Source: Rhodoligotrophos appendicifer
Lineage (GTDB): Bacteria; Pseudomonadota; Alphaproteobacteria; Rhizobiales; Im1
NCBI RefSeq assembly: GCF_007474605.1
Contig: NZ_VHKL01000004.1
Span: forward strand, 124,001-188,000
Direction: 5' to 3'
Length of the DNA stretch: 64,000 nt
In this document: piece after piece, positions 1 through 64,000 of the stretch
Position numbering within the stretch: position 1 is the first letter of the stretch
Layout: every line of letters begins with the position of its first letter
The notes under the pieces: model-generated
What the model saw: the letters and a program-made list of their open reading frames with translations, nothing else
What the model was told of the DNA's origin: nothing
Databases searched by the model: none
Position numbers and translations under genes: made by a program

Positions 1-2
1 CG

Positions 3-62
3 GCGACTCCTGCGTCCGGCGCCATGACTGGTGCTCCTGCGACCACCACAACATCGCAGTAA
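3..62 (+). CDS. Possible 3' end of an upstream gene (partial)
   Basis: Only the last 19 codons could be present. Reading frame 3 is open from the window edge to a TAA at 60-62 and gives a tail rich in Ala, Thr and Pro. The main support is the strong plus-strand hairpin with a T-run at 91-116, placed where a terminator for a gene ending at 62 would lie. Function cannot be judged from this fragment, and the stretch is short enough to be open by chance. Confidence 0.3.
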   Translation, partial: ATPASGAMTGAPATTTTSQ

Positions 63-87
63 TCCTCACTTATTGACTGCGTTACGT

Positions 88-930
88 TTAGGCTGCGCCA
101 CTCGGCGCAGCCTTTTCGGTGAACTCTCGTTCTTTGTGTCGGTTCTGATCGAGAAAGCTTATCACGCCTTCCTTGTAGACTCGGTCACCGACAGTGCGCA
201 TGTGGTCCCGATCGGGCACCGGAAGGATTTCAGAGCCCGGAATGGCATCCTGAAGTGGCTCAGGGGCTCCGGCAATATCATCACGGGAGCCAACAGCGAT
301 TAAAGTTCGGGCTCGTATCTGGCCAAGCTCTTCAACACTCAGTCGCTGACGCGACACCCTTATACATGCGGCGAGAGCGCGAAGATCGCTTTTGGTATTC
401 TCAGCGAAAATCCGGAATGCACGGGCCTGCGGATCAGTGATCTGTTCGAGGCTGTCCGCCTCCAGAGCCCTGGCTATGGCTTCGTCACCAGGCACGCCAT
501 TTATCATGTTTTCGGCGAGGCCCGCCAAAATCAGAGAGCGGACATGTTCTGGATAGTTGATCGCCAACACTGCGGCGATGCGGGCGCCCATCGAATATCC
601 CATCACGTCAGCCCGATCGAAACCAAGATGATCCAATAACCGTTTGGCGTCTTTCGCCATCTTGATGGTGGCGTAGGGAGGCGTCTCATAAAGTTTCCCG
701 CTGCGACCATGCCCCCGGTTATCAATGATCACTACTTGACGCCCGGCACGTGCAAGGAGCCTGACCCAGCCAGTGTCGACCCAATTCACTCGGCCATTCG
801 ATGCAAAGCCGTGGATCAAAAGGATTGGATCACCCTCCCCTTCCGTTTCATAGTTGATCATCACACCGTCTGATAAGAACTGCGGCACAGGTTGCTCCAG
901 AATTCGACTGACGGACGACTTTGCCGGCAT
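88..930 (-). CDS. Alpha/beta-fold hydrolase
   Basis: This is a single-domain serine hydrolase of about 280 residues. The oxyanion-region motif LIHGFASN, the nucleophile elbow GYSMGA (GxSxG with the catalytic Ser), an acid in the region GSRDDIAG and the catalytic His in DRDHMRTVG are all visible in the canonical order. The substrate cannot be told; close relatives are annotated only as alpha/beta hydrolases. The start at 930 (MPAKSS) is preferred to one ten codons upstream because the upstream extension has no family character, but this is not certain. The gene is divergent from the zf-CHCC gene at 984, so a promoter region of about 50 bp is shared. Its last codons double as a plus-strand terminator hairpin. 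Confidence 0.85.
   Translation of the reverse strand: MPAKSSVSRILEQPVPQFLSDGVMINYETEGEGDPILLIHGFASNGRVNWVDTGWVRLLARAGRQVVIIDNRGHGRSGKLYETPPYATIKMAKDAKRLLDHLGFDRADVMGYSMGARIAAVLAINYPEHVRSLILAGLAENMINGVPGDEAIARALEADSLEQITDPQARAFRIFAENTKSDLRALAACIRVSRQRLSVEELGQIRARTLIAVGSRDDIAGAPEPLQDAIPGSEILPVPDRDHMRTVGDRVYKEGVISFLDQNRHKEREFTEKAAPSGAA
91..116 (+). terminator. Rho-independent terminator inside the end of the facing hydrolase gene
   Basis: A perfect 9-bp stem (GGCTGCGCC / GGCGCAGCC, 91-99 and 104-112) with a 4-nt loop is followed by TTTT on the plus strand. It lies within the last codons of the minus-strand hydrolase (stop at 88-90), whose C-terminal small residues are encoded by the stem. It probably ends a plus-strand transcript that enters from the left edge. 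Confidence 0.7.
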
Positions 931-983
931 CCATAGGATATGGTATCGGCGGCTCAGCACAACCCCAGGCCCAGGCGACCGAT

Positions 984-1232
984 ATGGCTCACGCAGTTAT
1001 TCCTAAGTTTCAAAATGACATGGGTGTCGACATCGTCGAGCTCGGAGCAAAGGAGTTCGAATGCATCGGCGCCAAGCCACCCTTCGATCATCCGCACATC
1101 TATTTGGACATGGGCAGCGACAATGAGATCATCTGTCCCTACTGCTCCACCGTTTACCGCTACAAAAGCGACTTAGCGGCAGATCAGTCTCGACCGACCG
1201 ATGCGCTCTACAAAGAATATGTCGAGGGCTGA
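984..1232 (+). CDS. Zinc-finger (zf-CHCC) protein, NDUFS6-like
   Basis: This 82-residue protein carries one C-x8-H-x14-C-x2-C metal-binding pattern: Cys in FECIG, His in FDHPH and CPYC. That is the zf-CHCC domain found in the mitochondrial complex I accessory subunit NDUFS6 and in small alphaproteobacterial proteins. By family knowledge a zinc-binding accessory role for NADH:quinone oxidoreductase is likely, but no nuo gene lies in the window. ATG 984 starts the conserved part; upstream in-frame codons look like non-coding sequence. The 3' end overlaps the following GNAT gene, so the two are probably co-transcribed. Confidence 0.85.
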   Translation: MAHAVIPKFQNDMGVDIVELGAKEFECIGAKPPFDHPHIYLDMGSDNEIICPYCSTVYRYKSDLAADQSRPTDALYKEYVEG

Positions 1233-1788
1233 ACCGCGCCGGTCGATCTCCGGTGCCGGCTCACGGCTACTCATTCGCTCAGCACAGGTTCCCGACATTG
1301 CTGTTCTTTCGGCGCTGGCCCAGGAGCTCCGCCGTCACGAGGCTATGCTCTATCAACGGATCGCGCCAGCATCGCAACTCGCAACCTCCTATGTAGAAGA
1401 GCTGATGGCAGAGGCTGCTGCGGCCGAAGGCATTCTGCTTGTCGCCGAATGGCATCGTGGGATCGCAGGTTACATTTTCCTGCGACCGCGAGTGATCGAT
1501 GAAATGCCCGATCACAGTCAGATTCATTACGCCATGGTGGATGATCTGGTGGTGACGCGAGCGCTCCGCGGAAACGGGATAGGACGGCGGCTATTGGAGG
1601 CGGGTGAAGCCCAAGCCCGCAAACAAGGCGCAAGCTGGATCCGCATCGGTTCTCTGGCTCGGAACGAAGCAGCTCTGGCCTTGTACAAGGGTGCTGGGTT
1701 CCAGGATCACCTGGTGATCCTGGAGAAGCCTCTCCACCAAGTCAGCGCCCAGGATGGCATCGGGGTGGCTCGATCTCAAATCGATTGA
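1201..1788 (+). CDS. GNAT-family N-acetyltransferase
   Basis: The product of up to 195 residues has a single GNAT fold. The acetyl-CoA pyrophosphate loop is LRGNGIGRRLL (R/QxxGxG/A pattern), preceded by beta strand 4 in MVDDLVVTRALRG, and the C-terminal RNEAALALYKGAGF region is typical. The substrate is unknown. The longest start (1201) overlaps the zf-CHCC gene by 32 bp; ATG 1219 overlaps by 14 bp and is an equally good choice because neither has a clear Shine-Dalgarno sequence. Confidence 0.85.
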   Translation: MRSTKNMSRAEPRRSISGAGSRLLIRSAQVPDIAVLSALAQELRRHEAMLYQRIAPASQLATSYVEELMAEAAAAEGILLVAEWHRGIAGYIFLRPRVIDEMPDHSQIHYAMVDDLVVTRALRGNGIGRRLLEAGEAQARKQGASWIRIGSLARNEAALALYKGAGFQDHLVILEKPLHQVSAQDGIGVARSQID

Positions 1789-1882
1789 CATCCTTGCAGC
1801 GCCAGCCTTGAAGCCGTGCCTGCAGCGGCCTAAATCATTAGGGAATATCGCTTCACCCGAAACCGAGCAGACAGGCACCCGA

Positions 1883-2242
1883 ATGAACAATCCCTCCAGC
1901 AGGATCTTCGACGAAATGGCCAAGATGTTCGGCACTGCCGCGTCGGCTGCTCAGGGTTTGCGGGGCGAGGTCGATAATCTTATTCGGTCGCAGGCTGAGC
2001 GAATTCTGGGAGATCTTGAAGTCGTCCAGCGCGAGGAGTTCGACAGCGTCCGGGAGATGGCTCGACTCGCACGGGAGGAAAACCAGGAACTGAGAGCCCG
2101 GATCGAGGCACTTGAGAAGCGGCTCGCGGAACCTGTCACAGCAAATGCTTCACGCGCTGCGGTCGGAGAGCCCAAGCGCATACCTCGCGAAGCAAAGGCG
2201 AAAACGGCCAAGGCCAAGACGACTCCAGATACCCCAGGCTGA
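1883..2242 (+). CDS. ubiK: UbiK-family ubiquinone biosynthesis accessory factor
   Basis: This 119-residue protein has the BMFP architecture: an amphipathic helical N-terminus (FDEMAKMFGTAA), a long coiled coil with a heptad-like E/R/L pattern (about residues 25-85), and a basic Ala/Lys-rich tail. UbiK proteins support aerobic ubiquinone synthesis by binding UbiJ and lipids in the cytosolic Ubi complex. ATG 1883 is chosen because the conserved MNNPSSRIFDE-type N-terminus begins there; the frame stays open upstream but without family resemblance. It is followed by YbjN and proC, a grouping common in Hyphomicrobiales. Confidence 0.85.
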   Translation: MNNPSSRIFDEMAKMFGTAASAAQGLRGEVDNLIRSQAERILGDLEVVQREEFDSVREMARLAREENQELRARIEALEKRLAEPVTANASRAAVGEPKRIPREAKAKTAKAKTTPDTPG

Positions 2243-2459
2243 TAAGTCTCCATCACCCCTTGGCGTGAAAAGTTTTTGTATACGGCAGCAGTTTGCCTGT
2301 GGACTGCGGGTTCGCCTGAAAAGTTAATGACTTGCGCGGCGCCCGCGTCTCCTTCACCGTCCACTTATAGCGGTTGAGTTGATTCGGAGCGCGAAATCTA
2401 GTGTGGCACTCCCTAGAGCCGTGTCTCCGGCCATGTCAACTGCCGGAGGGGAGATCATA

Positions 2460-2960
2460 ATGACGGCTGTTCAAGCATTCGTTGACGAGCAGATAAATCC
2501 TCTGGACACCATGGAGCTGGTGGCGGCCGCACATGATTGGTCGATTGACCGCAGTGGCGATGATGAGATCAATCTCCTCGTCACCGGTTCATGGAGCGAC
2601 CTGCATCTTTGCGTCAACTGGCGGGATGATCTCGAGGGCCTTCATCTGGCCTGTGGCTTTGATCTCAAAGTCCCGGAGGGCCGGCGCGAAGAGGTCGCTC
2701 GGCTGATCGCCTTGATCAACGAGCAGCTGATGTTTGGTCATTTCGACCTTTGGAAGAGCGAAGGCACCCTGATCTTTCGCAACGGACTGCTGCTTTGTGG
2801 GGGTGTCGAAGTCACTGAATCGCAGTGCGAGGCGCTCATTCAACTGGCGCTGGAGAGTTGCGAGCGCTTCTATCCGGCGTTTCAGTTCGTTATCTGGGCG
2901 GGCCAGAGCGCTGAGGCCGCGATGGAGGCGAGCCTCCTGGAGACGCAGGGTGAGGCTTGA
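2460..2960 (+). CDS. YbjN domain-containing protein
   Basis: This 166-residue cytosolic protein has a YbjN-type fold: the N-terminal helix NPLDTMELVAAAHDW, beta strands including WSDLHLCVNWRDD, the helix VARLIALINEQLMFGHFDLW, and a C-terminal helical segment. The family has no assigned enzymatic activity; relatives resemble type III secretion chaperones in fold and affect stress and motility phenotypes in enterobacteria. ATG 2460 follows a good ribosome-binding site (GGAGGGGAG). It is probably co-transcribed with proC, which starts 15 bp after its stop. Confidence 0.85.
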   Translation: MTAVQAFVDEQINPLDTMELVAAAHDWSIDRSGDDEINLLVTGSWSDLHLCVNWRDDLEGLHLACGFDLKVPEGRREEVARLIALINEQLMFGHFDLWKSEGTLIFRNGLLLCGGVEVTESQCEALIQLALESCERFYPAFQFVIWAGQSAEAAMEASLLETQGEA

Positions 2961-2975
2961 CCACGGAGTGAGCGG

Positions 2976-3791
2976 ATGAATTTCGACGGCAAGCTTGTCC
3001 TCGTGGGTGCGGGCAAGATGGGCGGGGCAATGCTCGAAGGCTGGCTTTCGCGGGGCCTCACAGCAGGTCAGGTCGTTGTGATCGATCCGTCTCCTGCACC
3101 GGAGATAACCGACCTCATCAACCGCCAGGGCGTCACTCTGAACCCTGTTATTGATGCCATCGACGATGTCGCGGTGGTGCTCATAGCGGTCAAACCGCAG
3201 GCGATCGGAGAGGTTTTGCCGACCCTTGCTCCCTTGGCCAAGCAGAAGCCGCTTTTCATCTCCGTCGCTGCGGGGAAGACGCTCGCGACATTCGAAGCGG
3301 CGTTTGGTGACGACAAGGCAATCATTCGGGCGATGCCGAATACGCCCGCAGCCGTCGGACGCGGGATTACTGTGCTGTGCCCCAATCAAAACGTAACACA
3401 TGCACAGCTCGCCCTGGGGGAAGACCTGCTGTCTGCCGTCGGCGAAGTCGACCACATCACGGAAGAGTCCCTCATGGACGCGGTCACAGCCGTATCAGGA
3501 TCCGGCCCTGCTTATGTCTTCTTCCTAGCCGAATGTCTTTCAGCGGCCGGCATCAAGGCGGGATTGCCCGAGGGTCTGGCCACGAAGCTTGCGCGCGAGA
3601 CTGTCGCTGGTGCCGGAGAATTGATGCGCGTGTCTGGGCTGCCTGCAGCAGTCTTGCGCGAGAATGTGACCTCGGCCGGTGGGACCACTGCGGCGGCACT
3701 CGCCGTGCTGATGTCCGCAGACGGCTTGCGTCCTATCATGCAAAGCGCAGTCGCCGCAGCGACCAGACGATCTAGGGAGTTAGCAGTCTGA
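2976..3791 (+). CDS. proC: Pyrroline-5-carboxylate reductase
   Basis: ProC catalyses the last step of proline synthesis, NAD(P)H-dependent reduction of pyrroline-5-carboxylate. The 271-residue length is normal. Visible motifs are the Rossmann loop VGAGKMGGAM near the N-terminus, MPNTPAAVGRG in the middle, and the C-terminal signature AVSGSGPAYVFFLAE followed by ENVTSAGGTTAAAL, which form the dimeric active site. It directly follows the YbjN gene. Confidence 0.97.
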   Translation: MNFDGKLVLVGAGKMGGAMLEGWLSRGLTAGQVVVIDPSPAPEITDLINRQGVTLNPVIDAIDDVAVVLIAVKPQAIGEVLPTLAPLAKQKPLFISVAAGKTLATFEAAFGDDKAIIRAMPNTPAAVGRGITVLCPNQNVTHAQLALGEDLLSAVGEVDHITEESLMDAVTAVSGSGPAYVFFLAECLSAAGIKAGLPEGLATKLARETVAGAGELMRVSGLPAAVLRENVTSAGGTTAAALAVLMSADGLRPIMQSAVAAATRRSRELAV

Positions 3792-3878
3792 GATTTAACC
3801 AAAGGAACCTGAGAGCTGTAAAAGACCTTTTCCTATGATGGTCTGAGCGCTTAAGCTTCGAACAAACAGGGAAACAGG

Positions 3879-4664
3879 ATGGCGCAAAAACAACCTAAAC
3901 AATCGGGCGCAAAGCCCAACCGGCCCCGAAAGACGGACATGCCGACACAGATCAAGGCCGAACAGTCAGACACACCGCGGCAAGCCGTCGTTGACGCGAT
4001 GCTGAAGCTCGCCGCACTCAATGGTTGGCGGGATCTTTCCTTGCGTGATATCGCCCGCGAAAGTGGTGTGTCTCTGGCGAATGTGCGGTCCAACTACTCG
4101 TCGAAAACAGCAATACTCACGGATTTCATAAAGATAACTGACGAGGCCGTTCTGGAGCGAGCCGCCAAGGAGGTCTCCTCCACGGAGGCTCATGACCGTT
4201 TGTTCGACGTGGTGATGATGCGTCTCGAAGCGCTTGCTCCCTACAAAACGGCGCTGAAGGCCATTTTTCGGGACGCCGGATCGATCGTTGACGACCTGCC
4301 GCTGCTGTTCTGGACCCAAGCGGCGTCGAAGCACTGGATGCTGGTGGCGGCAGACCTCGAGCCCCGCGGAATGAAGGGCATTTTGACGGCATCGGGACTT
4401 GCCTTGATCTATGCCAGAGTTTTGCGCACGTGGCTCAAGGAAGACAGTCCTGATTTGCCCCGAACCATGGCGGAACTCGATCGACTGCTGCACAGGGGTG
4501 AACGCAGTTTGGAGCGACTCGAGGGGCCGATGGCGCTCTGTGGCATGGCGCAGCGAATGGCCTGCGACTTCGTCCGGCAAGCGCGGCAGTTGCGGCGTGA
4601 GAGGCGAGCGAGTCGCACAAGCCGACCCCGCGGCTCGCCTGATGCCGAAACTGCATCGATCTGA
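3879..4664 (+). CDS. TetR-family transcriptional regulator
   Basis: The 261-residue protein has a Lys/Pro-rich N-terminal tail of about 35 residues. A TetR helix-turn-helix follows (LRDIARESGVSLANVRSNYSSKTAIL, roughly residues 48-74), then a helical ligand-binding region with no recognisable specificity and a strongly basic C-terminus. ATG 3879 follows AGGGAAACAGG. It lies 10 bp upstream of the csaA-like gene and may share a transcript with it. Its target and ligand cannot be judged. Confidence 0.85.
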   Translation: MAQKQPKQSGAKPNRPRKTDMPTQIKAEQSDTPRQAVVDAMLKLAALNGWRDLSLRDIARESGVSLANVRSNYSSKTAILTDFIKITDEAVLERAAKEVSSTEAHDRLFDVVMMRLEALAPYKTALKAIFRDAGSIVDDLPLLFWTQAASKHWMLVAADLEPRGMKGILTASGLALIYARVLRTWLKEDSPDLPRTMAELDRLLHRGERSLERLEGPMALCGMAQRMACDFVRQARQLRRERRASRTSRPRGSPDAETASI

Positions 4665-4674
4665 GGCTGTAAGC

Positions 4675-5028
4675 ATGGCGGGGGTCGTAGAGCCGGCAAT
4701 CACCTTCGATGATTTTCTGAAGGTGGACATTCGCGTGGGCACGATCGTGCAGGCAGAGCCCTTTCCGCAGGCCCGAAAGCCCGCTTTCAGGTTGTTGATC
4801 GACTTCGGAGACCCCGTCGGCGTCAAAAAGAGCTCGGCTCAAATTACCGTCCATTATTCCATCGAGGAATTACTCGGACGAAAGGTGGCCGCTGTGGTGA
4901 ACTTTCCGCCGCGGCAAATCGGGCCCTTTATGTCAGAGGTGCTTACGCTGGGTTTCACCGACGCTGACGGTCACATCGTGCTCGCCGGGATCGACCACGA
5001 CGTTCCGAATGGTAGCCGTCTCTGCTGA
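4675..5028 (+). CDS. csaA: CsaA-like tRNA-binding-fold protein
   Basis: This is a 117-residue stand-alone tRNA-binding (EMAP/Trbp111-type OB-fold) domain. The motif DFLKVDIRVGTIVQAEPFP begins it, and the body has VGVKKSSAQIT and PPRQIGPFMSEVL as in CsaA. CsaA proteins are dimeric and were described in Bacillus as export-related chaperones; RNA binding is also possible. ATG 4675 sits after GAGG with suitable spacing and matches the family length. The gene is convergent with the sensor kinase, whose stop codon begins at 5030. Confidence 0.9.
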   Translation: MAGVVEPAITFDDFLKVDIRVGTIVQAEPFPQARKPAFRLLIDFGDPVGVKKSSAQITVHYSIEELLGRKVAAVVNFPPRQIGPFMSEVLTLGFTDADGHIVLAGIDHDVPNGSRLC

Positions 5029-5029
5029 T

Positions 5030-6415
5030 CTACCAGACCGGCGTCTGCACAATCGCCCTCAGACCACCTTTGGGGCTGTCGGCGAGGGTAATGTCTCCAC
5101 CGTGACTTCTTGCTATGTCACGAGCGATTGCCAAACCGAGCCCCGTGCCACTCTCATCCTGATTACGCGCATCATCCAATCGAAAGAACGGTCTGAACAC
5201 GGCTTCCCGCTGGCTTGGTGCAATACCGGGACCGTCATCATCGACAATCAAAGTCAGATGCCTGTCATCAAGCGATGCCGATATTGAGATGTTGGCGGCA
5301 TGCCGGGCGGCATTGCCCACAAGATTTGCCAAGCATCGCTTATAGGCGTTCGGCTTCACGGGAGCCCAGAGTTCTTCTGGGACGGCACAATGTACATCTC
5401 TGCCCCGCTTTTGCCCGATACGGGCGACAGAGGCTACGATTGAGGAAATATCTGCGTCAACCGACCGTTCGCCTCCGTCACCACGGACAAAAGCCATGTA
5501 GTCCTCGAGCATGCCCTGCATTTCGTCGGCATCACGCTTCAGTTCTTGGGTCTGTGGCGTATCACCAAGGCAGGCGAGTTCGAGCTTGAAGCGCGTGAGG
5601 ATCGTACGGAGGTCGTGGCTGACACCGGCCAGCATGGCTGTGCGCTGCTCCACATGCCGCTCAATCCGCTCGCGCATATTGTTAAACGCCAGGGCAGCAA
5701 CTTGAACTTCAGCAGCTCCGCGAGGTTGGAAGGGTGGCACATCCCGCCCCATTCCGAAGCTCTGTGCCGCCTCGGCCAGCTGGAGAATTGGCTTGATCTG
5801 ATTGCGGAGGAATATGACCGCAACGAACATAAGAACCAGGGAGGAGCCGACCATCCAGAGCAGGAAGATATGGGTATTCGAGGCGTAGGCCCGGCTTTGG
5901 TTGGTGAGCACGCGGAAGATCATACCCGGCGCAACTTCAACGCGGACATCCACATAGCCGGACCGTCCCAAGGTATCCAACCAGAATGGTCTGTCCACAA
6001 AGCGGGCGATGTATTTCGAGAGTTTGATATCGAGCAGTGAGAAGAGCGGCTTTTCAGCGGGCGGCGGCAAATCATGCCCTTCAACAATACTCAATCCCAG
6101 ATCGAGGGTGTCATTTGCCATCCTGAGAAGATGCGCCCGATTCTCAGGGGTTTTTGGATAATAGTCATAGGCTTCCACGATCAATGCGATTTCGCGCGCG
6201 ACCGACTTCGAAAGCTGTTTCGTTACGCGGTCCCAATGACGCTCCATGAAAATGAAGGCCATAATCGACTGAAGGAGCACGATGGGCGTTATGATGATAA
6301 TCAGCGACCGGGGATAAAGACCATCGGGCAGATGACGCTCCAGAAAACGGTTGAAGCGCCAGTAGAGCCCAGGCTGAACTGCTCGCTCGGGTCCGACGTC
6401 AGTGATGGAACTCAT
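5030..6415 (-). CDS. EnvZ-like sensor histidine kinase
   Basis: The 461-residue membrane kinase has a transmembrane helix near residues 38-57, a periplasmic sensor of about 115 residues, a second transmembrane helix near 185-205, then HAMP, a dimerisation/phosphoacceptor domain and a HATPase domain. The H-box reads GVSHDLRTILTR; the Pro usual after RT in H-boxes is Ile here, a form I associate with alphaproteobacterial EnvZ-like kinases. N-box (NLVGNAARHA), G1 (DDDGPGI) and G2 (GTGLGLAIA) motifs are intact. It is encoded 27 bp after the OmpR-like regulator on the same strand, so the two form a cognate pair. The signal sensed is unknown. Confidence 0.93.
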   Translation of the reverse strand: MSSITDVGPERAVQPGLYWRFNRFLERHLPDGLYPRSLIIIITPIVLLQSIMAFIFMERHWDRVTKQLSKSVAREIALIVEAYDYYPKTPENRAHLLRMANDTLDLGLSIVEGHDLPPPAEKPLFSLLDIKLSKYIARFVDRPFWLDTLGRSGYVDVRVEVAPGMIFRVLTNQSRAYASNTHIFLLWMVGSSLVLMFVAVIFLRNQIKPILQLAEAAQSFGMGRDVPPFQPRGAAEVQVAALAFNNMRERIERHVEQRTAMLAGVSHDLRTILTRFKLELACLGDTPQTQELKRDADEMQGMLEDYMAFVRGDGGERSVDADISSIVASVARIGQKRGRDVHCAVPEELWAPVKPNAYKRCLANLVGNAARHAANISISASLDDRHLTLIVDDDGPGIAPSQREAVFRPFFRLDDARNQDESGTGLGLAIARDIARSHGGDITLADSPKGGLRAIVQTPVW

Positions 6416-6442
6416 ATTTGCCGCCTGTTCAGCGCGTGCATC

Positions 6443-7129
6443 CTAATCCGTGTAGAGAATATAGCCTGAACCCCTTACGGTTTGCAGATAGACCGGTGTC
6501 GCGGGATCGGCCTCTATCTTCCGCCGCAACCGATTGATCTGCACATCGACGGCCCGAACACTCTCACTGGAATTTTCACCTGCAAGCTCATTTCGGCTTA
6601 TCGCTTCACCTCGGCGCTCTGCGAACAGCCTCAGCAAATCACGCTCTCGGCTGGTGAGCTTTACCGTCTGGCCATCACGCCTGAGCTCACCTCGCTGCAG
6701 ATTGAAGCTGCAAGACCCCATCATAATATCCTGGATCGGAGCCGCAACCTTTGTTTTACGGCGCAAGATATTGGCAATTCGCAGGAGCAGTTCCTGGGGC
6801 TCGAAAGGCTTGCTGATATAGTCGTCCCCACCGGACGACAGTCCTTCGATCCTGTCACTGCTCTCCGCAAGAGCAGATAGAATCAAGATTGGAACGTCGT
6901 TGGTCTCCCGCAAAGAGCGGGTCAGAGACAAACCGCTTTCGCCAGGCATCATGACGTCGACGATAAGCAAATCGAAGGCGAAAGACATCATCGCCTTACG
7001 TGCCTCGTCAGCTTGAGCGGCGGCCGTTACACGATAGCCATTACTGGTAAGATATGACTTCAGCAGTTCACGAATGCGACGGTCATCATCGACAATGAGA
7101 ATATGGGATGCTTCGTCCTTGAGGCTCAT
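6443..7129 (-). CDS. OmpR-family response regulator
   Basis: The 228-residue regulator has an N-terminal receiver domain and a C-terminal winged helix. The receiver shows the acidic pocket (IVDDDRR), the phosphoacceptor Asp in LLIVDVMMPGESG and the conserved Lys in YISKPF. The winged helix has LTSRERDLLRLFAERRGEAISRNEL and ends with VQINRLRRKIE plus the RGSGYIL wing. It is the partner of the kinase just downstream and lies 21 bp downstream of the MarR gene, so MarR, regulator and kinase may form one operon. Confidence 0.95.
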   Translation of the reverse strand: MSLKDEASHILIVDDDRRIRELLKSYLTSNGYRVTAAAQADEARKAMMSFAFDLLIVDVMMPGESGLSLTRSLRETNDVPILILSALAESSDRIEGLSSGGDDYISKPFEPQELLLRIANILRRKTKVAAPIQDIMMGSCSFNLQRGELRRDGQTVKLTSRERDLLRLFAERRGEAISRNELAGENSSESVRAVDVQINRLRRKIEADPATPVYLQTVRGSGYILYTD

Positions 7130-7150
7130 GAGGCTATTATCCGAGCGAAA

Positions 7151-7678
7151 CTAACCAGTCTGCCGATCCGGCACTGCGAGACGGGCCACGTGCTCACGAT
7201 CTTCAGCGTTGATCAAGTTGAAGAGTAGCTGCTCGCAATTCTTGCCGCCGTCCGGCAGTGCTTCAATCGCTGCCTTCACCCGCTGAAGCTGCGGGGCCAG
7301 CAGGCTCAAGCGCAGTTCATCTCCCGGTGGGGTCAAGTAGAGGAGCCTTTGGCGACGATCCTCCCTGCCCTCCTCCTGATAAACATATCCCTGCTCAATC
7401 AGCTCACGAAGCACGCGTCCTAAGCTCTGCTTGGTAATCCGCAATATATCAAGGAGTTCTGCCACGCGTATGCCGGGATTGCGGCCGACGAAGTGGAGGA
7501 TGCGATGGTGCGCTCTCCCAAAGCCGTAATCGCTGAGGATCGCATCGGGATCTGAAACGAAGTCCCGATAGGCGAAGAACAGGAACTCGATCACCTTCAA
7601 CAATCGATCGCGGTCACCATCATCGTGCTTGGCAGATGCCGCGGTATCGCTTTCTAATCCAACTATGATAACCTCCAT
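7151..7678 (-). CDS. MarR-family transcriptional regulator
   Basis: The product is a winged-helix regulator of about 175 residues: the N-terminal dimerisation helix region LLKVIEFLFFAYRDFV, the recognition region VAELLDILRITKQSLGRVLRELIEQGYV, and the wing REDRRQRLLYLTP. A start eight codons upstream (7702) would sit directly beside the AT-rich promoter-like stretch at 7697-7733, so the internal ATG at 7678 is preferred. It is divergent from ilvE and followed by the two-component pair; it may control one or both, but that is inference from position only. Confidence 0.88.
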   Translation of the reverse strand: MEVIIVGLESDTAASAKHDDGDRDRLLKVIEFLFFAYRDFVSDPDAILSDYGFGRAHHRILHFVGRNPGIRVAELLDILRITKQSLGRVLRELIEQGYVYQEEGREDRRQRLLYLTPPGDELRLSLLAPQLQRVKAAIEALPDGGKNCEQLLFNLINAEDREHVARLAVPDRQTG

Positions 7679-7696
7679 CCGAGGCGGAAGGCCCGC

Positions 7697-7746
7697 ATCC
7701 AAATTATGTAAGCCATATTGACATATTTTGGAACGATAGTTACTTC
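7697..7746 (+). promoter_or_regulatory. AT-rich promoter/operator region between marR-type gene and ilvE
   Basis: A consensus -35 hexamer TTGACA is at 7718-7723, with a weak -10-like TACTTC 17 bp further on (7741-7746), reading toward ilvE. The same AT-rich stretch contains ATTATG (CATAAT on the minus strand), which could serve the divergent MarR gene. The overlap would suit a MarR operator, but no clean palindrome is visible, so this is a weak call. Confidence 0.3.
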
Positions 7747-7949
7747 TACGCCTCCCTCTGCGAAACTTCCTCTCCTTTTCGGTTTGGTGGTGTCGTTAAG
7801 GGGCTACTTTGGACTAAAGACTGCGAGATGCGTGGTCGCCGAGGCTTGCTGGAAAGCCGAAGAAGCGATCGGCACAGTCGAAGGGATGTCGCGGCGGCCT
7901 GGTCGTTCTCGGACCAAGGACCTCCTATGGAATTTGAGGAGTTTGGACG

Positions 7950-8852
7950 ATGAGCGTGCTGCCTTTCGATCAGCGCGACGGTCACATCTGGTTCAATGGG
8001 AAGCTGGTTCCCTGGGCCGACGCCAAGCTCCACGTCCTTAATCATGGTCTCCATTATGCCAGTTGCGTCTTTGAGGGCGTAAGGGTCTATGGAGGCGAAA
8101 TCTTCAAGTCGATCGACCACACCGAGCGTTTGTTCAACTCGGCCCGTCTCCTGGACTTCGAGATCCCCTATACTGTGGCTGAGATCGAGGACGCCTGCCG
8201 GCAGCTCATCAAAGCCCAGAAAATCGTTGATGGCTATATCCGGCCACTTGCGTGGCGCGGGCCAGAAATGATGGGGGTCTCAGCGCAGTCTTCAAAAATC
8301 CAGGTGGCAATCGCGACTTGGCAGTGGCCGTCTTACTTCGATCCTGCAGAGCGCCTCAAGGGCATCCGTCTCGACATTGCCGATTGGCACCGCCCCGATC
8401 CCAGGACGGCACCCTGCAAGAGCAAGGCCGCTGGTCTCTACATGATCTGCACGTTGTCGAAACACGCCGCCGAGAAAAAGGGATATGCAGACGCGTTGAT
8501 GCTGGACTGGCGCGGCCAGGTTGCGGAGGCAACAGGTGCGAACGTCTTCTTCGTGAAGGACGGCGATCTGCATACACCGACACCGGACTGTTTCCTCGAC
8601 GGCATCACTCGACGCACGGTGATCGATCTTGCCAAAGCTCGGGGCCTCAAAATCATCGAGCGGGTCATCATGCCCGAGGAGATGGAGGGTTTCGAACAGT
8701 GCTTCATCACCGGAACGGCGGCAGAAGTGACCCCGGTGTCGGAGGTCGGTCCCTATAAGTTCGTGGTCGGCGATATCACCAAGAGCCTGATGGAAGACTA
8801 CATGACGGCTGTCCGGCCCAAATCCAGCGGTCAGGTGCAGGCTGCGGAATAG
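7950..8852 (+). CDS. ilvE: Branched-chain amino acid aminotransferase
   Basis: This is a 300-residue class IV PLP aminotransferase of the alphaproteobacterial BCAT type, making Leu, Ile and Val from their 2-oxo acids with glutamate. Visible motifs are LHYASCVFEGVRVY near the N-terminus, the PLP-lysine region PCKSKAAGLYM, the EATGANVFFV glycine/glutamate motif, DGITRRTVIDLA and the C-terminal FITGTAAEVTPV. ATG 7950 follows GAGGAG at good spacing. It is monocistronic by layout, with a promoter-like region behind it and a hairpin terminator candidate after it. Confidence 0.95.
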   Translation: MSVLPFDQRDGHIWFNGKLVPWADAKLHVLNHGLHYASCVFEGVRVYGGEIFKSIDHTERLFNSARLLDFEIPYTVAEIEDACRQLIKAQKIVDGYIRPLAWRGPEMMGVSAQSSKIQVAIATWQWPSYFDPAERLKGIRLDIADWHRPDPRTAPCKSKAAGLYMICTLSKHAAEKKGYADALMLDWRGQVAEATGANVFFVKDGDLHTPTPDCFLDGITRRTVIDLAKARGLKIIERVIMPEEMEGFEQCFITGTAAEVTPVSEVGPYKFVVGDITKSLMEDYMTAVRPKSSGQVQAAE

Positions 8853-8882
8853 TCCAAGCCCTCACACTCTCGTGATCTGAGC

Positions 8883-8913
8883 AAAGGCGCGCCTGAAAGG
8901 GGGCGCCTTTACT
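8883..8913 (+). terminator. Candidate terminator after ilvE
   Basis: An 8-bp perfect stem AAAGGCGC / GCGCCTTT (8883-8890 and 8903-8910), extendable by one or two pairs, lies 30 bp after the ilvE stop. The T-tract is only TTT followed by ACTC, so intrinsic termination may be weak. Confidence 0.5.
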
Positions 8914-8992
8914 CGTTTCTCGTCAGATTAGCGATGACTGTTGCTCAAGCGAACTATAGAATCTCACGACGCTAAAGGTTGGGGAGTGGGAT

Positions 8993-10636
8993 ATGAGCAG
9001 CGCCACGCGGCGTCTCAGCTGGATGCCGCAGATCATTGTAGTCGCGCTCCTTTTCTGCGCGCCTCAAAGTCTGCGGGCAGAAATCACAAATGACGCCGTG
9101 GCCGCGGAGCTGCGTCAGATCATCGTCTCCGACACCAAGACAATCGGGACCGATGATGGGGATGAGAGGCTCTTCGGCGTCTATACCTATTATGAAGAAC
9201 GCGACTTCAAGCCGCTCTGGGTGCGCGACAACGGGACGAAAGCCAAGGCTAAGGACTTCCTGGATATCATCCGGGCTGCTGAGGAGGACGGCCTCGATCC
9301 CAACAATTACCGAGCCAATGAGATCGCCGCGCGCATTGACGCGCAGGATCCCAGAAGCCTTGCCGAGCTTGACCTTCTGCTGTCGCGATCCTTCATCGAT
9401 TACGGAAATGACATCTCGGTCGGGCGGGTGATTCCCGATCAGGTCGGGACCGATATTCACATCAAACCCAAAGGCCCGGGGCCTTTGACGCTGCTGGACG
9501 GGGTCGAGCAAGCTGAGGATATGGGGCCATATGTCGACAGCTTGGCGCCCGCTTCAGCCAATTACGCGCGCCTCAAAGAGGCCCTGATGCTGTATCGGGA
9601 CATCGAGGCCCGGGGCGGGTGGCCGTCGCTTCCAGAGGGCCCGACCATGAAGCCGGGAACTGTCGATGCCCGGACTCCGCTTCTCCGAAGGCTCCTGATC
9701 GCCACAGCGGATCTGTCCGCCTCAGCGCCGGACATGAATGAACTTTACGACGGCGCCGTGGTTGAGGGGGTCAAGCTTTTCCAGGAGCGTCACGGCCTCA
9801 CTGCCGATGGCGTCATCGGACCCGGCACGCTGGAAGCGTTGAACGTGCCCGTGGAGGAGCGTATCCGCCAGCTTGTTCTCAACATGGAGCGGCGACGCTG
9901 GATGCCGGACGACACCGGCAAATACTATGTCTTCGTCAACCTCGCCGACCAGTATTTGAAGATCGTCGATGACGACCGCACAGTTCACGATGCCAAGCTT
10001 GTCGTGGGTAAGCCGTTCTCACGGACGCCTATTTTCACGCAGAAGATGAGCTATATCGTCTTCAATCCCTACTGGAACGTCCCGACATCGATCGCGGTCA
10101 ATGAATATCTTCCGAAGCTGAAGGCAAACCCGGCCGCATTGGCTGCTCAGAACTTCGAAGTTGTGCGGGGAGAAACGGAGATCAGTCCCTATTCCGTCTC
10201 CTGGGCAAATTACGGACGCGGCAACTTTCCATTCGTCCTGCGCCAGAAACCAGGACCGAAGAATGCTCTGGGACGACTGAAATTCATGTTTCCCAATCCA
10301 TACAACATCTACATCCACGACACCCCCGCCAAGAGCTTGTTCGACCGGGACAATCGATTCTTCAGCCATGGCTGTATGCGCGTACAGAATCCAGAGGAAC
10401 TGGCAAAAGTTATCCTCAGCCACGATGATCCATCGTGGACGATGGAGCGCATCGAGCAGGAGCTGAAGGTCAACAGGAACAAGGCGGTTAGACTCAAAAA
10501 GGCGATTCCGGTCTATGTCACCTATCTCACAGCTTGGGCGAACAAAGACCGCGCCGTCAATTTCCGCAAGGATGTCTATGGGCGCGACCAGGAGCTTTTG
10601 GTCGCGTTGCGAAAGGTCGGAGATGTCGTCAATTGA
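8993..10636 (+). CDS. L,D-transpeptidase, YcbB (LdtD)-like
   Basis: The 547-residue periplasmic enzyme forms 3-3 peptidoglycan cross-links. A signal peptide (about residues 8-28, ending before AEITNDA) precedes a scaffold region (PLWVRDNGTKAKAKDFLDII), a peptidoglycan-binding domain (VKLFQERHGLTADGVIGPGT, about residues 255-285) and the YkuD catalytic domain. The catalytic motif is HDTPAKSLFD followed by FSHGCMRV, with the nucleophile Cys present. This domain order and length match the YcbB type rather than small YkuD proteins. It starts after a strong GGGGAG site and is followed 6 bp later by the DUF1489 gene. Confidence 0.93.
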   Translation: MSSATRRLSWMPQIIVVALLFCAPQSLRAEITNDAVAAELRQIIVSDTKTIGTDDGDERLFGVYTYYEERDFKPLWVRDNGTKAKAKDFLDIIRAAEEDGLDPNNYRANEIAARIDAQDPRSLAELDLLLSRSFIDYGNDISVGRVIPDQVGTDIHIKPKGPGPLTLLDGVEQAEDMGPYVDSLAPASANYARLKEALMLYRDIEARGGWPSLPEGPTMKPGTVDARTPLLRRLLIATADLSASAPDMNELYDGAVVEGVKLFQERHGLTADGVIGPGTLEALNVPVEERIRQLVLNMERRRWMPDDTGKYYVFVNLADQYLKIVDDDRTVHDAKLVVGKPFSRTPIFTQKMSYIVFNPYWNVPTSIAVNEYLPKLKANPAALAAQNFEVVRGETEISPYSVSWANYGRGNFPFVLRQKPGPKNALGRLKFMFPNPYNIYIHDTPAKSLFDRDNRFFSHGCMRVQNPEELAKVILSHDDPSWTMERIEQELKVNRNKAVRLKKAIPVYVTYLTAWANKDRAVNFRKDVYGRDQELLVALRKVGDVVN

Positions 10637-10642
10637 GGTCAA

Positions 10643-11056
10643 ATGACCCTCCATCTCATCAAGCTGTGCGTCGGGTGCGATTCGATCGATGATCTTGTCC
10701 AGTGGCAAGCTGAGCGGCGTGCCCGCGGGGAAGAGATCGGCCACACAACCCGCATGTTTCCGAAGCGGCGAAACGACGTGCTCGACGGCGGCTCGCTTTA
10801 TTGGGTCATTCGCGGCCAGATCCAAGTGCGCCAGGAGATCATTGACCTGGTCAGTCTGGTCGAACATGACGGCGTCTCACGCTGCCGAATCGTGCTCGAC
10901 CCATCCCTGGTGATCGTGCGCCCCACGCCCCGCAAAGCCTTTCAGGGCTGGCGTTATTTCGACCATGCGGACATCCCACATGATCTCGGCATTGCCATCG
11001 GTGAGGATATTCCGCCGCAGATGCGCAAGGAACTCCTGGAGCTTGGATTGTTGTAG
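10643..11056 (+). CDS. DUF1489 family protein
   Basis: This 137-residue cytosolic protein matches DUF1489, a conserved alphaproteobacterial family of unknown function. Characteristic segments are HLIKLCVGCDSIDDL, HTTRMFPKRRNDVLDGGS, LYWVIRG and the acidic C-terminus. It follows the L,D-transpeptidase by 6 bp with a GAGG ribosome-binding site inside that gap, so the two are co-transcribed. No catalytic motif is recognisable. Confidence 0.88.
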   Translation: MTLHLIKLCVGCDSIDDLVQWQAERRARGEEIGHTTRMFPKRRNDVLDGGSLYWVIRGQIQVRQEIIDLVSLVEHDGVSRCRIVLDPSLVIVRPTPRKAFQGWRYFDHADIPHDLGIAIGEDIPPQMRKELLELGLL

Positions 11057-11101
11057 GCAGCGGTCGCCAACTCGCCATCATTTTCCGGCACAGGACTTCT
11101 C

Positions 11102-11935
11102 ATGCCGCTTTATGCGATCCCCTTCCCCGCCATTGATCCCGTCATCTTTGCCGTCGGTCCCTTTGCCATTCGCTGGTATGCCCTTGCCTATATCGTCGGG
11201 CTCCTGTTTGGATGGTGGTATGTCCGCCGTCTGGTCTCGAGCCAGTCTTTATGGACCGGCGCGGCGCCGTTGACCCCGACGGACATCGACGACCTCTTCC
11301 TATGGGCGGCCCTGGGGGTCATCCTCGGTGGTCGTGCGGGTTATGTGCTGTTCTATAATTTTCCCTCCTTCATGGCCAACCCGACCGAGATTTTCAAAGT
11401 TTGGCACGGGGGGATGTCTTTCCATGGCGGGTTTCTGGGGGTCATCGTCGCTGTCGTCGCCTTCGGCTGGCGCAGGAAGGTCAGCGGCTTCACTATGCTG
11501 GATCTCGCGGCCGCGGGCACTCCGATCGGGTTGCTTCTCGGAAGGATCGCGAACTTCATCAATGGAGAACTCTATGGCCGTGTCACCGACGTCGCATGGG
11601 GCGTGGTCTTCCCCACCGATCCCGAACAAGTGCCGCGGCACCCCAGTCAACTCTATGAGGGCATGCTAGAGGGACTTATCCTCTTCACCGCGATTGTTTG
11701 GCTCATCCATCGCCGGAAAGCCCTTGCAAGGCCGGGCCTGGTCGCCGGCGTCTTCACATTTGGTTACGGCTTGGTGCGCATCTTTGTAGAGTTTTTCCGC
11801 ATGCCGGACGTGCAGATCGGCTTCCTTGCCGGCGGCCTCACCATGGGGATGCTGCTATCGGTACCGATGCTGGTCGTCGGCCTATGGCTCATCCTGCGCG
11901 CGAAGGCGCTCCCCACAGTGCCCGTCGCCAGATGA
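11102..11935 (+). CDS. lgt: Prolipoprotein diacylglyceryl transferase
   Basis: Lgt transfers diacylglycerol from phosphatidylglycerol to the lipobox Cys of prolipoproteins in the inner membrane. The 277-residue, roughly seven-helix protein has the family's signature stretches: HGGMSFHGGFLGV, the catalytic-site stretch GRIANFINGELYGR, RHPSQLYEGMLEG and YGLVRIFVEFFRMPD. It overlaps the methyltransferase gene by four bases (ATGA), the start of an lgt-methyltransferase-pgeF operon typical of Hyphomicrobiales. Confidence 0.97.
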   Translation: MPLYAIPFPAIDPVIFAVGPFAIRWYALAYIVGLLFGWWYVRRLVSSQSLWTGAAPLTPTDIDDLFLWAALGVILGGRAGYVLFYNFPSFMANPTEIFKVWHGGMSFHGGFLGVIVAVVAFGWRRKVSGFTMLDLAAAGTPIGLLLGRIANFINGELYGRVTDVAWGVVFPTDPEQVPRHPSQLYEGMLEGLILFTAIVWLIHRRKALARPGLVAGVFTFGYGLVRIFVEFFRMPDVQIGFLAGGLTMGMLLSVPMLVVGLWLILRAKALPTVPVAR

Positions 11936-13035
11936 GCACGCCGACCCGCCTTGAAGAGCTGATCCGTCATAGGATCGAAGTCGATGGCCCCCTGCCTCTC
12001 GACCGTTACATGGAGCTATGTCTATCGCACCCGACGCTTGGCTATTACATGCATGGCGAGCCCATCGGTGTCGGTGGTGATTTCATTACGGCACCCGAGA
12101 TCAGCCAGATGTTCGGCGAGTTGATCGGCATCTGGTGTGCGAATGTGTGGCAGATGATGGGCTCTCCAGAGCTCCTCAGACTCGTCGAACTTGGCCCGGG
12201 CCGGGGCACGCTGATGGCGGACATCGCACGGATCGCCGAACGGGTTCCAGGCTTCGCCGAAAGTGTCCGCCTCCACCTGGTGGAGACCAGCCCGACTCTA
12301 ATCCAGATACAGCAAGAGCGTTTGGCCGGCAAAGGCGCTCAATGGCATCCTGCCGTAGATGCGGTGCCAGAAGGCCCTTGTATCATCCTTGCTAATGAGT
12401 TCTTCGATGCGTTGCCGATCCGGCAGTTCGAATGGCGCCACGACGGATGGTCGGAGCGCGGCGTCGGTGTGAAAGCTGACGGGACTCTTGGCTTTGGGCT
12501 TATTCCCCATTCCGCTCCGCCTCCCTCCTGGGCTCTTCCGGCTGGCCCCCGCGAGGACGGAACGATCCTCGAAGTCAGCGAAATCCAGACGACCTTGGCC
12601 GGACAGGTGGGGGCACACATACAGGCTCACGGCGGGGCGCTGCTGATCATCGATTACGGATATGTTGAAGTTGCCTATGGTGACAGCCTACAGGCGCTGC
12701 GGATGCATCGGTCAGTATCGCCTCTTGAGGACCCTGGAGATTGCGATCTCACCGCCCATGTGAGCTTCGCTTCCCTGGCTCGTGCCTTGCGTCAGACCGG
12801 CGTCAAGGTCTCCCGTGCACTGACACAAGCTCAGTTCCTCAATGCGTTGGGCTTGACCCTCCGCGCTGAACGGCTGAAGGGTTCAGCCAATGAGAGGCAG
12901 CGTGCCATGATCGATTCGGCAGCTGCCCGGCTGACTGCTTCGGGGCCAACCGGGATGGGAGAGCTGTTCAAGGTGCTGGCCGCGTGGCATCCCTCGCTTC
13001 CGGCACTGGTTCCGTTCACCAGCGAGGCGTTATGA
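11932..13035 (+). CDS. NDUFAF7-type class I SAM-dependent methyltransferase
   Basis: The 367-residue protein belongs to the DUF185/Methyltransf_28 family, whose mitochondrial member NDUFAF7 dimethylates an arginine of complex I subunit NDUFS2. The conserved N-terminus LPLDRYMELCLSHPTLGYYM, the SAM-binding loop ELGPGRGTLM, and the motifs NEFFDALPIRQFEW and LIIDYGY are present. The bacterial substrate is not established. ATG 11932 overlaps the lgt stop and the stop overlaps the pgeF start, both by ATGA. Confidence 0.92.
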   Translation: MSTPTRLEELIRHRIEVDGPLPLDRYMELCLSHPTLGYYMHGEPIGVGGDFITAPEISQMFGELIGIWCANVWQMMGSPELLRLVELGPGRGTLMADIARIAERVPGFAESVRLHLVETSPTLIQIQQERLAGKGAQWHPAVDAVPEGPCIILANEFFDALPIRQFEWRHDGWSERGVGVKADGTLGFGLIPHSAPPPSWALPAGPREDGTILEVSEIQTTLAGQVGAHIQAHGGALLIIDYGYVEVAYGDSLQALRMHRSVSPLEDPGDCDLTAHVSFASLARALRQTGVKVSRALTQAQFLNALGLTLRAERLKGSANERQRAMIDSAAARLTASGPTGMGELFKVLAAWHPSLPALVPFTSEAL

Positions 13036-13823
13036 TCGAAGCAAAGAACCTCATCAAGATCCCTGAAGTCCGGCATGGCTTCTTCACTCGAATTGGTGGC
13101 TTTTCCAGCGGCATCTACGCCACGATGAATTGTGGCCTCGGCTCTCAGGACGACCCGTCATTGGTCCTGCGCAACCGAGAAATCGTCGCCACATCCCTCG
13201 GCCTTCTCCCCCATGAGCTCATTACGTCCTACCAACATCACAGCGCCGACGTGATCACCGTCACCCGGGCTTGGGGCACGTCAGGGCTACCCAAGGGCGA
13301 TGCTATGGTGACAGATCGTCCGCATATCGCCATTGCCGTCACCACGGCGGACTGCGTACCAGTCCTGTTCGCCGATCGGCGCGGCAGGGTGATTGGAGCA
13401 GCCCATGCGGGCTGGCGCGGCGCTTTGGCTGGCATCACTTCCAACACAATCCTGGCGATGGAGCGTCTGGGTGCCAGGCGCGAAGATATTGTCGCTGCTG
13501 TGGGCCCAGCCATCTCCGGTGCGGTCTATGAGGTGGGGCGGGAACTTCGCGACGCCTTCCTGGCCCGCGACAGGGCTAATGAGCCGTTCTTTAGTGAGGC
13601 TTCTCGGCCCGACCATTTTCTTCTGGACCTCCCCGCCTACGTGGAGGCGCAGCTAATTGGCGAAGGCATCGGCTCTGTCGATCGAATCGATCGCTGCACC
13701 TATCGGGACGAAGACCATTTCTACAGTTATCGGCGCGCCACACATCGCGGGGAAAGTGATTATGGCCGTCAGTTATCGGCGATTACACTTGGACCCGAAG
13801 TTTTCGTGGGGCAAACTTCGTAA
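13032..13823 (+). CDS. pgeF: Peptidoglycan editing factor PgeF
   Basis: The 263-residue protein is of the YfiH/laccase-like Cu-oxidase family, now known to hydrolyse wrongly incorporated amino acids from muropeptide precursors in E. coli. The metal/active-site motifs are HGFFTRIGGFSSG, QHHSADV, TTADCVPVLFAD and AAHAGWRGAL, and RDEDHFYSYRR closes the C-terminus. ATG 13032 overlaps the previous stop, so it is translationally coupled to the methyltransferase. Confidence 0.95.
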   Translation: MIEAKNLIKIPEVRHGFFTRIGGFSSGIYATMNCGLGSQDDPSLVLRNREIVATSLGLLPHELITSYQHHSADVITVTRAWGTSGLPKGDAMVTDRPHIAIAVTTADCVPVLFADRRGRVIGAAHAGWRGALAGITSNTILAMERLGARREDIVAAVGPAISGAVYEVGRELRDAFLARDRANEPFFSEASRPDHFLLDLPAYVEAQLIGEGIGSVDRIDRCTYRDEDHFYSYRRATHRGESDYGRQLSAITLGPEVFVGQTS

Positions 13824-14006
13824 GCTCGCCAACATGTTCGTGAACGCGTCGCCATGCCTTTGACACCCTGGAAAGGGATCTTAGGGTGCAGATCAGAGGT
13901 GCATACCGGATGGTCGAACATCGCTTGGACTAGGCACCAAGAATATCGTCTTGAGAGGGCCGTCTTGGGGAATTGGCAGGGGGGCAGGTTTTGCACGCCA
14001 TCTAGA

Positions 14007-15125
14007 ATGAGCCGCCTGCGCGCTGGGTTGATGGCTATTTTCTCTCTGTTCATCCTGGCAGGCTGCAATGCTGGTAACCATCCCTTCGCCAAAGAGGTCG
14101 GAACTCTCGCGTCACCGAGAGACACGGAAGCTTGGCCGCGGATTACGGTCGTCTCCTTCTCAGGATTGCCCGACGGCAAGGACGAGATGTTCCTGCAAGC
14201 GCTTGCAGCCGAGACCTACCGCCGCCAGATCGCTCTGCTCACGACGCCTCCCAGTGCACAAGTCTTCAGCCTCTCCGGCTCCGTTTCGGCCCGGATTGTG
14301 GACGGCCGCACTGCCGTCGGCTGGAATTGGGAGGTCAAGGGAGCCAAAGATCCCCAGGCCACGGCAATTATCGGGCAAGAGGTCATACAAATTCCCAAGG
14401 GTGCCGCTGTGGAAGCCGTCAAGCCCGAGACCGGAGACCCCTGGGACAAGGTCAATGATTTCATGCTGAGGCGGGTCGCCATGCATCTGGCGGAAAGTCT
14501 CTCCGGCTTCTTCGGCGAACGCGGCTATCTCACGCAGACCGCGGGTTTGCCTCCACCCGTTGAAACCTTCGTGCGCGCCGGTCCGGGTGCGGAGAAGGCC
14601 ATCGACTTGTCGATGCTCGGACCCAATGAATTGTCTATGCGGATTGCCCGCGGCCAAGTCACAGCCGAGGATATGATAGATTCCGGGGTCGTTCCGCCCC
14701 AACCGCCTGATGAAATCGAGGCTGACCCCACCCCCGCACCAGAGAAAACGAAGGTTCCTGGCCAGAAGGAAATCACCAGCGTCGCCGTCAGTACCGTGAA
14801 AGGTGCACCGGGCGACGGCAATCGGGCGCTTGCAGCCTCCTTGGTCAACATCCTCAAGCGGGCGGGATGGCCTGTGAAACAAAGCGCTGGGGATGAAACG
14901 CTCATCATCGAGGGTCAAGTCGGCGTCGCCGCGCCTCAAGGCGGCGCCCAGCAAGTGGCGTTGGAATGGACCGTAAAGGATCCGTCCGGAGACGTGCTTG
15001 GCAGTGTCAAGCAGGCCAACCAGGTGCCAGCGGGCTCGCTGGATGGCCATTGGGGCCTCACTGCGGATTATGCCGCAGAGGCCGCCGCACAGGGGATTTT
15101 CGACCTGATCGGCAAATTGCGTTAA
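14007..15125 (+). CDS. Putative lipoprotein of unknown function
   Basis: The 372-residue product begins with a lipoprotein signal peptide: basic start MSRLRAG, a hydrophobic core and the lipobox LAGC with Cys at about residue 19. I recognise no domain. Two regions of mixed alpha/beta character each begin with a strand plus small helix (RITVVSFSGLPDGKD and ITSVAVSTVKGAPGD). Both contain GxVS/GQVG-type segments (LSGSVSARI; IEGQVGVAA) followed by a tryptophan strand (GWNWEVK; LEWTVKD), suggesting a tandem duplication split by a Pro-rich linker near residue 235. It lies between pgeF and prs, as a similar unnamed gene does in many Hyphomicrobiales. ATG 14007 is set by the signal peptide. Confidence 0.8.
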   Translation: MSRLRAGLMAIFSLFILAGCNAGNHPFAKEVGTLASPRDTEAWPRITVVSFSGLPDGKDEMFLQALAAETYRRQIALLTTPPSAQVFSLSGSVSARIVDGRTAVGWNWEVKGAKDPQATAIIGQEVIQIPKGAAVEAVKPETGDPWDKVNDFMLRRVAMHLAESLSGFFGERGYLTQTAGLPPPVETFVRAGPGAEKAIDLSMLGPNELSMRIARGQVTAEDMIDSGVVPPQPPDEIEADPTPAPEKTKVPGQKEITSVAVSTVKGAPGDGNRALAASLVNILKRAGWPVKQSAGDETLIIEGQVGVAAPQGGAQQVALEWTVKDPSGDVLGSVKQANQVPAGSLDGHWGLTADYAAEAAAQGIFDLIGKLR

Positions 15126-15252
15126 GAGTATCAGTCGGCATCTGCTGCACTGCCACTTGATCCTGGCCCTGCGTTGTTTACAGCCGCCGGAGTGGTTGTT
15201 ATAGAGCGCGCGCGCCGCTTGGGCGTTAGACACCCTGTCGAGGATACGCTCA

Positions 15253-16185
15253 ATGAAGCTCGTAGCGGGCAATGCCAATCGCCCTCTGGCCGAGGCCATT
15301 GCCGCCTATCTGAAGCTGCCGCTGACAAAATGCGTTGTGCGTCGCTTCGCCGACATGGAGGTCTTCGTCGAAATCCAGGAGAATGTCCGCGGTCAGGACG
15401 TGTTCGTGGTGCAGTCGACCTCGTTTCCGGCCAATGACAATCTGATGGAGTTGCTGATCATCATCGACGCGCTGCGGCGCGCCTCTGCCCATCGCATCAC
15501 CGCCGTCATCCCGTATTTCGGCTATGCCCGCCAGGATCGTAAGCCAGGGCCCAGGACGCCGATTTCCGCCAAGCTGGTCGCCAACATGATCACACGGGCG
15601 GGGGCCGACCGGGTTCTCACGGTCGATCTCCATGCCGGGCAGATCCAAGGTTTCTTCGACATCCCAACCGACAATCTTTTCGCTTCGCCCGTGATGGTGC
15701 GCGATATTAAGGAAAACTTCGAGAGCGACCTGGTGACAGTCGTCTCACCGGATGTGGGCGGTGTCGTGCGCGCGAGAGGGCTAGCCAAACGCATCGGAGC
15801 GCCGCTGGCGATTGTCGATAAACGGCGCGAGCGGCCAGGGGAATCTGAGGTCATGAACATCATCGGCGATGTCGAGGGACGTTCATGCATTCTCTTCGAT
15901 GATATTGTGGATTCAGGCGGCACTCTCTGCAATGCCGCTGAAGCGCTGATCGACAAGGGGGCCATCGAGGTTTCCGCCTATATCACTCATGGCGTGCTCA
16001 GCGGCGGTGCCGTCGCTCGCATCACGTCCTCTGCGCTGAAGCAACTGGTCATCACGGATTCTATTCAAGCTACGGAAGCGGTAAGAGTTTCTCGAAACAT
16101 TCGCGCCATCACAATCGCGCCTCTCATTGGCGAAGCCATCGCCCGGACTGCCCGAGAAGAATCGGTTTCCAGCCTGTTCGATTGA
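15253..16185 (+). CDS. prs: Ribose-phosphate pyrophosphokinase
   Basis: PRPP synthase converts ribose-5-phosphate and ATP to PRPP for purine, pyrimidine, His and Trp synthesis. The 310-residue length is standard. Motifs seen: the N-terminal [12 protein letters not shown] region, the ATP-binding FGYARQDRK with HxGxxQ-type [12 protein letters not shown], the flexible-loop region [11 protein letters not shown], and the PRPP-binding loop [19 protein letters not shown] 15253 follows GAGG. Confidence 0.97.
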
Positions 16186-16512
16186 CGCAATTCCCGAAAG
16201 AGTTGTGCAAATGCGGCGATTAGGCGGCGGCTCGGGCACTTCCTAACTTACGCAGTCAGCACGACAATTGCCCTGGGAAAGCACCAAACAGGCAATTCTT
16301 CCTGTAGCCGTCCAAAAATCTCCCTATTCCCGTCGCGCTATCGCCGTACCGGCTGACCAATCAGTCCAACCTATAGCGTAATTGAAATAAATGCGTGTGG
16401 GGCAAAAAGGTTCCAGTCAGTAGAACCGAGGCAGGTTTCGAGCATGCGACAATCTTTCTTGTCCATGACCGAGCCTTCTGCTTGCGCGCATGTCCGAAGG
16501 AGACGGAACTGC
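16186..16512. other. Intergenic region with no gene seen
   Basis: About 330 bp between prs and the transglycosylase carries no convincing gene, tRNA or clear hairpin terminator. It becomes AT-richer toward its right end, where the promoter of the transglycosylase presumably lies, but I cannot assign hexamers with confidence. Confidence 0.5.
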
Positions 16513-17379
16513 ATGATTTTACGAACGATGATCACCATGATCACCGTGGTAATTTTTACCTCAGGCGCGCAGGCCGAAAAGACAAAAGCCATTTCCGCGA
16601 AGCCGCAGAGCGCCATCACGAATTTCGCAGAAAAGAGTACAAGCCGCACTTCCCTGCAGACGACCAAGACCGTCAAAGCCGTTGCGCCGAAGCAGGCGGG
16701 CAAGAAGTCGACAGCCAAGCATTCCAAGAAAGTTCGGACTGCAACCGTGAGACCTCAGTCGCGGGTGGCTAAACAAGCCACGGCGCGGAAAGCAAGAGCG
16801 TCAAAGGTGGCCGTCGCCGCTCGATCCAAGGCTAAAACTGCCACCAAGAGAACCAAGGTTCGCAAGCACACTTCCGCGGCGCGTTCATCGGTTGCCAATA
16901 GCGGAAAGAAGACATCGCTCAATGAGACAGCCAGCATCGACACCGATGGGATTGGAGCGCGTCGCGCCAAATATTTGCCGGTGGCGGATACGCTGCGACC
17001 GACAGGCCTTCCGATCACGTTGATCGATGCCGTTATCACCAGAGAGAGCCGCTACGATCCCAAAGCTCGCGGCAGTCGCGGGGAAGTCGGGTTGATGCAG
17101 ATCTTGCCGTCGACCGGCCGGGCGCTGGCCCGGGAGAACGGTTTCACCAGCGTCGCTGACCTGTCCGCCTCGGGCTTCGTCGATTGGCTCGAGATTCCCG
17201 AGAACAACGTCAAGCTCGGCACGATCTATCTCAACATGTGCCATGACAAGGCCAAAAAAAGCGTTGCAGCAACCATCGGCTGCTACAACGCTGGACCCGG
17301 AAACATGTGGGCCTGGGAATCCATCACCTATACCCGCAACTATGTGAGCTTCGTGAATGCTCACATGGCTGCCAACTAG
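16513..17379 (+). CDS. Lytic transglycosylase (SLT) with long histone-H1-like basic linker
   Basis: The 288-residue secreted enzyme has a signal peptide (MILRTM to about SGAQA), a highly basic, low-complexity linker of about 110 residues, and a C-terminal SLT lysozyme-like domain of about 130 residues. The catalytic Glu is in the TRESRYDPKARGS motif, followed by GEVGLMQILPSTG and the C-terminal IGCYNAGPGNM. It cleaves glycan strands to 1,6-anhydro-muropeptides. The linker, rich in KA, KTATK and AARS-type units, resembles histone H1 tails and is unusual between a signal peptide and SLT. ATG 16513 is chosen for the signal peptide and the AGGAG upstream; in-frame ATGs at 16444 and 16465 are possible. 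Confidence 0.88.
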   Translation: MILRTMITMITVVIFTSGAQAEKTKAISAKPQSAITNFAEKSTSRTSLQTTKTVKAVAPKQAGKKSTAKHSKKVRTATVRPQSRVAKQATARKARASKVAVAARSKAKTATKRTKVRKHTSAARSSVANSGKKTSLNETASIDTDGIGARRAKYLPVADTLRPTGLPITLIDAVITRESRYDPKARGSRGEVGLMQILPSTGRALARENGFTSVADLSASGFVDWLEIPENNVKLGTIYLNMCHDKAKKSVAATIGCYNAGPGNMWAWESITYTRNYVSFVNAHMAAN

Positions 17380-17410
17380 CTCAGGCCGAAACCGGCGTCG
17401 AAGGATCGAC

Positions 17411-17764
17411 TCAGCCCTTCGGCGCCAGTATGACGTAATGCTTCAGCAGCTTCTGAGTGACCTCCCACGTGCAGACAAGCCCAGGCTCCATCACGAAGGC
17501 ATCACCGGCGCGATAGGTCGTAGCCTTATTGCCCACAGTGATGATCACCTCTCCCGAGATGATGTGACAGAATTCCCACTCAGGAAAGCTTGCTTCCCAT
17601 TTGCCAACCTCCGATTCCCACATGCCGGAGACGAGCCGCCCATCCTCATGCTCGGTGAAGTTCCAGGTGATGTTGGTTGGGTTGCCGGAAATCACCTTCC
17701 CCGGCCGGTCCGCCTCGGGCTTCGGACTGTCCGGTGCATGGCGGTCGAGCGTAATTATTCCCAT
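17411..17764 (-). CDS. Cupin-domain protein
   Basis: This 117-residue single-domain cupin is of the type with SGMWESEVGKWEASFPEWEFCHIISGEVIITV, close to the DUF861/cupin_3 family that includes ureidoglycine aminohydrolase-like proteins. Only part of the canonical metal-ligand set (Glu and His in EWEFCHI) is obvious, so metal binding is uncertain. ATG 17764 follows AGAGGAAGA; a longer start would overlap the upstream gene. It lies 11 bp downstream of the molybdenum hydroxylase gene and is probably in its operon. Confidence 0.85.
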   Translation of the reverse strand: MGIITLDRHAPDSPKPEADRPGKVISGNPTNITWNFTEHEDGRLVSGMWESEVGKWEASFPEWEFCHIISGEVIITVGNKATTYRAGDAFVMEPGLVCTWEVTQKLLKHYVILAPKG

Positions 17765-17775
17765 GGGTCTTCCTC

Positions 17776-20094
17776 TCAATTCTGGTTCATCGCGCGCCAG
17801 ACCTTCTCCGGCGTCAAGGGCATGTCAAGATGACGGACAGAGAAAGGGCTCAGTGCATCCATCACGGCGTTGACAACCGCGGGAGGTGCTCCCGTGGCCC
17901 CCGCCTCGCCCGCTCCTTTGACGCCTAGGGGGTTGCTCGGCGTCGGAGCTGACTCGTTGAAGGTCACATCGATGTCAGAGACATCATCCGCATGGGGCAT
18001 GCCATAATCCATGAAACTGCCGGTTACCAGCTGGCCGCTGTCGAGATCATAGAGAACGTCCTCGAGCAAAGCCTGACCGATGCCCTGGACAGTGCCTCCG
18101 ATGACTTGCCCCCCGGCAATGAGTGGATTCACGATCCGACCGAAATCATCGACAACCACATAGCGATCGATCCCGACGTGACCCGTTTCGCGATCAATCT
18201 CGACCTCGCAGATATGACAGCCGTTGGGAAAGTTGATGCCGGAGCGCTCGTAGTGCCTGCGAGTCGTCAAGGTCCTTGGCACCGCCGCCGGCACTTCCGA
18301 TGCCTCGCGAAGCCGCTGCTCGATTTCAAGAATATTGATCTTGCGATCCGTCCCGATGATGGTGAAAGTTCCATCCTCAAAGACGAGATCACGATCGGAG
18401 GCTTCCAGCAGATGTCCGGCCGCCACCCGCGCCTTCTCGCGCACTTCGCCAGCCGCCAGAAACATGGCACTGCCGCCGATCACAAGAGATCGAGAACCGC
18501 CATGGCCACCCCCCGTCGGCACCAGATTGGTGTCCCCCTGTACGAAGCGGATCCGCTCGGGATCGATGCCGAGTTCGGTCGAGACGATCTGGACATAGGC
18601 GGTCTCGTGACCCTGCCCCGTGGAGTGTGTGCCGACAAGGAGGGTCACGTCGCCATCCTTCTCGAAGCGGATCTCAGGCTCCTCCGATGGCGCCCCAAGG
18701 GAGACCTCGATATAGCAGCCCAGCCCCCGACCGCGCAGACGACCTCGTGCTGCCGAGGCCTGTCGGCGCTCCTGGTAGCCCTCCCAGTCTACCGCATTCT
18801 GGGCCCGCTCCAGAGTGCCGCCGAAATCACCCGAATCGACTACGGAGCCCAAGGCCGTTGTGTAGGGATACCGGGAGATGAAGTTGCGCCGCCGAAGCTC
18901 ATCAGGCGCAAGGCCAAGCTCTGCCGCCGCGATATCCATGGTTCGCTCGATCACATAGGCCGCTTCGGGACGCCCCGCACCGCGATAGGCATCCACCGGC
19001 ACAGTGTTCGTGAAGACGGCGTGGACCTCCAAGTCGATCTGTGGAATCGAGTAGACACCGCCCATCGGTTGAAATGTAGACAGCGACGGAATGATTGTGC
19101 CGTAGCTTGAACAGTAAGCTCCCAAATTGGCAATCGTATGCACGCGCAGACCGAGGATTCGAGCATCGGCATCGAAGGCCAGCTCCACGTGGCTCTCATG
19201 ATCGCGGGCATGGATCTCAGCCAAAAAATTCTCAGCTCGGTCGGCAACCCACTTCACCGGCCGCCCCAGTTTGTGGGCGGCAAACATCACCATGACATTC
19301 TCAGGATAGACGAAATTCTTGCCCCCGAAGCCGCCGCCAACGTCCGGTGCCGAGACGCGGATCTTGTGCAGGTCGACCTTGAAGACATGACCGGCCATCT
19401 GTGACTGCTGGCTGTGCACGGCTTGACCGGAGACGTGCAAAACATATTGCTCGAGTGCTGCATCCCAGTCGCCAATGGCGCAGCGCGTCTCGATGGCTGC
19501 CGGCGCCAATCGATTATTGCGAAGGTCCAGCCGGACGACATGGGCAGCACCGGCAAAGGCCGCGTCCGTAGCATCACGATCGCCCTTGTTGAACCGATAG
19601 CAACGGTTGGTGCCGAATTCCGGCCAGACCAGGGAGGCGGTCGGATCCAGGGCGGTGGCCGTCACGGTCTGGGACGGCAGATCCTCATAGTCCACCATGA
19701 CGAGCTCGGCGGCATCACGAGCCTGGCTCCGAGTCTCAGCCACCACGAAGGCTACGGGATCGCCAACGAAGCGGGCCACATCCCCCGTCAAGGCGTAACG
19801 CGGCGGATGGCGAAGACCGTCCTTGTCGAGGCCGGGGAAGCCGGTGATCGTCGGTAATATCCCTAAGCCGGCAGCATGGATATCCGCCGCTGTGTGAACG
19901 GCCAAGACCCCCGAGGCTGCCAGCGCCTCCGCCGTGTCTATCGAGAGAATGCGCGCATGGGCGTGCGGCGACCTCACCACGGCGGCGTGAGCCATGTTGG
20001 GCAGCACCATATCGTCGAGATAGGTCCCAGCGCCCTTAATGAAACGATCGTCCTCGCGGCGACGCACCGCTTGCCCGACTGCGAATTTTTGCAT
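17776..20094 (-). CDS. Molybdenum hydroxylase large subunit (xanthine dehydrogenase/CoxL family, form II)
   Basis: The 772-residue protein is a complete molybdopterin-cytosine-dinucleotide binding subunit. It has the N-terminal a/b hammerhead (RREDDRFIKGAGTYLDD), GGGFGGK at residues 253-259, the active-site loop AYRGAGR at 369-375, and the C-terminal GVKGAGEAGATG with the catalytic Glu. AYRGAGR is the form II signature; form I CO dehydrogenases carry AYRCSFR, so CO oxidation is not supported. No FAD or 2Fe-2S subunit gene lies in the window, so partners must be encoded elsewhere or the protein acts differently. The substrate is unknown. A cupin gene follows directly. Confidence 0.92.
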   Translation of the reverse strand: MQKFAVGQAVRRREDDRFIKGAGTYLDDMVLPNMAHAAVVRSPHAHARILSIDTAEALAASGVLAVHTAADIHAAGLGILPTITGFPGLDKDGLRHPPRYALTGDVARFVGDPVAFVVAETRSQARDAAELVMVDYEDLPSQTVTATALDPTASLVWPEFGTNRCYRFNKGDRDATDAAFAGAAHVVRLDLRNNRLAPAAIETRCAIGDWDAALEQYVLHVSGQAVHSQQSQMAGHVFKVDLHKIRVSAPDVGGGFGGKNFVYPENVMVMFAAHKLGRPVKWVADRAENFLAEIHARDHESHVELAFDADARILGLRVHTIANLGAYCSSYGTIIPSLSTFQPMGGVYSIPQIDLEVHAVFTNTVPVDAYRGAGRPEAAYVIERTMDIAAAELGLAPDELRRRNFISRYPYTTALGSVVDSGDFGGTLERAQNAVDWEGYQERRQASAARGRLRGRGLGCYIEVSLGAPSEEPEIRFEKDGDVTLLVGTHSTGQGHETAYVQIVSTELGIDPERIRFVQGDTNLVPTGGGHGGSRSLVIGGSAMFLAAGEVREKARVAAGHLLEASDRDLVFEDGTFTIIGTDRKINILEIEQRLREASEVPAAVPRTLTTRRHYERSGINFPNGCHICEVEIDRETGHVGIDRYVVVDDFGRIVNPLIAGGQVIGGTVQGIGQALLEDVLYDLDSGQLVTGSFMDYGMPHADDVSDIDVTFNESAPTPSNPLGVKGAGEAGATGAPPAVVNAVMDALSPFSVRHLDMPLTPEKVWRAMNQN

Positions 20095-20178
20095 GAAGCA
20101 CCTAGTATGGGAGGGGCAGGATTGAAGCGAGCAAACTGCGCGCTGGTCACAGGCTGGGTCAAGCCCCGTCGACGCGGT

Positions 20179-21447
20179 TCACCCTTGAAATTGACGCATG
20201 GCCGGGATTTTGGCCAGGAGTTCCTCGCGCGTGGCCTTAAAATCCGTTGCGATCCACCAGTCCTCGAGACTTGCCAGAAGGGCCCCGATCTCCTTTCCCG
20301 GTGGGATGCCTTGAGCGAGAAGATCGCGCCCTCCCAAGGGCACAGCAGGGGCCTGCCAGTCATCTGCAAGCCGATACAATGCCGCCCAGTCTGGATCCTC
20401 GGTCGGCTCCCCACCCTGCGCCCAACTGCTCAGGACCGCATCGCGAAATGTCGGAGGCGTCAGTCTATACAGGACGGCCCGGCGCTCTGCCGGTCTGAGT
20501 TTTGGCGTCACTCGACCGGCTGCCATCAGGCGCTCCAGCCGCGTCGTCTCTTCATTGGTCAGGCGAAGCCGTTCACGCAACAGTTTTACATCCGCCCCGC
20601 GGCAAGGGAAAAGGTTAAAGCTTCGCATCAAGGAATCCGGCTTAAGCTGCAGAAATGACTCTATCTTGATGTGGCGCTTGAAGGCGTTGAGATCGGTGTC
20701 GGACTTAAGCACATGGGCCAGTATTCCCGCATCCGCCATCGCCTCCACGACGAATTCCGCTCGATCCGCCGCAACCAGCTTCCACCACTCCTGGCGTATG
20801 CGCTCGCGTGAAAGCCCGTCCAGCCCCTCTCTGAGCTCCCGGCAGGCAGCCAATCCCTGTGGGTCGATCGGCCCCTCGCCATATTGGGCAATGAAGCGGA
20901 AGAAGCGAAGAATACGCAAAAAGTCCTCGGCGATCCGGGCCCGGGCGTCACCCACAAAGCGGATTCTTTTTGCGATCAGATCACGGTAACCACCGAGAGG
21001 ATCAATGATTTCTCCGCTCCTATCACAATAGAGAGCGTTCATTGTGAAATCCCGCCGGGCTGCATCCGCCAACCAATCATCGGTGAATGCCACCTCGGCA
21101 TGGCGGCCAAAGGTCCTCACATCTCTGCGAAGCGTCGTGACTTCCACATGCAGCGGCGTCGTGCTCACGCTGAGGACAGTCACTGTCCCGTGCTTCACTC
21201 CCGTCGGGATCGTCCTCAGTCCGGCCTTCTCCCCAAGATGAAGGATTTCGTCGGGAGGGCTGGTCGTCGCAAGGTCGACATCCGTCACCGGAAAGCCAAG
21301 CAGGGCATTGCGCACGGCGCCGCCCGCCACCCGGACCGTCGCACCGCTCGCAGTCAGAGCATCGAAAATCGACTGCAGCCGGACATCGCTTAGCCACTCT
21401 TCGTCTTCAAGGACCAGACGCAATGGGATATCGACCTTATTCGCCAT
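20179..21447 (-). CDS. cca: CCA tRNA nucleotidyltransferase (class II)
   Basis: The enzyme adds or repairs the 3' CCA of tRNAs. The 422-residue class II nucleotidyltransferase shows VRVAGGAVRNALLG, the catalytic DVDLATT carboxylates, the RRDFTMNAL motif, the DPLGGYRDL loop and the RFVGDA...RILRFFRF region that contains the amino-acid-based template. The C-terminal half is extended and helical, as in alphaproteobacterial enzymes. The start at 21447 lies inside the 3' end of the NUDIX gene, an 11-base overlap that implies translational coupling; ATG 21459 in the same frame is possible. Confidence 0.95.
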   Translation of the reverse strand: MANKVDIPLRLVLEDEEWLSDVRLQSIFDALTASGATVRVAGGAVRNALLGFPVTDVDLATTSPPDEILHLGEKAGLRTIPTGVKHGTVTVLSVSTTPLHVEVTTLRRDVRTFGRHAEVAFTDDWLADAARRDFTMNALYCDRSGEIIDPLGGYRDLIAKRIRFVGDARARIAEDFLRILRFFRFIAQYGEGPIDPQGLAACRELREGLDGLSRERIRQEWWKLVAADRAEFVVEAMADAGILAHVLKSDTDLNAFKRHIKIESFLQLKPDSLMRSFNLFPCRGADVKLLRERLRLTNEETTRLERLMAAGRVTPKLRPAERRAVLYRLTPPTFRDAVLSSWAQGGEPTEDPDWAALYRLADDWQAPAVPLGGRDLLAQGIPPGKEIGALLASLEDWWIATDFKATREELLAKIPAMRQFQG

Positions 21448-22084
21448 AGAGGCGATCATACAGGTTGCGGAGAATGCCGGCCGTCGCGCCCCAGATATAA
21501 CGTTCCAAGTACGGCATTGCATAATAGCGTCGCATCTCACCCTTCCACAGGCGCTCGTGACGCTGATGATTGATCGGGTCCATGAGGAAGTTCAGCGGAA
21601 CCTCGAACACCTCGGCCACCTCACCCGGATCGGGGGCCAGCGTGAAACCAGAACGGATGATCGCGACGACCGGCTCGATCCGGAAGCCGGTGCCCGTCAG
21701 ATAGGGGTCGAGCAATCCGACGGGCTCAATAAAGGAGGGTTCCAGGCCCGTCTCCTCATGGGCTTCCCGCAAAGCCGTCTCAAGCGGGCTGGTTTCCCCA
21801 GGCTCCATCTTGCCGCCTGGAAAAGCGATCTGCCCGGCATGGCTGGACAGATGCTCAGTCCGCAAGGTCAACAGCACATTTGCCTCGTGCTGGCTGTCGA
21901 TCAACCCCACCAAGACTGCTGCAGCGCGATGCGGTTGGTCGGCGGGCGGTACGAAGGTCGGCTCCAGGTCACCATCGCCGCGCAGAGTTACCCCGAGACT
22001 GGAATGATCATCCAGGGGCCGCAGCTTGGTTCTGCCAAGGCGACGCAATTGATCCACATGGAATCGAGGAAGAACGTCCGTCAA
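21437..22084 (-). CDS. NUDIX CoA pyrophosphatase
   Basis: The 215-residue hydrolase has an intact Nudix box, G-x5-E-x7-REAHEETGL, and the upstream VLLTLRTEHLSSHAGQIAFPGGK segment that marks the CoA-pyrophosphatase (NudL/YeaB) subgroup. It should cleave CoA or oxidised CoA to phosphopantetheine and adenosine-3',5'-bisphosphate. Translation seems to begin at a TTG (22082-22084) one base after the DUF1285 stop, an unusual but well-positioned start; no in-frame ATG precedes the Nudix core. It overlaps the CCA transferase gene downstream. Confidence 0.9.
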   Translation of the reverse strand: MTDVLPRFHVDQLRRLGRTKLRPLDDHSSLGVTLRGDGDLEPTFVPPADQPHRAAAVLVGLIDSQHEANVLLTLRTEHLSSHAGQIAFPGGKMEPGETSPLETALREAHEETGLEPSFIEPVGLLDPYLTGTGFRIEPVVAIIRSGFTLAPDPGEVAEVFEVPLNFLMDPINHQRHERLWKGEMRRYYAMPYLERYIWGATAGILRNLYDRLYGE

Positions 22085-22085
22085 G

Positions 22086-22706
22086 TCAGAGACCTATTTC
22101 GGCCGCCCGGGCCATCGGATAGAAGCGTCCTGCACTCCACACCCCATACCAGTCGACACCTTCCAATTCCTGCACCTCCCCAAGATCGACGAGGTCGTAG
22201 AACAATGCGCGATTGACAAGTGCCTCGAGCCGGCCCCGCACCAGCACATAGGGTTTCAGACCGCCCGTTCCCGCTTCCTCCGCGAACCGTAGCGGATGGG
22301 CTTCATCGACGCTCACTTCATCGTCTACATTGGTGGTGAAATGGAGCACCTGGTTTCGACCACGACCCTCGACTTCCATGCCGACGGCCACGAAGGGCGC
22401 ATCATCGATCGCAATTCCCACCTTCTCTACCGGCGTCACCAGATAGGTGCGTCCATCGTCGTCGCGGCGCAACAGGGTCGAGAAAAGTCGTACCAGCGGC
22501 TTCCGCCCGATGGGCGAATTCATGTAATACCAAAGGCCGTCGGCGGCGATGCGCATGTCGATGTCGCCGCAAAAGGGAGGATTCCACTGATCGACCGGCG
22601 GCAGCCCACGCACCTTACCCGTCTCCGCCGTGGCTTCCTTCAGGCCCCGCATCGGTTCACTGACATCGGCTCTCGGGGGTGCGACCTTCTCGCCTCTCAC
22701 GTGCAT
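22086..22706 (-). CDS. DUF1285 domain-containing protein
   Basis: The 206-residue protein matches DUF1285: WNPPFCGDIDMRIAADGLWYYMNSPIGRKPLVRLFSTLLRRDDDG, read in short pieces, is the diagnostic region, followed by VTPVEKVGIAIDDAPFVAVGM. Its biochemical role is unknown. It is the first gene of the DUF1285-NUDIX-cca operon and faces moxR across about 165 bp, a layout that recurs in Hyphomicrobiales. Confidence 0.88.
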   Translation of the reverse strand: MHVRGEKVAPPRADVSEPMRGLKEATAETGKVRGLPPVDQWNPPFCGDIDMRIAADGLWYYMNSPIGRKPLVRLFSTLLRRDDDGRTYLVTPVEKVGIAIDDAPFVAVGMEVEGRGRNQVLHFTTNVDDEVSVDEAHPLRFAEEAGTGGLKPYVLVRGRLEALVNRALFYDLVDLGEVQELEGVDWYGVWSAGRFYPMARAAEIGL

Positions 22707-22870
22707 GTGATTCTGTTCACCTTTCTAAGAACCAACTCGCCCGTCACACTAGATGCTCGGTTCACCTGAACTTGTTCTCGTGCGCGGTTGCAAGCCCTCT
22801 CTTCAAGAACTTATTGCTATGCAGAAAGTTCAGGCTTCCTTGGTACCATTGGCAAACTATAGTGGTTGAC

Positions 22871-23869
22871 ATGCAGAGCATCAACGAAGCCGACACTCAC
22901 GTCGTCGAGGACATCGAGCGCGCAGGCGAAAAGCTGGTGCGCGCCAAAGAGGCCATCGGCCAAGTCATCTTCGGCCAGCAGCCCGTGATCGATCTGACAC
23001 TGACCGCGATCATCAGCGGCGGCCATGGGCTGTTGGTGGGCCTCCCCGGACTGGCCAAGACCAAACTCGTCGAAACCGTCGGACGGGTACTGGGACTTCA
23101 GGAAAAGCGGGTACAATTCACGCCGGACCTCCTGCCGTCGGACATCCTCGGCGCCGAGGTGCTTGAGGAGAGCGAATCCGGCGCACGCCATTTCCGCTTC
23201 ATCAAGGGTCCGGTGTTCAGCCAGTTGCTGATGGCCGACGAGATCAACCGCGCCTCGCCTCGCACGCAGTCGGCGCTGCTCCAGGCGATGCAAGAGAAAC
23301 ATGTCACCGTGGCAGGGGTGCGTCACGAGTTGCCTCGACCTTTCCATGTGCTGGCGACGCAAAATCCCATCGAGCAGGAGGGCACCTATCCCCTGCCAGA
23401 AGCGCAGCTCGACCGCTTCATTCTGGAAATCGATGTGCCCTATCCAGATCTCGAAGCGGAGCGGCGCATGCTGTTTGCCACTACCGGTCCCGCCGAGGCT
23501 CTCGCCACTGCGGTCATGACGGCGGACGAACTGCTGTCGATCCAGAGGTTGGCACGGCTGGTCCCTGTCGGCGATGCCGTCGTCAATGCAATCCTCAAAT
23601 TGGTGCGGTCGGCCCGGCCGGGCCCTGACGCGGACGAGTTCATCCGCAACGGCATTGCCTGGGGGCCAGGCCCGCGTGCCAGTCAGGCGCTGATGCTCGG
23701 GGTACGCACGCGTTGTCTCATGGAGGGCAGATTATCTCCGTCCGTCGACGACGTCATTTCCTTGGCAAACCCCGTGCTGCGTCACCGCATGGCGCTGACC
23801 TTTGCTGCGCGCGCGGATGGCGAGACCCTGGATGGAGTGATCTCGCGTCTCTGTTCGGCATTGGGATAG
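22871..23869 (+). CDS. MoxR-family AAA ATPase
   Basis: The 332-residue AAA+ ATPase has Walker A GLPGLAKT (about residue 60), Walker B LLMADEINRA with the following sensor region QAMQEKHVTVAG, ATQNPIEQEGTYPLPEAQLDRF, and a C-terminal lid. MoxR ATPases act as chaperones with VWA proteins. It starts an apparently single operon with the DUF58 protein and two BatA/BatB-like membrane proteins, as in other moxR-bat clusters. ATG 22871 is chosen because the conserved N-terminal helix begins soon after; the frame is open upstream without similarity. Confidence 0.95.
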   Translation: MQSINEADTHVVEDIERAGEKLVRAKEAIGQVIFGQQPVIDLTLTAIISGGHGLLVGLPGLAKTKLVETVGRVLGLQEKRVQFTPDLLPSDILGAEVLEESESGARHFRFIKGPVFSQLLMADEINRASPRTQSALLQAMQEKHVTVAGVRHELPRPFHVLATQNPIEQEGTYPLPEAQLDRFILEIDVPYPDLEAERRMLFATTGPAEALATAVMTADELLSIQRLARLVPVGDAVVNAILKLVRSARPGPDADEFIRNGIAWGPGPRASQALMLGVRTRCLMEGRLSPSVDDVISLANPVLRHRMALTFAARADGETLDGVISRLCSALG

Positions 23870-23875
23870 TTCAGC

Positions 23876-24799
23876 GTGGCAGTCCAGCGCGCATTTCGAG
23901 CCGGGTCAACTGATCCCTTCGAGGCTGCCGGACGGCTGGCGAATGCCTATCCCGCGCTGCTGGTGGAAGCGGACCGTATCGCCCATACGGTCGCGCAGGG
24001 GTTTCATGGTCGGCGCAGGCCCGGCACCGGAGAAAGTTTCTGGCAGTTCCAGCAGTACCGGCAGGGGGAGGAAGCCAGCCGCATCGACTGGCGTAAATCG
24101 GCTCGATCAGACCAGCTCTATGTCCGGCAGAACGAGTGGGAAGCGGCGAATACCATTTGGATGTGGGCCAATTCATCAGCGGCCATGGAATTTCAATCGA
24201 GGCTTGCTCCCGTCACGAAGCGTCACCGTGCCCAGGTCCTTCTGCTTGCATTGTCGGCGCTCATGCTTTCCGCCGGAGAACGTGTGGGTATTCTCGGCAG
24301 CGGACGGAGCCCCGTCTTCACACGGAATGCACTGTCAAAACTCGCCGCGATCGATGCCGCCACGGATGTGGACGACCTTTCGGGTCTCCCCCCTCGAACG
24401 CATCCACCGCGCTATTCGAGCGTCGTTCTGATCAGCGACTTTCTGATGCCCATCGATGAACTTCGAATCCGGATCGGCGCCATTGCAGCCCGTGACGTCA
24501 AGGGCCATCTGGTGCAGGTGTTCGATCCGGCCGAAGAGACTTTGCCCTATACAGGGCGCAAGGAGTTCGAAGATGTGAGCGGCCTGACGCGCTTCATCGT
24601 CGGACGCGCCGAGAGCGTGCGCCAGGACTATCGTCAGCGAATCGAAGAACACCGGCAGGGTCTTAAGGATCTGGCGCGCCGCCTCGGCTGGACCTTCACG
24701 CTGCATCATACAGACCGACCGCCGCAGCAGGCGATGCTCGCTCTCTACGGACTCCTGTCCGCCTCGTTCGCCAGCGGTTCCGCCGCGGTTAGGGATTAG
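23876..24799 (+). CDS. DUF58 domain-containing protein
   Basis: The 307-residue protein has the DUF58 core GRRRPGTGESFWQFQQYRQGEEASRIDWRKSAR, in which the Gly/Glu and IDWRKSAR pieces are the family signature, followed by LYVRQNEWE and a VWA-like C-terminal half (VVLISDFL). These proteins accompany MoxR ATPases. Start is GTG at 23876, six bases after the moxR stop. It is two bases upstream of the next gene, so the operon is tight. Confidence 0.92.
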   Translation: MAVQRAFRAGSTDPFEAAGRLANAYPALLVEADRIAHTVAQGFHGRRRPGTGESFWQFQQYRQGEEASRIDWRKSARSDQLYVRQNEWEAANTIWMWANSSAAMEFQSRLAPVTKRHRAQVLLLALSALMLSAGERVGILGSGRSPVFTRNALSKLAAIDAATDVDDLSGLPPRTHPPRYSSVVLISDFLMPIDELRIRIGAIAARDVKGHLVQVFDPAEETLPYTGRKEFEDVSGLTRFIVGRAESVRQDYRQRIEEHRQGLKDLARRLGWTFTLHHTDRPPQQAMLALYGLLSASFASGSAAVRD

Positions 24800-24801
24800 C
24801 T

Positions 24802-27630
24802 ATGCTGACCCTGGGCATCATCACCTTCCAAACGGCCGCTGCGTTATGGGCGCTGCTGCTGCTGCCGGTCGTCTGGTGGCTGCTGCGGCTCACTCCGCCG
24901 CGGCCGGAGCGCGTCAGCTTCCCGCCAATGCGGTTCCTGCTTGGGCTGATTGCCAAGGAGGAGACTCCCCACAAGACACCATGGTGGTTGACGCTTTTGC
25001 GCATCCTGCTGGTCGCTTGCCTCATCTTTGCGATCGCGCGGCCTGTGATTGACCGGAACGCTGCCGGCGCAGCCGGTCGCGGCACCATGCTGATCGTGCT
25101 CGATGACGGGTGGGCGGCTGCGAAAACCTGGCAGACCAAGCTGCGAGTCCTTGCCAATGAGGTGGACCGAGCGCGACAGAACAATCAACCGGTGATTCTG
25201 GTCACGACGTCACCAAGCGATGTGCCTCCCGCGCTAGAAGCCAAGGCTGCGGCCGAGATTGTGGACAAAGTGTCCAGTCTGCAGCCGCGAGCTCTGGCAG
25301 CGGACCGCATGGCCCTCGCAGAGCGCCTTCGCGAGGGTCTGGGAACGCAGGACCCGCTCGACATCATTTGGCTCGCCGACGGGCTCGACGACGGGCGGGC
25401 GAGTGCTTTCGCAGAGGCGCTGACTCAGCTGGGTGGTGGCTCTTCCGTCCGCGTGCTGTTGCCGAGTTCGACGGAGACCGGTATGGCGCTCGGCTCGCCG
25501 GCGCTGGATGTGAACGGCCTTTCCGTCACAGCCACCCGCGCCGGCTCGGGAGCACCGCAGACGGTGGTGGTGCGTGCCCTTGCAGCCAATGGCCGGAGCC
25601 TGGCCGAGGCGCCCTTGACATTTCGAAACGAGGAAACGCGCGCCACCGGCGTGATCCAGCTCCCATTGCAACTGCGAAATGAAGTGACGCGGGTCGAAAT
25701 CCAAGGAGAGCGCAGCGCCGGCGCCGTCTACCTGCTCGATGACCGCTGGCGGCGGAAAACCGTTGGTTTGAGCGCCAGCGGATCGATCGAGAGCAACCAG
25801 CCCCTGCTGGCTCCTCTTTACTATGTCAGCCGCGCGCTGGAACCGTTCGCTGAGCTGACGACCGTCGACGGCGACGGCCGAGACCTCACGACCTCGCTTC
25901 AGGCTGGCCTCTCAATGCTCGTTCTGGCCGACATCGGCCGCCTTCCGGATGCCGAGCGCGAGACGGTTCAGGGGTGGGTTGATCGAGGTGGAATTCTGGT
26001 GCGGTTCGCCGGACCCAGGCTGGGAGCGGGGCATGACGACCTCGTGCCCGTAGAACTCCGCGAGGGCGATCGCGCCTTGGGCGGAGCCCTGACTTGGGAG
26101 GAGCCGCAGCCCATAGCGCCTTTCGAGGAGCAGAGCCCGTTTGCGGGTCTGACCATTTCGCCGGAGGTGACCGTCTCAAAGCAGGTTCTAGCACAGCCGA
26201 CTGCCGATCTCGGCAGCAAGGTCTGGGCTCGCCTGGCAGACGGAACGCCCCTCGTCACGTCGGAACGGCGTGGCGACGGAATGATCGTTCTCTTCCATGT
26301 CACTGCCAATACCGACTGGTCGAACCTGCCCCTGTCGGGCGTCTTTGTGGAGATGCTTCGGCGCATCCTCGATATGGCTCAGGGTACGGTCGCTACCGGG
26401 CAAGATCAGGCACGGCAGACATCAGGCCTCGACAATGCTGCCTTCGCGCCGACGCGCGCCCTGGGAGGTTTCGGTGAGTTCATCGATCCTCCGGTCGATG
26501 CACGTCCCATCACCCAGGCAGCCTTCGATCAGACCCGACCAAGCCCGCGTCATCCGGCGGGACTCTATGGCCGAAACGGCCTCACTCGAGCTCTGAACCT
26601 TTTCGAGAACGCGCCGGAGCTCAGACTGATCGGCGGCCTTCCATCCGGGGTGACCACCCTGCCCTATCGGCCCGCAGAGAGCATCGCCTTCACAGGGCCC
26701 CTTCTGCTCGCGGCCATGATCCTGTTCTTGCTGGACGCCCTCGCCGTCTTGATCCTATCAGGTTCGATGGCACAGCTGCGCGGACGTTTCGCTCGCAGTG
26801 CACCTCTGCTGATTATCGGGCTCACTGTGCTGATCTCGCCCGTGCCCGGCCACGCGCAGACGAGTTCTGCAGCGCCTGCGGCAAACGACGCCGCTGATAT
26901 GGAGGCGTCGCTCGATACGCGCCTTGCTTACGTCAGAACAGGTGACTCTGAGATCGATTCGATCAGTGAGGCCGGCCTCAAGGGCCTTACGGAGGTGCTC
27001 CTGCAACGGACTGCAATCGAGCCTGCGGCGCCGGTCGGTGTCGATGTTGAAAGCGACGACATCGTCTTCTATCCCATGCTCTATTGGCCCGTCACCGCGG
27101 ATGCGCCGTCTTTGTCTCCTAAGGCCGCCGGTAAGGTCGACGCGTATCTTAAAAATGGCGGCACGATCCTCTTCGACACCCGAGACCATCAATCGGACCT
27201 GCAAGACCTCACGGGGAGTGCGAGTCCCGCCACGGAAGCTCTCCGGCGCGTGTTGAGCTCGGTCAACGTGCCACCGCTTGAGGTCGTGCCGCCGGAGCAT
27301 GTGCTGACCAAGGCCTTCTATCTTCTGCAAAGCTTTCCGGGCCGCTGGTCCGGTGGCCCGCTATGGGTCGAGGCCTCCGGCTCCGGCACGCCGGAAGGTT
27401 CGGCCAATTACGACGGTGTGTCCTCGGTGATCATCGGATCTAACGACTACGCCTCCGCTTGGGCAGTTGACGCGGGCGGCGGGCCCATGTTTCCGACGGT
27501 GCCCAATGACCCCCGACAGCGGGAATTCGCCTATCGCACTGGTGTGAACATCGTCATGTATGTCCTCACTGGAAACTACAAGGCTGATCAGGTGCATGTG
27601 CCTGCCTTGCTGGAGAGGCTCGGGCAATGA
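24802..27630 (+). CDS. BatA-type membrane protein with C-terminal DUF4159
   Basis: The 942-residue inner-membrane protein starts with a BatA N-terminal region: a transmembrane helix at about residues 10-28, the motif RVSFPPMRFL, and a second helix LLRILLVACLIFAIARPVI. A VWA-like periplasmic domain follows. Its would-be metal site reads DDGWA instead of DxSxS, so MIDAS metal binding is probably lost. Two further helices near residues 630-690 flank a short loop, and the last 230 residues are DUF4159 (YVRTGDSEIDSISEAGLKGL, FYPMLYWPV, YLKNGGTILFDTRD). It overlaps the next gene by ATGA. Confidence 0.9.
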   Translation: MLTLGIITFQTAAALWALLLLPVVWWLLRLTPPRPERVSFPPMRFLLGLIAKEETPHKTPWWLTLLRILLVACLIFAIARPVIDRNAAGAAGRGTMLIVLDDGWAAAKTWQTKLRVLANEVDRARQNNQPVILVTTSPSDVPPALEAKAAAEIVDKVSSLQPRALAADRMALAERLREGLGTQDPLDIIWLADGLDDGRASAFAEALTQLGGGSSVRVLLPSSTETGMALGSPALDVNGLSVTATRAGSGAPQTVVVRALAANGRSLAEAPLTFRNEETRATGVIQLPLQLRNEVTRVEIQGERSAGAVYLLDDRWRRKTVGLSASGSIESNQPLLAPLYYVSRALEPFAELTTVDGDGRDLTTSLQAGLSMLVLADIGRLPDAERETVQGWVDRGGILVRFAGPRLGAGHDDLVPVELREGDRALGGALTWEEPQPIAPFEEQSPFAGLTISPEVTVSKQVLAQPTADLGSKVWARLADGTPLVTSERRGDGMIVLFHVTANTDWSNLPLSGVFVEMLRRILDMAQGTVATGQDQARQTSGLDNAAFAPTRALGGFGEFIDPPVDARPITQAAFDQTRPSPRHPAGLYGRNGLTRALNLFENAPELRLIGGLPSGVTTLPYRPAESIAFTGPLLLAAMILFLLDALAVLILSGSMAQLRGRFARSAPLLIIGLTVLISPVPGHAQTSSAAPAANDAADMEASLDTRLAYVRTGDSEIDSISEAGLKGLTEVLLQRTAIEPAAPVGVDVESDDIVFYPMLYWPVTADAPSLSPKAAGKVDAYLKNGGTILFDTRDHQSDLQDLTGSASPATEALRRVLSSVNVPPLEVVPPEHVLTKAFYLLQSFPGRWSGGPLWVEASGSGTPEGSANYDGVSSVIIGSNDYASAWAVDAGGGPMFPTVPNDPRQREFAYRTGVNIVMYVLTGNYKADQVHVPALLERLGQ

Positions 27631-29732
27631 ACGGATTTATCTTCGACTGGAGCTTTTCTCTCTCCCCCGTGGCCCCTCTTGCCGTGATCGCGGTCCTCGG
27701 CGGGATCGGGCTGCTTTTGGTGCTAGGCGGCCTCCTTGCTCGCAGCAGGGGCGCGCTGTTGCGGCTTTCGATGCTGACGCTCCTGGTGCTCACGCTTCTC
27801 AATCCATCCGTGCGACGAGAAGAGCGCGATCAACTGGCGGATATCGCGGTCGTCGTCATTGATGACAGCCAGAGCCAAAGGCTTGGCGATCGCCAGGCAC
27901 GGACCAAAGCCGCCGCCGACATGCTGGCCCAGGATCTCAAGACTGTGCCCGCCTTGGACGTCCGAACCGTGACGGTGCGCTCCGGCCTCAGTTCCGCTGA
28001 GACCGGCACGCAACTGTTCAACGGACTCAATGGCGCGCTGGCGGATGTGCCGCCTGACCGCTTCGCCGGGGCCATCATGGTGACCGACGGGCAAGTCCAT
28101 GACGTGCCGAAAAGCCTCGCCGAAATGGGCTACCAGGGACCAGTCCATGCGCTGATCACGGGAGAACGCGGCGAACGGGACCGCCGTATCGTCGTCGAGC
28201 AGGCGCCTCGTTTCGGCATCGTCGGCGAGCGCCAGATCGTCAAATTCCGGGTTGAGCAGACCGGCCGCGATATCCCTGCCACAGGGGACGTGGACATTGC
28301 CGTCACTGTGAACGGCGAAACTATGGAAGGGCTGACCATCCCCGTCGGGCAGACTTTCGAACTGCCCATCACCATCAAGCGGGGCGGCCCCACGCTCACC
28401 GAGCTCACGGCCGCACCGCTTGAGGACGAGTTGTCGCTGCAGAACAACAGCGCCATCGTGGAGACCAAGGGCGTTCGCGACCGGCTCAGGGTCCTCCTTG
28501 TTTCAGGTGAACCTCATCCCGGGGAACGCACCTGGCGCAACCTGTTGAAGGCGGATGCCTCTGTCGACCTCGTCCACTTCACAATTCTGCGCCCCCCGGA
28601 AAAGCAGGACGGCACCCCCATCCGAGAATTGTCGCTGATCGCATTCCCCACTCGGGAATTATTCTCCGAAAAGCTCGATCAATTCGATCTTATCATTTTC
28701 GACCGCTATCAACGGCGCGGCGTACTGCCTGCGATCTATATCTCCAACGTCGTCAATTACGTCGAGAATGGAGGTGCCGTGCTGTTGGCGGCAGGGCCGG
28801 ATTTCGCCTCGCCGCTCAGTCTCTACCGATCGCCTCTGTCGACCGTCCTGCCGAGTGCGCCAACTGGCGGTATGACCGTCGAGCCGTTCAAGCCCGAGAT
28901 CACCGAGCAGGGCAAGCGGCATCCGGTGACCCGCGACTTACCCGGCTCGGAGCAATCGCCGCCGTCATGGGGACGCTGGTTCCGATTGATCGACGTCGAT
29001 CAGATGGCTGGCGATGCCGTCATGTCAGGTCCCGATAACAAGCCGCTGATGATCCTGTCGCGCCACAATGAGGGTCGCGTGGCACAGCTGCTGTCCGACC
29101 ATGCTTGGCTTTGGGCCCGCGGATATGACGGCGGCGGCCCGCAATCGGAGTTGCTGCGTCGGCTTGCCCATTGGCTGATGAAGGAACCCGATCTCGAGGA
29201 GGAAGCCCTGATCGGACGGCATGACGGGTCGCGGCTGGTCATTGAACGACGGACGATGGCCGACACGGCAGCGGACGTCACGGTCGCGAAGCCATCGGGA
29301 GACGAAAATGTCGTCAAACTCACGGAGACCGAACCTGGGATCTGGCGTGGCGAGGTGACCGTCGACGAGGTCGGGCTTCACCGCCTTACTGACGGCAAAA
29401 TTTCATCTGTCGCCGCCGTCGGCAGCCCCGATCCCAAGGAAGCCGAAGAGGTGGCTGCCACCGATGCGAAGCTCCAGCCGATCACCGACGCGACCGGAGG
29501 GGGAATCTACTGGCTCGCAGATCGCACCGGCAGCCCTACTTCCGCAGAGATCCCGCGACTGCGCAAAGTCGCCGCGGGTCGAGTGATGGCCGGTTCCGGC
29601 TGGCTGGGGTTAAAGGACAATGGCGCCTATCGGATCCGCGACGTGGTCGACGTACCGTTGTTCTCAACTCTGGCAGCGCTCGCGTTGCTTCTGGGCCTGA
29701 TGGGGCTGACCTGGTATCGCGAGGGACGATAG
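27627..29732 (+). CDS. BatB-like membrane protein with VWA and glutamine-amidotransferase-like regions
   Basis: The 701-residue protein has an N-terminal hydrophobic segment pair (about residues 14-56), a VWA-like domain with an intact MIDAS-type DDSQS and the later VTDGQ motif, and a central class I glutamine-amidotransferase-like fold (NYVENGGAVLLAAGPDF) without an evident catalytic Cys. A C-terminal transmembrane helix lies near residue 680. It is translationally coupled (ATGA) to the BatA/DUF4159 gene, and its MIDAS complements the degenerate one there. The 3' end overlaps the convergent GNAT gene by 69 bp. Confidence 0.85.
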   Translation: MNGFIFDWSFSLSPVAPLAVIAVLGGIGLLLVLGGLLARSRGALLRLSMLTLLVLTLLNPSVRREERDQLADIAVVVIDDSQSQRLGDRQARTKAAADMLAQDLKTVPALDVRTVTVRSGLSSAETGTQLFNGLNGALADVPPDRFAGAIMVTDGQVHDVPKSLAEMGYQGPVHALITGERGERDRRIVVEQAPRFGIVGERQIVKFRVEQTGRDIPATGDVDIAVTVNGETMEGLTIPVGQTFELPITIKRGGPTLTELTAAPLEDELSLQNNSAIVETKGVRDRLRVLLVSGEPHPGERTWRNLLKADASVDLVHFTILRPPEKQDGTPIRELSLIAFPTRELFSEKLDQFDLIIFDRYQRRGVLPAIYISNVVNYVENGGAVLLAAGPDFASPLSLYRSPLSTVLPSAPTGGMTVEPFKPEITEQGKRHPVTRDLPGSEQSPPSWGRWFRLIDVDQMAGDAVMSGPDNKPLMILSRHNEGRVAQLLSDHAWLWARGYDGGGPQSELLRRLAHWLMKEPDLEEEALIGRHDGSRLVIERRTMADTAADVTVAKPSGDENVVKLTETEPGIWRGEVTVDEVGLHRLTDGKISSVAAVGSPDPKEAEEVAATDAKLQPITDATGGGIYWLADRTGSPTSAEIPRLRKVAAGRVMAGSGWLGLKDNGAYRIRDVVDVPLFSTLAALALLLGLMGLTWYREGR

Positions 29733-30257
29733 ATCTTGGACTTGCGCCCAGCGCCTAGGACCCAACACCAACCCTCCGACGTCTCTAAAGGCTCCCGCTG
29801 TCAATTCCCGATACAAGAGCCTCTTTGGGTCGACCGGGCCAGGCAACATCAAGCGGCCATCGGGCACCCGGCTGAACCCCACGCGCTGATAGTAAGGCTC
29901 ATCACCCACCAATATCACGAGCTGGTGGCCAAGATCGGCGGCATCAGCGAGAGTTGCCCGCATCAGCTTCATCCCAATTCCGCAGTTCTGAAGATCGGGA
30001 CTTACCGCCAGCGGCCCCAGCAATAGAGCATGAGTGCCAGCGGGACCGATCCTGAGCGGAGAATACCAGATCGAGCCTACCAGCCGATCTCCCGCCCAGG
30101 CAGTCATGCAGAGCTCATCGAGAAGGTCCTCGCCTTCACGCAGGCGATAGGACGTCTTGGTCCGCCGATCGAGTCCGAAGGCCCGGTCGAGCAACTCCTC
30201 CACAGCATGGTGGTGGGAGGGCCGCTGGAGCTCCAGCGTAAAAGGGGTAGTGGTCAT
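29664..30257 (-). CDS. GNAT-family N-acetyltransferase
   Basis: The product of about 197 residues is of the YhbS-like GNAT type: LDRAFGLDRRTKTSYRLREGE at the N-terminus, LLGPLAVSPDLQNCGIGMKLM for the acetyl-CoA loop, and LVGDEPYYQRVGFSR. ATG 30257 is preferred to the TTG five codons upstream. Its last 23 codons are antisense to the end of the BatB-like gene, an unusually long convergent overlap; the Gln/Arg-rich tail there (HQAQKQRERCQS) looks non-conserved. Confidence 0.85.
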   Translation of the reverse strand: MTTTPFTLELQRPSHHHAVEELLDRAFGLDRRTKTSYRLREGEDLLDELCMTAWAGDRLVGSIWYSPLRIGPAGTHALLLGPLAVSPDLQNCGIGMKLMRATLADAADLGHQLVILVGDEPYYQRVGFSRVPDGRLMLPGPVDPKRLLYRELTAGAFRDVGGLVLGPRRWAQVQDLSSLAIPGQPHQAQKQRERCQS

Positions 30258-30511
30258 ATCCGCACGATCCAAGGCAACATGGTTTCAGAGGAGAGTTCCG
30301 CACCCTCCGAAACACATCCAGAAATCGTGGTGGACGCTCGGCCGGACGCGGATTATCGACGGCTACGCGGCTGTCCCGCGCGGCCTTCTGATCGTCGTCG
30401 CAATGTCACCGGGCTCGTGGCACCCATGGGGACTGACCTGAGTTTCTCGTCAAAAGAGCGGCGCTCATAACATGGGGGTCAGCCCCCGTAAAGCACAATT
30501 GGAGGGAAGCG

Positions 30512-31462
30512 ATGGGCGTACTGATCGAAGGTACTTGGCAGGACCAGTGGTACGATACAAAATCGACCGGCGGCGCTTTCGTGCGGAAGGAATCCGCGTT
30601 CCGCAACTGGGTCACCGCGGACGGCTCTCCTGGGCCGACCGGTTCAGGCGGCTTCAAGGCCGAGAAGGGCCGTTATCATCTCTATGTCGCCCTTGCCTGT
30701 CCCTGGGCGCATCGTACGTTGATCTTCCGCGCGCTCAAGGATCTAAGCGAGCATATTTCAGTCTCCATCGTCGACCCCCTGATGCTCGAGGAAGGCTGGG
30801 TCTTCTCAGATCGCCCCGGCACCATTGCGGACACAGTGAACGGCGCCAAGCGCCTCTATGAAGTCTATCAAACCGCATCTACGCGCTATTCCGGGCGCGT
30901 TACGGTGCCGGTCCTCTGGGATAAGCAGACCCACACCATCGTCAACAATGAGTCCGCTGAAATTATCCGCATGTTCAATTCGGCGTTCGACAAACTTACT
31001 GGGAACAAGCTCGATTTCTATCCTGCGCCTCTTCGCGAAGAGATCGACCATGTCAACGCGCGAGTCTACGACACCGTCAACAACGGCGTCTACAAGGCAG
31101 GCTTTGCGACCGAGCAGAGGGTCTACGAAGCTGCATATGAGGCTCTCTTCGAGTCACTGGATTGGTTGGAGCAGAGACTTGGCAGCTCCCCTTATCTTGT
31201 GGGAGGGACACTCACGGAGGCCGATTGGCGGCTGTTCACCACCCTCATTCGCTTCGACGCCGTTTATGTCGGTCATTTCAAATGCAATAAGCGGCGCATT
31301 GTCGATTATCCCCATCTACAGGATCTGATGCTGAGGCTGTACCATCATCCGGGCGTCGCCGGGACGGTGAACGTCGCGCATATAAAGCTCCATTATTACG
31401 GGAGCCATCGGACGATCAATCCCACCGGGATCGTCCCTGCTGGCCCACAGCTTACATTCTGA
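30512..31462 (+). CDS. Glutathionyl-hydroquinone reductase (Xi-class GST)
   Basis: The 316-residue enzyme belongs to the ECM4/YqjG/PcpF family, which reduces glutathionyl-(hydro)quinones. The thioredoxin-fold active site CPWAHR has its catalytic Cys at residue 63, the N-terminal WVTADGSPGPTGSGGFKAE segment is family-specific, and the C-terminal helical domain contains NGVYKAGFA and LTEADWRLFTTLIRFD. ATG 30512 follows GGAGGG. A small GC hairpin (30474-30487) lies just upstream but lacks a T-run. Confidence 0.95.
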   Translation: MGVLIEGTWQDQWYDTKSTGGAFVRKESAFRNWVTADGSPGPTGSGGFKAEKGRYHLYVALACPWAHRTLIFRALKDLSEHISVSIVDPLMLEEGWVFSDRPGTIADTVNGAKRLYEVYQTASTRYSGRVTVPVLWDKQTHTIVNNESAEIIRMFNSAFDKLTGNKLDFYPAPLREEIDHVNARVYDTVNNGVYKAGFATEQRVYEAAYEALFESLDWLEQRLGSSPYLVGGTLTEADWRLFTTLIRFDAVYVGHFKCNKRRIVDYPHLQDLMLRLYHHPGVAGTVNVAHIKLHYYGSHRTINPTGIVPAGPQLTF

Positions 31463-31471
31463 GCCAGCACC

Positions 31472-31942
31472 TCACCACTGATCTCCAACGGGCTTGCCGC
31501 AGAACTCCGCAATGCGGCGGCGCGTTGCGGGAGTCGTTCCCTCGGGCAGACTTCTGAGCGGAAACAATGCGGCCTCCGCAATTTCTGGGCTGAAACGCGG
31601 CTCCTGACGCCAGTTCCGGGCATGGTAGAGCACCACGTGGTCACCTGGGTGACGGACAAAATTTGCCAGAACTCCCATCAGAACAGGCGGTTCGGTCAAG
31701 GTCACGCCGACCTCCTCGTCCAGCTCGCAGCGGACGGCATCGAGGCAGGTCTGGCCATGCTCGACGCCTCCTCCTGGCAACATCCAGCCGGGCGTATAGG
31801 TGTGCCGCACCAACAAGACCCGCTCATGGTCGTCTACCAGAAGCACACGCACGCCGAGTGTCGTGCCCCGTCGAAGCCGATGCATAGGATAAAGAACGTA
31901 TCGTGCCAGGAGCCGATAAAGAAAACGAGGAATGCCTACCAT
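31472..31942 (-). CDS. NUDIX hydrolase with variant Nudix box
   Basis: The 156-residue protein has a Nudix fold (VRVLLVDDHERVLLVRHTYTPGWMLPGGG). Its box reads G-x5-Q-x7-CELDEEVGV: the first Glu is Gln and the Arg of REUxEExGU is Cys, while the metal-binding EE pair is kept. Catalysis is therefore plausible but not assured, and the substrate is unknown. The N-terminal FLYRLLARYVLYPMHRL is amphipathic and may touch the membrane. The gene is convergent with the glutathionyl-hydroquinone reductase (9 bp between stops). Confidence 0.85.
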   Translation of the reverse strand: MVGIPRFLYRLLARYVLYPMHRLRRGTTLGVRVLLVDDHERVLLVRHTYTPGWMLPGGGVEHGQTCLDAVRCELDEEVGVTLTEPPVLMGVLANFVRHPGDHVVLYHARNWRQEPRFSPEIAEAALFPLRSLPEGTTPATRRRIAEFCGKPVGDQW

Positions 31943-32069
31943 GAGACGCCCATGTCCCGATTCCCTAGCCTACCGAATGCCTGCCATGCCACAAACGCAC
32001 TTGCGTCGGTCGGTTCCCTGCACACAGATATGTCATGATCCAAGGCCTGTCCCACTGCAGCATTCCTGA

Positions 32070-33005
32070 ATGACCCCCGCTTCTGGCACCGCTGATACGA
32101 GCCAGAAGCCGCTGTGGCTGAAATCTGCGCCATTCTTATTCCTGCTCCTGTGGTCAGGCGGATTTCCCGTCATGAAGATCGGGATGGCCGACGCGGATCC
32201 CGTAACCCTCCTCGCCTGGCGGTACGGTCTGATCGTCCTGTTGCTGCTGCCGATCTTCGCCGTTTTGAGGCCTCCGCTTCCCGCGAGCGGGCGGCAATGG
32301 TTGCATTTGGTCGTCACCGGGCTTTTGCTGCAGGTGCTCTATTTCTGCTGTGCCTATATCAGCGTTTATATGGGCATGTCGCCGGGAGCGTTGGCGCTCA
32401 TTCTATCGATGCAACCGATACTGGTGGGCTTTTTCGTTCCCTGGACATCTCAGGAGCGGGTCAACACACTTCACTGGCTGGGTTTGGCACTTGGGCTCGC
32501 GGGCGCGGCACTCGTCATCACGTCAAGGTCCGCGGTGGATGCCAGTTCCTATACAAGCCTCTTCGTCGCTTTTGGCGCCTTGATCTCCATTACTGCAGCG
32601 ACACTCTATGAGAAGCGTTTCGGGGTGCAGCAGCACATCGTGACCGCCAATCTCGTTCAATATGCCGTCGGTTTCGTTTTCGTCCTGCCGCTTGCTTATA
32701 TGCTCGAGGAAATGCGGTTCGACCTCACACCCTCGCTCGCGTGGGTCCTTTTCTATCTCGTGGTCGGCAACTCGATCGTTGCGATTTCCCTGCTCATGGT
32801 GCTCATCCGGCGTGGTGAAGCCGCGAAAGTCTCGGCTCTGTTCTTTCTTGTGCCGCCGGTGGCTGCGGCGTTGTCTTGGCTGGGCTTAGGCGAATCAATG
32901 CCGCTGATCGCATGGTTCGGCATGGGGATCGCCGCGACCGGTCTCGCTCTGGTCAGCAGCCCCAGGGCGCGGCACAAATCTCCAGCGAAGGGGCAAGCTG
33001 TATAG
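32070..33005 (+). CDS. EamA/DMT-family transporter
   Basis: The 311-residue inner-membrane protein has ten predicted helices in two EamA repeats (residues about 15-150 and 160-300). Typical features are FLLLWSGGFPVMKIG near the start, the SPGALALILSMQPILVG motif at the end of repeat one, and SALFFLVPPVAAALSWLGLGE in repeat two. The substrate is unknown; family members export amino acids or metabolites. It is convergent with the DegT-family gene, their stop codons abutting. Confidence 0.9.
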   Translation: MTPASGTADTSQKPLWLKSAPFLFLLLWSGGFPVMKIGMADADPVTLLAWRYGLIVLLLLPIFAVLRPPLPASGRQWLHLVVTGLLLQVLYFCCAYISVYMGMSPGALALILSMQPILVGFFVPWTSQERVNTLHWLGLALGLAGAALVITSRSAVDASSYTSLFVAFGALISITAATLYEKRFGVQQHIVTANLVQYAVGFVFVLPLAYMLEEMRFDLTPSLAWVLFYLVVGNSIVAISLLMVLIRRGEAAKVSALFFLVPPVAAALSWLGLGESMPLIAWFGMGIAATGLALVSSPRARHKSPAKGQAV

Positions 33006-34244
33006 TCATTGCGGCACAGCATCGCGATATCCCGTTGTCCGCTGTGTGCCCACTCGCCCGGCGATTGATTTCACGACCTCGGCCTGACGTTTCAGCTCCT
33101 CATCGGACATTCCAGGGTAGCAGGGTAGGACGATAAGATCGGATAGTGCGCGCGCGGCAATCACCGGCTCGAGATCCGCCCTCCCCTCGGGGGCCGCCAC
33201 GGCTTGGGACCGCGGCAGGTTGGCCCCATCGAATCCTTCCGCACGCAGGCCATCGATAAAGGCCCGCGGGTCATCCACGAGAATGGGAAACATCCAGTAG
33301 TCACAATACTGGTTGGCTCGACCCGGCTGCACAACGCTGTCGCCGAGATAGGCACTCAACCGCTCGCCTCGGTCTGCGCGTTCGCGCAGACTCTCCTCTT
33401 TAAACGTTCTGATCCGGCGAGCGACCAAAGCCAACATCGCTGTCGAAGGCTGAAACTGCAGATTCTTGCGCTTCTTGAGATTGGCGACATTTCTTACTTT
33501 GTCGCTTACGGCGTCCTCGTAATCGAGTCCGCGAGCATGAAAGAAGCGGTAGATCATCGCCATCACGGGCCGAGAGGTGACGATCTTCAGACCGGCAAAC
33601 TGAGCGACTCGTTTGAGCTGAGCCGTGTTGGACTGGACCGTCCATGTTGCGTGAATCTTCCGCATACGGTCCCGCAGGGTCGTGTCCTTGACCCGGATCA
33701 GGGCACCGCCGAGGGCTGTAGCGGTCTTCAACGGTCCAAAGGAGAACATCGAGACATCCGCCTTAGGGTGGCCACCATAGGCTTGGCCCGCAAAGGCCTG
33801 GGCGCAGTCCTCAACGATCAGGAGGCCATGTTCACGCGCGAGATCGAAGATCGGATCGAGGTCCAGGTGGGTCCCGAAAAGATGCGCCACTACAAGAACC
33901 TTGGATTTTGGTGTGATGGCGCGCCTCAAACGCTCGACAGACGGTGCCATGTGGGCAATGTCAAGATCAACCGGAACGGCCGTCAGACCCTGCCAAGAGA
34001 CAATCCGAACCATGCCCCGGACGTTCAGAGCGGAGAAGATGATCTCGTCACCCGGTGCCAGGCCCATTGCGCTCAGCAGCAGATCGAAACCTGACCGCAC
34101 TGAATAGGTCGCAATCGTATCTTCGGCTGACCAATAGGTTTCCGCAGCGTGCCGAAGGTGGGTGCGGTCGCCGGGAAAAAGGCTGTAGAAAACCCCCGCA
34201 GCCAGATCACTCCAGGCAATCTTCAGTTGAGTGCGTGCCCACAT
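33006..34244 (-). CDS. DegT/DnrJ/EryC1/StrS-family PLP aminotransferase
   Basis: The product of about 412 residues is a fold type I aminotransferase of the sugar-aminotransferase family. The PLP regions are VRSGFDLLLSAMGLAPGDEII, VVAHLFGTHLDLDPI, LIVEDCAQAFAG and the lysine motif FSFGPLKTATALGGA. Such enzymes transaminate keto-sugars for polysaccharide or glycolipid units. No sugar-nucleotide gene is adjacent. It is divergent from the aspartyl-hydroxylase-like gene at 34339, so it may belong to the lipid island that starts there. ATG 34244 is preferred to a TTG 15 codons upstream, with AGGAT at loose spacing. Confidence 0.85.
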   Translation of the reverse strand: MWARTQLKIAWSDLAAGVFYSLFPGDRTHLRHAAETYWSAEDTIATYSVRSGFDLLLSAMGLAPGDEIIFSALNVRGMVRIVSWQGLTAVPVDLDIAHMAPSVERLRRAITPKSKVLVVAHLFGTHLDLDPIFDLAREHGLLIVEDCAQAFAGQAYGGHPKADVSMFSFGPLKTATALGGALIRVKDTTLRDRMRKIHATWTVQSNTAQLKRVAQFAGLKIVTSRPVMAMIYRFFHARGLDYEDAVSDKVRNVANLKKRKNLQFQPSTAMLALVARRIRTFKEESLRERADRGERLSAYLGDSVVQPGRANQYCDYWMFPILVDDPRAFIDGLRAEGFDGANLPRSQAVAAPEGRADLEPVIAARALSDLIVLPCYPGMSDEELKRQAEVVKSIAGRVGTQRTTGYRDAVPQ

Positions 34245-34338
34245 CTGGTTAACATCCTGGCGAAAAGTCCGCTCGAATCCCCGGCACAAGTCGGAGAAAC
34301 AGCCGTCGTGTGAAGTAGGAGCTTAGCGTTAGATAACA

Positions 34339-35166
34339 ATGTCAAGCGTAAGTAACCCCGCCCGAGACAGTTTGTCCGAACGGTTGAAGCAGCAGCGGCG
34401 ACGTTATGTAAAGCGCGCCGGCAAGACATTCATGCGGTTGCTCACGGATTTTTTTGGGCGGCAATCTGTTGTTGGCGATACGCCAGTCCTCGACACCAAA
34501 CATTTCCCATTCCTGGCGTCCTTCTCAGAGAACTGGACGACCATCCGAGCAGAGATCGATGAGATCCTGAAGCATCGCGAGGCCGTTCCCGCCTTTCAAG
34601 AAGTCTCGCCTGACCAGAAGCGAATCGCCAAAGGCACGAATTGGCGCACCTTCATTCTCTTTGGATTCGGTGAGAAGCTTCAGAAAAACTGTTCAAAGGC
34701 GCCGGTCACCACGGCCCTCCTGGAACAGATCCCAAACCTGCAGACGGCGTGGTTTTCAATCCTGGCGCCCGGCTACCACATTCCAGCCCACCGTGGAGTC
34801 TCTAAAGGAATCCTTCGGGCACATCTCGGCCTGATCGTCCCCAAAGATGCGGCCCGGTGCCGGCTTCGCGTCGATGACCAGATTTGCATTTGGCGCGAGG
34901 GAGAGATCTTCGTGTTCGATGACACCTTCGAGCACGAGGTGTGGAACGATACCGAAGAAGAGCGCGTGATTCTGTTGTTCGACTTCGATCGCCCGATGCA
35001 CTTCTGGGGCCGGGCGGTCAATGCCAGCTTCGTAAAGTTGTTGAAGCTCACCGCCTATTATCAGGAACCGCGGAAGAAGATGCAGAGTCTGGAGGACAGA
35101 TTCGAGGCGGTTACCCGGCGTGCAGACGCCAATCTGGAGCGTCTGGGCGACGAAACCGGCGGCTAA
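34339..35166 (+). CDS. Aspartyl/asparaginyl beta-hydroxylase-family dioxygenase (LpxO/OlsC-like)
   Basis: The 275-residue Fe(II)/2-oxoglutarate oxygenase shows HIPAHRGVSKGILRAHLGL, with likely iron ligand His151 and the 2-oxoglutarate-binding region, followed by the second His (about 199) in DDTFEHEVWNDT. The size and the single catalytic domain resemble LpxO (lipid A 2-hydroxylase) and OlsC (ornithine-lipid hydroxylase) rather than protein hydroxylases. Because the gene opens the sphingolipid island and precedes an ABC lipid-type exporter, I infer hydroxylation of a ceramide acyl chain or another envelope lipid. The substrate is not shown by sequence. Confidence 0.85.
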   Translation: MSSVSNPARDSLSERLKQQRRRYVKRAGKTFMRLLTDFFGRQSVVGDTPVLDTKHFPFLASFSENWTTIRAEIDEILKHREAVPAFQEVSPDQKRIAKGTNWRTFILFGFGEKLQKNCSKAPVTTALLEQIPNLQTAWFSILAPGYHIPAHRGVSKGILRAHLGLIVPKDAARCRLRVDDQICIWREGEIFVFDDTFEHEVWNDTEEERVILLFDFDRPMHFWGRAVNASFVKLLKLTAYYQEPRKKMQSLEDRFEAVTRRADANLERLGDETGG

Positions 35167-35230
35167 TTGGCACCGGCCTCACATCGACGTTGACTGTGGC
35201 GTGGCGCTCGTGGCTGGATGCGCCGCGAAT

Positions 35231-36949
35231 ATGTTAAACGTCCTCAAGATCTTTTTTACCGCCCGGGGCACAAGGCCGGGAATCATCCTGTTCTGCCTGA
35301 TTCTGGCTGGAATGTCGGAAGCGGTCAGTCTTGGTGCCCTTTTGCCGACCATTTCCCAAATCGGCGGCGGCGCCAGCGAACATACATCCGCGCTAAACCG
35401 ATTCGTCCTTGAGACATTGCTCAGCGCGGGAATTACGCCGACCCTCGGCAATCTGATCCTCGTCGTATCCGGTGCCCTCATCGTGAAGGCGGTTCTTTCC
35501 TTTGCCGCGCTCAGCTATGCAGGCATGTCGATCGCCGTCGTGCCGGCGAATTTGCGAACTCAGTTGCTGAACCAGCTCATGGAGGCGCGGTGGAGCTACT
35601 TCGTGAACCAGCGGATCGGCAGAATCGCTAACGCGATCAGCAATGACGCGACGCGAGCGGGGGATGCCTACTACGTCGCGGCGAAGTTCGTTTCGGCCAT
35701 TGCTCAGTCGAGTGTCTATATCATCGTCTCGCTTCTCATTTCCTGGAAGCTCGCCCTCGCCGGCCTGGTCGTCGGTCTCATCTTGATGCTCTCCCTCAAC
35801 GTCCTCGTACAGGTGTCGCGTCGGGCGGGATCTCGCCAGACAGATCGAACATCCGAGCTCGTCACCTATGTCTCGGACGCGTTCGCGAATATCAAACCTC
35901 TCAAGAGCATGAATCGGCAGGCTCCATTTTCGGCTCTGTTCGCGAGCAAGATCCGAAGTTTGCGGCGAGCACTCATAAAGAAGGTATTTGCGAAAAACGG
36001 CTTAACATACGGCGAGGAGGTGCTCACAGCGATCATGCTGGGCGCCAGCGTCTATCTCGCTGCGGACGTCTGGGAGATCCCGCTCGCCGAGCTGGTGGTG
36101 ATGGGCATCCTGTTTTACCAAGTCATTTCGGTCACCGGAAAAATCCAGCAGTACTACCAGAACGCGGTCGAACTGGAGAGCGCCTATTGGCGGATCTACG
36201 AGCTCATCGACGAGACCGCCGAGCAGCGCGAACCCGACACTGGCACCGTGATCCCGACCTTGCGCCAGGCCGTTGTTTTCGACGATGTGAGCTTCTCCTA
36301 TGGTGAGCGCCCCGTGGTGGAGCACGTGGATCTGAGCATCAATGCTGGAGAGATCACCGTCCTGCAGGGCCCCTCGGGAGCTGGAAAGACCACGCTGATG
36401 GACCTCCTTATTGGGCTCTATCATCCCAGCAGCGGCCGGGTCATGATCGATGGAGTTTCCATCCTAGACGTCAGGGTCAGTGCGTGGCGCAGCATGATCG
36501 GCTACGTCCCCCAGGAGATCAGCCTGCTGCACGGATCGATCTCGGACAACATCACCCTGGGCGACAAGAGTATAACCAGAGCCCAGATCATGCGCGCTTT
36601 GGAAAAAGCCGGCGCCGCAGACTTCATCGACGAGTTGCCCCACCATATCGACACGGTTGTTGGTGAGAGAGGCACGAAACTATCAGGCGGTCAGCGCCAG
36701 CGCATTGCTTTGGCCCGCGCCTTGGTGACCGATCCGAAGCTGCTGATCCTCGACGAGGTCACCAGCGCCCTCGATCCGGAGACGGAACTGGAGATCTGCA
36801 GAAACATCCAGATGCTTGGGGGCGAATATACCATTGCGGCGATCACGCACCGCCCCGCCTGGACGGCGATCGCCACCCGTTTATACCAGGTTTCCGCCGG
36901 ACGGGTGATCTCGCTGCCGACCGCTCGGGTCGACACTGTTCCGGCCTAA
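35231..36949 (+). CDS. ABC exporter, fused permease-ATPase (MsbA-like half transporter)
   Basis: The 572-residue half transporter has a six-helix membrane domain (about residues 15-320) and a nucleotide-binding domain with Walker A GPSGAGKT (about 380), signature LSGGQ (about 484) and Walker B LLILDEVTSALD. The layout matches exporters such as MsbA and PglK that flip lipids. ATG 35231 begins the first helix; the frame is open upstream and overlaps the dioxygenase gene. It lies 64 bp after the dioxygenase and 54 bp before the ceramide-synthase-like gene, which suggests export or flipping of a (hydroxy)sphingolipid or its precursor. Confidence 0.92.
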   Translation: MLNVLKIFFTARGTRPGIILFCLILAGMSEAVSLGALLPTISQIGGGASEHTSALNRFVLETLLSAGITPTLGNLILVVSGALIVKAVLSFAALSYAGMSIAVVPANLRTQLLNQLMEARWSYFVNQRIGRIANAISNDATRAGDAYYVAAKFVSAIAQSSVYIIVSLLISWKLALAGLVVGLILMLSLNVLVQVSRRAGSRQTDRTSELVTYVSDAFANIKPLKSMNRQAPFSALFASKIRSLRRALIKKVFAKNGLTYGEEVLTAIMLGASVYLAADVWEIPLAELVVMGILFYQVISVTGKIQQYYQNAVELESAYWRIYELIDETAEQREPDTGTVIPTLRQAVVFDDVSFSYGERPVVEHVDLSINAGEITVLQGPSGAGKTTLMDLLIGLYHPSSGRVMIDGVSILDVRVSAWRSMIGYVPQEISLLHGSISDNITLGDKSITRAQIMRALEKAGAADFIDELPHHIDTVVGERGTKLSGGQRQRIALARALVTDPKLLILDEVTSALDPETELEICRNIQMLGGEYTIAAITHRPAWTAIATRLYQVSAGRVISLPTARVDTVPA

Positions 36950-37003
36950 ACCAAGGCTATGGCAATTCAGATAGGCTGCGACGTCCTTGGAAAGTAAGCG
37001 CCT

Positions 37004-38137
37004 ATGACAATCAAGATTCGTCCGGTCACTTCAAAACAGGACCTTGACCAGTTCATCCAGGTCGCACGCACCGCCAATCGTGACGATCCGAATTGGATTC
37101 AGCCCCTGGCGTTTGAAAGGCGCGAGGTTCTTTCTCCCGGTAAAAATCCCTATTTCGAGCATGCCAAGGCCCAGCTCTTTCTCGCTGTCAGGGATGGGAC
37201 CCCAGTTGGGCGCATTTCCGCACAGGTGGACCAGCTGCATATCACCCATCATGCCGAACAGGCAGGACAGTTCGGTTTCCTTGAGGGCTTGGACGATCGC
37301 GAGATTTTCTCTTCCCTGATCGCGGCCGCAGAGGGCTTCCTGAAGGCCGAAGGGATGGAGATCGTCAGGGGCCCCTTCAGCTTTTCGGTAAATGAGGAAA
37401 CCGGGTTGCTGGTCGACGGCTTCGATTCGCCTCCGCGGGTGATGATGGGACACAATCCCCCCTATTACGCAACCCATCTCGATGCCCTCGGCTATGTCAA
37501 AGCCAAGGACGTCATTGCCTATGATTACGACGCGCGAACGCCCATGCCGCGTTCCATGGAGGCTATGCTCGAAAAGGTTCGCCGCTCCGGAGATCTTGTG
37601 GTCCGAACATTGTCGAAGAAGCGATTGTTCGAGGATCTCGATATCATCATCGATATTTTCAATGATGCGTGGAGCGACAACTGGGGCTTCGTACCCATGA
37701 CGCCGTCCGAAATCCAGCATATGGGCAATCAGCTGAAACTCCTTGTTGCCGAGGGCTACATTGCCATTGCGGAATATAAGGGCGTTCCCGCCGCCATGTC
37801 GGTCAGCCTGCCGGACGTCAATCGCTGGCTGCAGGGAATTGACGGTAAGCTGTTCCCCTTCAATTGGGCGCGTGTCCTCACTCGTGCCATGAGGGCACCA
37901 GAGGCCATCCGCATGCCATTGATGGGAGTAAGAAAGAAATATCAGAGCACGGCCGTGGGATCGGCCCTGGCGCTCGCGGTCATTGATGCAGTGCGCTCCT
38001 ATCATTCTCAACGCGGCACCTATCGCGCCGAGTTATCCTGGATCCTGGAGGACAACGCTGCCATGCGCCGAATGATCGAGCTGTTGGGCGCAACGCCGTA
38101 CAAGACCTATCGCATCTACGAGCGGAGCCTCGTTTGA
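37004..38137 (+). CDS. Bacterial ceramide synthase-like N-acyltransferase (GNAT superfamily)
   Basis: The 377-residue protein has two GNAT-like halves: an N-terminal part with IKIRPVTSKQDLDQFIQVARTANRDDPNWIQPL and GRISAQVDQLH, and a C-terminal part with RAELSWILEDNAAMRRMIELLGA. This is the family often mislabelled dATP pyrophosphohydrolase; its Caulobacter crescentus member is the bacterial ceramide synthase that N-acylates 3-ketosphinganine. No phosphohydrolase motif is present. The assignment rests on overall resemblance plus the presence of Spt, ACP, CerR-like and acyl-ACP synthetase genes 9-14 kb away. The stop overlaps the TTG start of the next gene. Confidence 0.7.
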   Translation: MTIKIRPVTSKQDLDQFIQVARTANRDDPNWIQPLAFERREVLSPGKNPYFEHAKAQLFLAVRDGTPVGRISAQVDQLHITHHAEQAGQFGFLEGLDDREIFSSLIAAAEGFLKAEGMEIVRGPFSFSVNEETGLLVDGFDSPPRVMMGHNPPYYATHLDALGYVKAKDVIAYDYDARTPMPRSMEAMLEKVRRSGDLVVRTLSKKRLFEDLDIIIDIFNDAWSDNWGFVPMTPSEIQHMGNQLKLLVAEGYIAIAEYKGVPAAMSVSLPDVNRWLQGIDGKLFPFNWARVLTRAMRAPEAIRMPLMGVRKKYQSTAVGSALALAVIDAVRSYHSQRGTYRAELSWILEDNAAMRRMIELLGATPYKTYRIYERSLV

Positions 38138-38952
38138 CCACCGAACCGCTATGGAAAGCTCTCGTGCTTGCCGCCGGCCGAGGGCCACATGACCCCATGG
38201 CCAAAGCCTATGATGTCTCGCACAAATGCGGCATCGAGATCGCAGGCATACCGATGCTGGTCCGAGTGCTGCAGGTACTCAGAAACTCTCCGCAGATTGG
38301 CGAGATCGTGATTTCGATCGACAGCCCGGAGATTGGCATCGACCTCGCGGAGCGGGCCCAGGTTGACGTCACCGTCATGCGTTCCTCCAGCAGCGCGCCG
38401 GCCTCGGTCATCGACGCCGCCGGGCAGATGACCTATCCGCTACTGGTGACGACTGCTGATCATCCCCTGCTCACTGTCGAGATGATCGACTATTTCATTA
38501 CTCGCTCATCAGCTTCAGGGGCCGACCTCACAGCCGGGCTTGCCTCTGCAGAAACGATCATGACAGCCTATCCGAGCTCGAAGCGCACATTCCTGCACTT
38601 TGCCGGGGACCGAGTGTCCGGGTGCAACCTCTTTGCATTGATGACGCCGCGGGCCCTTGCAGGAATAGCGTTCTGGGACCACCTCGACAAAGTCAGGAAG
38701 CAGCCCGCGAAGCTCATCGGTGCGTTCGGATTGCGCCCGCTGCTGCTCTATCTCCTTGGCCGCCTCAGCCTGGCACGCGCCTTCGAGGAGGCGTCTCGCC
38801 GGCTATCGCTCATTGCCCGACCGGTGCTCATGCCATTCGCAGAAGCCGCGATCGATGTGGACAAACCCGCCGATAAGGAGCTGGTCGAAGACATTTTTGC
38901 CGGTCGGAGCCGACCCGCTACCACTCCGCTACAAGCTGCCGCGCCTGAGTGA
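38134..38952 (+). CDS. MobA-like NTP transferase domain protein
   Basis: The 272-residue protein has a nucleotidyltransferase Rossmann-like core with ALVLAAGRGPHDPM at the N-terminus and a likely metal-binding region VTTADHPLLTVEM. In the usual GxGxR/K loop it has GRGPHDPMAK, so nucleotide binding is plausible. The C-terminal 70 residues are helical with a hydrophobic stretch, LRPLLLYLLGRLSLARAF, possibly membrane-associated. The start is TTG at 38134, overlapping the ceramide-synthase-like stop (TTGA), which implies coupling. I infer activation of a small alcohol phosphate or sugar for a sphingolipid head group. Confidence 0.75.
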   Translation: MTTEPLWKALVLAAGRGPHDPMAKAYDVSHKCGIEIAGIPMLVRVLQVLRNSPQIGEIVISIDSPEIGIDLAERAQVDVTVMRSSSSAPASVIDAAGQMTYPLLVTTADHPLLTVEMIDYFITRSSASGADLTAGLASAETIMTAYPSSKRTFLHFAGDRVSGCNLFALMTPRALAGIAFWDHLDKVRKQPAKLIGAFGLRPLLLYLLGRLSLARAFEEASRRLSLIARPVLMPFAEAAIDVDKPADKELVEDIFAGRSRPATTPLQAAAPE

Positions 38953-39646
38953 GATCCACGGGGAAATCCACCTCGCACCACTTCACGTCGCCGACGGGGG
39001 CAACATGGACCTCCATCTGCTTTGCCAGTGTGCCAATCGCCGAGGGAAACCATTGCTTCAAGGCGGCGGCATCGCGCATCGCGCGCTCCAAAACCTGCCG
39101 ATAGGCGCGCGCGCCGGCATTGCGAAAGATATAGATCCCGATTGCTTCGGCATCGACGGCTTCCAGGGGAAGGGTCTTGCCAATCTCCGTCAACCGCCCG
39201 CCGTCCAGCATGACCTTCATGTCATCGGCGTCATAGCGTTGCTTGTAATTGATTGCCGCGGTCACCGCATGTTCTGGTGCGGCAAGCAGCCGCTCCACCA
39301 AATCGGAGCGGAAGACGTTGTCTCCATTGACCTGAATGAAGTCCTCCTCCATCTCGGCACGCGCCATCCAGCAGCTCGCCAAATTATCGGCTACCGAATA
39401 GAAGGGATTGTAGACCGTGCGGATGGTCACCGACATGTCATTGGCCAACTCAGCGAGCGCTGTGTCCATTTGGTTGGCGGCATAGCCCGTGATGACCACG
39501 AACTCCGTGATACCGCAGGCGGCGAAAGCTTCGATCTGCCGAGCAATCAGGCGTTTCCCGCCAATATCGAGCAGGGCCTTCGGAATGTCCTCCGTGAGCG
39601 GCAAAAGCCGACTGCCCTGGCCCGCGCCAAGGATGAGAACTTTCAC
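38918..39646 (-). CDS. LicC-like sugar/choline-phosphate nucleotidyltransferase
   Basis: The 242-residue enzyme has the complete activation loop VLILGAGQGSRLLPLTEDIPKALLDI. It also has VYNPFYSVADNLASCWMA followed by FIQVNGDNVF, which is the LicC/phosphocholine cytidylyltransferase pattern rather than that of glucose-1-phosphate thymidylyltransferases. It should form an NDP-activated alcohol or sugar. It runs opposite to its neighbours and its 3' end overlaps the MobA-like gene by 35 bp tail to tail. Substrate and nucleotide cannot be decided from sequence. Confidence 0.82.
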   Translation of the reverse strand: MKVLILGAGQGSRLLPLTEDIPKALLDIGGKRLIARQIEAFAACGITEFVVITGYAANQMDTALAELANDMSVTIRTVYNPFYSVADNLASCWMARAEMEEDFIQVNGDNVFRSDLVERLLAAPEHAVTAAINYKQRYDADDMKVMLDGGRLTEIGKTLPLEAVDAEAIGIYIFRNAGARAYRQVLERAMRDAAALKQWFPSAIGTLAKQMEVHVAPVGDVKWCEVDFPVDLTQARQLVAEW

Positions 39647-39736
39647 TGGGCTGCCTTTCTGCTAGAAGCTGAGACCAACTCGGCACTTCAGATCGCACCA
39701 CACCGTTAACCTGTCAATGTTGTAAGCCAACTGTCA

Positions 39737-40696
39737 TTGATGTTCACCCTCGCCCAAATCTCCGATCCACACCTGGCGCCCATCAAGTCGCTCAGGCTGA
39801 AGGACTTGGCCACCAAGCGCTTCTATGGCTATCAGTCTTGGGTTCGCCGTCGGCGCTTCATCCACAGGCGCGACGTTGTCGATCTCATGGTGGAGGACAT
39901 TAAGCGCTTCAAAGTCGACCACATCGCGGTCACCGGCGATCTCGTCAACATCTCTATGAGAACAGAGTTCAAGGCCGCCGCCGAATGGCTCCGCAGCGTC
40001 GGCAGTGCCGAGGTTGTCAGCGTCATCCCAGGGAATCATGACGCCTATGTTCCCGTGAAATGGGAAAAGAGCCTCGGCCTGTGGCAGGACTACATGACGG
40101 GGGATATGTCCCCCGGCAAGGCGATGCTGGACAGCGAGGTTTTCCCCTATATACGGACGCGGCGGAATGTGGCGATCATCGGCTTGTCGACTGCCGTTCC
40201 CACACCTCCCCTGATCGCCTCTGGGCAGTTGGGCGCCAAGCAGTTGCATCGAATGGCCGAAATTCTGCCGATCCTCAAGGAGAAGGGCTTCTTCCGCGTG
40301 GTCCTCATCCATCATCCGCCACTTCCGGGAATGAACTCGCAGCGCAAGGCGCTGGCAGATGCGGCGCCGTTTCGCGATCTCCTGGAGCAGCATGGTGCGG
40401 AGCTCGTGCTGCATGGGCACAATCACGAGCATTCGCTCCGCCGGATTCCCGCTCGGGCCGGCTTCGTCCATGTGATTGGCATTCCTTCGGCTTCGGCCCT
40501 GGCTCGCAACGGCAAACCCGCAGCCGCTTGGTACAAGTACACTATTGGACGCGCCAACGGTGCTTGGCGCTGCAGCGTCACAATCCGCGGCTATAACGAG
40601 AAGAAGAAGCAATTTCAGGATGAGGATAGCTTCGACCTCGACCTCCATGGGGACGAGGTGAAACCCGGCCGTATTCTCATGCCCATCGCCACCTGA
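39737..40696 (+). CDS. Calcineurin-like metallophosphoesterase
   Basis: The 319-residue protein has the full two-metal set: ISDPHLAP, VTGDLVN, PGNHDAYVP, LIHHPPLPG and LHGHNHEH. It resembles class III phosphodiesterases and, more distantly, LpxH/LpxG-type hydrolases of nucleotide-linked lipids. With cytidylyltransferases on both sides, a role in cleaving a CDP-linked or phosphorylated sphingolipid intermediate is possible but inferred from context only. No signal peptide is seen, so it is cytosolic or peripheral to the membrane. Confidence 0.88.
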   Translation: MMFTLAQISDPHLAPIKSLRLKDLATKRFYGYQSWVRRRRFIHRRDVVDLMVEDIKRFKVDHIAVTGDLVNISMRTEFKAAAEWLRSVGSAEVVSVIPGNHDAYVPVKWEKSLGLWQDYMTGDMSPGKAMLDSEVFPYIRTRRNVAIIGLSTAVPTPPLIASGQLGAKQLHRMAEILPILKEKGFFRVVLIHHPPLPGMNSQRKALADAAPFRDLLEQHGAELVLHGHNHEHSLRRIPARAGFVHVIGIPSASALARNGKPAAAWYKYTIGRANGAWRCSVTIRGYNEKKKQFQDEDSFDLDLHGDEVKPGRILMPIAT

Positions 40697-40784
40697 GGCA
40701 TGGCTCCGCTGGCATTGTCGCCCGACAATAGGTATCTTGCCGGCGTCGTGGCGACATAGCCCTGCGCATGGCACGAGGAATGCG

Positions 40785-41234
40785 GTGAACGATACCCTGG
40801 AAAAATTTGGATATCCCGACACCCTGATCACGGCTTATGAGCATTGGTGCGTGTTGATGCGGCCCGCGCAGCCGACACTCGGTGCCTTGGTGCTTGTCCA
40901 TAAAGGTCCCGAGACCGCATTTGGCGACATCCCCGCAAATGCTTTTGCTGAACTTGCGACGGCAACCGCAGAGATCGAGGCCAGTCTCAAGACCTTTCGG
41001 CCGTTCGAGCGGATCAACTATCTGATGCTCATGATGGTGGATCCTCACGTCCATTTCCACGTCCTGCCCCGTTATTCGACGGCGCAAGTTTTCGAAGGCG
41101 TTTCCTTCCCCGATGTCGGGTGGCCTGGGGTGCCGCAACTCGGTTCCGCGATCACGCCCGATGCGGATCTGCGTCAAGCGTTGATCAACGCGTTGAGGGC
41201 CCATTGGGTCAGGGAGGTGGCGAGCGACCGTTGA
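40785..41234 (+). CDS. HIT-family nucleotide hydrolase/transferase
   Basis: The 149-residue protein has a HIT triad, DPHVHFHVLPRY, with the middle His as presumed nucleophile. HIT proteins cleave nucleoside phosphoramidates, dinucleoside polyphosphates or NDP-linked compounds. A GTG start at 40785 behind GAGGA (spacing about 6) is preferred, since the upstream ATG at 40737 adds sequence without family similarity. It stands 27 bp before lptF and about 90 bp after the phosphoesterase in the same orientation. Confidence 0.87.
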   Translation: MNDTLEKFGYPDTLITAYEHWCVLMRPAQPTLGALVLVHKGPETAFGDIPANAFAELATATAEIEASLKTFRPFERINYLMLMMVDPHVHFHVLPRYSTAQVFEGVSFPDVGWPGVPQLGSAITPDADLRQALINALRAHWVREVASDR

Positions 41235-41261
41235 TTACAGCGCTCGCTTGGCTCAACATAG

Positions 41262-42467
41262 ATGTTCATCGCTTCACGATATATCCTGCGACAGATCGCA
41301 ACCCCGCTTCTAGGGGCGATGGCTATCGGCCTGCTGGTGCTGCTTGCCGAGCGACTGGTGCGGCTCCTTGACTTCACTCTGGGAAAGAAGAACTCTTTCG
41401 CCATCGTCTTCGAGATGCTCGCCTATCTGGTGCCGCATTATCTTGGATTGGCCGTACCGGCCGCCCTGTTTCTCGGTCTCCTGTTCGGGTTCAACAAACT
41501 GTCGCGCAACAGCGAACTTGACGCATTCCTGGCATCGGGCGTCGGGCTGCATCAATTGGTGCGACCAGTCCTGATCCTGGCGACTATTCTCATGGTCGCC
41601 TCCTTTGCGATATTCGGGTGGCTGCAGCCGCATGCGCGCTATGCGTATCGTGCGGTCTTGTTCACCGTGAAGAATGTTGACATCTTCTACCTTGCCGAAG
41701 AAGGCGTGTTCATGCAGGCGGGGAAGCGAACCTTCATCCTGGACAAGCTGGAGCGCGGCACCAACAAGTTCGAGCGGATCTTCCTGTTTGAGGATATGGG
41801 GGCAAAGGGCAGTGAAACCGTCACGGCCCGGAGCGGCCAGCTGGTGGATGTCCCCGGGGAACCGCGTCCTGTGCTCCGCTTGCAGAATGGGCATCGACTC
41901 CGCGTCGAGGGCCAACCCGGGAAGGATCCCGCCAACCCCACGCCGCAGCAGGTGGTTGGCGACTTTCAGGTTGGGGAGACGCCGCTGGGAAGCGCCGCGG
42001 ATCGGTTCTTCAGACCACGCGGTGAAGACGAGCGCGAATTGACCCTTGCGGAGCTGTTCAATCCGGCGACGGTCATACCGGCGGGGTCATCCAACGCAAA
42101 AATGCGGGCGGAACTTCATAAGCGGCTCGTCAATATCCTGTCCATCCCCATCCTGACCTTCCTAGCCGTGCCCTTCGCCCTAGGCCGGCGACGTGGCATG
42201 CGGGGCTATCGGTTCGGCGTCGCGCTGGTCATCCTCATCGCCTATCATGAAATCATCGAGCAGGGCGCCGTGATCGTTCAGGTGGACAAGGCATCGCCTT
42301 ATCTGATGCTGTGGCTGCCGTTCGTCTTGCTCACGGTGTTCTCCGGTTACCGATATTACCGGGTCTGCTTCACCGTTCCGTCCGAGTGGCTCGAGCCGGT
42401 GATCGACCGCTTCAATGACTGGATTCGAGCCAACTTCCGACGACTCCGGCCGGCGAGGAGCCGATGA
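41262..42467 (+). CDS. lptF: LptF-like ABC transporter permease
   Basis: The 401-residue protein of the YjgP/YjgQ family has three N-terminal helices (from RYILRQIATPLLGAMAIGLLVLLAERLVRLL), a periplasmic beta-jellyroll of roughly 160 residues and three C-terminal helices (LSIPILTFLAVPFALG region). LptF pairs with LptG and the ATPase LptB to extract lipopolysaccharide. Here the pair stands between a HIT gene and the sphingolipid head-group genes, not beside lptD, surA and pdxA as in other alphaproteobacteria. It may therefore be a paralogue devoted to sphingolipid. It overlaps lptG by ATGA. Confidence 0.88.
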   Translation: MFIASRYILRQIATPLLGAMAIGLLVLLAERLVRLLDFTLGKKNSFAIVFEMLAYLVPHYLGLAVPAALFLGLLFGFNKLSRNSELDAFLASGVGLHQLVRPVLILATILMVASFAIFGWLQPHARYAYRAVLFTVKNVDIFYLAEEGVFMQAGKRTFILDKLERGTNKFERIFLFEDMGAKGSETVTARSGQLVDVPGEPRPVLRLQNGHRLRVEGQPGKDPANPTPQQVVGDFQVGETPLGSAADRFFRPRGEDERELTLAELFNPATVIPAGSSNAKMRAELHKRLVNILSIPILTFLAVPFALGRRRGMRGYRFGVALVILIAYHEIIEQGAVIVQVDKASPYLMLWLPFVLLTVFSGYRYYRVCFTVPSEWLEPVIDRFNDWIRANFRRLRPARSR

Positions 42468-43540
42468 TGCGGACTTTGGCATGGATGCTGACCCGGATGT
42501 TCACGCTCCGGTTCATGATGATCTTGATCGGCATCTCAGTGTTCGTTCTCACTCTGGATGTGATCACCTATGTTAATGACATCCTGGAGATCCCAGGCGC
42601 CACGATCTGGGCCGTTCCGCATTATGCGATGCTCCGTTTGCCGACCATCATGTCGAGCTTCATTGGCATAAGCGTGCTTTTGGCTGCGCTCCTTCTGCTC
42701 ACGGAGATCAGCAATTCAAACGAGTTGGTGGCGATCTGGGGAGCCGGGGTCTCTCAAATGCGATTGATCGGCATGCTGACGCCCATTGCTCTCCTGATCG
42801 GTGCCTTCACCTTCGCCCTCAACAATTACGCGATCCCGAAGGCCGCGCCCATCCTGCATGACTGGGGCATTGGTGATTACGGAGAGAAGAAGCTTAAGGT
42901 GGGCGAAGGTGATCCAATCTGGATGCGATCGGGCCACGATATTCTTCGTGCGGTCGCAAGCAATCGACAGGCAACACAACTGTCGAACGTGATCATCTTC
43001 CGACGCGACCCTCAAGGCATTCTTCTGGAGCAAATCATGGCCGACAGCGCCATACTGGTGGATAGCCGCTGGGAGCTGCACAACGTCACCATGTATTATC
43101 AGGAGAACCTCCCCCCCAACCGCGTCGGTAGACTGATCTATAGCGGCCTGATGCGCCCTGCGGCAATGGGGACCCGATCGGGCGATCCAGAAGAGATGTC
43201 GTCCGGGGATCTCGAATATTTTATCGACAATAGCGGGTTCGGCATACGCCCAACTCAGGTTTACGAGACCTGGCTGATGAAGCGCTTTACTGGGATCATT
43301 ACAGCACTGCTCATGATTGCCATCGCCATACCGCTTGCTGTCAGGTTCAAGCGCGGCGGAGGATTGGGGGTCATGTTCGCTATAGGTGTAGGGCTTGGAT
43401 TTACATTCTTCATCCTGGACGGTTTGTCCGTCACGCTTGGTGAACTCGGGATGGTTCCGCCCTGGATGGCTGCGTGGATGCCGGCGCTGATCTTCGGCTC
43501 CATGGCTGGCATCATGATCAGCCGGGTGGAGTCGGTTTAG
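42464..43540 (+). CDS. lptG: LptG-like ABC transporter permease
   Basis: The 358-residue second YjgP/YjgQ permease has the same 3 helices, jellyroll, 3 helices plan: MRTLAWMLTRMFTLRFMMILIGISVFVLTLDVITYVND-type start, a periplasmic domain with LSNVIIFRRDPQG, and C-terminal helices with ALLMIAIAIPLAVRFKRGGG. It is translationally coupled to lptF. No gene for LptB, LptC, LptA or LptD is present in the window, so the partners must be encoded elsewhere. The following CDP-alcohol phosphotransferase starts 69 bp after its stop. Confidence 0.88.
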   Translation: MMRTLAWMLTRMFTLRFMMILIGISVFVLTLDVITYVNDILEIPGATIWAVPHYAMLRLPTIMSSFIGISVLLAALLLLTEISNSNELVAIWGAGVSQMRLIGMLTPIALLIGAFTFALNNYAIPKAAPILHDWGIGDYGEKKLKVGEGDPIWMRSGHDILRAVASNRQATQLSNVIIFRRDPQGILLEQIMADSAILVDSRWELHNVTMYYQENLPPNRVGRLIYSGLMRPAAMGTRSGDPEEMSSGDLEYFIDNSGFGIRPTQVYETWLMKRFTGIITALLMIAIAIPLAVRFKRGGGLGVMFAIGVGLGFTFFILDGLSVTLGELGMVPPWMAAWMPALIFGSMAGIMISRVESV

Positions 43541-43609
43541 GTCCCTTTCCTCACGTCCCGAAGCGGGGTATGGAAGGACATCCTGAAATTAGAAGGCCGC
43601 AAGCTGCGC

Positions 43610-44848
43610 ATGGTATCCTCTCCGCTTGCTTTAGACAGCTCCGCAGATCGCAAGCGGCCAGATATGCCACGGCAGGATCAGGGCAGCAGCCCTCTTCGTC
43701 AGACCCCGGTCCTGTGCTTCGTCGGTGATCCCGGGCCGCCCCTGTTCGGCCTTACGCTCACCGAGCGTCTCACACGCCAATTTGGGCGTGCTGGCATTAC
43801 GGATATCGTCGTTGCCGACGCTCTGGGCGCCATTCGTCGGCCCGTCATCATGGTGCGTGCGGATGCGGTCATCGATCAGCCCCTCATACAGCTCCTCGTC
43901 CAACGTTGTGACTTCGTTCTTCTCGATGGCACGGACGACGCGGTGCCCCTCGCAGCCCATGTGAACGCCGAGCACGTGGCATCAGCTGCTTTTGTCCTCA
44001 GTCGCGGCAATCTGCATGCGTTGCCGGAGGCACTGGAGGCGGATGCGCCGGCTAACCTGCACATCGCCTTCTGGTCGGCGCTTCGGAAGCGGGAAACTCC
44101 GTATGCCATGCTGGTCGCTCCGGATAGCGCGCGGGCCGTCGAATGGCGCATGTTCATGGGGACGTATAAGGGGGCGACCGACATCGTCACAAAATTTGTC
44201 TGGCCACGGCCGGCTTATTGGGTGACCAGAGCGATCGCTCCATTCGACATCACGCCAAACATGGTCACGACCATCGCCGCAATGATGACGGTGGCAGCCT
44301 TCATGCTGTTCCTCGACGGCCAGTTCGCGTGGGGCCTTGCTGCAGCCTGGGCCATGACTTTTCTTGATACTGTGGACGGCAAACTTGCGCGTCTCACGAT
44401 GACATCCTCCAAATGGGGCGACATCTTCGATCACGGCATTGACCTCATCCATCCGCCCTTCTGGTACATTGCGTGGGGATTTGGGTTGAGTGTGAGCGGG
44501 CATGCCTTGAGCGCACCCGCACTCACATGGACGTTGGTCCTCATCTTCGGCGGCTATGTCTTGCAGCGGATCATGGAGGGGATCGCGATCAAGGTGCTGA
44601 AGCTCGAGATCCACATTTGGCGCCCCATAGATACGCTCTTCAGGCAAGTGACCGCCCGACGTAACCCCAACCTCGTCCTTCTGACGGTCTCCGTGCTTTT
44701 CGGACGCCCCGACATCGGTCTCATTGCGGTGGCTGGCTGGACCATGATCTGTCTGGTCCTGCATGGTATCCAGCTTGTCCAAGCCCTGATTGCGCGCCGC
44801 AGTGGGCCCTTGACCTCTTGGATGCGCACTCCCGTCCCCGCCCGATGA
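43610..44848 (+). CDS. CDP-alcohol phosphotransferase with degenerate N-terminal nucleotidyltransferase domain
   Basis: The 412-residue protein has two parts. Residues about 200-400 form a membrane CDP-alcohol phosphotransferase with an intact motif D-G-x2-A-R-x8-G-x3-D-x3-D (DG at 256-257, AR at 260-261, G270, D274, D278), preceded by ITPNMVT. Residues about 30-195 resemble the cytidylyltransferase half of bifunctional inositol-phosphate enzymes (GLTLTERLTRQFGRAGI, then MFMGTYKGATDIV before the membrane part) but lack the G-x-G-x-R activation loop, so this half is probably inactive. It overlaps the lipid-kinase gene by ATGA. I infer transfer of a head group to or from a CDP-activated sphingolipid. 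ATG 43664 is an alternative start. Confidence 0.85.
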   Translation: MVSSPLALDSSADRKRPDMPRQDQGSSPLRQTPVLCFVGDPGPPLFGLTLTERLTRQFGRAGITDIVVADALGAIRRPVIMVRADAVIDQPLIQLLVQRCDFVLLDGTDDAVPLAAHVNAEHVASAAFVLSRGNLHALPEALEADAPANLHIAFWSALRKRETPYAMLVAPDSARAVEWRMFMGTYKGATDIVTKFVWPRPAYWVTRAIAPFDITPNMVTTIAAMMTVAAFMLFLDGQFAWGLAAAWAMTFLDTVDGKLARLTMTSSKWGDIFDHGIDLIHPPFWYIAWGFGLSVSGHALSAPALTWTLVLIFGGYVLQRIMEGIAIKVLKLEIHIWRPIDTLFRQVTARRNPNLVLLTVSVLFGRPDIGLIAVAGWTMICLVLHGIQLVQALIARRSGPLTSWMRTPVPAR

Positions 44849-45810
44849 GCGTCGGGCTCATCGTCAATCCAAAGGCGCGCCGCGCCAGCGCCAAGGGTCT
44901 GGCCTTGGCACATTTGGTCGCCGGCAAGCGCGATGTCCATGTGCGGGTCCTCGATTCATTTTCAGAACTCGACGCGGTCCTCCAGGATTTTTCCATCGGG
45001 CGGGTCGAAACGATTTTTGTCAGCTCCGGGGACGGCACAGTGCAGGCCATCCAGACTGCGCTTGGAGAGAGCTCCCCCTTTTCCGCTCTGCCCAGACTGG
45101 CATTGCTGCCGCATGGAACGACGAACATGAACGCCGCCGATGTCGGGCTCAATGGGCTCAGTCTCGAACGGATCGCTGCCTTGATGCAGGCGCCGGACCT
45201 GCTCAGACGCTGGCCGTCGATTCAAAAGAGGCATACGCTGCGGGTGGTTAATCCACGCCATCGGACACCGCAGCATGGTATGTTCTTCGGGACCGGTGCT
45301 CTCGCTCACGCGGCGTTGCAGACCCAGCGACAGCTCAATAACAGGGGAGTCGGCGGACACATCGCCCCCGCCGTTACGCTCATCCGTTCCATGTCGAAGC
45401 TCCTGTTCTCCAAACCCGCTCCGAATGACATCAGCAGAATCGATCGCCCCCATTCCCTCGACGTCTTCGGGGATGGCGAGCTCAAATGCTCCGGTGATCA
45501 GTTGTTGCTCCTGGCGACAACCCTTAGGAAGCTGGTGCTTGGATCGACGCCCTTCTGGGGCGGCAGGACGGCCCCTATCCGCACGACAGTCATCCCCTAT
45601 CCGCCACCAAATATTTTACGCCACATCCTGCCGATCATGTATGGGAGCGAGGCGGCTGCCCGGCCAGAGGGATGCATCAGCTTCGGCTCCGCAGTGGTGG
45701 AGATCGAAACGCGCGCTCCATTCCTCATTGATGGAGAATTCTTCGACCCTCCATCCGAGGAACCGCTGAGGATCGAGACGGGCGTCGAATTCGAGTATCT
45801 CTGCCGGTAG
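44845..45810 (+). CDS. DAGK/LCB5-family lipid kinase, probable ceramide kinase
   Basis: The 321-residue kinase of the diacylglycerol/sphingosine kinase family has the N-terminal GLIVNPKARR, the nucleotide-binding VSSGDGTVQAI (GDGT at residues 62-65), ALLPHGTTNMNA, and a C-terminal beta domain with FLIDGEFF. A member of this family in the Caulobacter sphingolipid locus phosphorylates ceramide, and position between a CDP-alcohol phosphotransferase and a Tam41-like gene supports the same role here. The start overlaps the preceding stop (ATGA); the stop is 40 bp before the next gene. Confidence 0.82.
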   Translation: MSVGLIVNPKARRASAKGLALAHLVAGKRDVHVRVLDSFSELDAVLQDFSIGRVETIFVSSGDGTVQAIQTALGESSPFSALPRLALLPHGTTNMNAADVGLNGLSLERIAALMQAPDLLRRWPSIQKRHTLRVVNPRHRTPQHGMFFGTGALAHAALQTQRQLNNRGVGGHIAPAVTLIRSMSKLLFSKPAPNDISRIDRPHSLDVFGDGELKCSGDQLLLLATTLRKLVLGSTPFWGGRTAPIRTTVIPYPPPNILRHILPIMYGSEAAARPEGCISFGSAVVEIETRAPFLIDGEFFDPPSEEPLRIETGVEFEYLCR

Positions 45811-45850
45811 CGAAAGGGCTCCAACTGTCCGAGGTTTAGGATCGAGGGTG

Positions 45851-46747
45851 ATGACTTCCGCAAGGGCGACCGAACGACCGTCTGCGCTGTGCGAGCTGGT
45901 GAATGCCGCCGTTTCGCGGCCCGTGTCTCTGTCCATCCTGGCTCTGGGGGAGGCTGCACGCGCGCGCCATGGCGAAGGGGTTGAGGCAGTCCTTGCCTAT
46001 GGTTCTTGCCTCCGAGGGATCGATCCGCGGGAGACCCTAGCCGATCTTTATGTCCTGACGTCGAGCTCCGCAGATGTCAGTCGCAGTGCGTTGAGCCGCC
46101 TTGGCTGTCGCCTGCTGCCTCCGAATGTCTATTACCTCGAGTTGCCGTTCGAGGGGCTGGAATTTCGAGCCAAATACGCGGTCCTGCCGCTCAGCCAATT
46201 CGAAGAGTGGGTCCAGCCCAAGACCGATAACCCCTATTTCTGGGCCCGGTTTTCCCAGCCCAGCGCGCTCCTCTGGACACGGGACGAGCCCGCGAGGGAG
46301 CGCGTCATCGCCGGCATCGCTTGCGCGATCACGACCATGGTGGGTGAAGCCCGGCGTCTCAGCCCCAGCGGTGATGCCCCCGCCGCTTGGGAAGCTGTGT
46401 TGCGGGAAACCTATGCAACAGAATTACGATCGGAAGGCGGAAGCCGGGGTCGCAGCATCATCGCTGCAGATAATGACTGGTATGAGCAGGTCTTCTCCGC
46501 CGCCGGAGCAAGCGCGCCGGCGAGAGGCGCAAACTGGGCCCGACGGCGGCGGCGGGGCAAACTTCTTGCGATGCTGCGCCTGCTCAAGGCAGCCTTCACG
46601 TTTCAAGGGGGTGCCGATTATCTCGCCTGGAAAATCGAGCGCCATTCCAGAGTGAAGGTCGACCTCAGTCCGTGGCAGCGGCGCCATCCGATCATCGCAT
46701 CGCTTTGGCTTGTTCCGAAGCTCTATCGTCGCGGCGCCTTCCGCTAG
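45851..46747 (+). CDS. Tam41-like cytidylyltransferase family protein
   Basis: The 298-residue protein has a nucleotidyltransferase start VLAYGSCLRG followed by ADLYVL as possible carboxylate region. The downstream pattern FRAKYAVLPLSQFEEWV, WEAVLRETYATELRSEGGSRGR and an RRHPIIASLWLVPKLY tail resembles Tam41, the mitochondrial CDP-diacylglycerol synthase. One expected Asp of a GSxxxxxD pattern is shifted, so activity is uncertain. After a ceramide kinase and a CDP-alcohol phosphotransferase, formation of CDP-ceramide is an attractive inference. ATG 45851 after GAGG is used; GTG 45848 is one codon upstream. It is convergent with spt, 2 bp between stops. Confidence 0.65.
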   Translation: MTSARATERPSALCELVNAAVSRPVSLSILALGEAARARHGEGVEAVLAYGSCLRGIDPRETLADLYVLTSSSADVSRSALSRLGCRLLPPNVYYLELPFEGLEFRAKYAVLPLSQFEEWVQPKTDNPYFWARFSQPSALLWTRDEPARERVIAGIACAITTMVGEARRLSPSGDAPAAWEAVLRETYATELRSEGGSRGRSIIAADNDWYEQVFSAAGASAPARGANWARRRRRGKLLAMLRLLKAAFTFQGGADYLAWKIERHSRVKVDLSPWQRRHPIIASLWLVPKLYRRGAFR

Positions 46748-46749
46748 TG

Positions 46750-47973
46750 TCAGGCGCCGACCGCGGCCAGTTGGGGCCGTGCGACCACTTCGGCGAACAA
46801 GGAAATTATGCGATCGATTTCCTCGCTGGTATGGGCGGCCGAGACGGAGCAGCGCAGCAGACAGATGCGGTTGGGCGTGCCCGGCGGCAGCGCGATGTTT
46901 ACATAGACGCCCGCTTGCAGCAGGGCATGCCACATGGCGATGGTGGAGGGTTCGTCAGGCCCCTTCACCGCGATCACCGGGCTCACTTGGTCACAACCCA
47001 GCTCGAGACCCAGATCGAGAAAGCCTTGGTACAGACGCTCCGAGTTACGTCGAAGGCGCTCGCGCCGCTGGGGCTCGGCCCTCAATACGCGTACCGCAGC
47101 CGTCGCCGTCGCCACGCTCGAAGGCGAGGAGGAGGCTGTGAACATATAAGGTCTTGAAGCGTAGCGGATCATATCGAACATAGGATGATCGCCGGCACCG
47201 AACCCGCCGATCGCGCCGACGCTCTTGGAGAAGGTGCCCACCACCACATCGACATCCGATTCGACGCCCGCTTCTTCCTGAAGCCCACGGCCATTTTCGC
47301 CAAGAACGCCGAAGGAATGGGCTTCGTCGACCATCAGCGTGAAGTCGTGGCGATGCTTGACTTCGACGAACTCCTTCAGCGGCGCTCGATCGCCGAGCAT
47401 GGAGTAGATTCCCTCCAGCACGACCAGCCGTCCACCCTTGCCGTTCTCATCGCGGTCGGCGCGCGCCAGACGCTTGTCCAGGTCGTCGGGGTCATTATGA
47501 CGGAAGCGCACCAGCTTGGCGCCAGAGAGGGTGCAGCCATCATAAATTGATGAATGGCTATCGGCATCGAGGAAGACGGTGTCGTTGGGACCCGCTAGCC
47601 CTGCGATCATTCCGAGATTGGCCTGGTAGCCGGTGGTAAAGGCGATGCAATGCTTGCGATTCAGGAATTCCGCCAGCTCCTGCTCGAGTTCCCGATGGAT
47701 CCCATACGAGCCATTGGCAATGCGCGATCCGGTTGTCCCCGTCCCAAATTCGTCGAGAGCGGCCTTGCCGGCCTCGATGCACTCCTTCTCGAAGGTGACG
47801 CCCATATAGTTGTTCGTGCCCGCAAGGATGGTCTCGCGGCCGTTGATCAAGGCGCGGGTGGGCGAGAGCATCCGTTCCATGGTAATGCCCACGGCGTTGT
47901 CGCCGGCTGTGAGCGTCATCATATGGCCGTAGCGCGCCGCAACATCGCGATGCTTGTCGAACAGATCCGCCAT
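46750..47973 (-). CDS. spt: Serine palmitoyltransferase
   Basis: Spt condenses serine with an acyl thioester to 3-ketosphinganine, the first step of sphingolipid synthesis. The 407-residue alpha-oxoamine synthase has the typical RETILAGTNNYMG and GTGTTGSRIANGSYG segments, DEAHSFG (Asp217 contacts the PLP pyridine) and the PLP Lys250 in GTFSKSVGAIGG. The family also includes KBL and BioF. The specific call rests on the adjacent ACP, CerR-like reductase and acyl-ACP synthetase genes in the order known from Caulobacter. The start at 47973 is one base after the ACP stop, so coupling is likely. Confidence 0.9.
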   Translation of the reverse strand: MADLFDKHRDVAARYGHMMTLTAGDNAVGITMERMLSPTRALINGRETILAGTNNYMGVTFEKECIEAGKAALDEFGTGTTGSRIANGSYGIHRELEQELAEFLNRKHCIAFTTGYQANLGMIAGLAGPNDTVFLDADSHSSIYDGCTLSGAKLVRFRHNDPDDLDKRLARADRDENGKGGRLVVLEGIYSMLGDRAPLKEFVEVKHRHDFTLMVDEAHSFGVLGENGRGLQEEAGVESDVDVVVGTFSKSVGAIGGFGAGDHPMFDMIRYASRPYMFTASSSPSSVATATAAVRVLRAEPQRRERLRRNSERLYQGFLDLGLELGCDQVSPVIAVKGPDEPSTIAMWHALLQAGVYVNIALPPGTPNRICLLRCSVSAAHTSEEIDRIISLFAEVVARPQLAAVGA

Positions 47974-47974
47974 G

Positions 47975-48229
47975 TCAGGCGCCCTCTTCCAAACGCTGCT
48001 GCACAACCATCGTCAGATCATCCAAGGTTCGTGTCTCCGATAGAAGATTGAGCGGAATATCGATGTCGTACTCGTCTTCGATCTCCATCACGAAATCCAT
48101 CACAGCCACCGAGTCGATCGCGAGATCATTAGCGATGTCCGTACTCGGCTCGATCTCCAAGCCTTTCGTATTGAACGGCTCGATCAGCTGGCAGAGCTTC
48201 GCAAAGATCTGCTCCTTTGTCTCGCTCAT
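47975..48229 (-). CDS. Dedicated acyl carrier protein for sphingolipid synthesis
   Basis: The 84-residue ACP has the phosphopantetheine Ser40 in the motif DLAIDSVAVMDFV followed by an acidic helix II (EIEDEYDIDIPLN). DSV replaces the DSL usual in fatty-acid-synthase ACPs, a hint of a specialised carrier. It is encoded between the CerR-like gene and spt and should carry the acyl chain from the acyl-ACP synthetase to Spt. The ATG at 48229 has GGAG upstream; longer starts lack this. Confidence 0.92.
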   Translation of the reverse strand: MSETKEQIFAKLCQLIEPFNTKGLEIEPSTDIANDLAIDSVAVMDFVMEIEDEYDIDIPLNLLSETRTLDDLTMVVQQRLEEGA

Positions 48230-48286
48230 GGTGGCCGTCTCCGTGGTTGGCATCCTCTTTGGCACCGTCTTACCTCGCGTTACCTC

Positions 48287-49216
48287 TCAGGACAACCAAC
48301 CCTCCGCTCGATACCAGGCGAGCGTCTCGGAGAAGCCCCTGGCAAAGGGGACGTTCGGCGACCACTCGGTCAATTCGTCCAGCAGATCGTTCCGACAGAC
48401 CCAGTCACGGTGATAGAGCTCCGCGACCTTGCCCGGCGTCAGCATGGGAACGGCTCCCGTGAGGCCGCTCCAGAAGCCCAGTCCAGCAGTTGCCGTCGAG
48501 AGCAACGGGCGAGGAATGAAGAGACAGCGCCCTGACTTTTCCCCGGTTGCCGCCACCTTGAGATCTTCCCAGCTGTACCCACCGCGTCTTCCGTCATCTA
48601 GTTCGACGATGCGCCCGTCGATGGAGGCATCAGCAATCAGATGGTCTATCGCGGATACCAGATCGACCACATGGATCAGCGACACTCGCGCATCATGATG
48701 TCCCGGAATAAGCGACAGTCGCCGCCGCAGCTGATCCACCAGCGGCAGGGTGCCGCGGTCGCCAGGACCATAGACCGCAGGAGGCCGCAAGATCACCCAG
48801 CGAGGCTCCGAGATACCAACGAGTGCCTGCTCGCCCCTATGTTTGCTTGCGCCGTAACTCGACAAATTCGGCTCACGTGCGGCCAAGGACGACAACAAGA
48901 TAATCCTTCGAACCCCCGCGCGACGCGCCCTTTCAACCAACAAAACCGTCGCGGTCGAGTTCACAGCATCATATTCTGCGGCAGTCCGCGCCGTGATCAG
49001 GCCGGCACAGTGAACGAGAATTTCAGCGCCCGCACAGAGTTCGTCCAAGGCATCGCGATCAGCGAGATCTCCCGACACCACATGCACATCTTCCGGGGGC
49101 GGGCGCTTCCCGCCGCGCATGAGGAGGCGAAGATCGTGACCCCCTTCGCTAAGGCGAGCGACAAGGTGGGAACCGACGAAACCGCTCCCGCCCGTAACGG
49201 CGATTGTCGCGGTCAC
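48287..49216 (-). CDS. CerR-like NAD(P)-dependent reductase (extended SDR)
   Basis: The 309-residue extended short-chain dehydrogenase/epimerase has the nucleotide loop TGGSGFVG (residues 8-15), the catalytic Ser110 region LLSSLAA and Tyr121-x3-Lys125 (SYGASKHRGE). In the Caulobacter ceramide pathway the gene at this position (CerR) reduces the 3-keto group of the ceramide precursor, which is the role inferred here. Start is GTG 49216 after AGGGAAGGG. Gaps of 36 bp to the synthetase and 57 bp to the ACP indicate one operon. Confidence 0.87.
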   Translation of the reverse strand: MTATIAVTGGSGFVGSHLVARLSEGGHDLRLLMRGGKRPPPEDVHVVSGDLADRDALDELCAGAEILVHCAGLITARTAAEYDAVNSTATVLLVERARRAGVRRIILLSSLAAREPNLSSYGASKHRGEQALVGISEPRWVILRPPAVYGPGDRGTLPLVDQLRRRLSLIPGHHDARVSLIHVVDLVSAIDHLIADASIDGRIVELDDGRRGGYSWEDLKVAATGEKSGRCLFIPRPLLSTATAGLGFWSGLTGAVPMLTPGKVAELYHRDWVCRNDLLDELTEWSPNVPFARGFSETLAWYRAEGWLS

Positions 49217-49252
49217 CCCTTCCCTATCGCGCTCAGCACTGGCTTATCTCGC

Positions 49253-51100
49253 TTATTCCGCAGCGACCGCACGAACCGGAACCGACACCCGGCCCGTCAC
49301 GAAATCAGTCCCGCGAGAGATCTCGGCGATCTCGCCGGTCAAGTATTTCAACTTGGCTCCTGCGCGGGACAGCTTGCCGGAGGACGTGAATGGCAGGCTG
49401 CGCGGCGGAACGAGGACGATGGCGCCATCAACACCGACCGTCGTGCGCACGATGCCGGCAACTTCACGACGAAGAGCCTCCTGACTCGTAGCGTCTTGGT
49501 GGCGGCATTGGACCAGGACGATGATCTCATCTTCCCCTGCGGGGCCTTCCACCGAGAAGGCCGCAACATCGTCGGACCGTAGAGAGGGAAGCTGTTCGAC
49601 CGCCCATTCAATATCCTGGGGCCAGATATTCCGGCCATTATGCAGGATCAAATCCTTGCTTCGGCCCGTGATGACGATCTCGCCGTCCAGCCAGTAGCCC
49701 ATATCGCCCGTGGACATCCAGCCATTGCGATCAATGACAGCGGCGGTTGCATCCTCGTTACGGAAATAACCACTCATCATGCTGCCGCCGCGCACGCGGA
49801 TATGGCCAATCTGGCGCTCGCCTAGGATGATCCCCTCGTCGTCGCAGACCTCCACTTCGTAACCGGGAAGGGGCTTACCACATACGACGAAGGCGCGTGT
49901 CTGAACCGTGGCGCTGACATTCTGCGCATCGACCGGGACGGCGCGCCGCGACTGCTTATAGTGAGCGGTGTCGATCACATCCACACGGATCGGCACAGTG
50001 CAGTCGGAGATCGCGATCGCCAGAGTGGTCTCGGCCATCCCATAGCTCGGCGAGAAAGCGCGGGCATCGAAACCCGCCACTTCGAGCTTCTCGGCAAAGA
50101 ATTCAAGAATATCGGAGCGGACCATATCGCCGCCAATTCCGGCAATTCTCCATGAGGACAGGTCGAGTTCGACCGCCTGACCATTGATCCGACGTGCCGC
50201 AAGATCATAGCCAAAGCTCGGACTGAACGAGATGGTGGAGCGGTTCTCCGACATCAGTTGCAGCCACAAAGCCGGACGGCGGGCGAAGGAGGGTGTCGCC
50301 AGATAATCGACAGTCACCTGGCTCGCCATGGGCGTCAGGCAGAAACCGACGAGGCCCATATCGTGGTAGAGCGGTAGCCAGGAGAAGGCTCGATCCGCCG
50401 AGGTGATCTGCATCCCATGCACCACAGTGGTGCGGATGTTGTTCATGATCGCAGCCTGGCTGATCAACACGCCTTTGGGATGCGACGTCGAGCCGGAGGA
50501 ATATTGAATGTAAGCATCCTCGTGGGCCGCAAAGGGTTGCAATTCCCCTTCGAAGGGCGCCAAGGCCGCTAACTCGTTGTGGCTCAGGACGATCTCGGTG
50601 CCCGCGCGCTCGCCGGCCTCACGCAGATACGCCAGGAGGGGCTCCGGGGCGATCGCAGCCGTTGCCGCTGCGCTGTTCAGCATGCCCGTGACGCGGTCCA
50701 CATAGGCATCCCGACCGCCAATATACATCGTGTAAGGCATTGGGCAGGGGATCAGGCCCGCATATTGGCAACCGTAAAAGACGCTCACGAAATCCGGCGT
50801 CGTCTCGGCTACAACCGCGACCCTATCGCCCCGCTTCAGTCCGAGAGACAGGAGACGGCGCGCGACAGCGATGGCGCGCTGACGGAGCCGGGAATAAGGA
50901 AGGGCATGTTCGATCTGGCCGCGCGGCGAGTAAAAGTTAAAGCCTGTCACCCCACGAGCCGCGTAATCGAGCGCATCCGCGAGGGTCGGGAACTCTCCCT
51001 TCTTCTGCGGAAGATCATGGTTCGAACGAGGCGTTGGTTTCGTCAGATCGCGCGTCTCGTTCGCGCCGTTCGCCAATTCCCCCACAAGTCCCCCATTCAT
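49253..51100 (-). CDS. Fatty acyl-AMP ligase / acyl-ACP synthetase of the sphingolipid operon
   Basis: The protein of about 615 residues is an adenylate-forming enzyme of the FAAL-like class: P-loop YIQYSSGSTSHPKGV, LPLYHDMGLVGF, a GMAETTLA A5 motif, STGDMGYW and the hinge region ITGRSKDLILHNGRN, with the C-terminal catalytic Lys in TSSGKLSR. It activates a fatty acid and probably loads it on the ACP encoded two genes downstream. The start is uncertain: ATG 51100 is chosen, and the frame is open to 51193. It is the first gene of the synthetase-reductase-ACP-spt operon. Confidence 0.88.
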   Translation of the reverse strand: MNGGLVGELANGANETRDLTKPTPRSNHDLPQKKGEFPTLADALDYAARGVTGFNFYSPRGQIEHALPYSRLRQRAIAVARRLLSLGLKRGDRVAVVAETTPDFVSVFYGCQYAGLIPCPMPYTMYIGGRDAYVDRVTGMLNSAAATAAIAPEPLLAYLREAGERAGTEIVLSHNELAALAPFEGELQPFAAHEDAYIQYSSGSTSHPKGVLISQAAIMNNIRTTVVHGMQITSADRAFSWLPLYHDMGLVGFCLTPMASQVTVDYLATPSFARRPALWLQLMSENRSTISFSPSFGYDLAARRINGQAVELDLSSWRIAGIGGDMVRSDILEFFAEKLEVAGFDARAFSPSYGMAETTLAIAISDCTVPIRVDVIDTAHYKQSRRAVPVDAQNVSATVQTRAFVVCGKPLPGYEVEVCDDEGIILGERQIGHIRVRGGSMMSGYFRNEDATAAVIDRNGWMSTGDMGYWLDGEIVITGRSKDLILHNGRNIWPQDIEWAVEQLPSLRSDDVAAFSVEGPAGEDEIIVLVQCRHQDATSQEALRREVAGIVRTTVGVDGAIVLVPPRSLPFTSSGKLSRAGAKLKYLTGEIAEISRGTDFVTGRVSVPVRAVAAE

Positions 51101-51404
51101 CGTCACATCGTCTGCGATCTTCAGCACTGTCCGATTCCCGCCCAATGTGCGCCGCCATGGTCCCGTGCGGCATCCCAAACTCAAGACCCACAAGCTATTC
51201 GCATCACCACGCTATTTCCCAAGTTCCCGCACGCTTGTGTAGCGCCTGAGAGCCTTGCAGACTTAACCTTAAGGGAGTGCAAACAACCCGAAGCCCGTAC
51301 CTTTAAAAACCCCGTATCCCATAGGTACCAAGCAGGGGAATCTTCACCAAATCAAAAGGTGTTTCAAAATGTTTCGGTTAGATGACCGGGCAATGAGAAT
51401 TCGC
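51101..51404. other. Intergenic region, probable promoter of the sphingolipid operon
   Basis: About 300 bp with no convincing gene separates the synthetase start from the end of the next minus-strand gene. The part from 51260 to 51400 is clearly richer in A and T than the surroundings and is the likely place for the promoter of the synthetase-reductase-ACP-spt operon. I cannot assign -35 and -10 elements with confidence. Confidence 0.4.
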
Positions 51405-51941
51405 TCACAAGTGAGCAAATCCGCCGATCACACTGAAAATCAACAGTAAAATTGCACCAGCAGCAAACCCACAAATCCACGAAGCAGCCAGCATGAGAGC
51501 AGAATAACGACCACCGTTCCTGAGCCGGTCGCGCTTCACCACCAGTTTTCGTTCGCGATCGACGATTCGGTGCGCCATGTATTCGGTCACACGTTCAACC
51601 ATTGCAGCACGGTCGCGCGTCTCCAGCACTGTCTCGCGGCTGTCCTGAGTTTCCTGGATGAAGCGGAAGCTGCGCGGGTCCGGCTCCATGACAACATAGG
51701 CGGTGCCGTCAACCCACAGGCGCGGAGGTTCACCCTGCGTCACGGTCAGGTCAAAGAGAATGCGTGCTTCCGTATCCTGATCTGCAATCGCAACCAAATC
51801 GCCCTGCAGGTTGGCAAGTCGCAACTGCTTGGCATCCCGAATGTCGAAGATCGCATCCAGATGCTCTGCCTGCGCAAGACGCGCCTGACGGACCGCCGCA
51901 TTCAGGCGCCTGTCCTCAGATAAAGGCTGCATGCCCGCCAT
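51405..51941 (-). CDS. Hypothetical tail-anchored membrane protein
   Basis: I do not recognise this 178-residue protein. Its N-terminal 145 residues are soluble and charged, with a predicted beta-rich core (LVAIADQDTEARILFDLTV; WVDGTAYVVMEPD) and an Arg/Lys-rich segment before the membrane (IVDRERKLVVKRDRLRNGG). A single C-terminal transmembrane helix (LMLAASWICGFAAGAILLLIF) would leave the bulk in the cytoplasm. It sits upstream of the sphingolipid operon in the same direction but about 300 bp away, so a link is only possible. Confidence 0.7.
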   Translation of the reverse strand: MAGMQPLSEDRRLNAAVRQARLAQAEHLDAIFDIRDAKQLRLANLQGDLVAIADQDTEARILFDLTVTQGEPPRLWVDGTAYVVMEPDPRSFRFIQETQDSRETVLETRDRAAMVERVTEYMAHRIVDRERKLVVKRDRLRNGGRYSALMLAASWICGFAAGAILLLIFSVIGGFAHL

Positions 51942-52305
51942 CCCATGACCTATGCTTGTCAGAAGCCTGTTTCACTATCGCACCAATTTTGCCGAACCGC
52001 GACAGATGAACGGCTGACGATGACGACTGCCGCATATCGGACAATTGTTAAGAGATCCTCCTTGCAATTCAAATCGGCAAGAACAGATCAACAGCCTTAT
52101 ACGATGAAGCTCCAGGTGAAATTATGCACAGCGGATGATAAAGTCAGTATCCTCACGAAAATTTCCTCCGAGATCTGATTTTTGTTTTCCACATTGTTAA
52201 ATACCCGCCTCGACTTTTGCTAAAATTTTCCTATCCTCCTGAACACTTGCACGAGTGATCTCAGCCCGTGAGGCGAGATCCGGGTGACCGGCGGGGGCTG
52301 GTTTC
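51942..52305. other. Intergenic region between divergent genes
   Basis: About 360 bp without a supported gene; it separates the tail-anchored protein gene from the BcsS-like gene. It is AT-rich, with TAAAAT at 52221-52226 as a possible -10 for the rightward gene, but no good -35 at normal spacing. Short open frames here show no family resemblance. Confidence 0.4.
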
Positions 52306-53118
52306 ATGGCGGAAGACAGAAGACACGGCCCTTTCACGGGTGCCGTGATCCTATTCGGGCTGACTGGCGCCTTGACGCACCAAACTGTGCCGGCCCGTGC
52401 GGAAGAAATTACCGCAGCAGCGAAGGAGGACAAAATCGGGGAATACTATTCCTTAAGCGGCCTCGGCGGCAGCGGAACCGGTCTTTTTGCCTATCAAGGC
52501 ATCATTGCGCTGCCCATGGGCAGCTATGGCGAGAGTGGACCCGTGTTCCGCGCCTGGGGAAAAACCTTTGCCTTCGAATACAAGACCGACCTCATCGATC
52601 CCGAGGTGGTGCTGCCCCCCGTTAAGGGCGTCGACATCTCAGCACAAGCCTATGGGATCGAGTTGGAGGCAGGCTACCAGTTCGCCCGAGAAGACTGGCG
52701 GCTCGCGCTGTTCATCGGCGGCTCTTACCGTTATTATAATCTCTCTCCTGATGATCCCCGCTCAAAGCTCGCCGGCCATCACTACGACATCAAGGTCGCC
52801 GTGGATGGGCAATTTGAACTGCCCGGCCAGTGGGGCGTGGGGTTCAATGGCAGCTATGTGACCGGGGTCGAGGAATACTGGGTACAGATGCGACCGCACT
52901 ATCGGACCCAATCCTATACGGAATTCGGGGTCGATACGGCAGCCTTCGGCGGCGACGACTATAATTATGCTCGGGCCGGCCTGTATATGGCCGGGTTGGA
53001 TCTCACTCAATGGGGGGCTGAAGCCACTTATTTAAGCGGTGAAGGCGGCGGCCAGATCGATCTCGACCTCAATACTCTCTCGGCTTACGGAGCAATCCAT
53101 GTCGGGGTCAAGTTTTGA
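52306..53118 (+). CDS. BcsS-like outer-membrane protein
   Basis: The 270-residue secreted protein has an N-terminal signal peptide (hydrophobic TGAVILFGLTGAL, cleavage near PARAEE). The rest is a series of alternating amphipathic strands ending in a C-terminal aromatic (VGVKF), as in outer-membrane beta-barrels. The LSPDDPRSKLAG turn and the EYWVQMRPHY and GDDYNYARAGLYMAG strands match the family annotated cellulose biosynthesis protein BcsS in alphaproteobacteria. No other bcs gene is present, so a direct role in cellulose export is not supported by context. The convergent neighbour is a glycosyltransferase. Confidence 0.65.
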   Translation: MAEDRRHGPFTGAVILFGLTGALTHQTVPARAEEITAAAKEDKIGEYYSLSGLGGSGTGLFAYQGIIALPMGSYGESGPVFRAWGKTFAFEYKTDLIDPEVVLPPVKGVDISAQAYGIELEAGYQFAREDWRLALFIGGSYRYYNLSPDDPRSKLAGHHYDIKVAVDGQFELPGQWGVGFNGSYVTGVEEYWVQMRPHYRTQSYTEFGVDTAAFGGDDYNYARAGLYMAGLDLTQWGAEATYLSGEGGGQIDLDLNTLSAYGAIHVGVKF

Positions 53119-53129
53119 AGAACCTCACC

Positions 53130-54209
53130 TCATTGCTTCCAGTCCATTGCCGGCATCAGGCCTGCTGCCACAAGGCTTTCAGGGCCGCGATACCGGAGAG
53201 ACCCTTCGAAAGCCAGTGAGAGGTTGGGCCTCAACTTGAGCACTTCGAGATAATGTCGATATTCCTTCGAGCCGAGCCAGTGCTCGCCATGGCTCACCGC
53301 CGCGACGGCGCGATCATGAAAGTCGGAGAGAAACTTGAAATGCAGTAGGCAACCACGGTCGGCCAAGAAATTCTGCTCATAGGGATAGGCAAGGTGAGCG
53401 TTGGGATACAACGTTTCAGATCCCCACCGCATGAGCGGTGTCTTGGCCAAAAGGCCATAGAACGGCCGGCCCGGGAGGGAAAAGACCCTCGCCCGTGGAC
53501 CGCCGAGATAGTCCACGCATTTCCGTCGGGCACAGGGATCGCGAAGGGCAGTTTCGTCGCGGCGATAGAAGCCATCGAAAAGCGGGCACGTATCGATCAA
53601 GCGGCCGCCTGCCGCCAGGTGGGTCGTCGCCAAGGGCTGGTCGCCGTACATATCCAACATCAAAGCCGGCAGTGCGGTTGACCCCTTCTTCTCCAACCGC
53701 TCGGCAAGCCGCATCAGATCGAACTCTCCGCAGCGGTCATACACAAGCAGTTCATCGATGTCGGCAACCAGATACCAGCGCCCGAGCCCGGTCGACTGGA
53801 TACACCACATCACCCAGTCGGTGCCGAAGGCCGAGCCAGCATAGCTGCCATGTGCCGTGTACAATTCCACGTCCGGTTCAGCCAATGCCAGCTCGCGGCT
53901 GCCATCGCGAGAGAGATTATCGATCAGGATAAATCGGTCGACGCCGAGCTCACGGTAGTGGCGCAAGAAGTCTGGCAGACGGATCGACTCGTCGCGCATG
54001 CAGGCCACAACAATAATGGCGTGGGCCGAGGCGGGAGGCAGACGCCGGACCGCAACGAGCTCCGATCCAGCGCGCCGGATGGCAAGCCGCTTCGCCCTTC
54101 TATGCCAATGCGCAACCGGCCAGGTGTAACGAGCAGCGAGCTTGATACGCTTGACCATCGACCTCGGCCGCCGGACCAAGGGGGCCGGTCCTAACTCCGC
54201 GTCGACCAT
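53130..54209 (-). CDS. GT2-type glycosyltransferase (Glyco_tranf_2_4-like)
   Basis: The 359-residue protein has a GT-A core: IIVVACMRDESIRLPDFLRHYRELGVDRFILIDN read in pieces, and the metal-binding VADIDELLV (DxD-like). Downstream HFKFLSDF and HYLEVL segments match the family with PF13704. There is no transmembrane helix, so it acts at the cytosolic face. The acceptor is unknown; exopolysaccharide, LPS and a glycosphingolipid are all possible given the nearby island. The ATG at 54209 follows GGAGGG. Confidence 0.85.
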   Translation of the reverse strand: MVDAELGPAPLVRRPRSMVKRIKLAARYTWPVAHWHRRAKRLAIRRAGSELVAVRRLPPASAHAIIVVACMRDESIRLPDFLRHYRELGVDRFILIDNLSRDGSRELALAEPDVELYTAHGSYAGSAFGTDWVMWCIQSTGLGRWYLVADIDELLVYDRCGEFDLMRLAERLEKKGSTALPALMLDMYGDQPLATTHLAAGGRLIDTCPLFDGFYRRDETALRDPCARRKCVDYLGGPRARVFSLPGRPFYGLLAKTPLMRWGSETLYPNAHLAYPYEQNFLADRGCLLHFKFLSDFHDRAVAAVSHGEHWLGSKEYRHYLEVLKLRPNLSLAFEGSLRYRGPESLVAAGLMPAMDWKQ

Positions 54210-54311
54210 GCAACACTCCCTCCATGCAAACAGCACAGAGGTACACCAAGTCATTTTTCCCGCAAAGAGAGCATTTTGTCGAAAAGCACGCTAAAGCCGC
54301 ATTCTTTGGGT

Positions 54312-56099
54312 TCAAGATGCCTGCTGGGGTGACAGGTTGAGCCGGATATGCAGCTCGCGCAATTGCTTCGGCGTCGCCTCGGAGGGAGCGCCCATAAGCA
54401 GGTCCTCTGCCTTCTGGTTCATGGGGAAGACCACAACCTCACGCAAATTCTCTTCACCACAGAGCAGCATCACCATGCGGTCGATGCCGGGAGCGATGCC
54501 ACCGTGGGGCGGGGCACCATATTGGAGCGCTCGCAGCATTCCGCCGAACTTCGATTCCAACACTGACTGATCATAGCCGGCGATTTCGAAGGCCCTGCGC
54601 ATGATCTCCGGCTTGTGATTCCGGATAGCCCCGGAAGAAAGTTCGATTCCATTGCAGACCACGTCATATTGGTAGGCGTTGATGGTGAGGGGATCCTTCG
54701 TCTCCAGCGCCTCAAGCTCGCCCTGCGGCATTGAGAAAGGATTGTGGGAGAAATCCACCCGCTTCTCCTCGTCATTCCATTCGAACATCGGAAAATCGAC
54801 GATCCAACAGAAGGCAAAACGGTCCTCGTCAACGAGCCCAAGGTCACGGGCCACCTTGTTGCGCGCAAGGCCCGCAAAGGCGGCAAAGGTCTTCGGCTTA
54901 CCGGCGACGAAGAAGGCCGCATCGCCTGCAGCGAGGCCGAGCTGCGAGGCTATGGCGGCGGTGCGCTCGGGTCCGATATTCTTCGCTACCGGTCCTGCTC
55001 CACCCTCCTCCTCATCACGCCAGAAGATGTATCCGAGGCCGGGCTGTCCCTCTCCTTGGGCCCAGGCGTTCATACGGTCGCAAAACGCGCGGCTACCACC
55101 ACTCTTAGCCGGAATCGCCCAGATCTCCGTCTCCTTGTCGGCGGCAATCATGTTGGCGAAGACCTTGAAGCCTGAGCCCGCGAATTGCTCCGTCACCGAT
55201 TGCATCTCAATGGGGTTCCGCAAGTCCGGCTTGTCAGATCCGTATTTCCGGATCGCCTCAGCATAGGGGATGCGCGGGAAGACCTCCGTCACTGGCCTGC
55301 CGTCCCCAAATTCCACGAAGAGCTCCCGCAGAACCGGCTCGACTGCCTGAAACACATCCTCCTGGGTGACGAAGCTCATCTCGATATCGAGCTGATAGAA
55401 CTCTCCCGGGCTACGGTCGGCCCGGGCATCCTCATCACGGAAGCATGGTGCGATCTGAAAATAGCGGTCGAAACCCGCAATCATCAACAACTGCTTGAAC
55501 TGCTGAGGGGCCTGGGGCAGTGCATAAAACTTCCCCGGATGAAGCCTCGACGGGACCAGGAAATCGCGCGCTCCCTCTGGGCTCGACGCCGTCAGGATCG
55601 GCGTTTGGAATTCGGCGAAGCCGCCGTCGTTCATGCGTTTGCGGATCCAGGATATGATCTGCCCGCGACGCACGATGTTGCGGTGCAGCCGCTCGCGCCG
55701 CAAATCAAGGAAGCGGTATCGGAGGCGCGTCTCCTCAGGATATTCTGCATCGCCAAAGACCGGCAAGGGCAAGTCGTCCGCCTTCGACAAGACTTCTATG
55801 GCATTGGCAAAGACCTCAACCGCTCCGGTGGCAATCGCGGCATTCTTTGTCTCGCCCGGGCGCTCGCGGACGACGCCGTCAACGCGAATGACCCATTCGG
55901 CACGCAACGTCTCGGCCTGGGCAAAGGCCGGGGAATCCGGATCGGCCACGATCTGGGTGATGCCGTAATGGTCGCGAAGGTCGATAAACAGGAGGCCGCC
56001 GTGGTCGCGAATGCGATGAACCCAGCCGGAGAGACGGGCCTCGGCGCCGATATCGGTCTGACGAAGAGCGCCGCAAGTGTGGCTTCGGTAAAGGTGCAT
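54312..56099 (-). CDS. aspS: Aspartyl-tRNA synthetase
   Basis: AspRS charges tRNA-Asp (or tRNA-Asp/Asn if non-discriminating). The 595-residue bacterial-type class IIb enzyme has an N-terminal OB anticodon-binding domain ([22 protein letters not shown]), motif 2 ([24 protein letters not shown] region), the bacterial GAD insertion, and motif 3 [12 protein letters not shown] with the [16 protein letters not shown] tail. It faces rnd across 188 bp. Confidence 0.97.
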
Positions 56100-56287
56100 A
56101 ATTGGGTCCGTCTAGCAAAACCTCGGCAGGCGGATGAGGCCCACTTCCCGGGCAAAAGGCCATGTTCGGCGCGGAAAAGGGCATGCCCCCCTGGCTTTGT
56201 CAAGGCGGATGAACCTCGTGCTTCTGGCTGGCCATTCCGTGTAAAAGCTTGAACAGACGACAGACTCGCCGCATCTTACACAAACTC

Positions 56288-57481
56288 ATGGAAATCATCT
56301 CAACAACAGAACAACTGAACGCCGTCTGCGCTGACTTGGCGACCGACGCGTTCGTCACGGTTGACACCGAGTTCATGCGCGAGACCACGTTCTGGCCTCA
56401 GCTCTGTCTCATCCAGATCGCCGGCGCTGAGAGAGCGGTCATTATCGATCCGCTGGCCCCTGGTCTCGACCTGGCGCCGTTCTTCAACCTGATGAACGAT
56501 GCTAAGATATTGAAGGTATTTCATGCTGCTCGGCAGGACATCGAGATCGTCGTCCACCGCGCCGGGATCGTGCCGCATCCTGTCTTTGACACACAGGTTG
56601 CTGCCATGGTCTGCGGCTTCGGCGAACAGGTAGGCTACGAAAGCATCGTTCGCAAACTTGCGGGCGCAACCATCGATAAGAGCTCTCGGTTCACCGATTG
56701 GAGCCGCCGCCCGCTGACCGACAAGCAGCTCCGTTACGCGCTGGCGGACGTCACCCACCTGAGGCAGGTTTACAGTCGGCTTAAGACCGAGCTCGACAAA
56801 TCGGGCCGCGAATCCTGGCTTGAAGAGGAAATGGCGACTCTCACTTCGCCGGATACTTATAGAACAGATCCGAAGGAAGCCTGGCGCCGCCTGAAATTCC
56901 GCGCACGTGACAAGAAATCCCTGGCGGTCTTTATCGAGGTTGCAGCGTGGCGCGAACGCGAGGCACAGGAGCGAAACGTGCCCCGCAGCCGTATCCTCAA
57001 AGACGACGTCTTGGCGGAGATCGCCGTCCATGCTCCGAAAAGCAGCGAGGACCTTAAGATGCTGCGCGCCGTGCCGCGCGGTTTCTCGGATAGCAAGATG
57101 GGCGCCGAGGTGGTGTCAGCCGTCGCCCGAGGGCTGAAGGCCGACCTCTCGCTTATGCCCCGACTCGAGGATGTGCCTTTCCGCGAGAATGGCGGTGCTC
57201 TGGGCGATATCCTGCGCTTGGCGCTAAAGGTCATCTCGCAATCGGAGGGCGTCGCTCCAAAGCTGATCGCGTCCAGCAGCGACCTTGATGCCATCGCAGC
57301 CAATGACGACGCCGATGTCCCCGCCCTGCACGGCTGGCGTCGAGACCTGTTCGGAAATGTCGCCCTCGGCATCAAGCGCGGACAGTTGAGCATCGTCTAT
57401 GAGGCGGGAGAGGTTCGAATCATCGGTCGCAATCGCGCTACCGCACGCCGCGCGCTGGAAACCGCCACCACGACTCCCTAG
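56288..57481 (+). CDS. rnd: Ribonuclease D
   Basis: The 397-residue 3'-5' exoribonuclease has the DEDD domain: Exo I VTVDTEFMRE, Exo II KVFHAARQDIEI, and Exo III with the Tyr of the DEDDy type in QLRYALADVTHLRQVY. Two HRDC-like helical regions follow (VFIEVAAWREREAQERNVPRSRILKD). It trims tRNA and other RNA 3' ends. ATG 56288 starts the family N-terminus. It is convergent with the AbrB-family gene, 8 bp between stops. Confidence 0.95.
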   Translation: MEIISTTEQLNAVCADLATDAFVTVDTEFMRETTFWPQLCLIQIAGAERAVIIDPLAPGLDLAPFFNLMNDAKILKVFHAARQDIEIVVHRAGIVPHPVFDTQVAAMVCGFGEQVGYESIVRKLAGATIDKSSRFTDWSRRPLTDKQLRYALADVTHLRQVYSRLKTELDKSGRESWLEEEMATLTSPDTYRTDPKEAWRRLKFRARDKKSLAVFIEVAAWREREAQERNVPRSRILKDDVLAEIAVHAPKSSEDLKMLRAVPRGFSDSKMGAEVVSAVARGLKADLSLMPRLEDVPFRENGGALGDILRLALKVISQSEGVAPKLIASSSDLDAIAANDDADVPALHGWRRDLFGNVALGIKRGQLSIVYEAGEVRIIGRNRATARRALETATTTP

Positions 57482-57489
57482 GGGGCCCG

Positions 57490-58569
57490 TCAGTCCGTTA
57501 GCTTTGCGTGAGGAGCGGGTTTCTTGAGCCATATGGACACCAGCGGCATAGCGAGGCTCATCATCAGGAATCGGAATATCTGGTGGACGCCCACATAGGC
57601 AGGGTCAGCGCCCAATGCAAAGGCCATGATCGTCATGGCGTCCAGCCCGCCGGGTGCGAAGGCGAGAAGCGTATCGGGATAGGGTAAATCCGCCATCCAA
57701 GATACCGTCACCGCTCCTGCCACGGCTATCCCCGAGGCCAGAAGACATCCTTTGATGCCGGCACCTGCGGACTCGACCAGCATCTTCGGATGGATCCCGG
57801 AGAAACGGGCGCCAATATAGGCACCGAGGAGGACGTAAGTCGGGATCATGATCCAAGATGGCAGGCTCCCTTCGACCACCCCTCCGAGGTGCAACGCAAT
57901 ATTACTCGCCGCTGCGCCAAGGAGCATGCCCGCGGGAACTCGCAACTTCTGAAAAAGAAAACCTCCAGCGGCGCCCACAGCAAAGACTATGACGAGGTCG
58001 CGCACAGAGTGGACCGGTGCGGGCATTTTCGCACCGCCGGAGGATTGCAGGCCCAATGCAGTCACTGCAACAGGGAGAAGTGCAACCAGAAAGGCGAGAC
58101 GTACGCATTGAACGATGGTGACCTTGAGAACATCAGCCTTGTATTCGACGGCAAAGATAACGACCGTGCTGAGGGCGCCGGGCACCGATGCGAAGAAACA
58201 GGTCCGACGATCCCAGCCATAGGCCCAGCGATAATAGAATTGCAGCACCAGGGTCACAGCACACATGGTCACGGTAAGGATTGCGAGACTCGCCGGCCAG
58301 GTCTTCATCAGGGACAGGGTATGCCAGTCCACGCTGGATCCGATCGAAAGGCCCAGTATGATAAACACTGCAGTGCCGGCAGCCTTGGGTACATAGGCGC
58401 GGATGCCTGCTAGGCACAGCACCATCGTTGCCAGCATAGAGCCCCCCAGCCAGGGGGATGGAAGTCCGATAATGTAGAAGCCAGCGCCGCCCATTGTTGC
58501 AGCGGCGAATGTCAAGACGATCAGGGCAGCTCTTGTCTTGAACCAGGGCTTCGATCGGGCGTTACCCAC
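57490..58569 (-). CDS. AbrB-family (AbrB-duplication) membrane protein
   Basis: The 359-residue integral membrane protein has about ten helices in two repeats, each with a GLPSPWLGG or RVPAGMLLGAA motif, plus FFASVPGALSTVV and LLAFAPGGLDAMTIMA. These are the hallmarks of PF05145, often mislabelled ammonia monooxygenase or AbrB regulator. Transport function is suspected but not established. Start is GTG 58569. Confidence 0.9.
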   Translation of the reverse strand: MGNARSKPWFKTRAALIVLTFAAATMGGAGFYIIGLPSPWLGGSMLATMVLCLAGIRAYVPKAAGTAVFIILGLSIGSSVDWHTLSLMKTWPASLAILTVTMCAVTLVLQFYYRWAYGWDRRTCFFASVPGALSTVVIFAVEYKADVLKVTIVQCVRLAFLVALLPVAVTALGLQSSGGAKMPAPVHSVRDLVIVFAVGAAGGFLFQKLRVPAGMLLGAAASNIALHLGGVVEGSLPSWIMIPTYVLLGAYIGARFSGIHPKMLVESAGAGIKGCLLASGIAVAGAVTVSWMADLPYPDTLLAFAPGGLDAMTIMAFALGADPAYVGVHQIFRFLMMSLAMPLVSIWLKKPAPHAKLTD

Positions 58570-58578
58570 AGGACTTGA

Positions 58579-61014
58579 TCAAGGGCTTAGCAGCTCCGCC
58601 TGCCAAATTCGTTCGACATAGTCCCGGATCGACCGATCGCTCGAGAAAATGCCGGATCCGGAGATATTTCTCGCGGCTTTGGTTGACCAGGCTGATGGGT
58701 CGCGCCAGGCATGATCGACGCGGGCCTGCGCCGTCCAATAGGAGTCGAAATCGGCCAGTAGGAGAAAATGGTCATTGCCATCGAGGAGACTGTCGACGAT
58801 GGGCCAAAAGCAGGCCGGATCGGAGTTGAATTCACCTGCTCCAATCTGATCGATTGCTTCCTGCAGGCGGTGGTTCGTCCTATAGATCTCGCGCGAGGAA
58901 TAGGTACCGCTCGCCCTGAGGGCCGCAACCTCCTCTACCGTCATGCCGAAGATGAAGATGTCGTCTGGGCCGACCGCTTCAGCGATTTCGACATTGGCGC
59001 CGTCGGCGGTCCCAATGGTCACGGCTCCGTTCAGCGCAAGCTTCATGTTGCCGGTGCCCGACGCCTCGGTGCCTGCCAAAGAGATCTGCTCCGACAGATC
59101 CGCGGCCGGAATGATGCGCTCGGCAAGAGAGACATTGTAGTCGGGCAGGAAGACCAGCTTCAATCGGTCGGACGTCAGCGGATCGGCGTTGATGCGCCTG
59201 CCGATGTCATGGGCGAGCTTGATGATCAACTTGGCCATGTGATAGGCGGAGGCTGCCTTCCCTGCCATGACGACGGTGCGCGGCACCCAGTCCTTCTCCG
59301 GTTCCGCCCGAATTGCATTCCATCGCGCCACCACACCAATCAAGTTGAGCAGCTGGCGCTTGTATTCGTGGATCCGCTTGACCTGCACATCGAACATGGA
59401 GGCAGGATCAACGTGCACGCCCAGGCGATCGTGGATCAAATTTGCCAGGGCAAGTTTGTTGGCCTGCTTGATATCCCGTAGGCGCGCACAAAAATCCACA
59501 TCAGTCGAAAAGGCTTCCAGCTGTGAGAGCCTCGCCAGATCGCTTCGCCAGGTGGAACCGATCTTCTCGTCGATCAAGGCCGACAGCGCATGATTAGCCT
59601 GGGCGAGCCATCGCCTTGGAGTGATCCCGTTGGTCACGTTATCGAAGCGGTCCGGATAGATCGACGCGAATTGGGGAAACAGCTGCTCACGGACGAGGCG
59701 GCTGTGGAGCTTGGACACCCCGTTCACCTTCCGGCTCGCCAGCACCGACATGCGGCCCATATTGATCTGCGGGTGATCTCCCCCGGTGATCAGGGAGACC
59801 TCGCCGTCGCGGTCCTGATTCTCGCCGTGGAGCTCACGCAACCCGCTCAGAAAGCGCTGATTGATCTCTTCGATGATCTGCAGATGGCGCGGCAGGAGTC
59901 GGGCCATCATTTCGCTCGGCCAGACCTCTAGGGCCTCGGGCATCAAAGTGTGATTGGTATAGGAGAAGATCGCCGTCGCCAGATCCCAGGCGGCGTTCCA
60001 TTCGACCTCGTGCTCGTCCACCAGCTGCCGCATGAATTCTGCCGGTGCCAAGGCGGGGTGCGTGTCGTTAAGATGGATGGCTGCTTTTTGCGGCAGCAGC
60101 GCCCAGTCATCATAATCCTCGCGAAAGCGACGGATAATATCCTGTATGGAGGCTGAGACAAAGAAATGCTCCTGGCGGAGACGCAGCTCACGGCCCTCCA
60201 GGGTGCTGTCGTCGGGATACAGGACGCGGACGACCGTCTTGGCACGAACGCGGGGCGCCAAGGCCTGTGCATAGTCGCCCCGATTGAAGGCTGCCAAGTC
60301 CATTGCTTGGACCGGCTTGGCGCTCCATAGGCGAAGGGTGTCAACGGCGCTGTGACCATGGCCCGGGACCAGAGTGTCATAGGCGATTGCGAACAGGTTC
60401 TCGGTATCGATCCAACTGGCCCGTTCACCGTGATGCTCGACACGACCTCCCAAACGGATCAGATACTGCCGTTCCGGGCGCAACATTTCCCACGGATTCG
60501 AGTCCGAGAGCCAGTCATCCGGCCGCTCAACCTGCCAACCATCCGCGATCTCCTGACGAAACATCCCAAATTCATAACGGATGCCGTAGCCGATGGCCGG
60601 AAGCCCGAGACACGCCATGGAGTCCATGAAGCAGGCGGCTAGTCGGCCCAGGCCGCCATTGCCCAGAGCCGGCGTCGCCTCAAGACCCAAAAGATCATTG
60701 AGATCCACACCGCATTCGGCCAGGGCCTGCCGGCATTCCCCGAGAAGACCCGTCGACATCAGTGCGTTCTCAAGATCGCGCGCCAGCAGGAACTCCATTG
60801 ACAGATAGGAGACCTGCTTCAACCCCTCTTCATGCACGCGCCTGTTGGTCTCGTGCCAGCGCTCCACAAGGATCTCGCGGAGGGTAACGGCGGTCGCCTG
60901 AAACCAGTCCCGCTGGGTTGCCGTCTCAGGAGCGACGCCGAGGCCCAACACCAAACGGGCGAGGAGCGCCTCCTTCAACTTTGCCTCTGATGGTCGTGTC
61001 TCGTGGAAATTCAT
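58579..61014 (-). CDS. glgP: Glycogen/alpha-glucan phosphorylase
   Basis: GlgP releases glucose-1-phosphate from glycogen or maltodextrins. The 811-residue GT35 enzyme has GLGRLAACFMDS, the RIHEYKRQLLN stretch, and the PLP-lysine motif EASGTGNMKLALNG, with PLP acting through its phosphate. No glgA, B, C or X gene lies nearby. The second ATG of a tandem pair (61014) is preferred because GAGG stands 5 bases before it; a longer in-frame start at 61047 lacks a Shine-Dalgarno sequence. Confidence 0.95.
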   Translation of the reverse strand: MNFHETRPSEAKLKEALLARLVLGLGVAPETATQRDWFQATAVTLREILVERWHETNRRVHEEGLKQVSYLSMEFLLARDLENALMSTGLLGECRQALAECGVDLNDLLGLEATPALGNGGLGRLAACFMDSMACLGLPAIGYGIRYEFGMFRQEIADGWQVERPDDWLSDSNPWEMLRPERQYLIRLGGRVEHHGERASWIDTENLFAIAYDTLVPGHGHSAVDTLRLWSAKPVQAMDLAAFNRGDYAQALAPRVRAKTVVRVLYPDDSTLEGRELRLRQEHFFVSASIQDIIRRFREDYDDWALLPQKAAIHLNDTHPALAPAEFMRQLVDEHEVEWNAAWDLATAIFSYTNHTLMPEALEVWPSEMMARLLPRHLQIIEEINQRFLSGLRELHGENQDRDGEVSLITGGDHPQINMGRMSVLASRKVNGVSKLHSRLVREQLFPQFASIYPDRFDNVTNGITPRRWLAQANHALSALIDEKIGSTWRSDLARLSQLEAFSTDVDFCARLRDIKQANKLALANLIHDRLGVHVDPASMFDVQVKRIHEYKRQLLNLIGVVARWNAIRAEPEKDWVPRTVVMAGKAASAYHMAKLIIKLAHDIGRRINADPLTSDRLKLVFLPDYNVSLAERIIPAADLSEQISLAGTEASGTGNMKLALNGAVTIGTADGANVEIAEAVGPDDIFIFGMTVEEVAALRASGTYSSREIYRTNHRLQEAIDQIGAGEFNSDPACFWPIVDSLLDGNDHFLLLADFDSYWTAQARVDHAWRDPSAWSTKAARNISGSGIFSSDRSIRDYVERIWQAELLSP

Positions 61015-61335
61015 CATTGCCTCAAATAGGCTGCCGAACACCGGCATCTAATTCAAATGCTGATTGATCGAGAGCGACCCGCGCACAGGAGCGTCAATTT
61101 CCCTGCCGGCCCAAAATAGCCCTGGATGATAGCCGGTTCAATGACCAAGGGCCATCTATGGCCAATCGGCAACAGATCGGGGTGCCGCCCCCCCGATTTG
61201 CCCGCCGCCTCATTGTCGCCGCATCCCCCCTGTTCACAGGAAGACGAAAGCGCCGTCGGGCGGGGAGCTCGTCTCGGACTGCGGATTTTCGGGGATTCAC
61301 ACGGGGCGAAAGCCCAACAATCAAAGGATCATGGT

Positions 61336-61701
61336 TTGAGGAAAGCAGCCCTCACCGTCTTGACGGGTGCCGTCTGTTGCACGTTTCTCCTGGCACCAAA
61401 AGATTTTGCCCAAGCCTCGACCCGGCTCGAAGGGGTCGCTTCCTACTATGCCCATGGCAAGTACACGGCAAATGGCGAGCGGTTCAATCCAAGGGGCCTT
61501 ACGGCCGCCCACCGTTCCCTGCCGTTCGGCACTAAGGTGCGCGTCACTCACAAAAAGACCGGCCGTTCTGTCATCGTCCGCATCAACGATCGGGGGCCCT
61601 TCTCTAAGCGGCGCGTGATCGACGTCTCGCGCGGCGCCGCTGAAGCGCTCGGCCTTATCCGCGCCGGGGTTGGCCGGGTCTATGTGGAAGTGGTCGACTA
61701 G
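61336..61701 (+). CDS. RlpA-like septal-ring lytic transglycosylase family protein
   Basis: The product of about 121 residues has a signal peptide ([20 protein letters not shown], cleavage near FAQAS) and a double-psi beta-barrel with [31 protein letters not shown] and VRINDRGPF, containing the conserved Asp and His-type residues of RlpA. It lacks the SPOR domain of classical RlpA, so septal targeting through denuded glycan is not supported. The most likely start is TTG 61336 behind AAAGGA, as no in-frame ATG is near; the frame opens at 61126. The Cys pair after the hydrophobic core is not a clear lipobox. Confidence 0.82.
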
Positions 61702-61729
61702 CGAGCACGCCGACCGAACGCAAAGTTTC

Positions 61730-61763
61730 AAGCCCCGCAGGCCCGCCGCGGGGCTTTTTCTTT
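61730..61763 (+). terminator. Rho-independent terminator after the RlpA-like gene
   Basis: The perfect stem AAGCCCCGC / GCGGGGCTT (61730-61738 and 61748-61756) with a 9-nt loop is followed by TTTCTTT, 29 bp after the stop codon. This is a canonical intrinsic terminator. Confidence 0.9.
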
Positions 61764-61857
61764 AGCCTCTTCGAGAGTCTTTGTCCCATCCAGACCTGAG
61801 GGGTCCTGATTTCTCTTGCACAAGTCCGTGGCGCCCGTGGCTTGGCGCGGCTCAATC

Positions 61858-61892
61858 AAAGAAAAAGGGCCGGTCACGATGACCGGCCCTTT
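61858..61892 (-). terminator. Rho-independent terminator of the porin gene
   Basis: A 13-bp perfect stem (AAAGGGCCGGTCA / TGACCGGCCCTTT, 61864-61876 and 61880-61892) with a 3-nt loop is followed on the minus strand by a T-rich tract (TTTTTCTTT). It lies 23 bp after the porin stop and suits a highly expressed gene. Confidence 0.93.
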
Positions 61893-61914
61893 AAGCTTTT
61901 CTGCGTCGATCTTC

Positions 61915-63357
61915 TTAGAAGAAGAACCAGGCACCGAACTGAGCGCGCACAGCGTCGTCCGTCTTGGTGCCAACCTTGAAGGGAGCCGCCAGTGATGACT
62001 GGTCAACCGTCCGCTGACGCTGGCCCCACATCACTTCCCAACCCAGGCGAAGCTGCTGGACCGGCTGCCAGATGATGTTGGCGTGAGCCGACATCACGTC
62101 GCCGTTGCGGTTCGCTCCGTTGCCGCCCAGGAACTCGGCGTCCTCAGCTGCATTGATGAAGTCCGAGCGCTTCTGATCCGTCCAGCCCCAACCGAAGTTC
62201 AGGGAGGTGGTGTCCGTGACGTTGAAGATCAGGCCGGCGAAGATACCCAGCGCCTGGATGGTATGGATGTCGCCGGTCGCGTCGACATAGGCACCACCGT
62301 TGGCACCGAAGGCATAGTTACCGATACCATCGCCATACTGGACCGAGGTGGTAAGGGTCGCGATATCAGCCAGGTTGATGTTGGCTGCACCCTGGATCGC
62401 CCAGCCGAGCTTCGTATCGGAGTTGAACGGCCCGACGACGGGGCTTCCCGCTCCCACATCGCCATCCAGGTGATACGTACGCAGACCACCAGAGACCAAG
62501 AACTTGTGGCCGCCGGGAGCGTCATACTGGAAGCGCGCCGTGAAGTCCGGGATATTGGCCGAGCTCTGACCAAAGGCGTTCAGCAGCTGGCCTTCCTGAG
62601 GAGCTTCGGCTGCGACGCCGAACTGCATCGGACCGTCATGCCACTGCAGGCGAACCTGTGCCGCACGAGATGTACCAATCAGACCGACGTCACCGTTGAA
62701 GTCCACCGTCGTGATGCCGGTGAAGACCGACATGTAGTTACGCCAGGTTTGACCGGCGCCGAACGTCCAGTTCGGGGTGACATCCCACTCGCCCCAAGCA
62801 TGACGGAGACGGAAATCGGTACCACCGAAGGAGCCACCCGAGAAGAAGTCACCTTCGATCAAGGTACGAACCTGGCCAACCGCCGTGTCAGACTTCGACT
62901 TGATGTTGAAGCGCGACTGACGGGCATGCAGGCGAACGTGATCCTGGTCCTTCTGGCCATCGATCGCCGTGTAGCTGAAGAAGTCGCCCAGATCCTGGTC
63001 GAAATCATAGATCACGTCGCCCTTAACGTAACCGGCGATGGTGACTTCATGAACAGGAGCTGGCATATCGGCCGTCGGAGTGATCGCGACGGTGAATCCC
63101 CCCGCCGTCGGCATCTCGTCGCCCGCACGGTTGGTATTCCAGTCGGCCGTAGCCTCGGTTCCGCGCTGGAATGTGATCCAGCTTGCGCCTTCCGGCATGG
63201 CCGGAGCCGCCGGACGTGCTTCCAGTTGATTGACCTGCGACTGAAGCGCCTCAAGCTGGGCCTTCAGAGCACTCAATTCGTCGGCCTGTGCACCAGCGCT
63301 CATTACTGTGAGCGCTACTCCCCCGAGAAGCGCACGGCTGAGCCAGTGAAAGTTCAT
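61915..63357 (-). CDS. DcaP-like outer-membrane porin
   Basis: The 480-residue porin has a signal peptide (LSRALLGGVALTVMSAGAQA), then a short coiled coil (ELSALKAQLEALQSQVNQLEA) that is typical of DcaP-type trimeric channels. A barrel of many amphipathic strands follows, including VTIAGYVKGDVIYDFDQDLG near its start and a C-terminal FGAWFFF ending in Phe for BAM recognition. DcaP channels take up anionic organic substrates; the substrate here is unknown. ATG 63357 follows AGGGGA and is fixed by the signal peptide. A strong terminator and a long leader suggest high expression. Confidence 0.88.
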   Translation of the reverse strand: MNFHWLSRALLGGVALTVMSAGAQADELSALKAQLEALQSQVNQLEARPAAPAMPEGASWITFQRGTEATADWNTNRAGDEMPTAGGFTVAITPTADMPAPVHEVTIAGYVKGDVIYDFDQDLGDFFSYTAIDGQKDQDHVRLHARQSRFNIKSKSDTAVGQVRTLIEGDFFSGGSFGGTDFRLRHAWGEWDVTPNWTFGAGQTWRNYMSVFTGITTVDFNGDVGLIGTSRAAQVRLQWHDGPMQFGVAAEAPQEGQLLNAFGQSSANIPDFTARFQYDAPGGHKFLVSGGLRTYHLDGDVGAGSPVVGPFNSDTKLGWAIQGAANINLADIATLTTSVQYGDGIGNYAFGANGGAYVDATGDIHTIQALGIFAGLIFNVTDTTSLNFGWGWTDQKRSDFINAAEDAEFLGGNGANRNGDVMSAHANIIWQPVQQLRLGWEVMWGQRQRTVDQSSLAAPFKVGTKTDDAVRAQFGAWFFF

Positions 63358-63616
63358 AAGCGTTCCCCTATCTCTCTCGTAAGTAACTTGCTGCACTATT
63401 GCGAAGCATCGCCTCCTACACAAGAGAACAAACACGCCAATGGGAGATCCAAGCTCGGTTTTCGACTGGTGTGGCGGGATTACCACATTGCCTGGGATGG
63501 CCTGCCGCGTTTGTGAATGCATGGCATTTCCGTGCTCAATCCGTGGCTTCAGAACCGTTGAATTCCTTTCTCTGGAGCCACATTTGCGCTAGGGAACAGG
63601 CAGTGAAGGGCTGGTT

Positions 63617-64000
63617 ATGATTTCGACGCTGGATACAGGTTTCTGGAACGGCCTTCTTGGCCGATCAAAGAAGAAGTCCGTCGAGATTTTACCTGAAGGA
63701 CTGCGGATCTACGCGGTTGGGGACATCCATGGATGTTATCACTTACTCGAAGATCTGTGGCTACGGATGCGCGCGGATGCGGAAGCCCGGCCTGCGCCCG
63801 AGCTGGTTGAGATCTATCTCGGGGACTATGTCGATCGCGGCCCATCGTCCAACGGCGTCATCGAATCACTCTGTAAACCCGCGCCGGAAGGTTGGGAGCG
63901 GGTGTGCCTGCGCGGCAATCACGAAGAGCTCATGCTCGGCTTCATTGAAAATCCTGCCAGCCTCGAACTTTGGCGGAGCGCAGGGGCCTTGGAGACGCTG
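63617..64000 (+). CDS. PPP-family serine/threonine phosphatase-like metallophosphoesterase (partial)
   Basis: The 3' end lies beyond the window; 128 codons are present. The N-terminus leads into the PPP phosphatase motifs GDIHG, GDYVDRG and RGNHE in correct order and spacing, so the two-metal site is intact. Bacterial members are PrpA/PrpB-like protein phosphatases or ApaH-like hydrolases; the region seen does not separate these. ATG 63617 begins the frame, with a weak GGGCTGG ribosome-binding site. Confidence 0.88.
   Translation, partial: MISTLDTGFWNGLLGRSKKKSVEILPEGLRIYAVGDIHGCYHLLEDLWLRMRADAEARPAPELVEIYLGDYVDRGPSSNGVIESLCKPAPEGWERVCLRGNHEELMLGFIENPASLELWRSAGALETL

Follow-up and report, generated by a model that had tools for sequence, protein, structure and literature searches.

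The only LptF/LptG pair of a Rhodoligotrophos genome without detectable LpxC and LpxB lies in a Caulobacter-type phosphosphingolipid island

The window, a stretch of 64,000 nucleotides on contig C4 of the Rhodoligotrophos appendicifer genome (G000; 5.59 Mb, 33 contigs, 100% complete), carries a conserved block made up of positions 34339–51100 plus a DegT gene at 33006–34289 and the gene of a small membrane protein at 51405–51941. Every gene that a preliminary description of the sequence had named for 34339–51100 was recovered by profile searches, translations and fold comparison. Judged by strand and spacing, the genes likely form four transcription units: a forward unit from aspH to the CofC-like gene, cpgD alone on the reverse strand, a forward unit from the phosphoesterase gene to the Tam41-like gene, and a reverse unit from aasR to spt. 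The same gene order is found in several families at ~35–80% protein identity, and a chance assembly of the block is ruled out by this comparison because the order recurs.

All five genes of the Caulobacter-type ceramide set, aasR, acpR, spt, cerR and cerS, are found in the block. On the reverse strand, the serine palmitoyltransferase Spt (46750–47973, start probably near 47973) scores 588 bits against NF047599, with a cut-off of 500. It is followed, at rising coordinates, by the specialised acyl carrier protein AcpR (47975–48229; PF00550, 1.1e-9), which has a DSV motif in its translation, by the SDR-type ceramide reductase CerR (48287–49216; PF01370, 5.1e-27, and synteny) and by the FAAL-like acyl-ACP synthetase AasR (49253–51100, start probably at 51100), which scores 764 bits against the fatty acyl-AMP ligase model NF006624 (cut-off 600). 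CerS, a bacterial ceramide synthase of the GNAT type, is encoded on the forward strand (37004–38137); its relatives, at 28–74% identity, lie mostly within spt islands. By analogy with the Caulobacter homologues, AasR would load a fatty acid onto AcpR, Spt would condense the AcpR-borne fatty acid with serine, and CerS and CerR would complete the ceramide.

A second set of genes resembles the Caulobacter head-group genes, a match judged by protein type and gene order rather than by direct alignment. A CofC/MobA-like nucleotidyltransferase of the CC_1153 type (38134–38952, forward; PF12804, 7.5e-11, and synteny with CerS) lies tail to tail with a CpgD-like CTP:phosphoglycerate cytidylyltransferase of the CC_1152 type (38918–39646, reverse; PF00483, 1.1e-14), whose best solved relative is the CTP:phosphocholine cytidylyltransferase 1jyk. 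Next on the forward strand come a metallophosphoesterase of the CC_1158 type by role (39737–40696; PF00149, 1.3e-11) and a HIT-type protein (40737–41234), with a PF01230 score of 20.1 bits, just below the Pfam cut-off of 21.5. The HIT-type protein sits between the phosphoesterase and lptF, and proteins with 46–65% identity hold this position in islands of alpha-, beta- and gammaproteobacteria. Further along the same strand are a CDP-alcohol phosphotransferase of the CC_1159 type with an N-terminal extension and the full catalytic motif (43610–44848; PF01066, 2.1e-12), a ceramide kinase of the CC_1160 type, CpgB, with a glycine-rich GDGT motif (44845–45810, start inferred; DAGK domain PF00781, 1.8e-11), and a Tam41-like cytidylyltransferase of the CC_1161/CpgC type (45851–46747). 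A plain Pfam scan of this last protein gave no family match, and PF09139 is weakly present in 3/25 of its relatives. Its AlphaFold model (pLDDT 89) has the solved Tam41 structures 6ig2 and 7ecd as top Foldseek matches, with a probability of 1.00, a fold that fits CTP activation of ceramide-1-phosphate. With kinase, Tam41-like protein, CDP-alcohol phosphotransferase, phosphoesterase and both nucleotidyltransferases, the CPG2 head-group set is present. The kinase would convert ceramide to ceramide-1-phosphate, and the other five enzymes would attach phosphoglycerate units, so that by analogy with Caulobacter the predicted product has a ceramide (di)phosphoglycerate-type head group.

Three proteins of the block are candidates for transport. 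The first is a one-chain TMD–NBD ABC exporter and candidate flippase (35231–36949, forward; PF00005 and PF00664), whose start, inferred from the translation, is probably near 35231. It had been called MsbA-like, a label that applies in a generic sense at most; membership of MsbA itself we reject, since the protein reaches 241 bits against TIGR02203, with a cut-off of 602. In Methylopila-type islands the exporter adjoins aasR, by synteny the position of the published flippase CC_1166, and it may flip the lipid across the inner membrane. The other two are LptF2 (41262–42467, forward) and LptG2 (42464–43540, forward), sphingolipid-type Lpt permeases with PF03739 that score 220.6 bits against TIGR04407 (cut-off 230) and 211 against TIGR04408 (cut-off 240); both fall short by little, and an LPS-type LptF narrowly misses its cut-off too. 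In trees, island and LPS-type pairs separate, with a support of 100/99 for the LptF split, and the window pair falls in the island group. In the LptF tree, three divergent island LptF proteins from other classes fall elsewhere. The window pair thus differs from canonical LptF/LptG in scoring below both models, in not being beside lptD and in lying outside the LPS-type clade. It is also the sole LptF/LptG pair of the genome.

At the upstream end of the block, a 2-oxoglutarate hydroxylase of the AspH/OlsC type (34339–35166, forward; PF05118, 1.2e-53) is divergent from a DegT/DnrJ/EryC1-type PLP aminotransferase (33006–34289, reverse; PF01041, 2.6e-36), a probable extra member of the block. The AspH protein is the only PF05118 protein of the genome and aligns with human AspH, including two iron-binding histidines and the 2-oxoglutarate-binding arginine as read from the alignment. 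It shares the PF05118 domain and the aligned catalytic region with both LpxO and OlsC, but scores below both equivalog cut-offs (OlsC 227 bits, cut-off 450; LpxO 130 bits, cut-off 500) and falls in another clade than the LpxO-type proteins of LPS-making relatives. DegT adjoins aspH in its own family and in families f209, f210 (G461), f218 and f179 (G439), as well as in locus L138, and in f208 the pair stays together away from the island (L245, L249). At the other end of the block, after aasR, lies a gene for a 178-aa protein with a C-terminal membrane helix (51405–51941, reverse), in a position that it also holds in other LpxC-less islands. It has 16 relatives among the fetched loci, and all of those whose genomes were tested are LpxC-less. 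A fold search of the PDB with its model (pLDDT 86.5) returned nothing significant.

The distribution of AspH bears on its substrate. With CerS as the marker gene, relatives were found in 51/385 genomes of the class and 48/199 genomes of the order. The preliminary description had proposed asking whether the flanking genes are equally common in genomes without the sphingolipid genes. For AspH they are not: in the order, full-length AspH is found in 25/48 ceramide-synthase genomes versus 8/151 others (both genes in 25, AspH only in 8, CerS only in 23, neither in 143; Fisher p 4e-12, in a test that ignores shared ancestry). The window AspH falls in a clade of 29 rows (support 99/89), all from CerS-positive genomes or islands, and the AspH proteins of CerS-negative relatives lie outside it, that of G361 being LpxO-type at 437 bits. 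Some LPS-less island genomes, G450 among them, have no AspH, and in f208 the gene lies off the island. Our best guess from these comparisons is that AspH is a lipid acyl hydroxylase with ceramide as its substrate; often together with DegT, it would modify the lipid, most likely by hydroxylating an acyl chain. That it acts instead on another lipid, such as an ornithine lipid in the manner of OlsC, we find less likely. OlsC is indeed its best NCBIfam model, at 227 bits well below the cut-off, but the AspH clade occurs only in ceramide-synthase genomes and its linkage to the island is seen in several families and in beta- and gammaproteobacterial islands, where AspH takes other positions; in L150 and L189, for instance, it stands between a CofC-like and a CpgD-like gene.

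Much of this locus has a published counterpart. Olea-Ozuna et al. 2024 described 17 genes in Caulobacter crescentus, CC_1168–CC_1152, comprising five ceramide genes, six ceramide phosphoglycerate/diphosphoglycerate genes, LptC2/LptF2/LptG2 and a putative flippase; orthologues were reported for Hyphomonas, Sphingomonas, Zymomonas, Nitrosomonas, Azotobacter and Pseudomonas luteola (PMC11324152). Both CpgB, the kinase, and CpgD, the cytidylyltransferase, have already been characterised (PMC10331486, PMC12275187). The window island is the same system as CC_1152–CC_1168, and taken as a whole the locus is no novelty. The two have in common the ceramide five, the kinase, the Tam41-like protein, the CDP-alcohol phosphotransferase, the phosphoesterase, the two nucleotidyltransferases, a second-type LptF/LptG and a predicted flippase (PMC11324152). 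They differ in that the present genome has no LpxC/LpxB and no LPS-type LptF/G, in the addition of AspH and DegT and in a rearranged gene order; LptC2 was not found here, the genome having a single LptC within the lptC-lptA-lptB operon. The earlier suggestion that the permease pair and the exporter go beyond the described ceramide set therefore falls, since LptF2/LptG2 and a putative flippase are already part of the Caulobacter cluster (PMC11324152). The same suggestion holds for the hydroxylase: a PF05118 search of C. vibrioides found the family absent, and N-acyl hydroxylation in Caulobacter is attributed to a different, DesA-type protein, CC_0202 (PMC11324152). As for the proposal that the whole block is one system that makes and exports a hydroxylated phosphosphingolipid, synthesis and export have good support, both from synteny and from published work on mutants and enzymes for the Caulobacter homologues (PMC11324152, PMC10331486, PMC12275187), and the hydroxylated product is a prediction.

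The preliminary description missed that the genome is without LpxC, LpxB and any further LptF/LptG. LpxC was not found in this genome or in any sampled member of its family, which are two genus mates and one further relative, with two closed genomes among them; it is present in 167/199 genomes of the order. LpxB was not found in any of the 22/22 LpxC-less island genomes tested and is present in 11/12 LpxC-positive controls, the exception being G390, which is 94% complete. In the order, 21/27 genomes with a CerS of at least 48% identity have no LpxC (Fisher 2e-15), and in the class LpxC is missing in 28/51 CerS genomes versus 29/334 others (Fisher 1e-13), both tests ignoring ancestry. With LpxC and LpxB both absent, this genome therefore probably makes no LPS; its assignment as an LPS-free diderm is made on these two genes. 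The assembly is a draft in 33 contigs, which could leave LpxC and LpxB in gaps, or the two proteins could be too divergent to detect. Either is extremely unlikely, as the two closed genomes of the family also have neither gene, and the search was positive for E. coli and C. vibrioides as controls and gave matches in other families of the order at E near 1e-100. We also regard it as very unlikely that this is an ordinary LPS-bearing bacterium with another Caulobacter ceramide-diphosphoglycerate cluster, beside which AspH and DegT are unrelated neighbours. Almost all genes do have a Caulobacter counterpart (PMC11324152), and relatives in f179 have the same island yet retain LpxC. Against this stand the absence of LpxC and LpxB in this genome and its family, the repeated linkage of AspH to CerS islands with a clade confined to CerS-positive genomes, and the pairing of DegT with AspH even off the island.

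The loss of LPS genes is accompanied by a change at the lptD locus. In LpxC-positive loci lptF-lptG lies beside lptD (12/12 examined), and in LpxC-less island genomes lptD-surA-pdxA-ksgA stands without adjacent lptFG (8/8 examined). The present genome has lptD-surA-pdxA-ksgA on contig C12 and an intact lptC-lptA-lptB-rpoN cluster on C1. Compared to the canonical LptB2FGC-A-DE system, lptA, lptB, lptC and lptD are retained and lptD is still beside surA-pdxA-ksgA; compared to the canonical lptF-lptG-lptD-surA-pdxA-ksgA operon, LptF/G are of the island type instead, and there is no LpxC/LpxB. Among 22 LpxC-less island genomes tested, LptD is kept in 21/22, all but a bin of 61% completeness, and LptC is likewise kept in 21/22. 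Some bins of f208–f210 give extra LptF/G matches. As the only LptF/G copy lies inside the block, the lipid and its exporter probably took over from LPS. The retained Lpt bridge with LptF2/G2 may instead carry another cargo, such as a glycolipid or lipoproteins, with the island position of the pair being historical only. This is conceivable because Lpt has been kept without LPS in other diderms, the Terrabacteria and Spirochaetes, for which the proposed cargo is a lipoprotein or a glycolipid (PMC11784454). We consider it unlikely here, since the surviving pair is of the island type and lies in the sphingolipid island, and genomes with both LPS and the island retain both pair types. Moreover, in three f222 genomes without LpxC, CerS and LptF/G, LptD and LptC were not found either, that is, the tested Lpt parts are lost where LpxC and CerS are both missing.

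Comparison across relatives suggests how the exchange came about. The stretch from DegT–AspH to AasR is collinear in the organism's own family (f1), f209, f210 (G461), f218 and, up to the contig end, f179 (G439). The f208 block has neither AspH nor DegT, and the set of Aestuariivirga (f195) is reduced, as the CofC, CpgD, CDP-alcohol phosphotransferase and Tam41 genes are missing from it. The families of both Aestuariivirga and Methylopila are among those sampled from the order of the present genome. Beta- and gammaproteobacterial islands have the same genes in other orders, and a plasmid search with CerS gave only relatives below 60% identity. In f179, LpxC, the island and both LptF/G pairs are present, and this family groups inside the LPS-free clade in a tree of LptD–SurA–PdxA–KsgA; for one versus two LPS losses in the large clade, the AU test gave p 0.235. 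A similar range is seen within one genus of Methylopilaceae. G418 (Methylopila turkensis) and G458 are LpxC-positive, with an LPS-type pair beside lptD plus the island pair and four LptF/G matches each, and G492 has neither LpxC nor LpxB, an lptD-surA-pdxA-ksgA locus without lptFG, and the island pair only. G572 has an lptD locus like that of G492 and only a weaker LpxC match. On this sequence evidence several related families of Hyphomicrobiales share the combination seen in the present genome, and the swap arose separately within Methylopilaceae, so that two independent events can be named, one in the large clade and one in Methylopilaceae. We lean towards a scenario in which an LptF/G swap let a phosphosphingolipid take the place of LPS in a Hyphomicrobiales branch and again in Methylopilaceae: LptF2/G2 would have taken over the LptB-C-A-D bridge, the LPS-type pair would have been deleted together with the lpx genes, f179 and several Methylopila with both pairs and LpxC would be intermediates, and AspH/DegT and the 178-aa protein would be new parts.

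Sphingomonas is an established precedent for sphingolipids without LPS. Both Sphingomonas and Zymomonas are LPS-free sphingolipid makers that keep LptC/F/G-type orthologues (PMC11324152, PMC10964400). Their genes are spread across 6 to 10 regions of the genome, in contrast to the single block seen here in Hyphomicrobiales, and Sphingomonas has known glycosphingolipids, where we predict a phosphoglycerate head group. Our search of the open literature found no paper on LPS-free Hyphomicrobiales or on sphingomonad Lpt use, though some may exist; against that literature, the spread to Hyphomicrobiales, the compact single block, the permease swap and the AspH subfamily appear to be new.

Taken together, we favour, with a probability of about 0.72, a reading in which the block both makes and exports a phosphosphingolipid in the Caulobacter manner, and in which this lipid, in modified form, replaces LPS and moves over the Lpt bridge with swapped LptF/G. 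Gene content, synteny, the absences, the loss of the LPS-type pair and the retained bridge are read from the sequences, and the enzyme roles are carried over from the work on Caulobacter. LptF2/LptG2 with the retained LptB, LptC, LptA and LptD would carry the lipid to the outer membrane, where it would take the place of LPS; this cargo and this replacement at the surface, like the chemistry of AspH and DegT, are what we infer. The route of bacterial sphingolipids to the outer membrane has been stated to be unknown (PMC11324152). Here a natural deletion has removed the LPS-type pair and the lpx genes and kept the sphingolipid-type pair and LptD, which makes the sphingolipid transport hypothesis directly testable. 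The finding also broadens the range of LPS-free proteobacteria past Sphingomonas, and related species are available in three states: with LPS only, with both, and with sphingolipid only.

The HIT-type gene of the phosphosphingolipid island (40737-41234, plus strand) lies between the phosphoesterase gene and lptF, and it is kept in this position, at 46-65% identity, across alpha-, beta- and gammaproteobacterial islands. Its possible counterpart in Caulobacter crescentus, CC_1157, is labelled "probably unrelated" in the literature; if the two genes do correspond, this label may warrant a second look. On the minus strand, a gene for a 178-residue protein (51405-51941) follows aasR in island genomes that lack LpxC. 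The protein is predicted to consist of a long N-terminal helix, a small β domain and a C-terminal membrane helix, and searches of Pfam families and PDB folds gave no match in either. Immediately outside the block, a BcsS-like gene (PF17036; 52306-53118, plus strand) encodes a predicted outer membrane protein and recurs at the same location in families f1 (that of the present genome), f208 and f179. In the closed f1 genome G473, LptD (L209, G473:C1:4131058-4132187) is divided into two separate open frames, a frameshift arising through mutation or sequencing error.

Three genomes of family f222 (G433, G469 and G502), from the same order, lack LpxC, LpxB, LptF/G, LptC, LptD and the ceramide synthase CerS. 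This family thus apparently has neither LPS, nor the Lpt machinery, nor an island-type sphingolipid system.

Islands of the Aestuariivirga family f195 (L076-L079, L089-L090, L093-L094) have no genes for the nucleotidyltransferases CofC and CpgD, the CDP-alcohol phosphotransferase or Tam41; the phosphoesterase is retained, as usually is the kinase. Most of these genes are present in another f195 genome, G406, arranged differently. From the gene content of these islands, the head group of the Aestuariivirga-type lipid may therefore be different.
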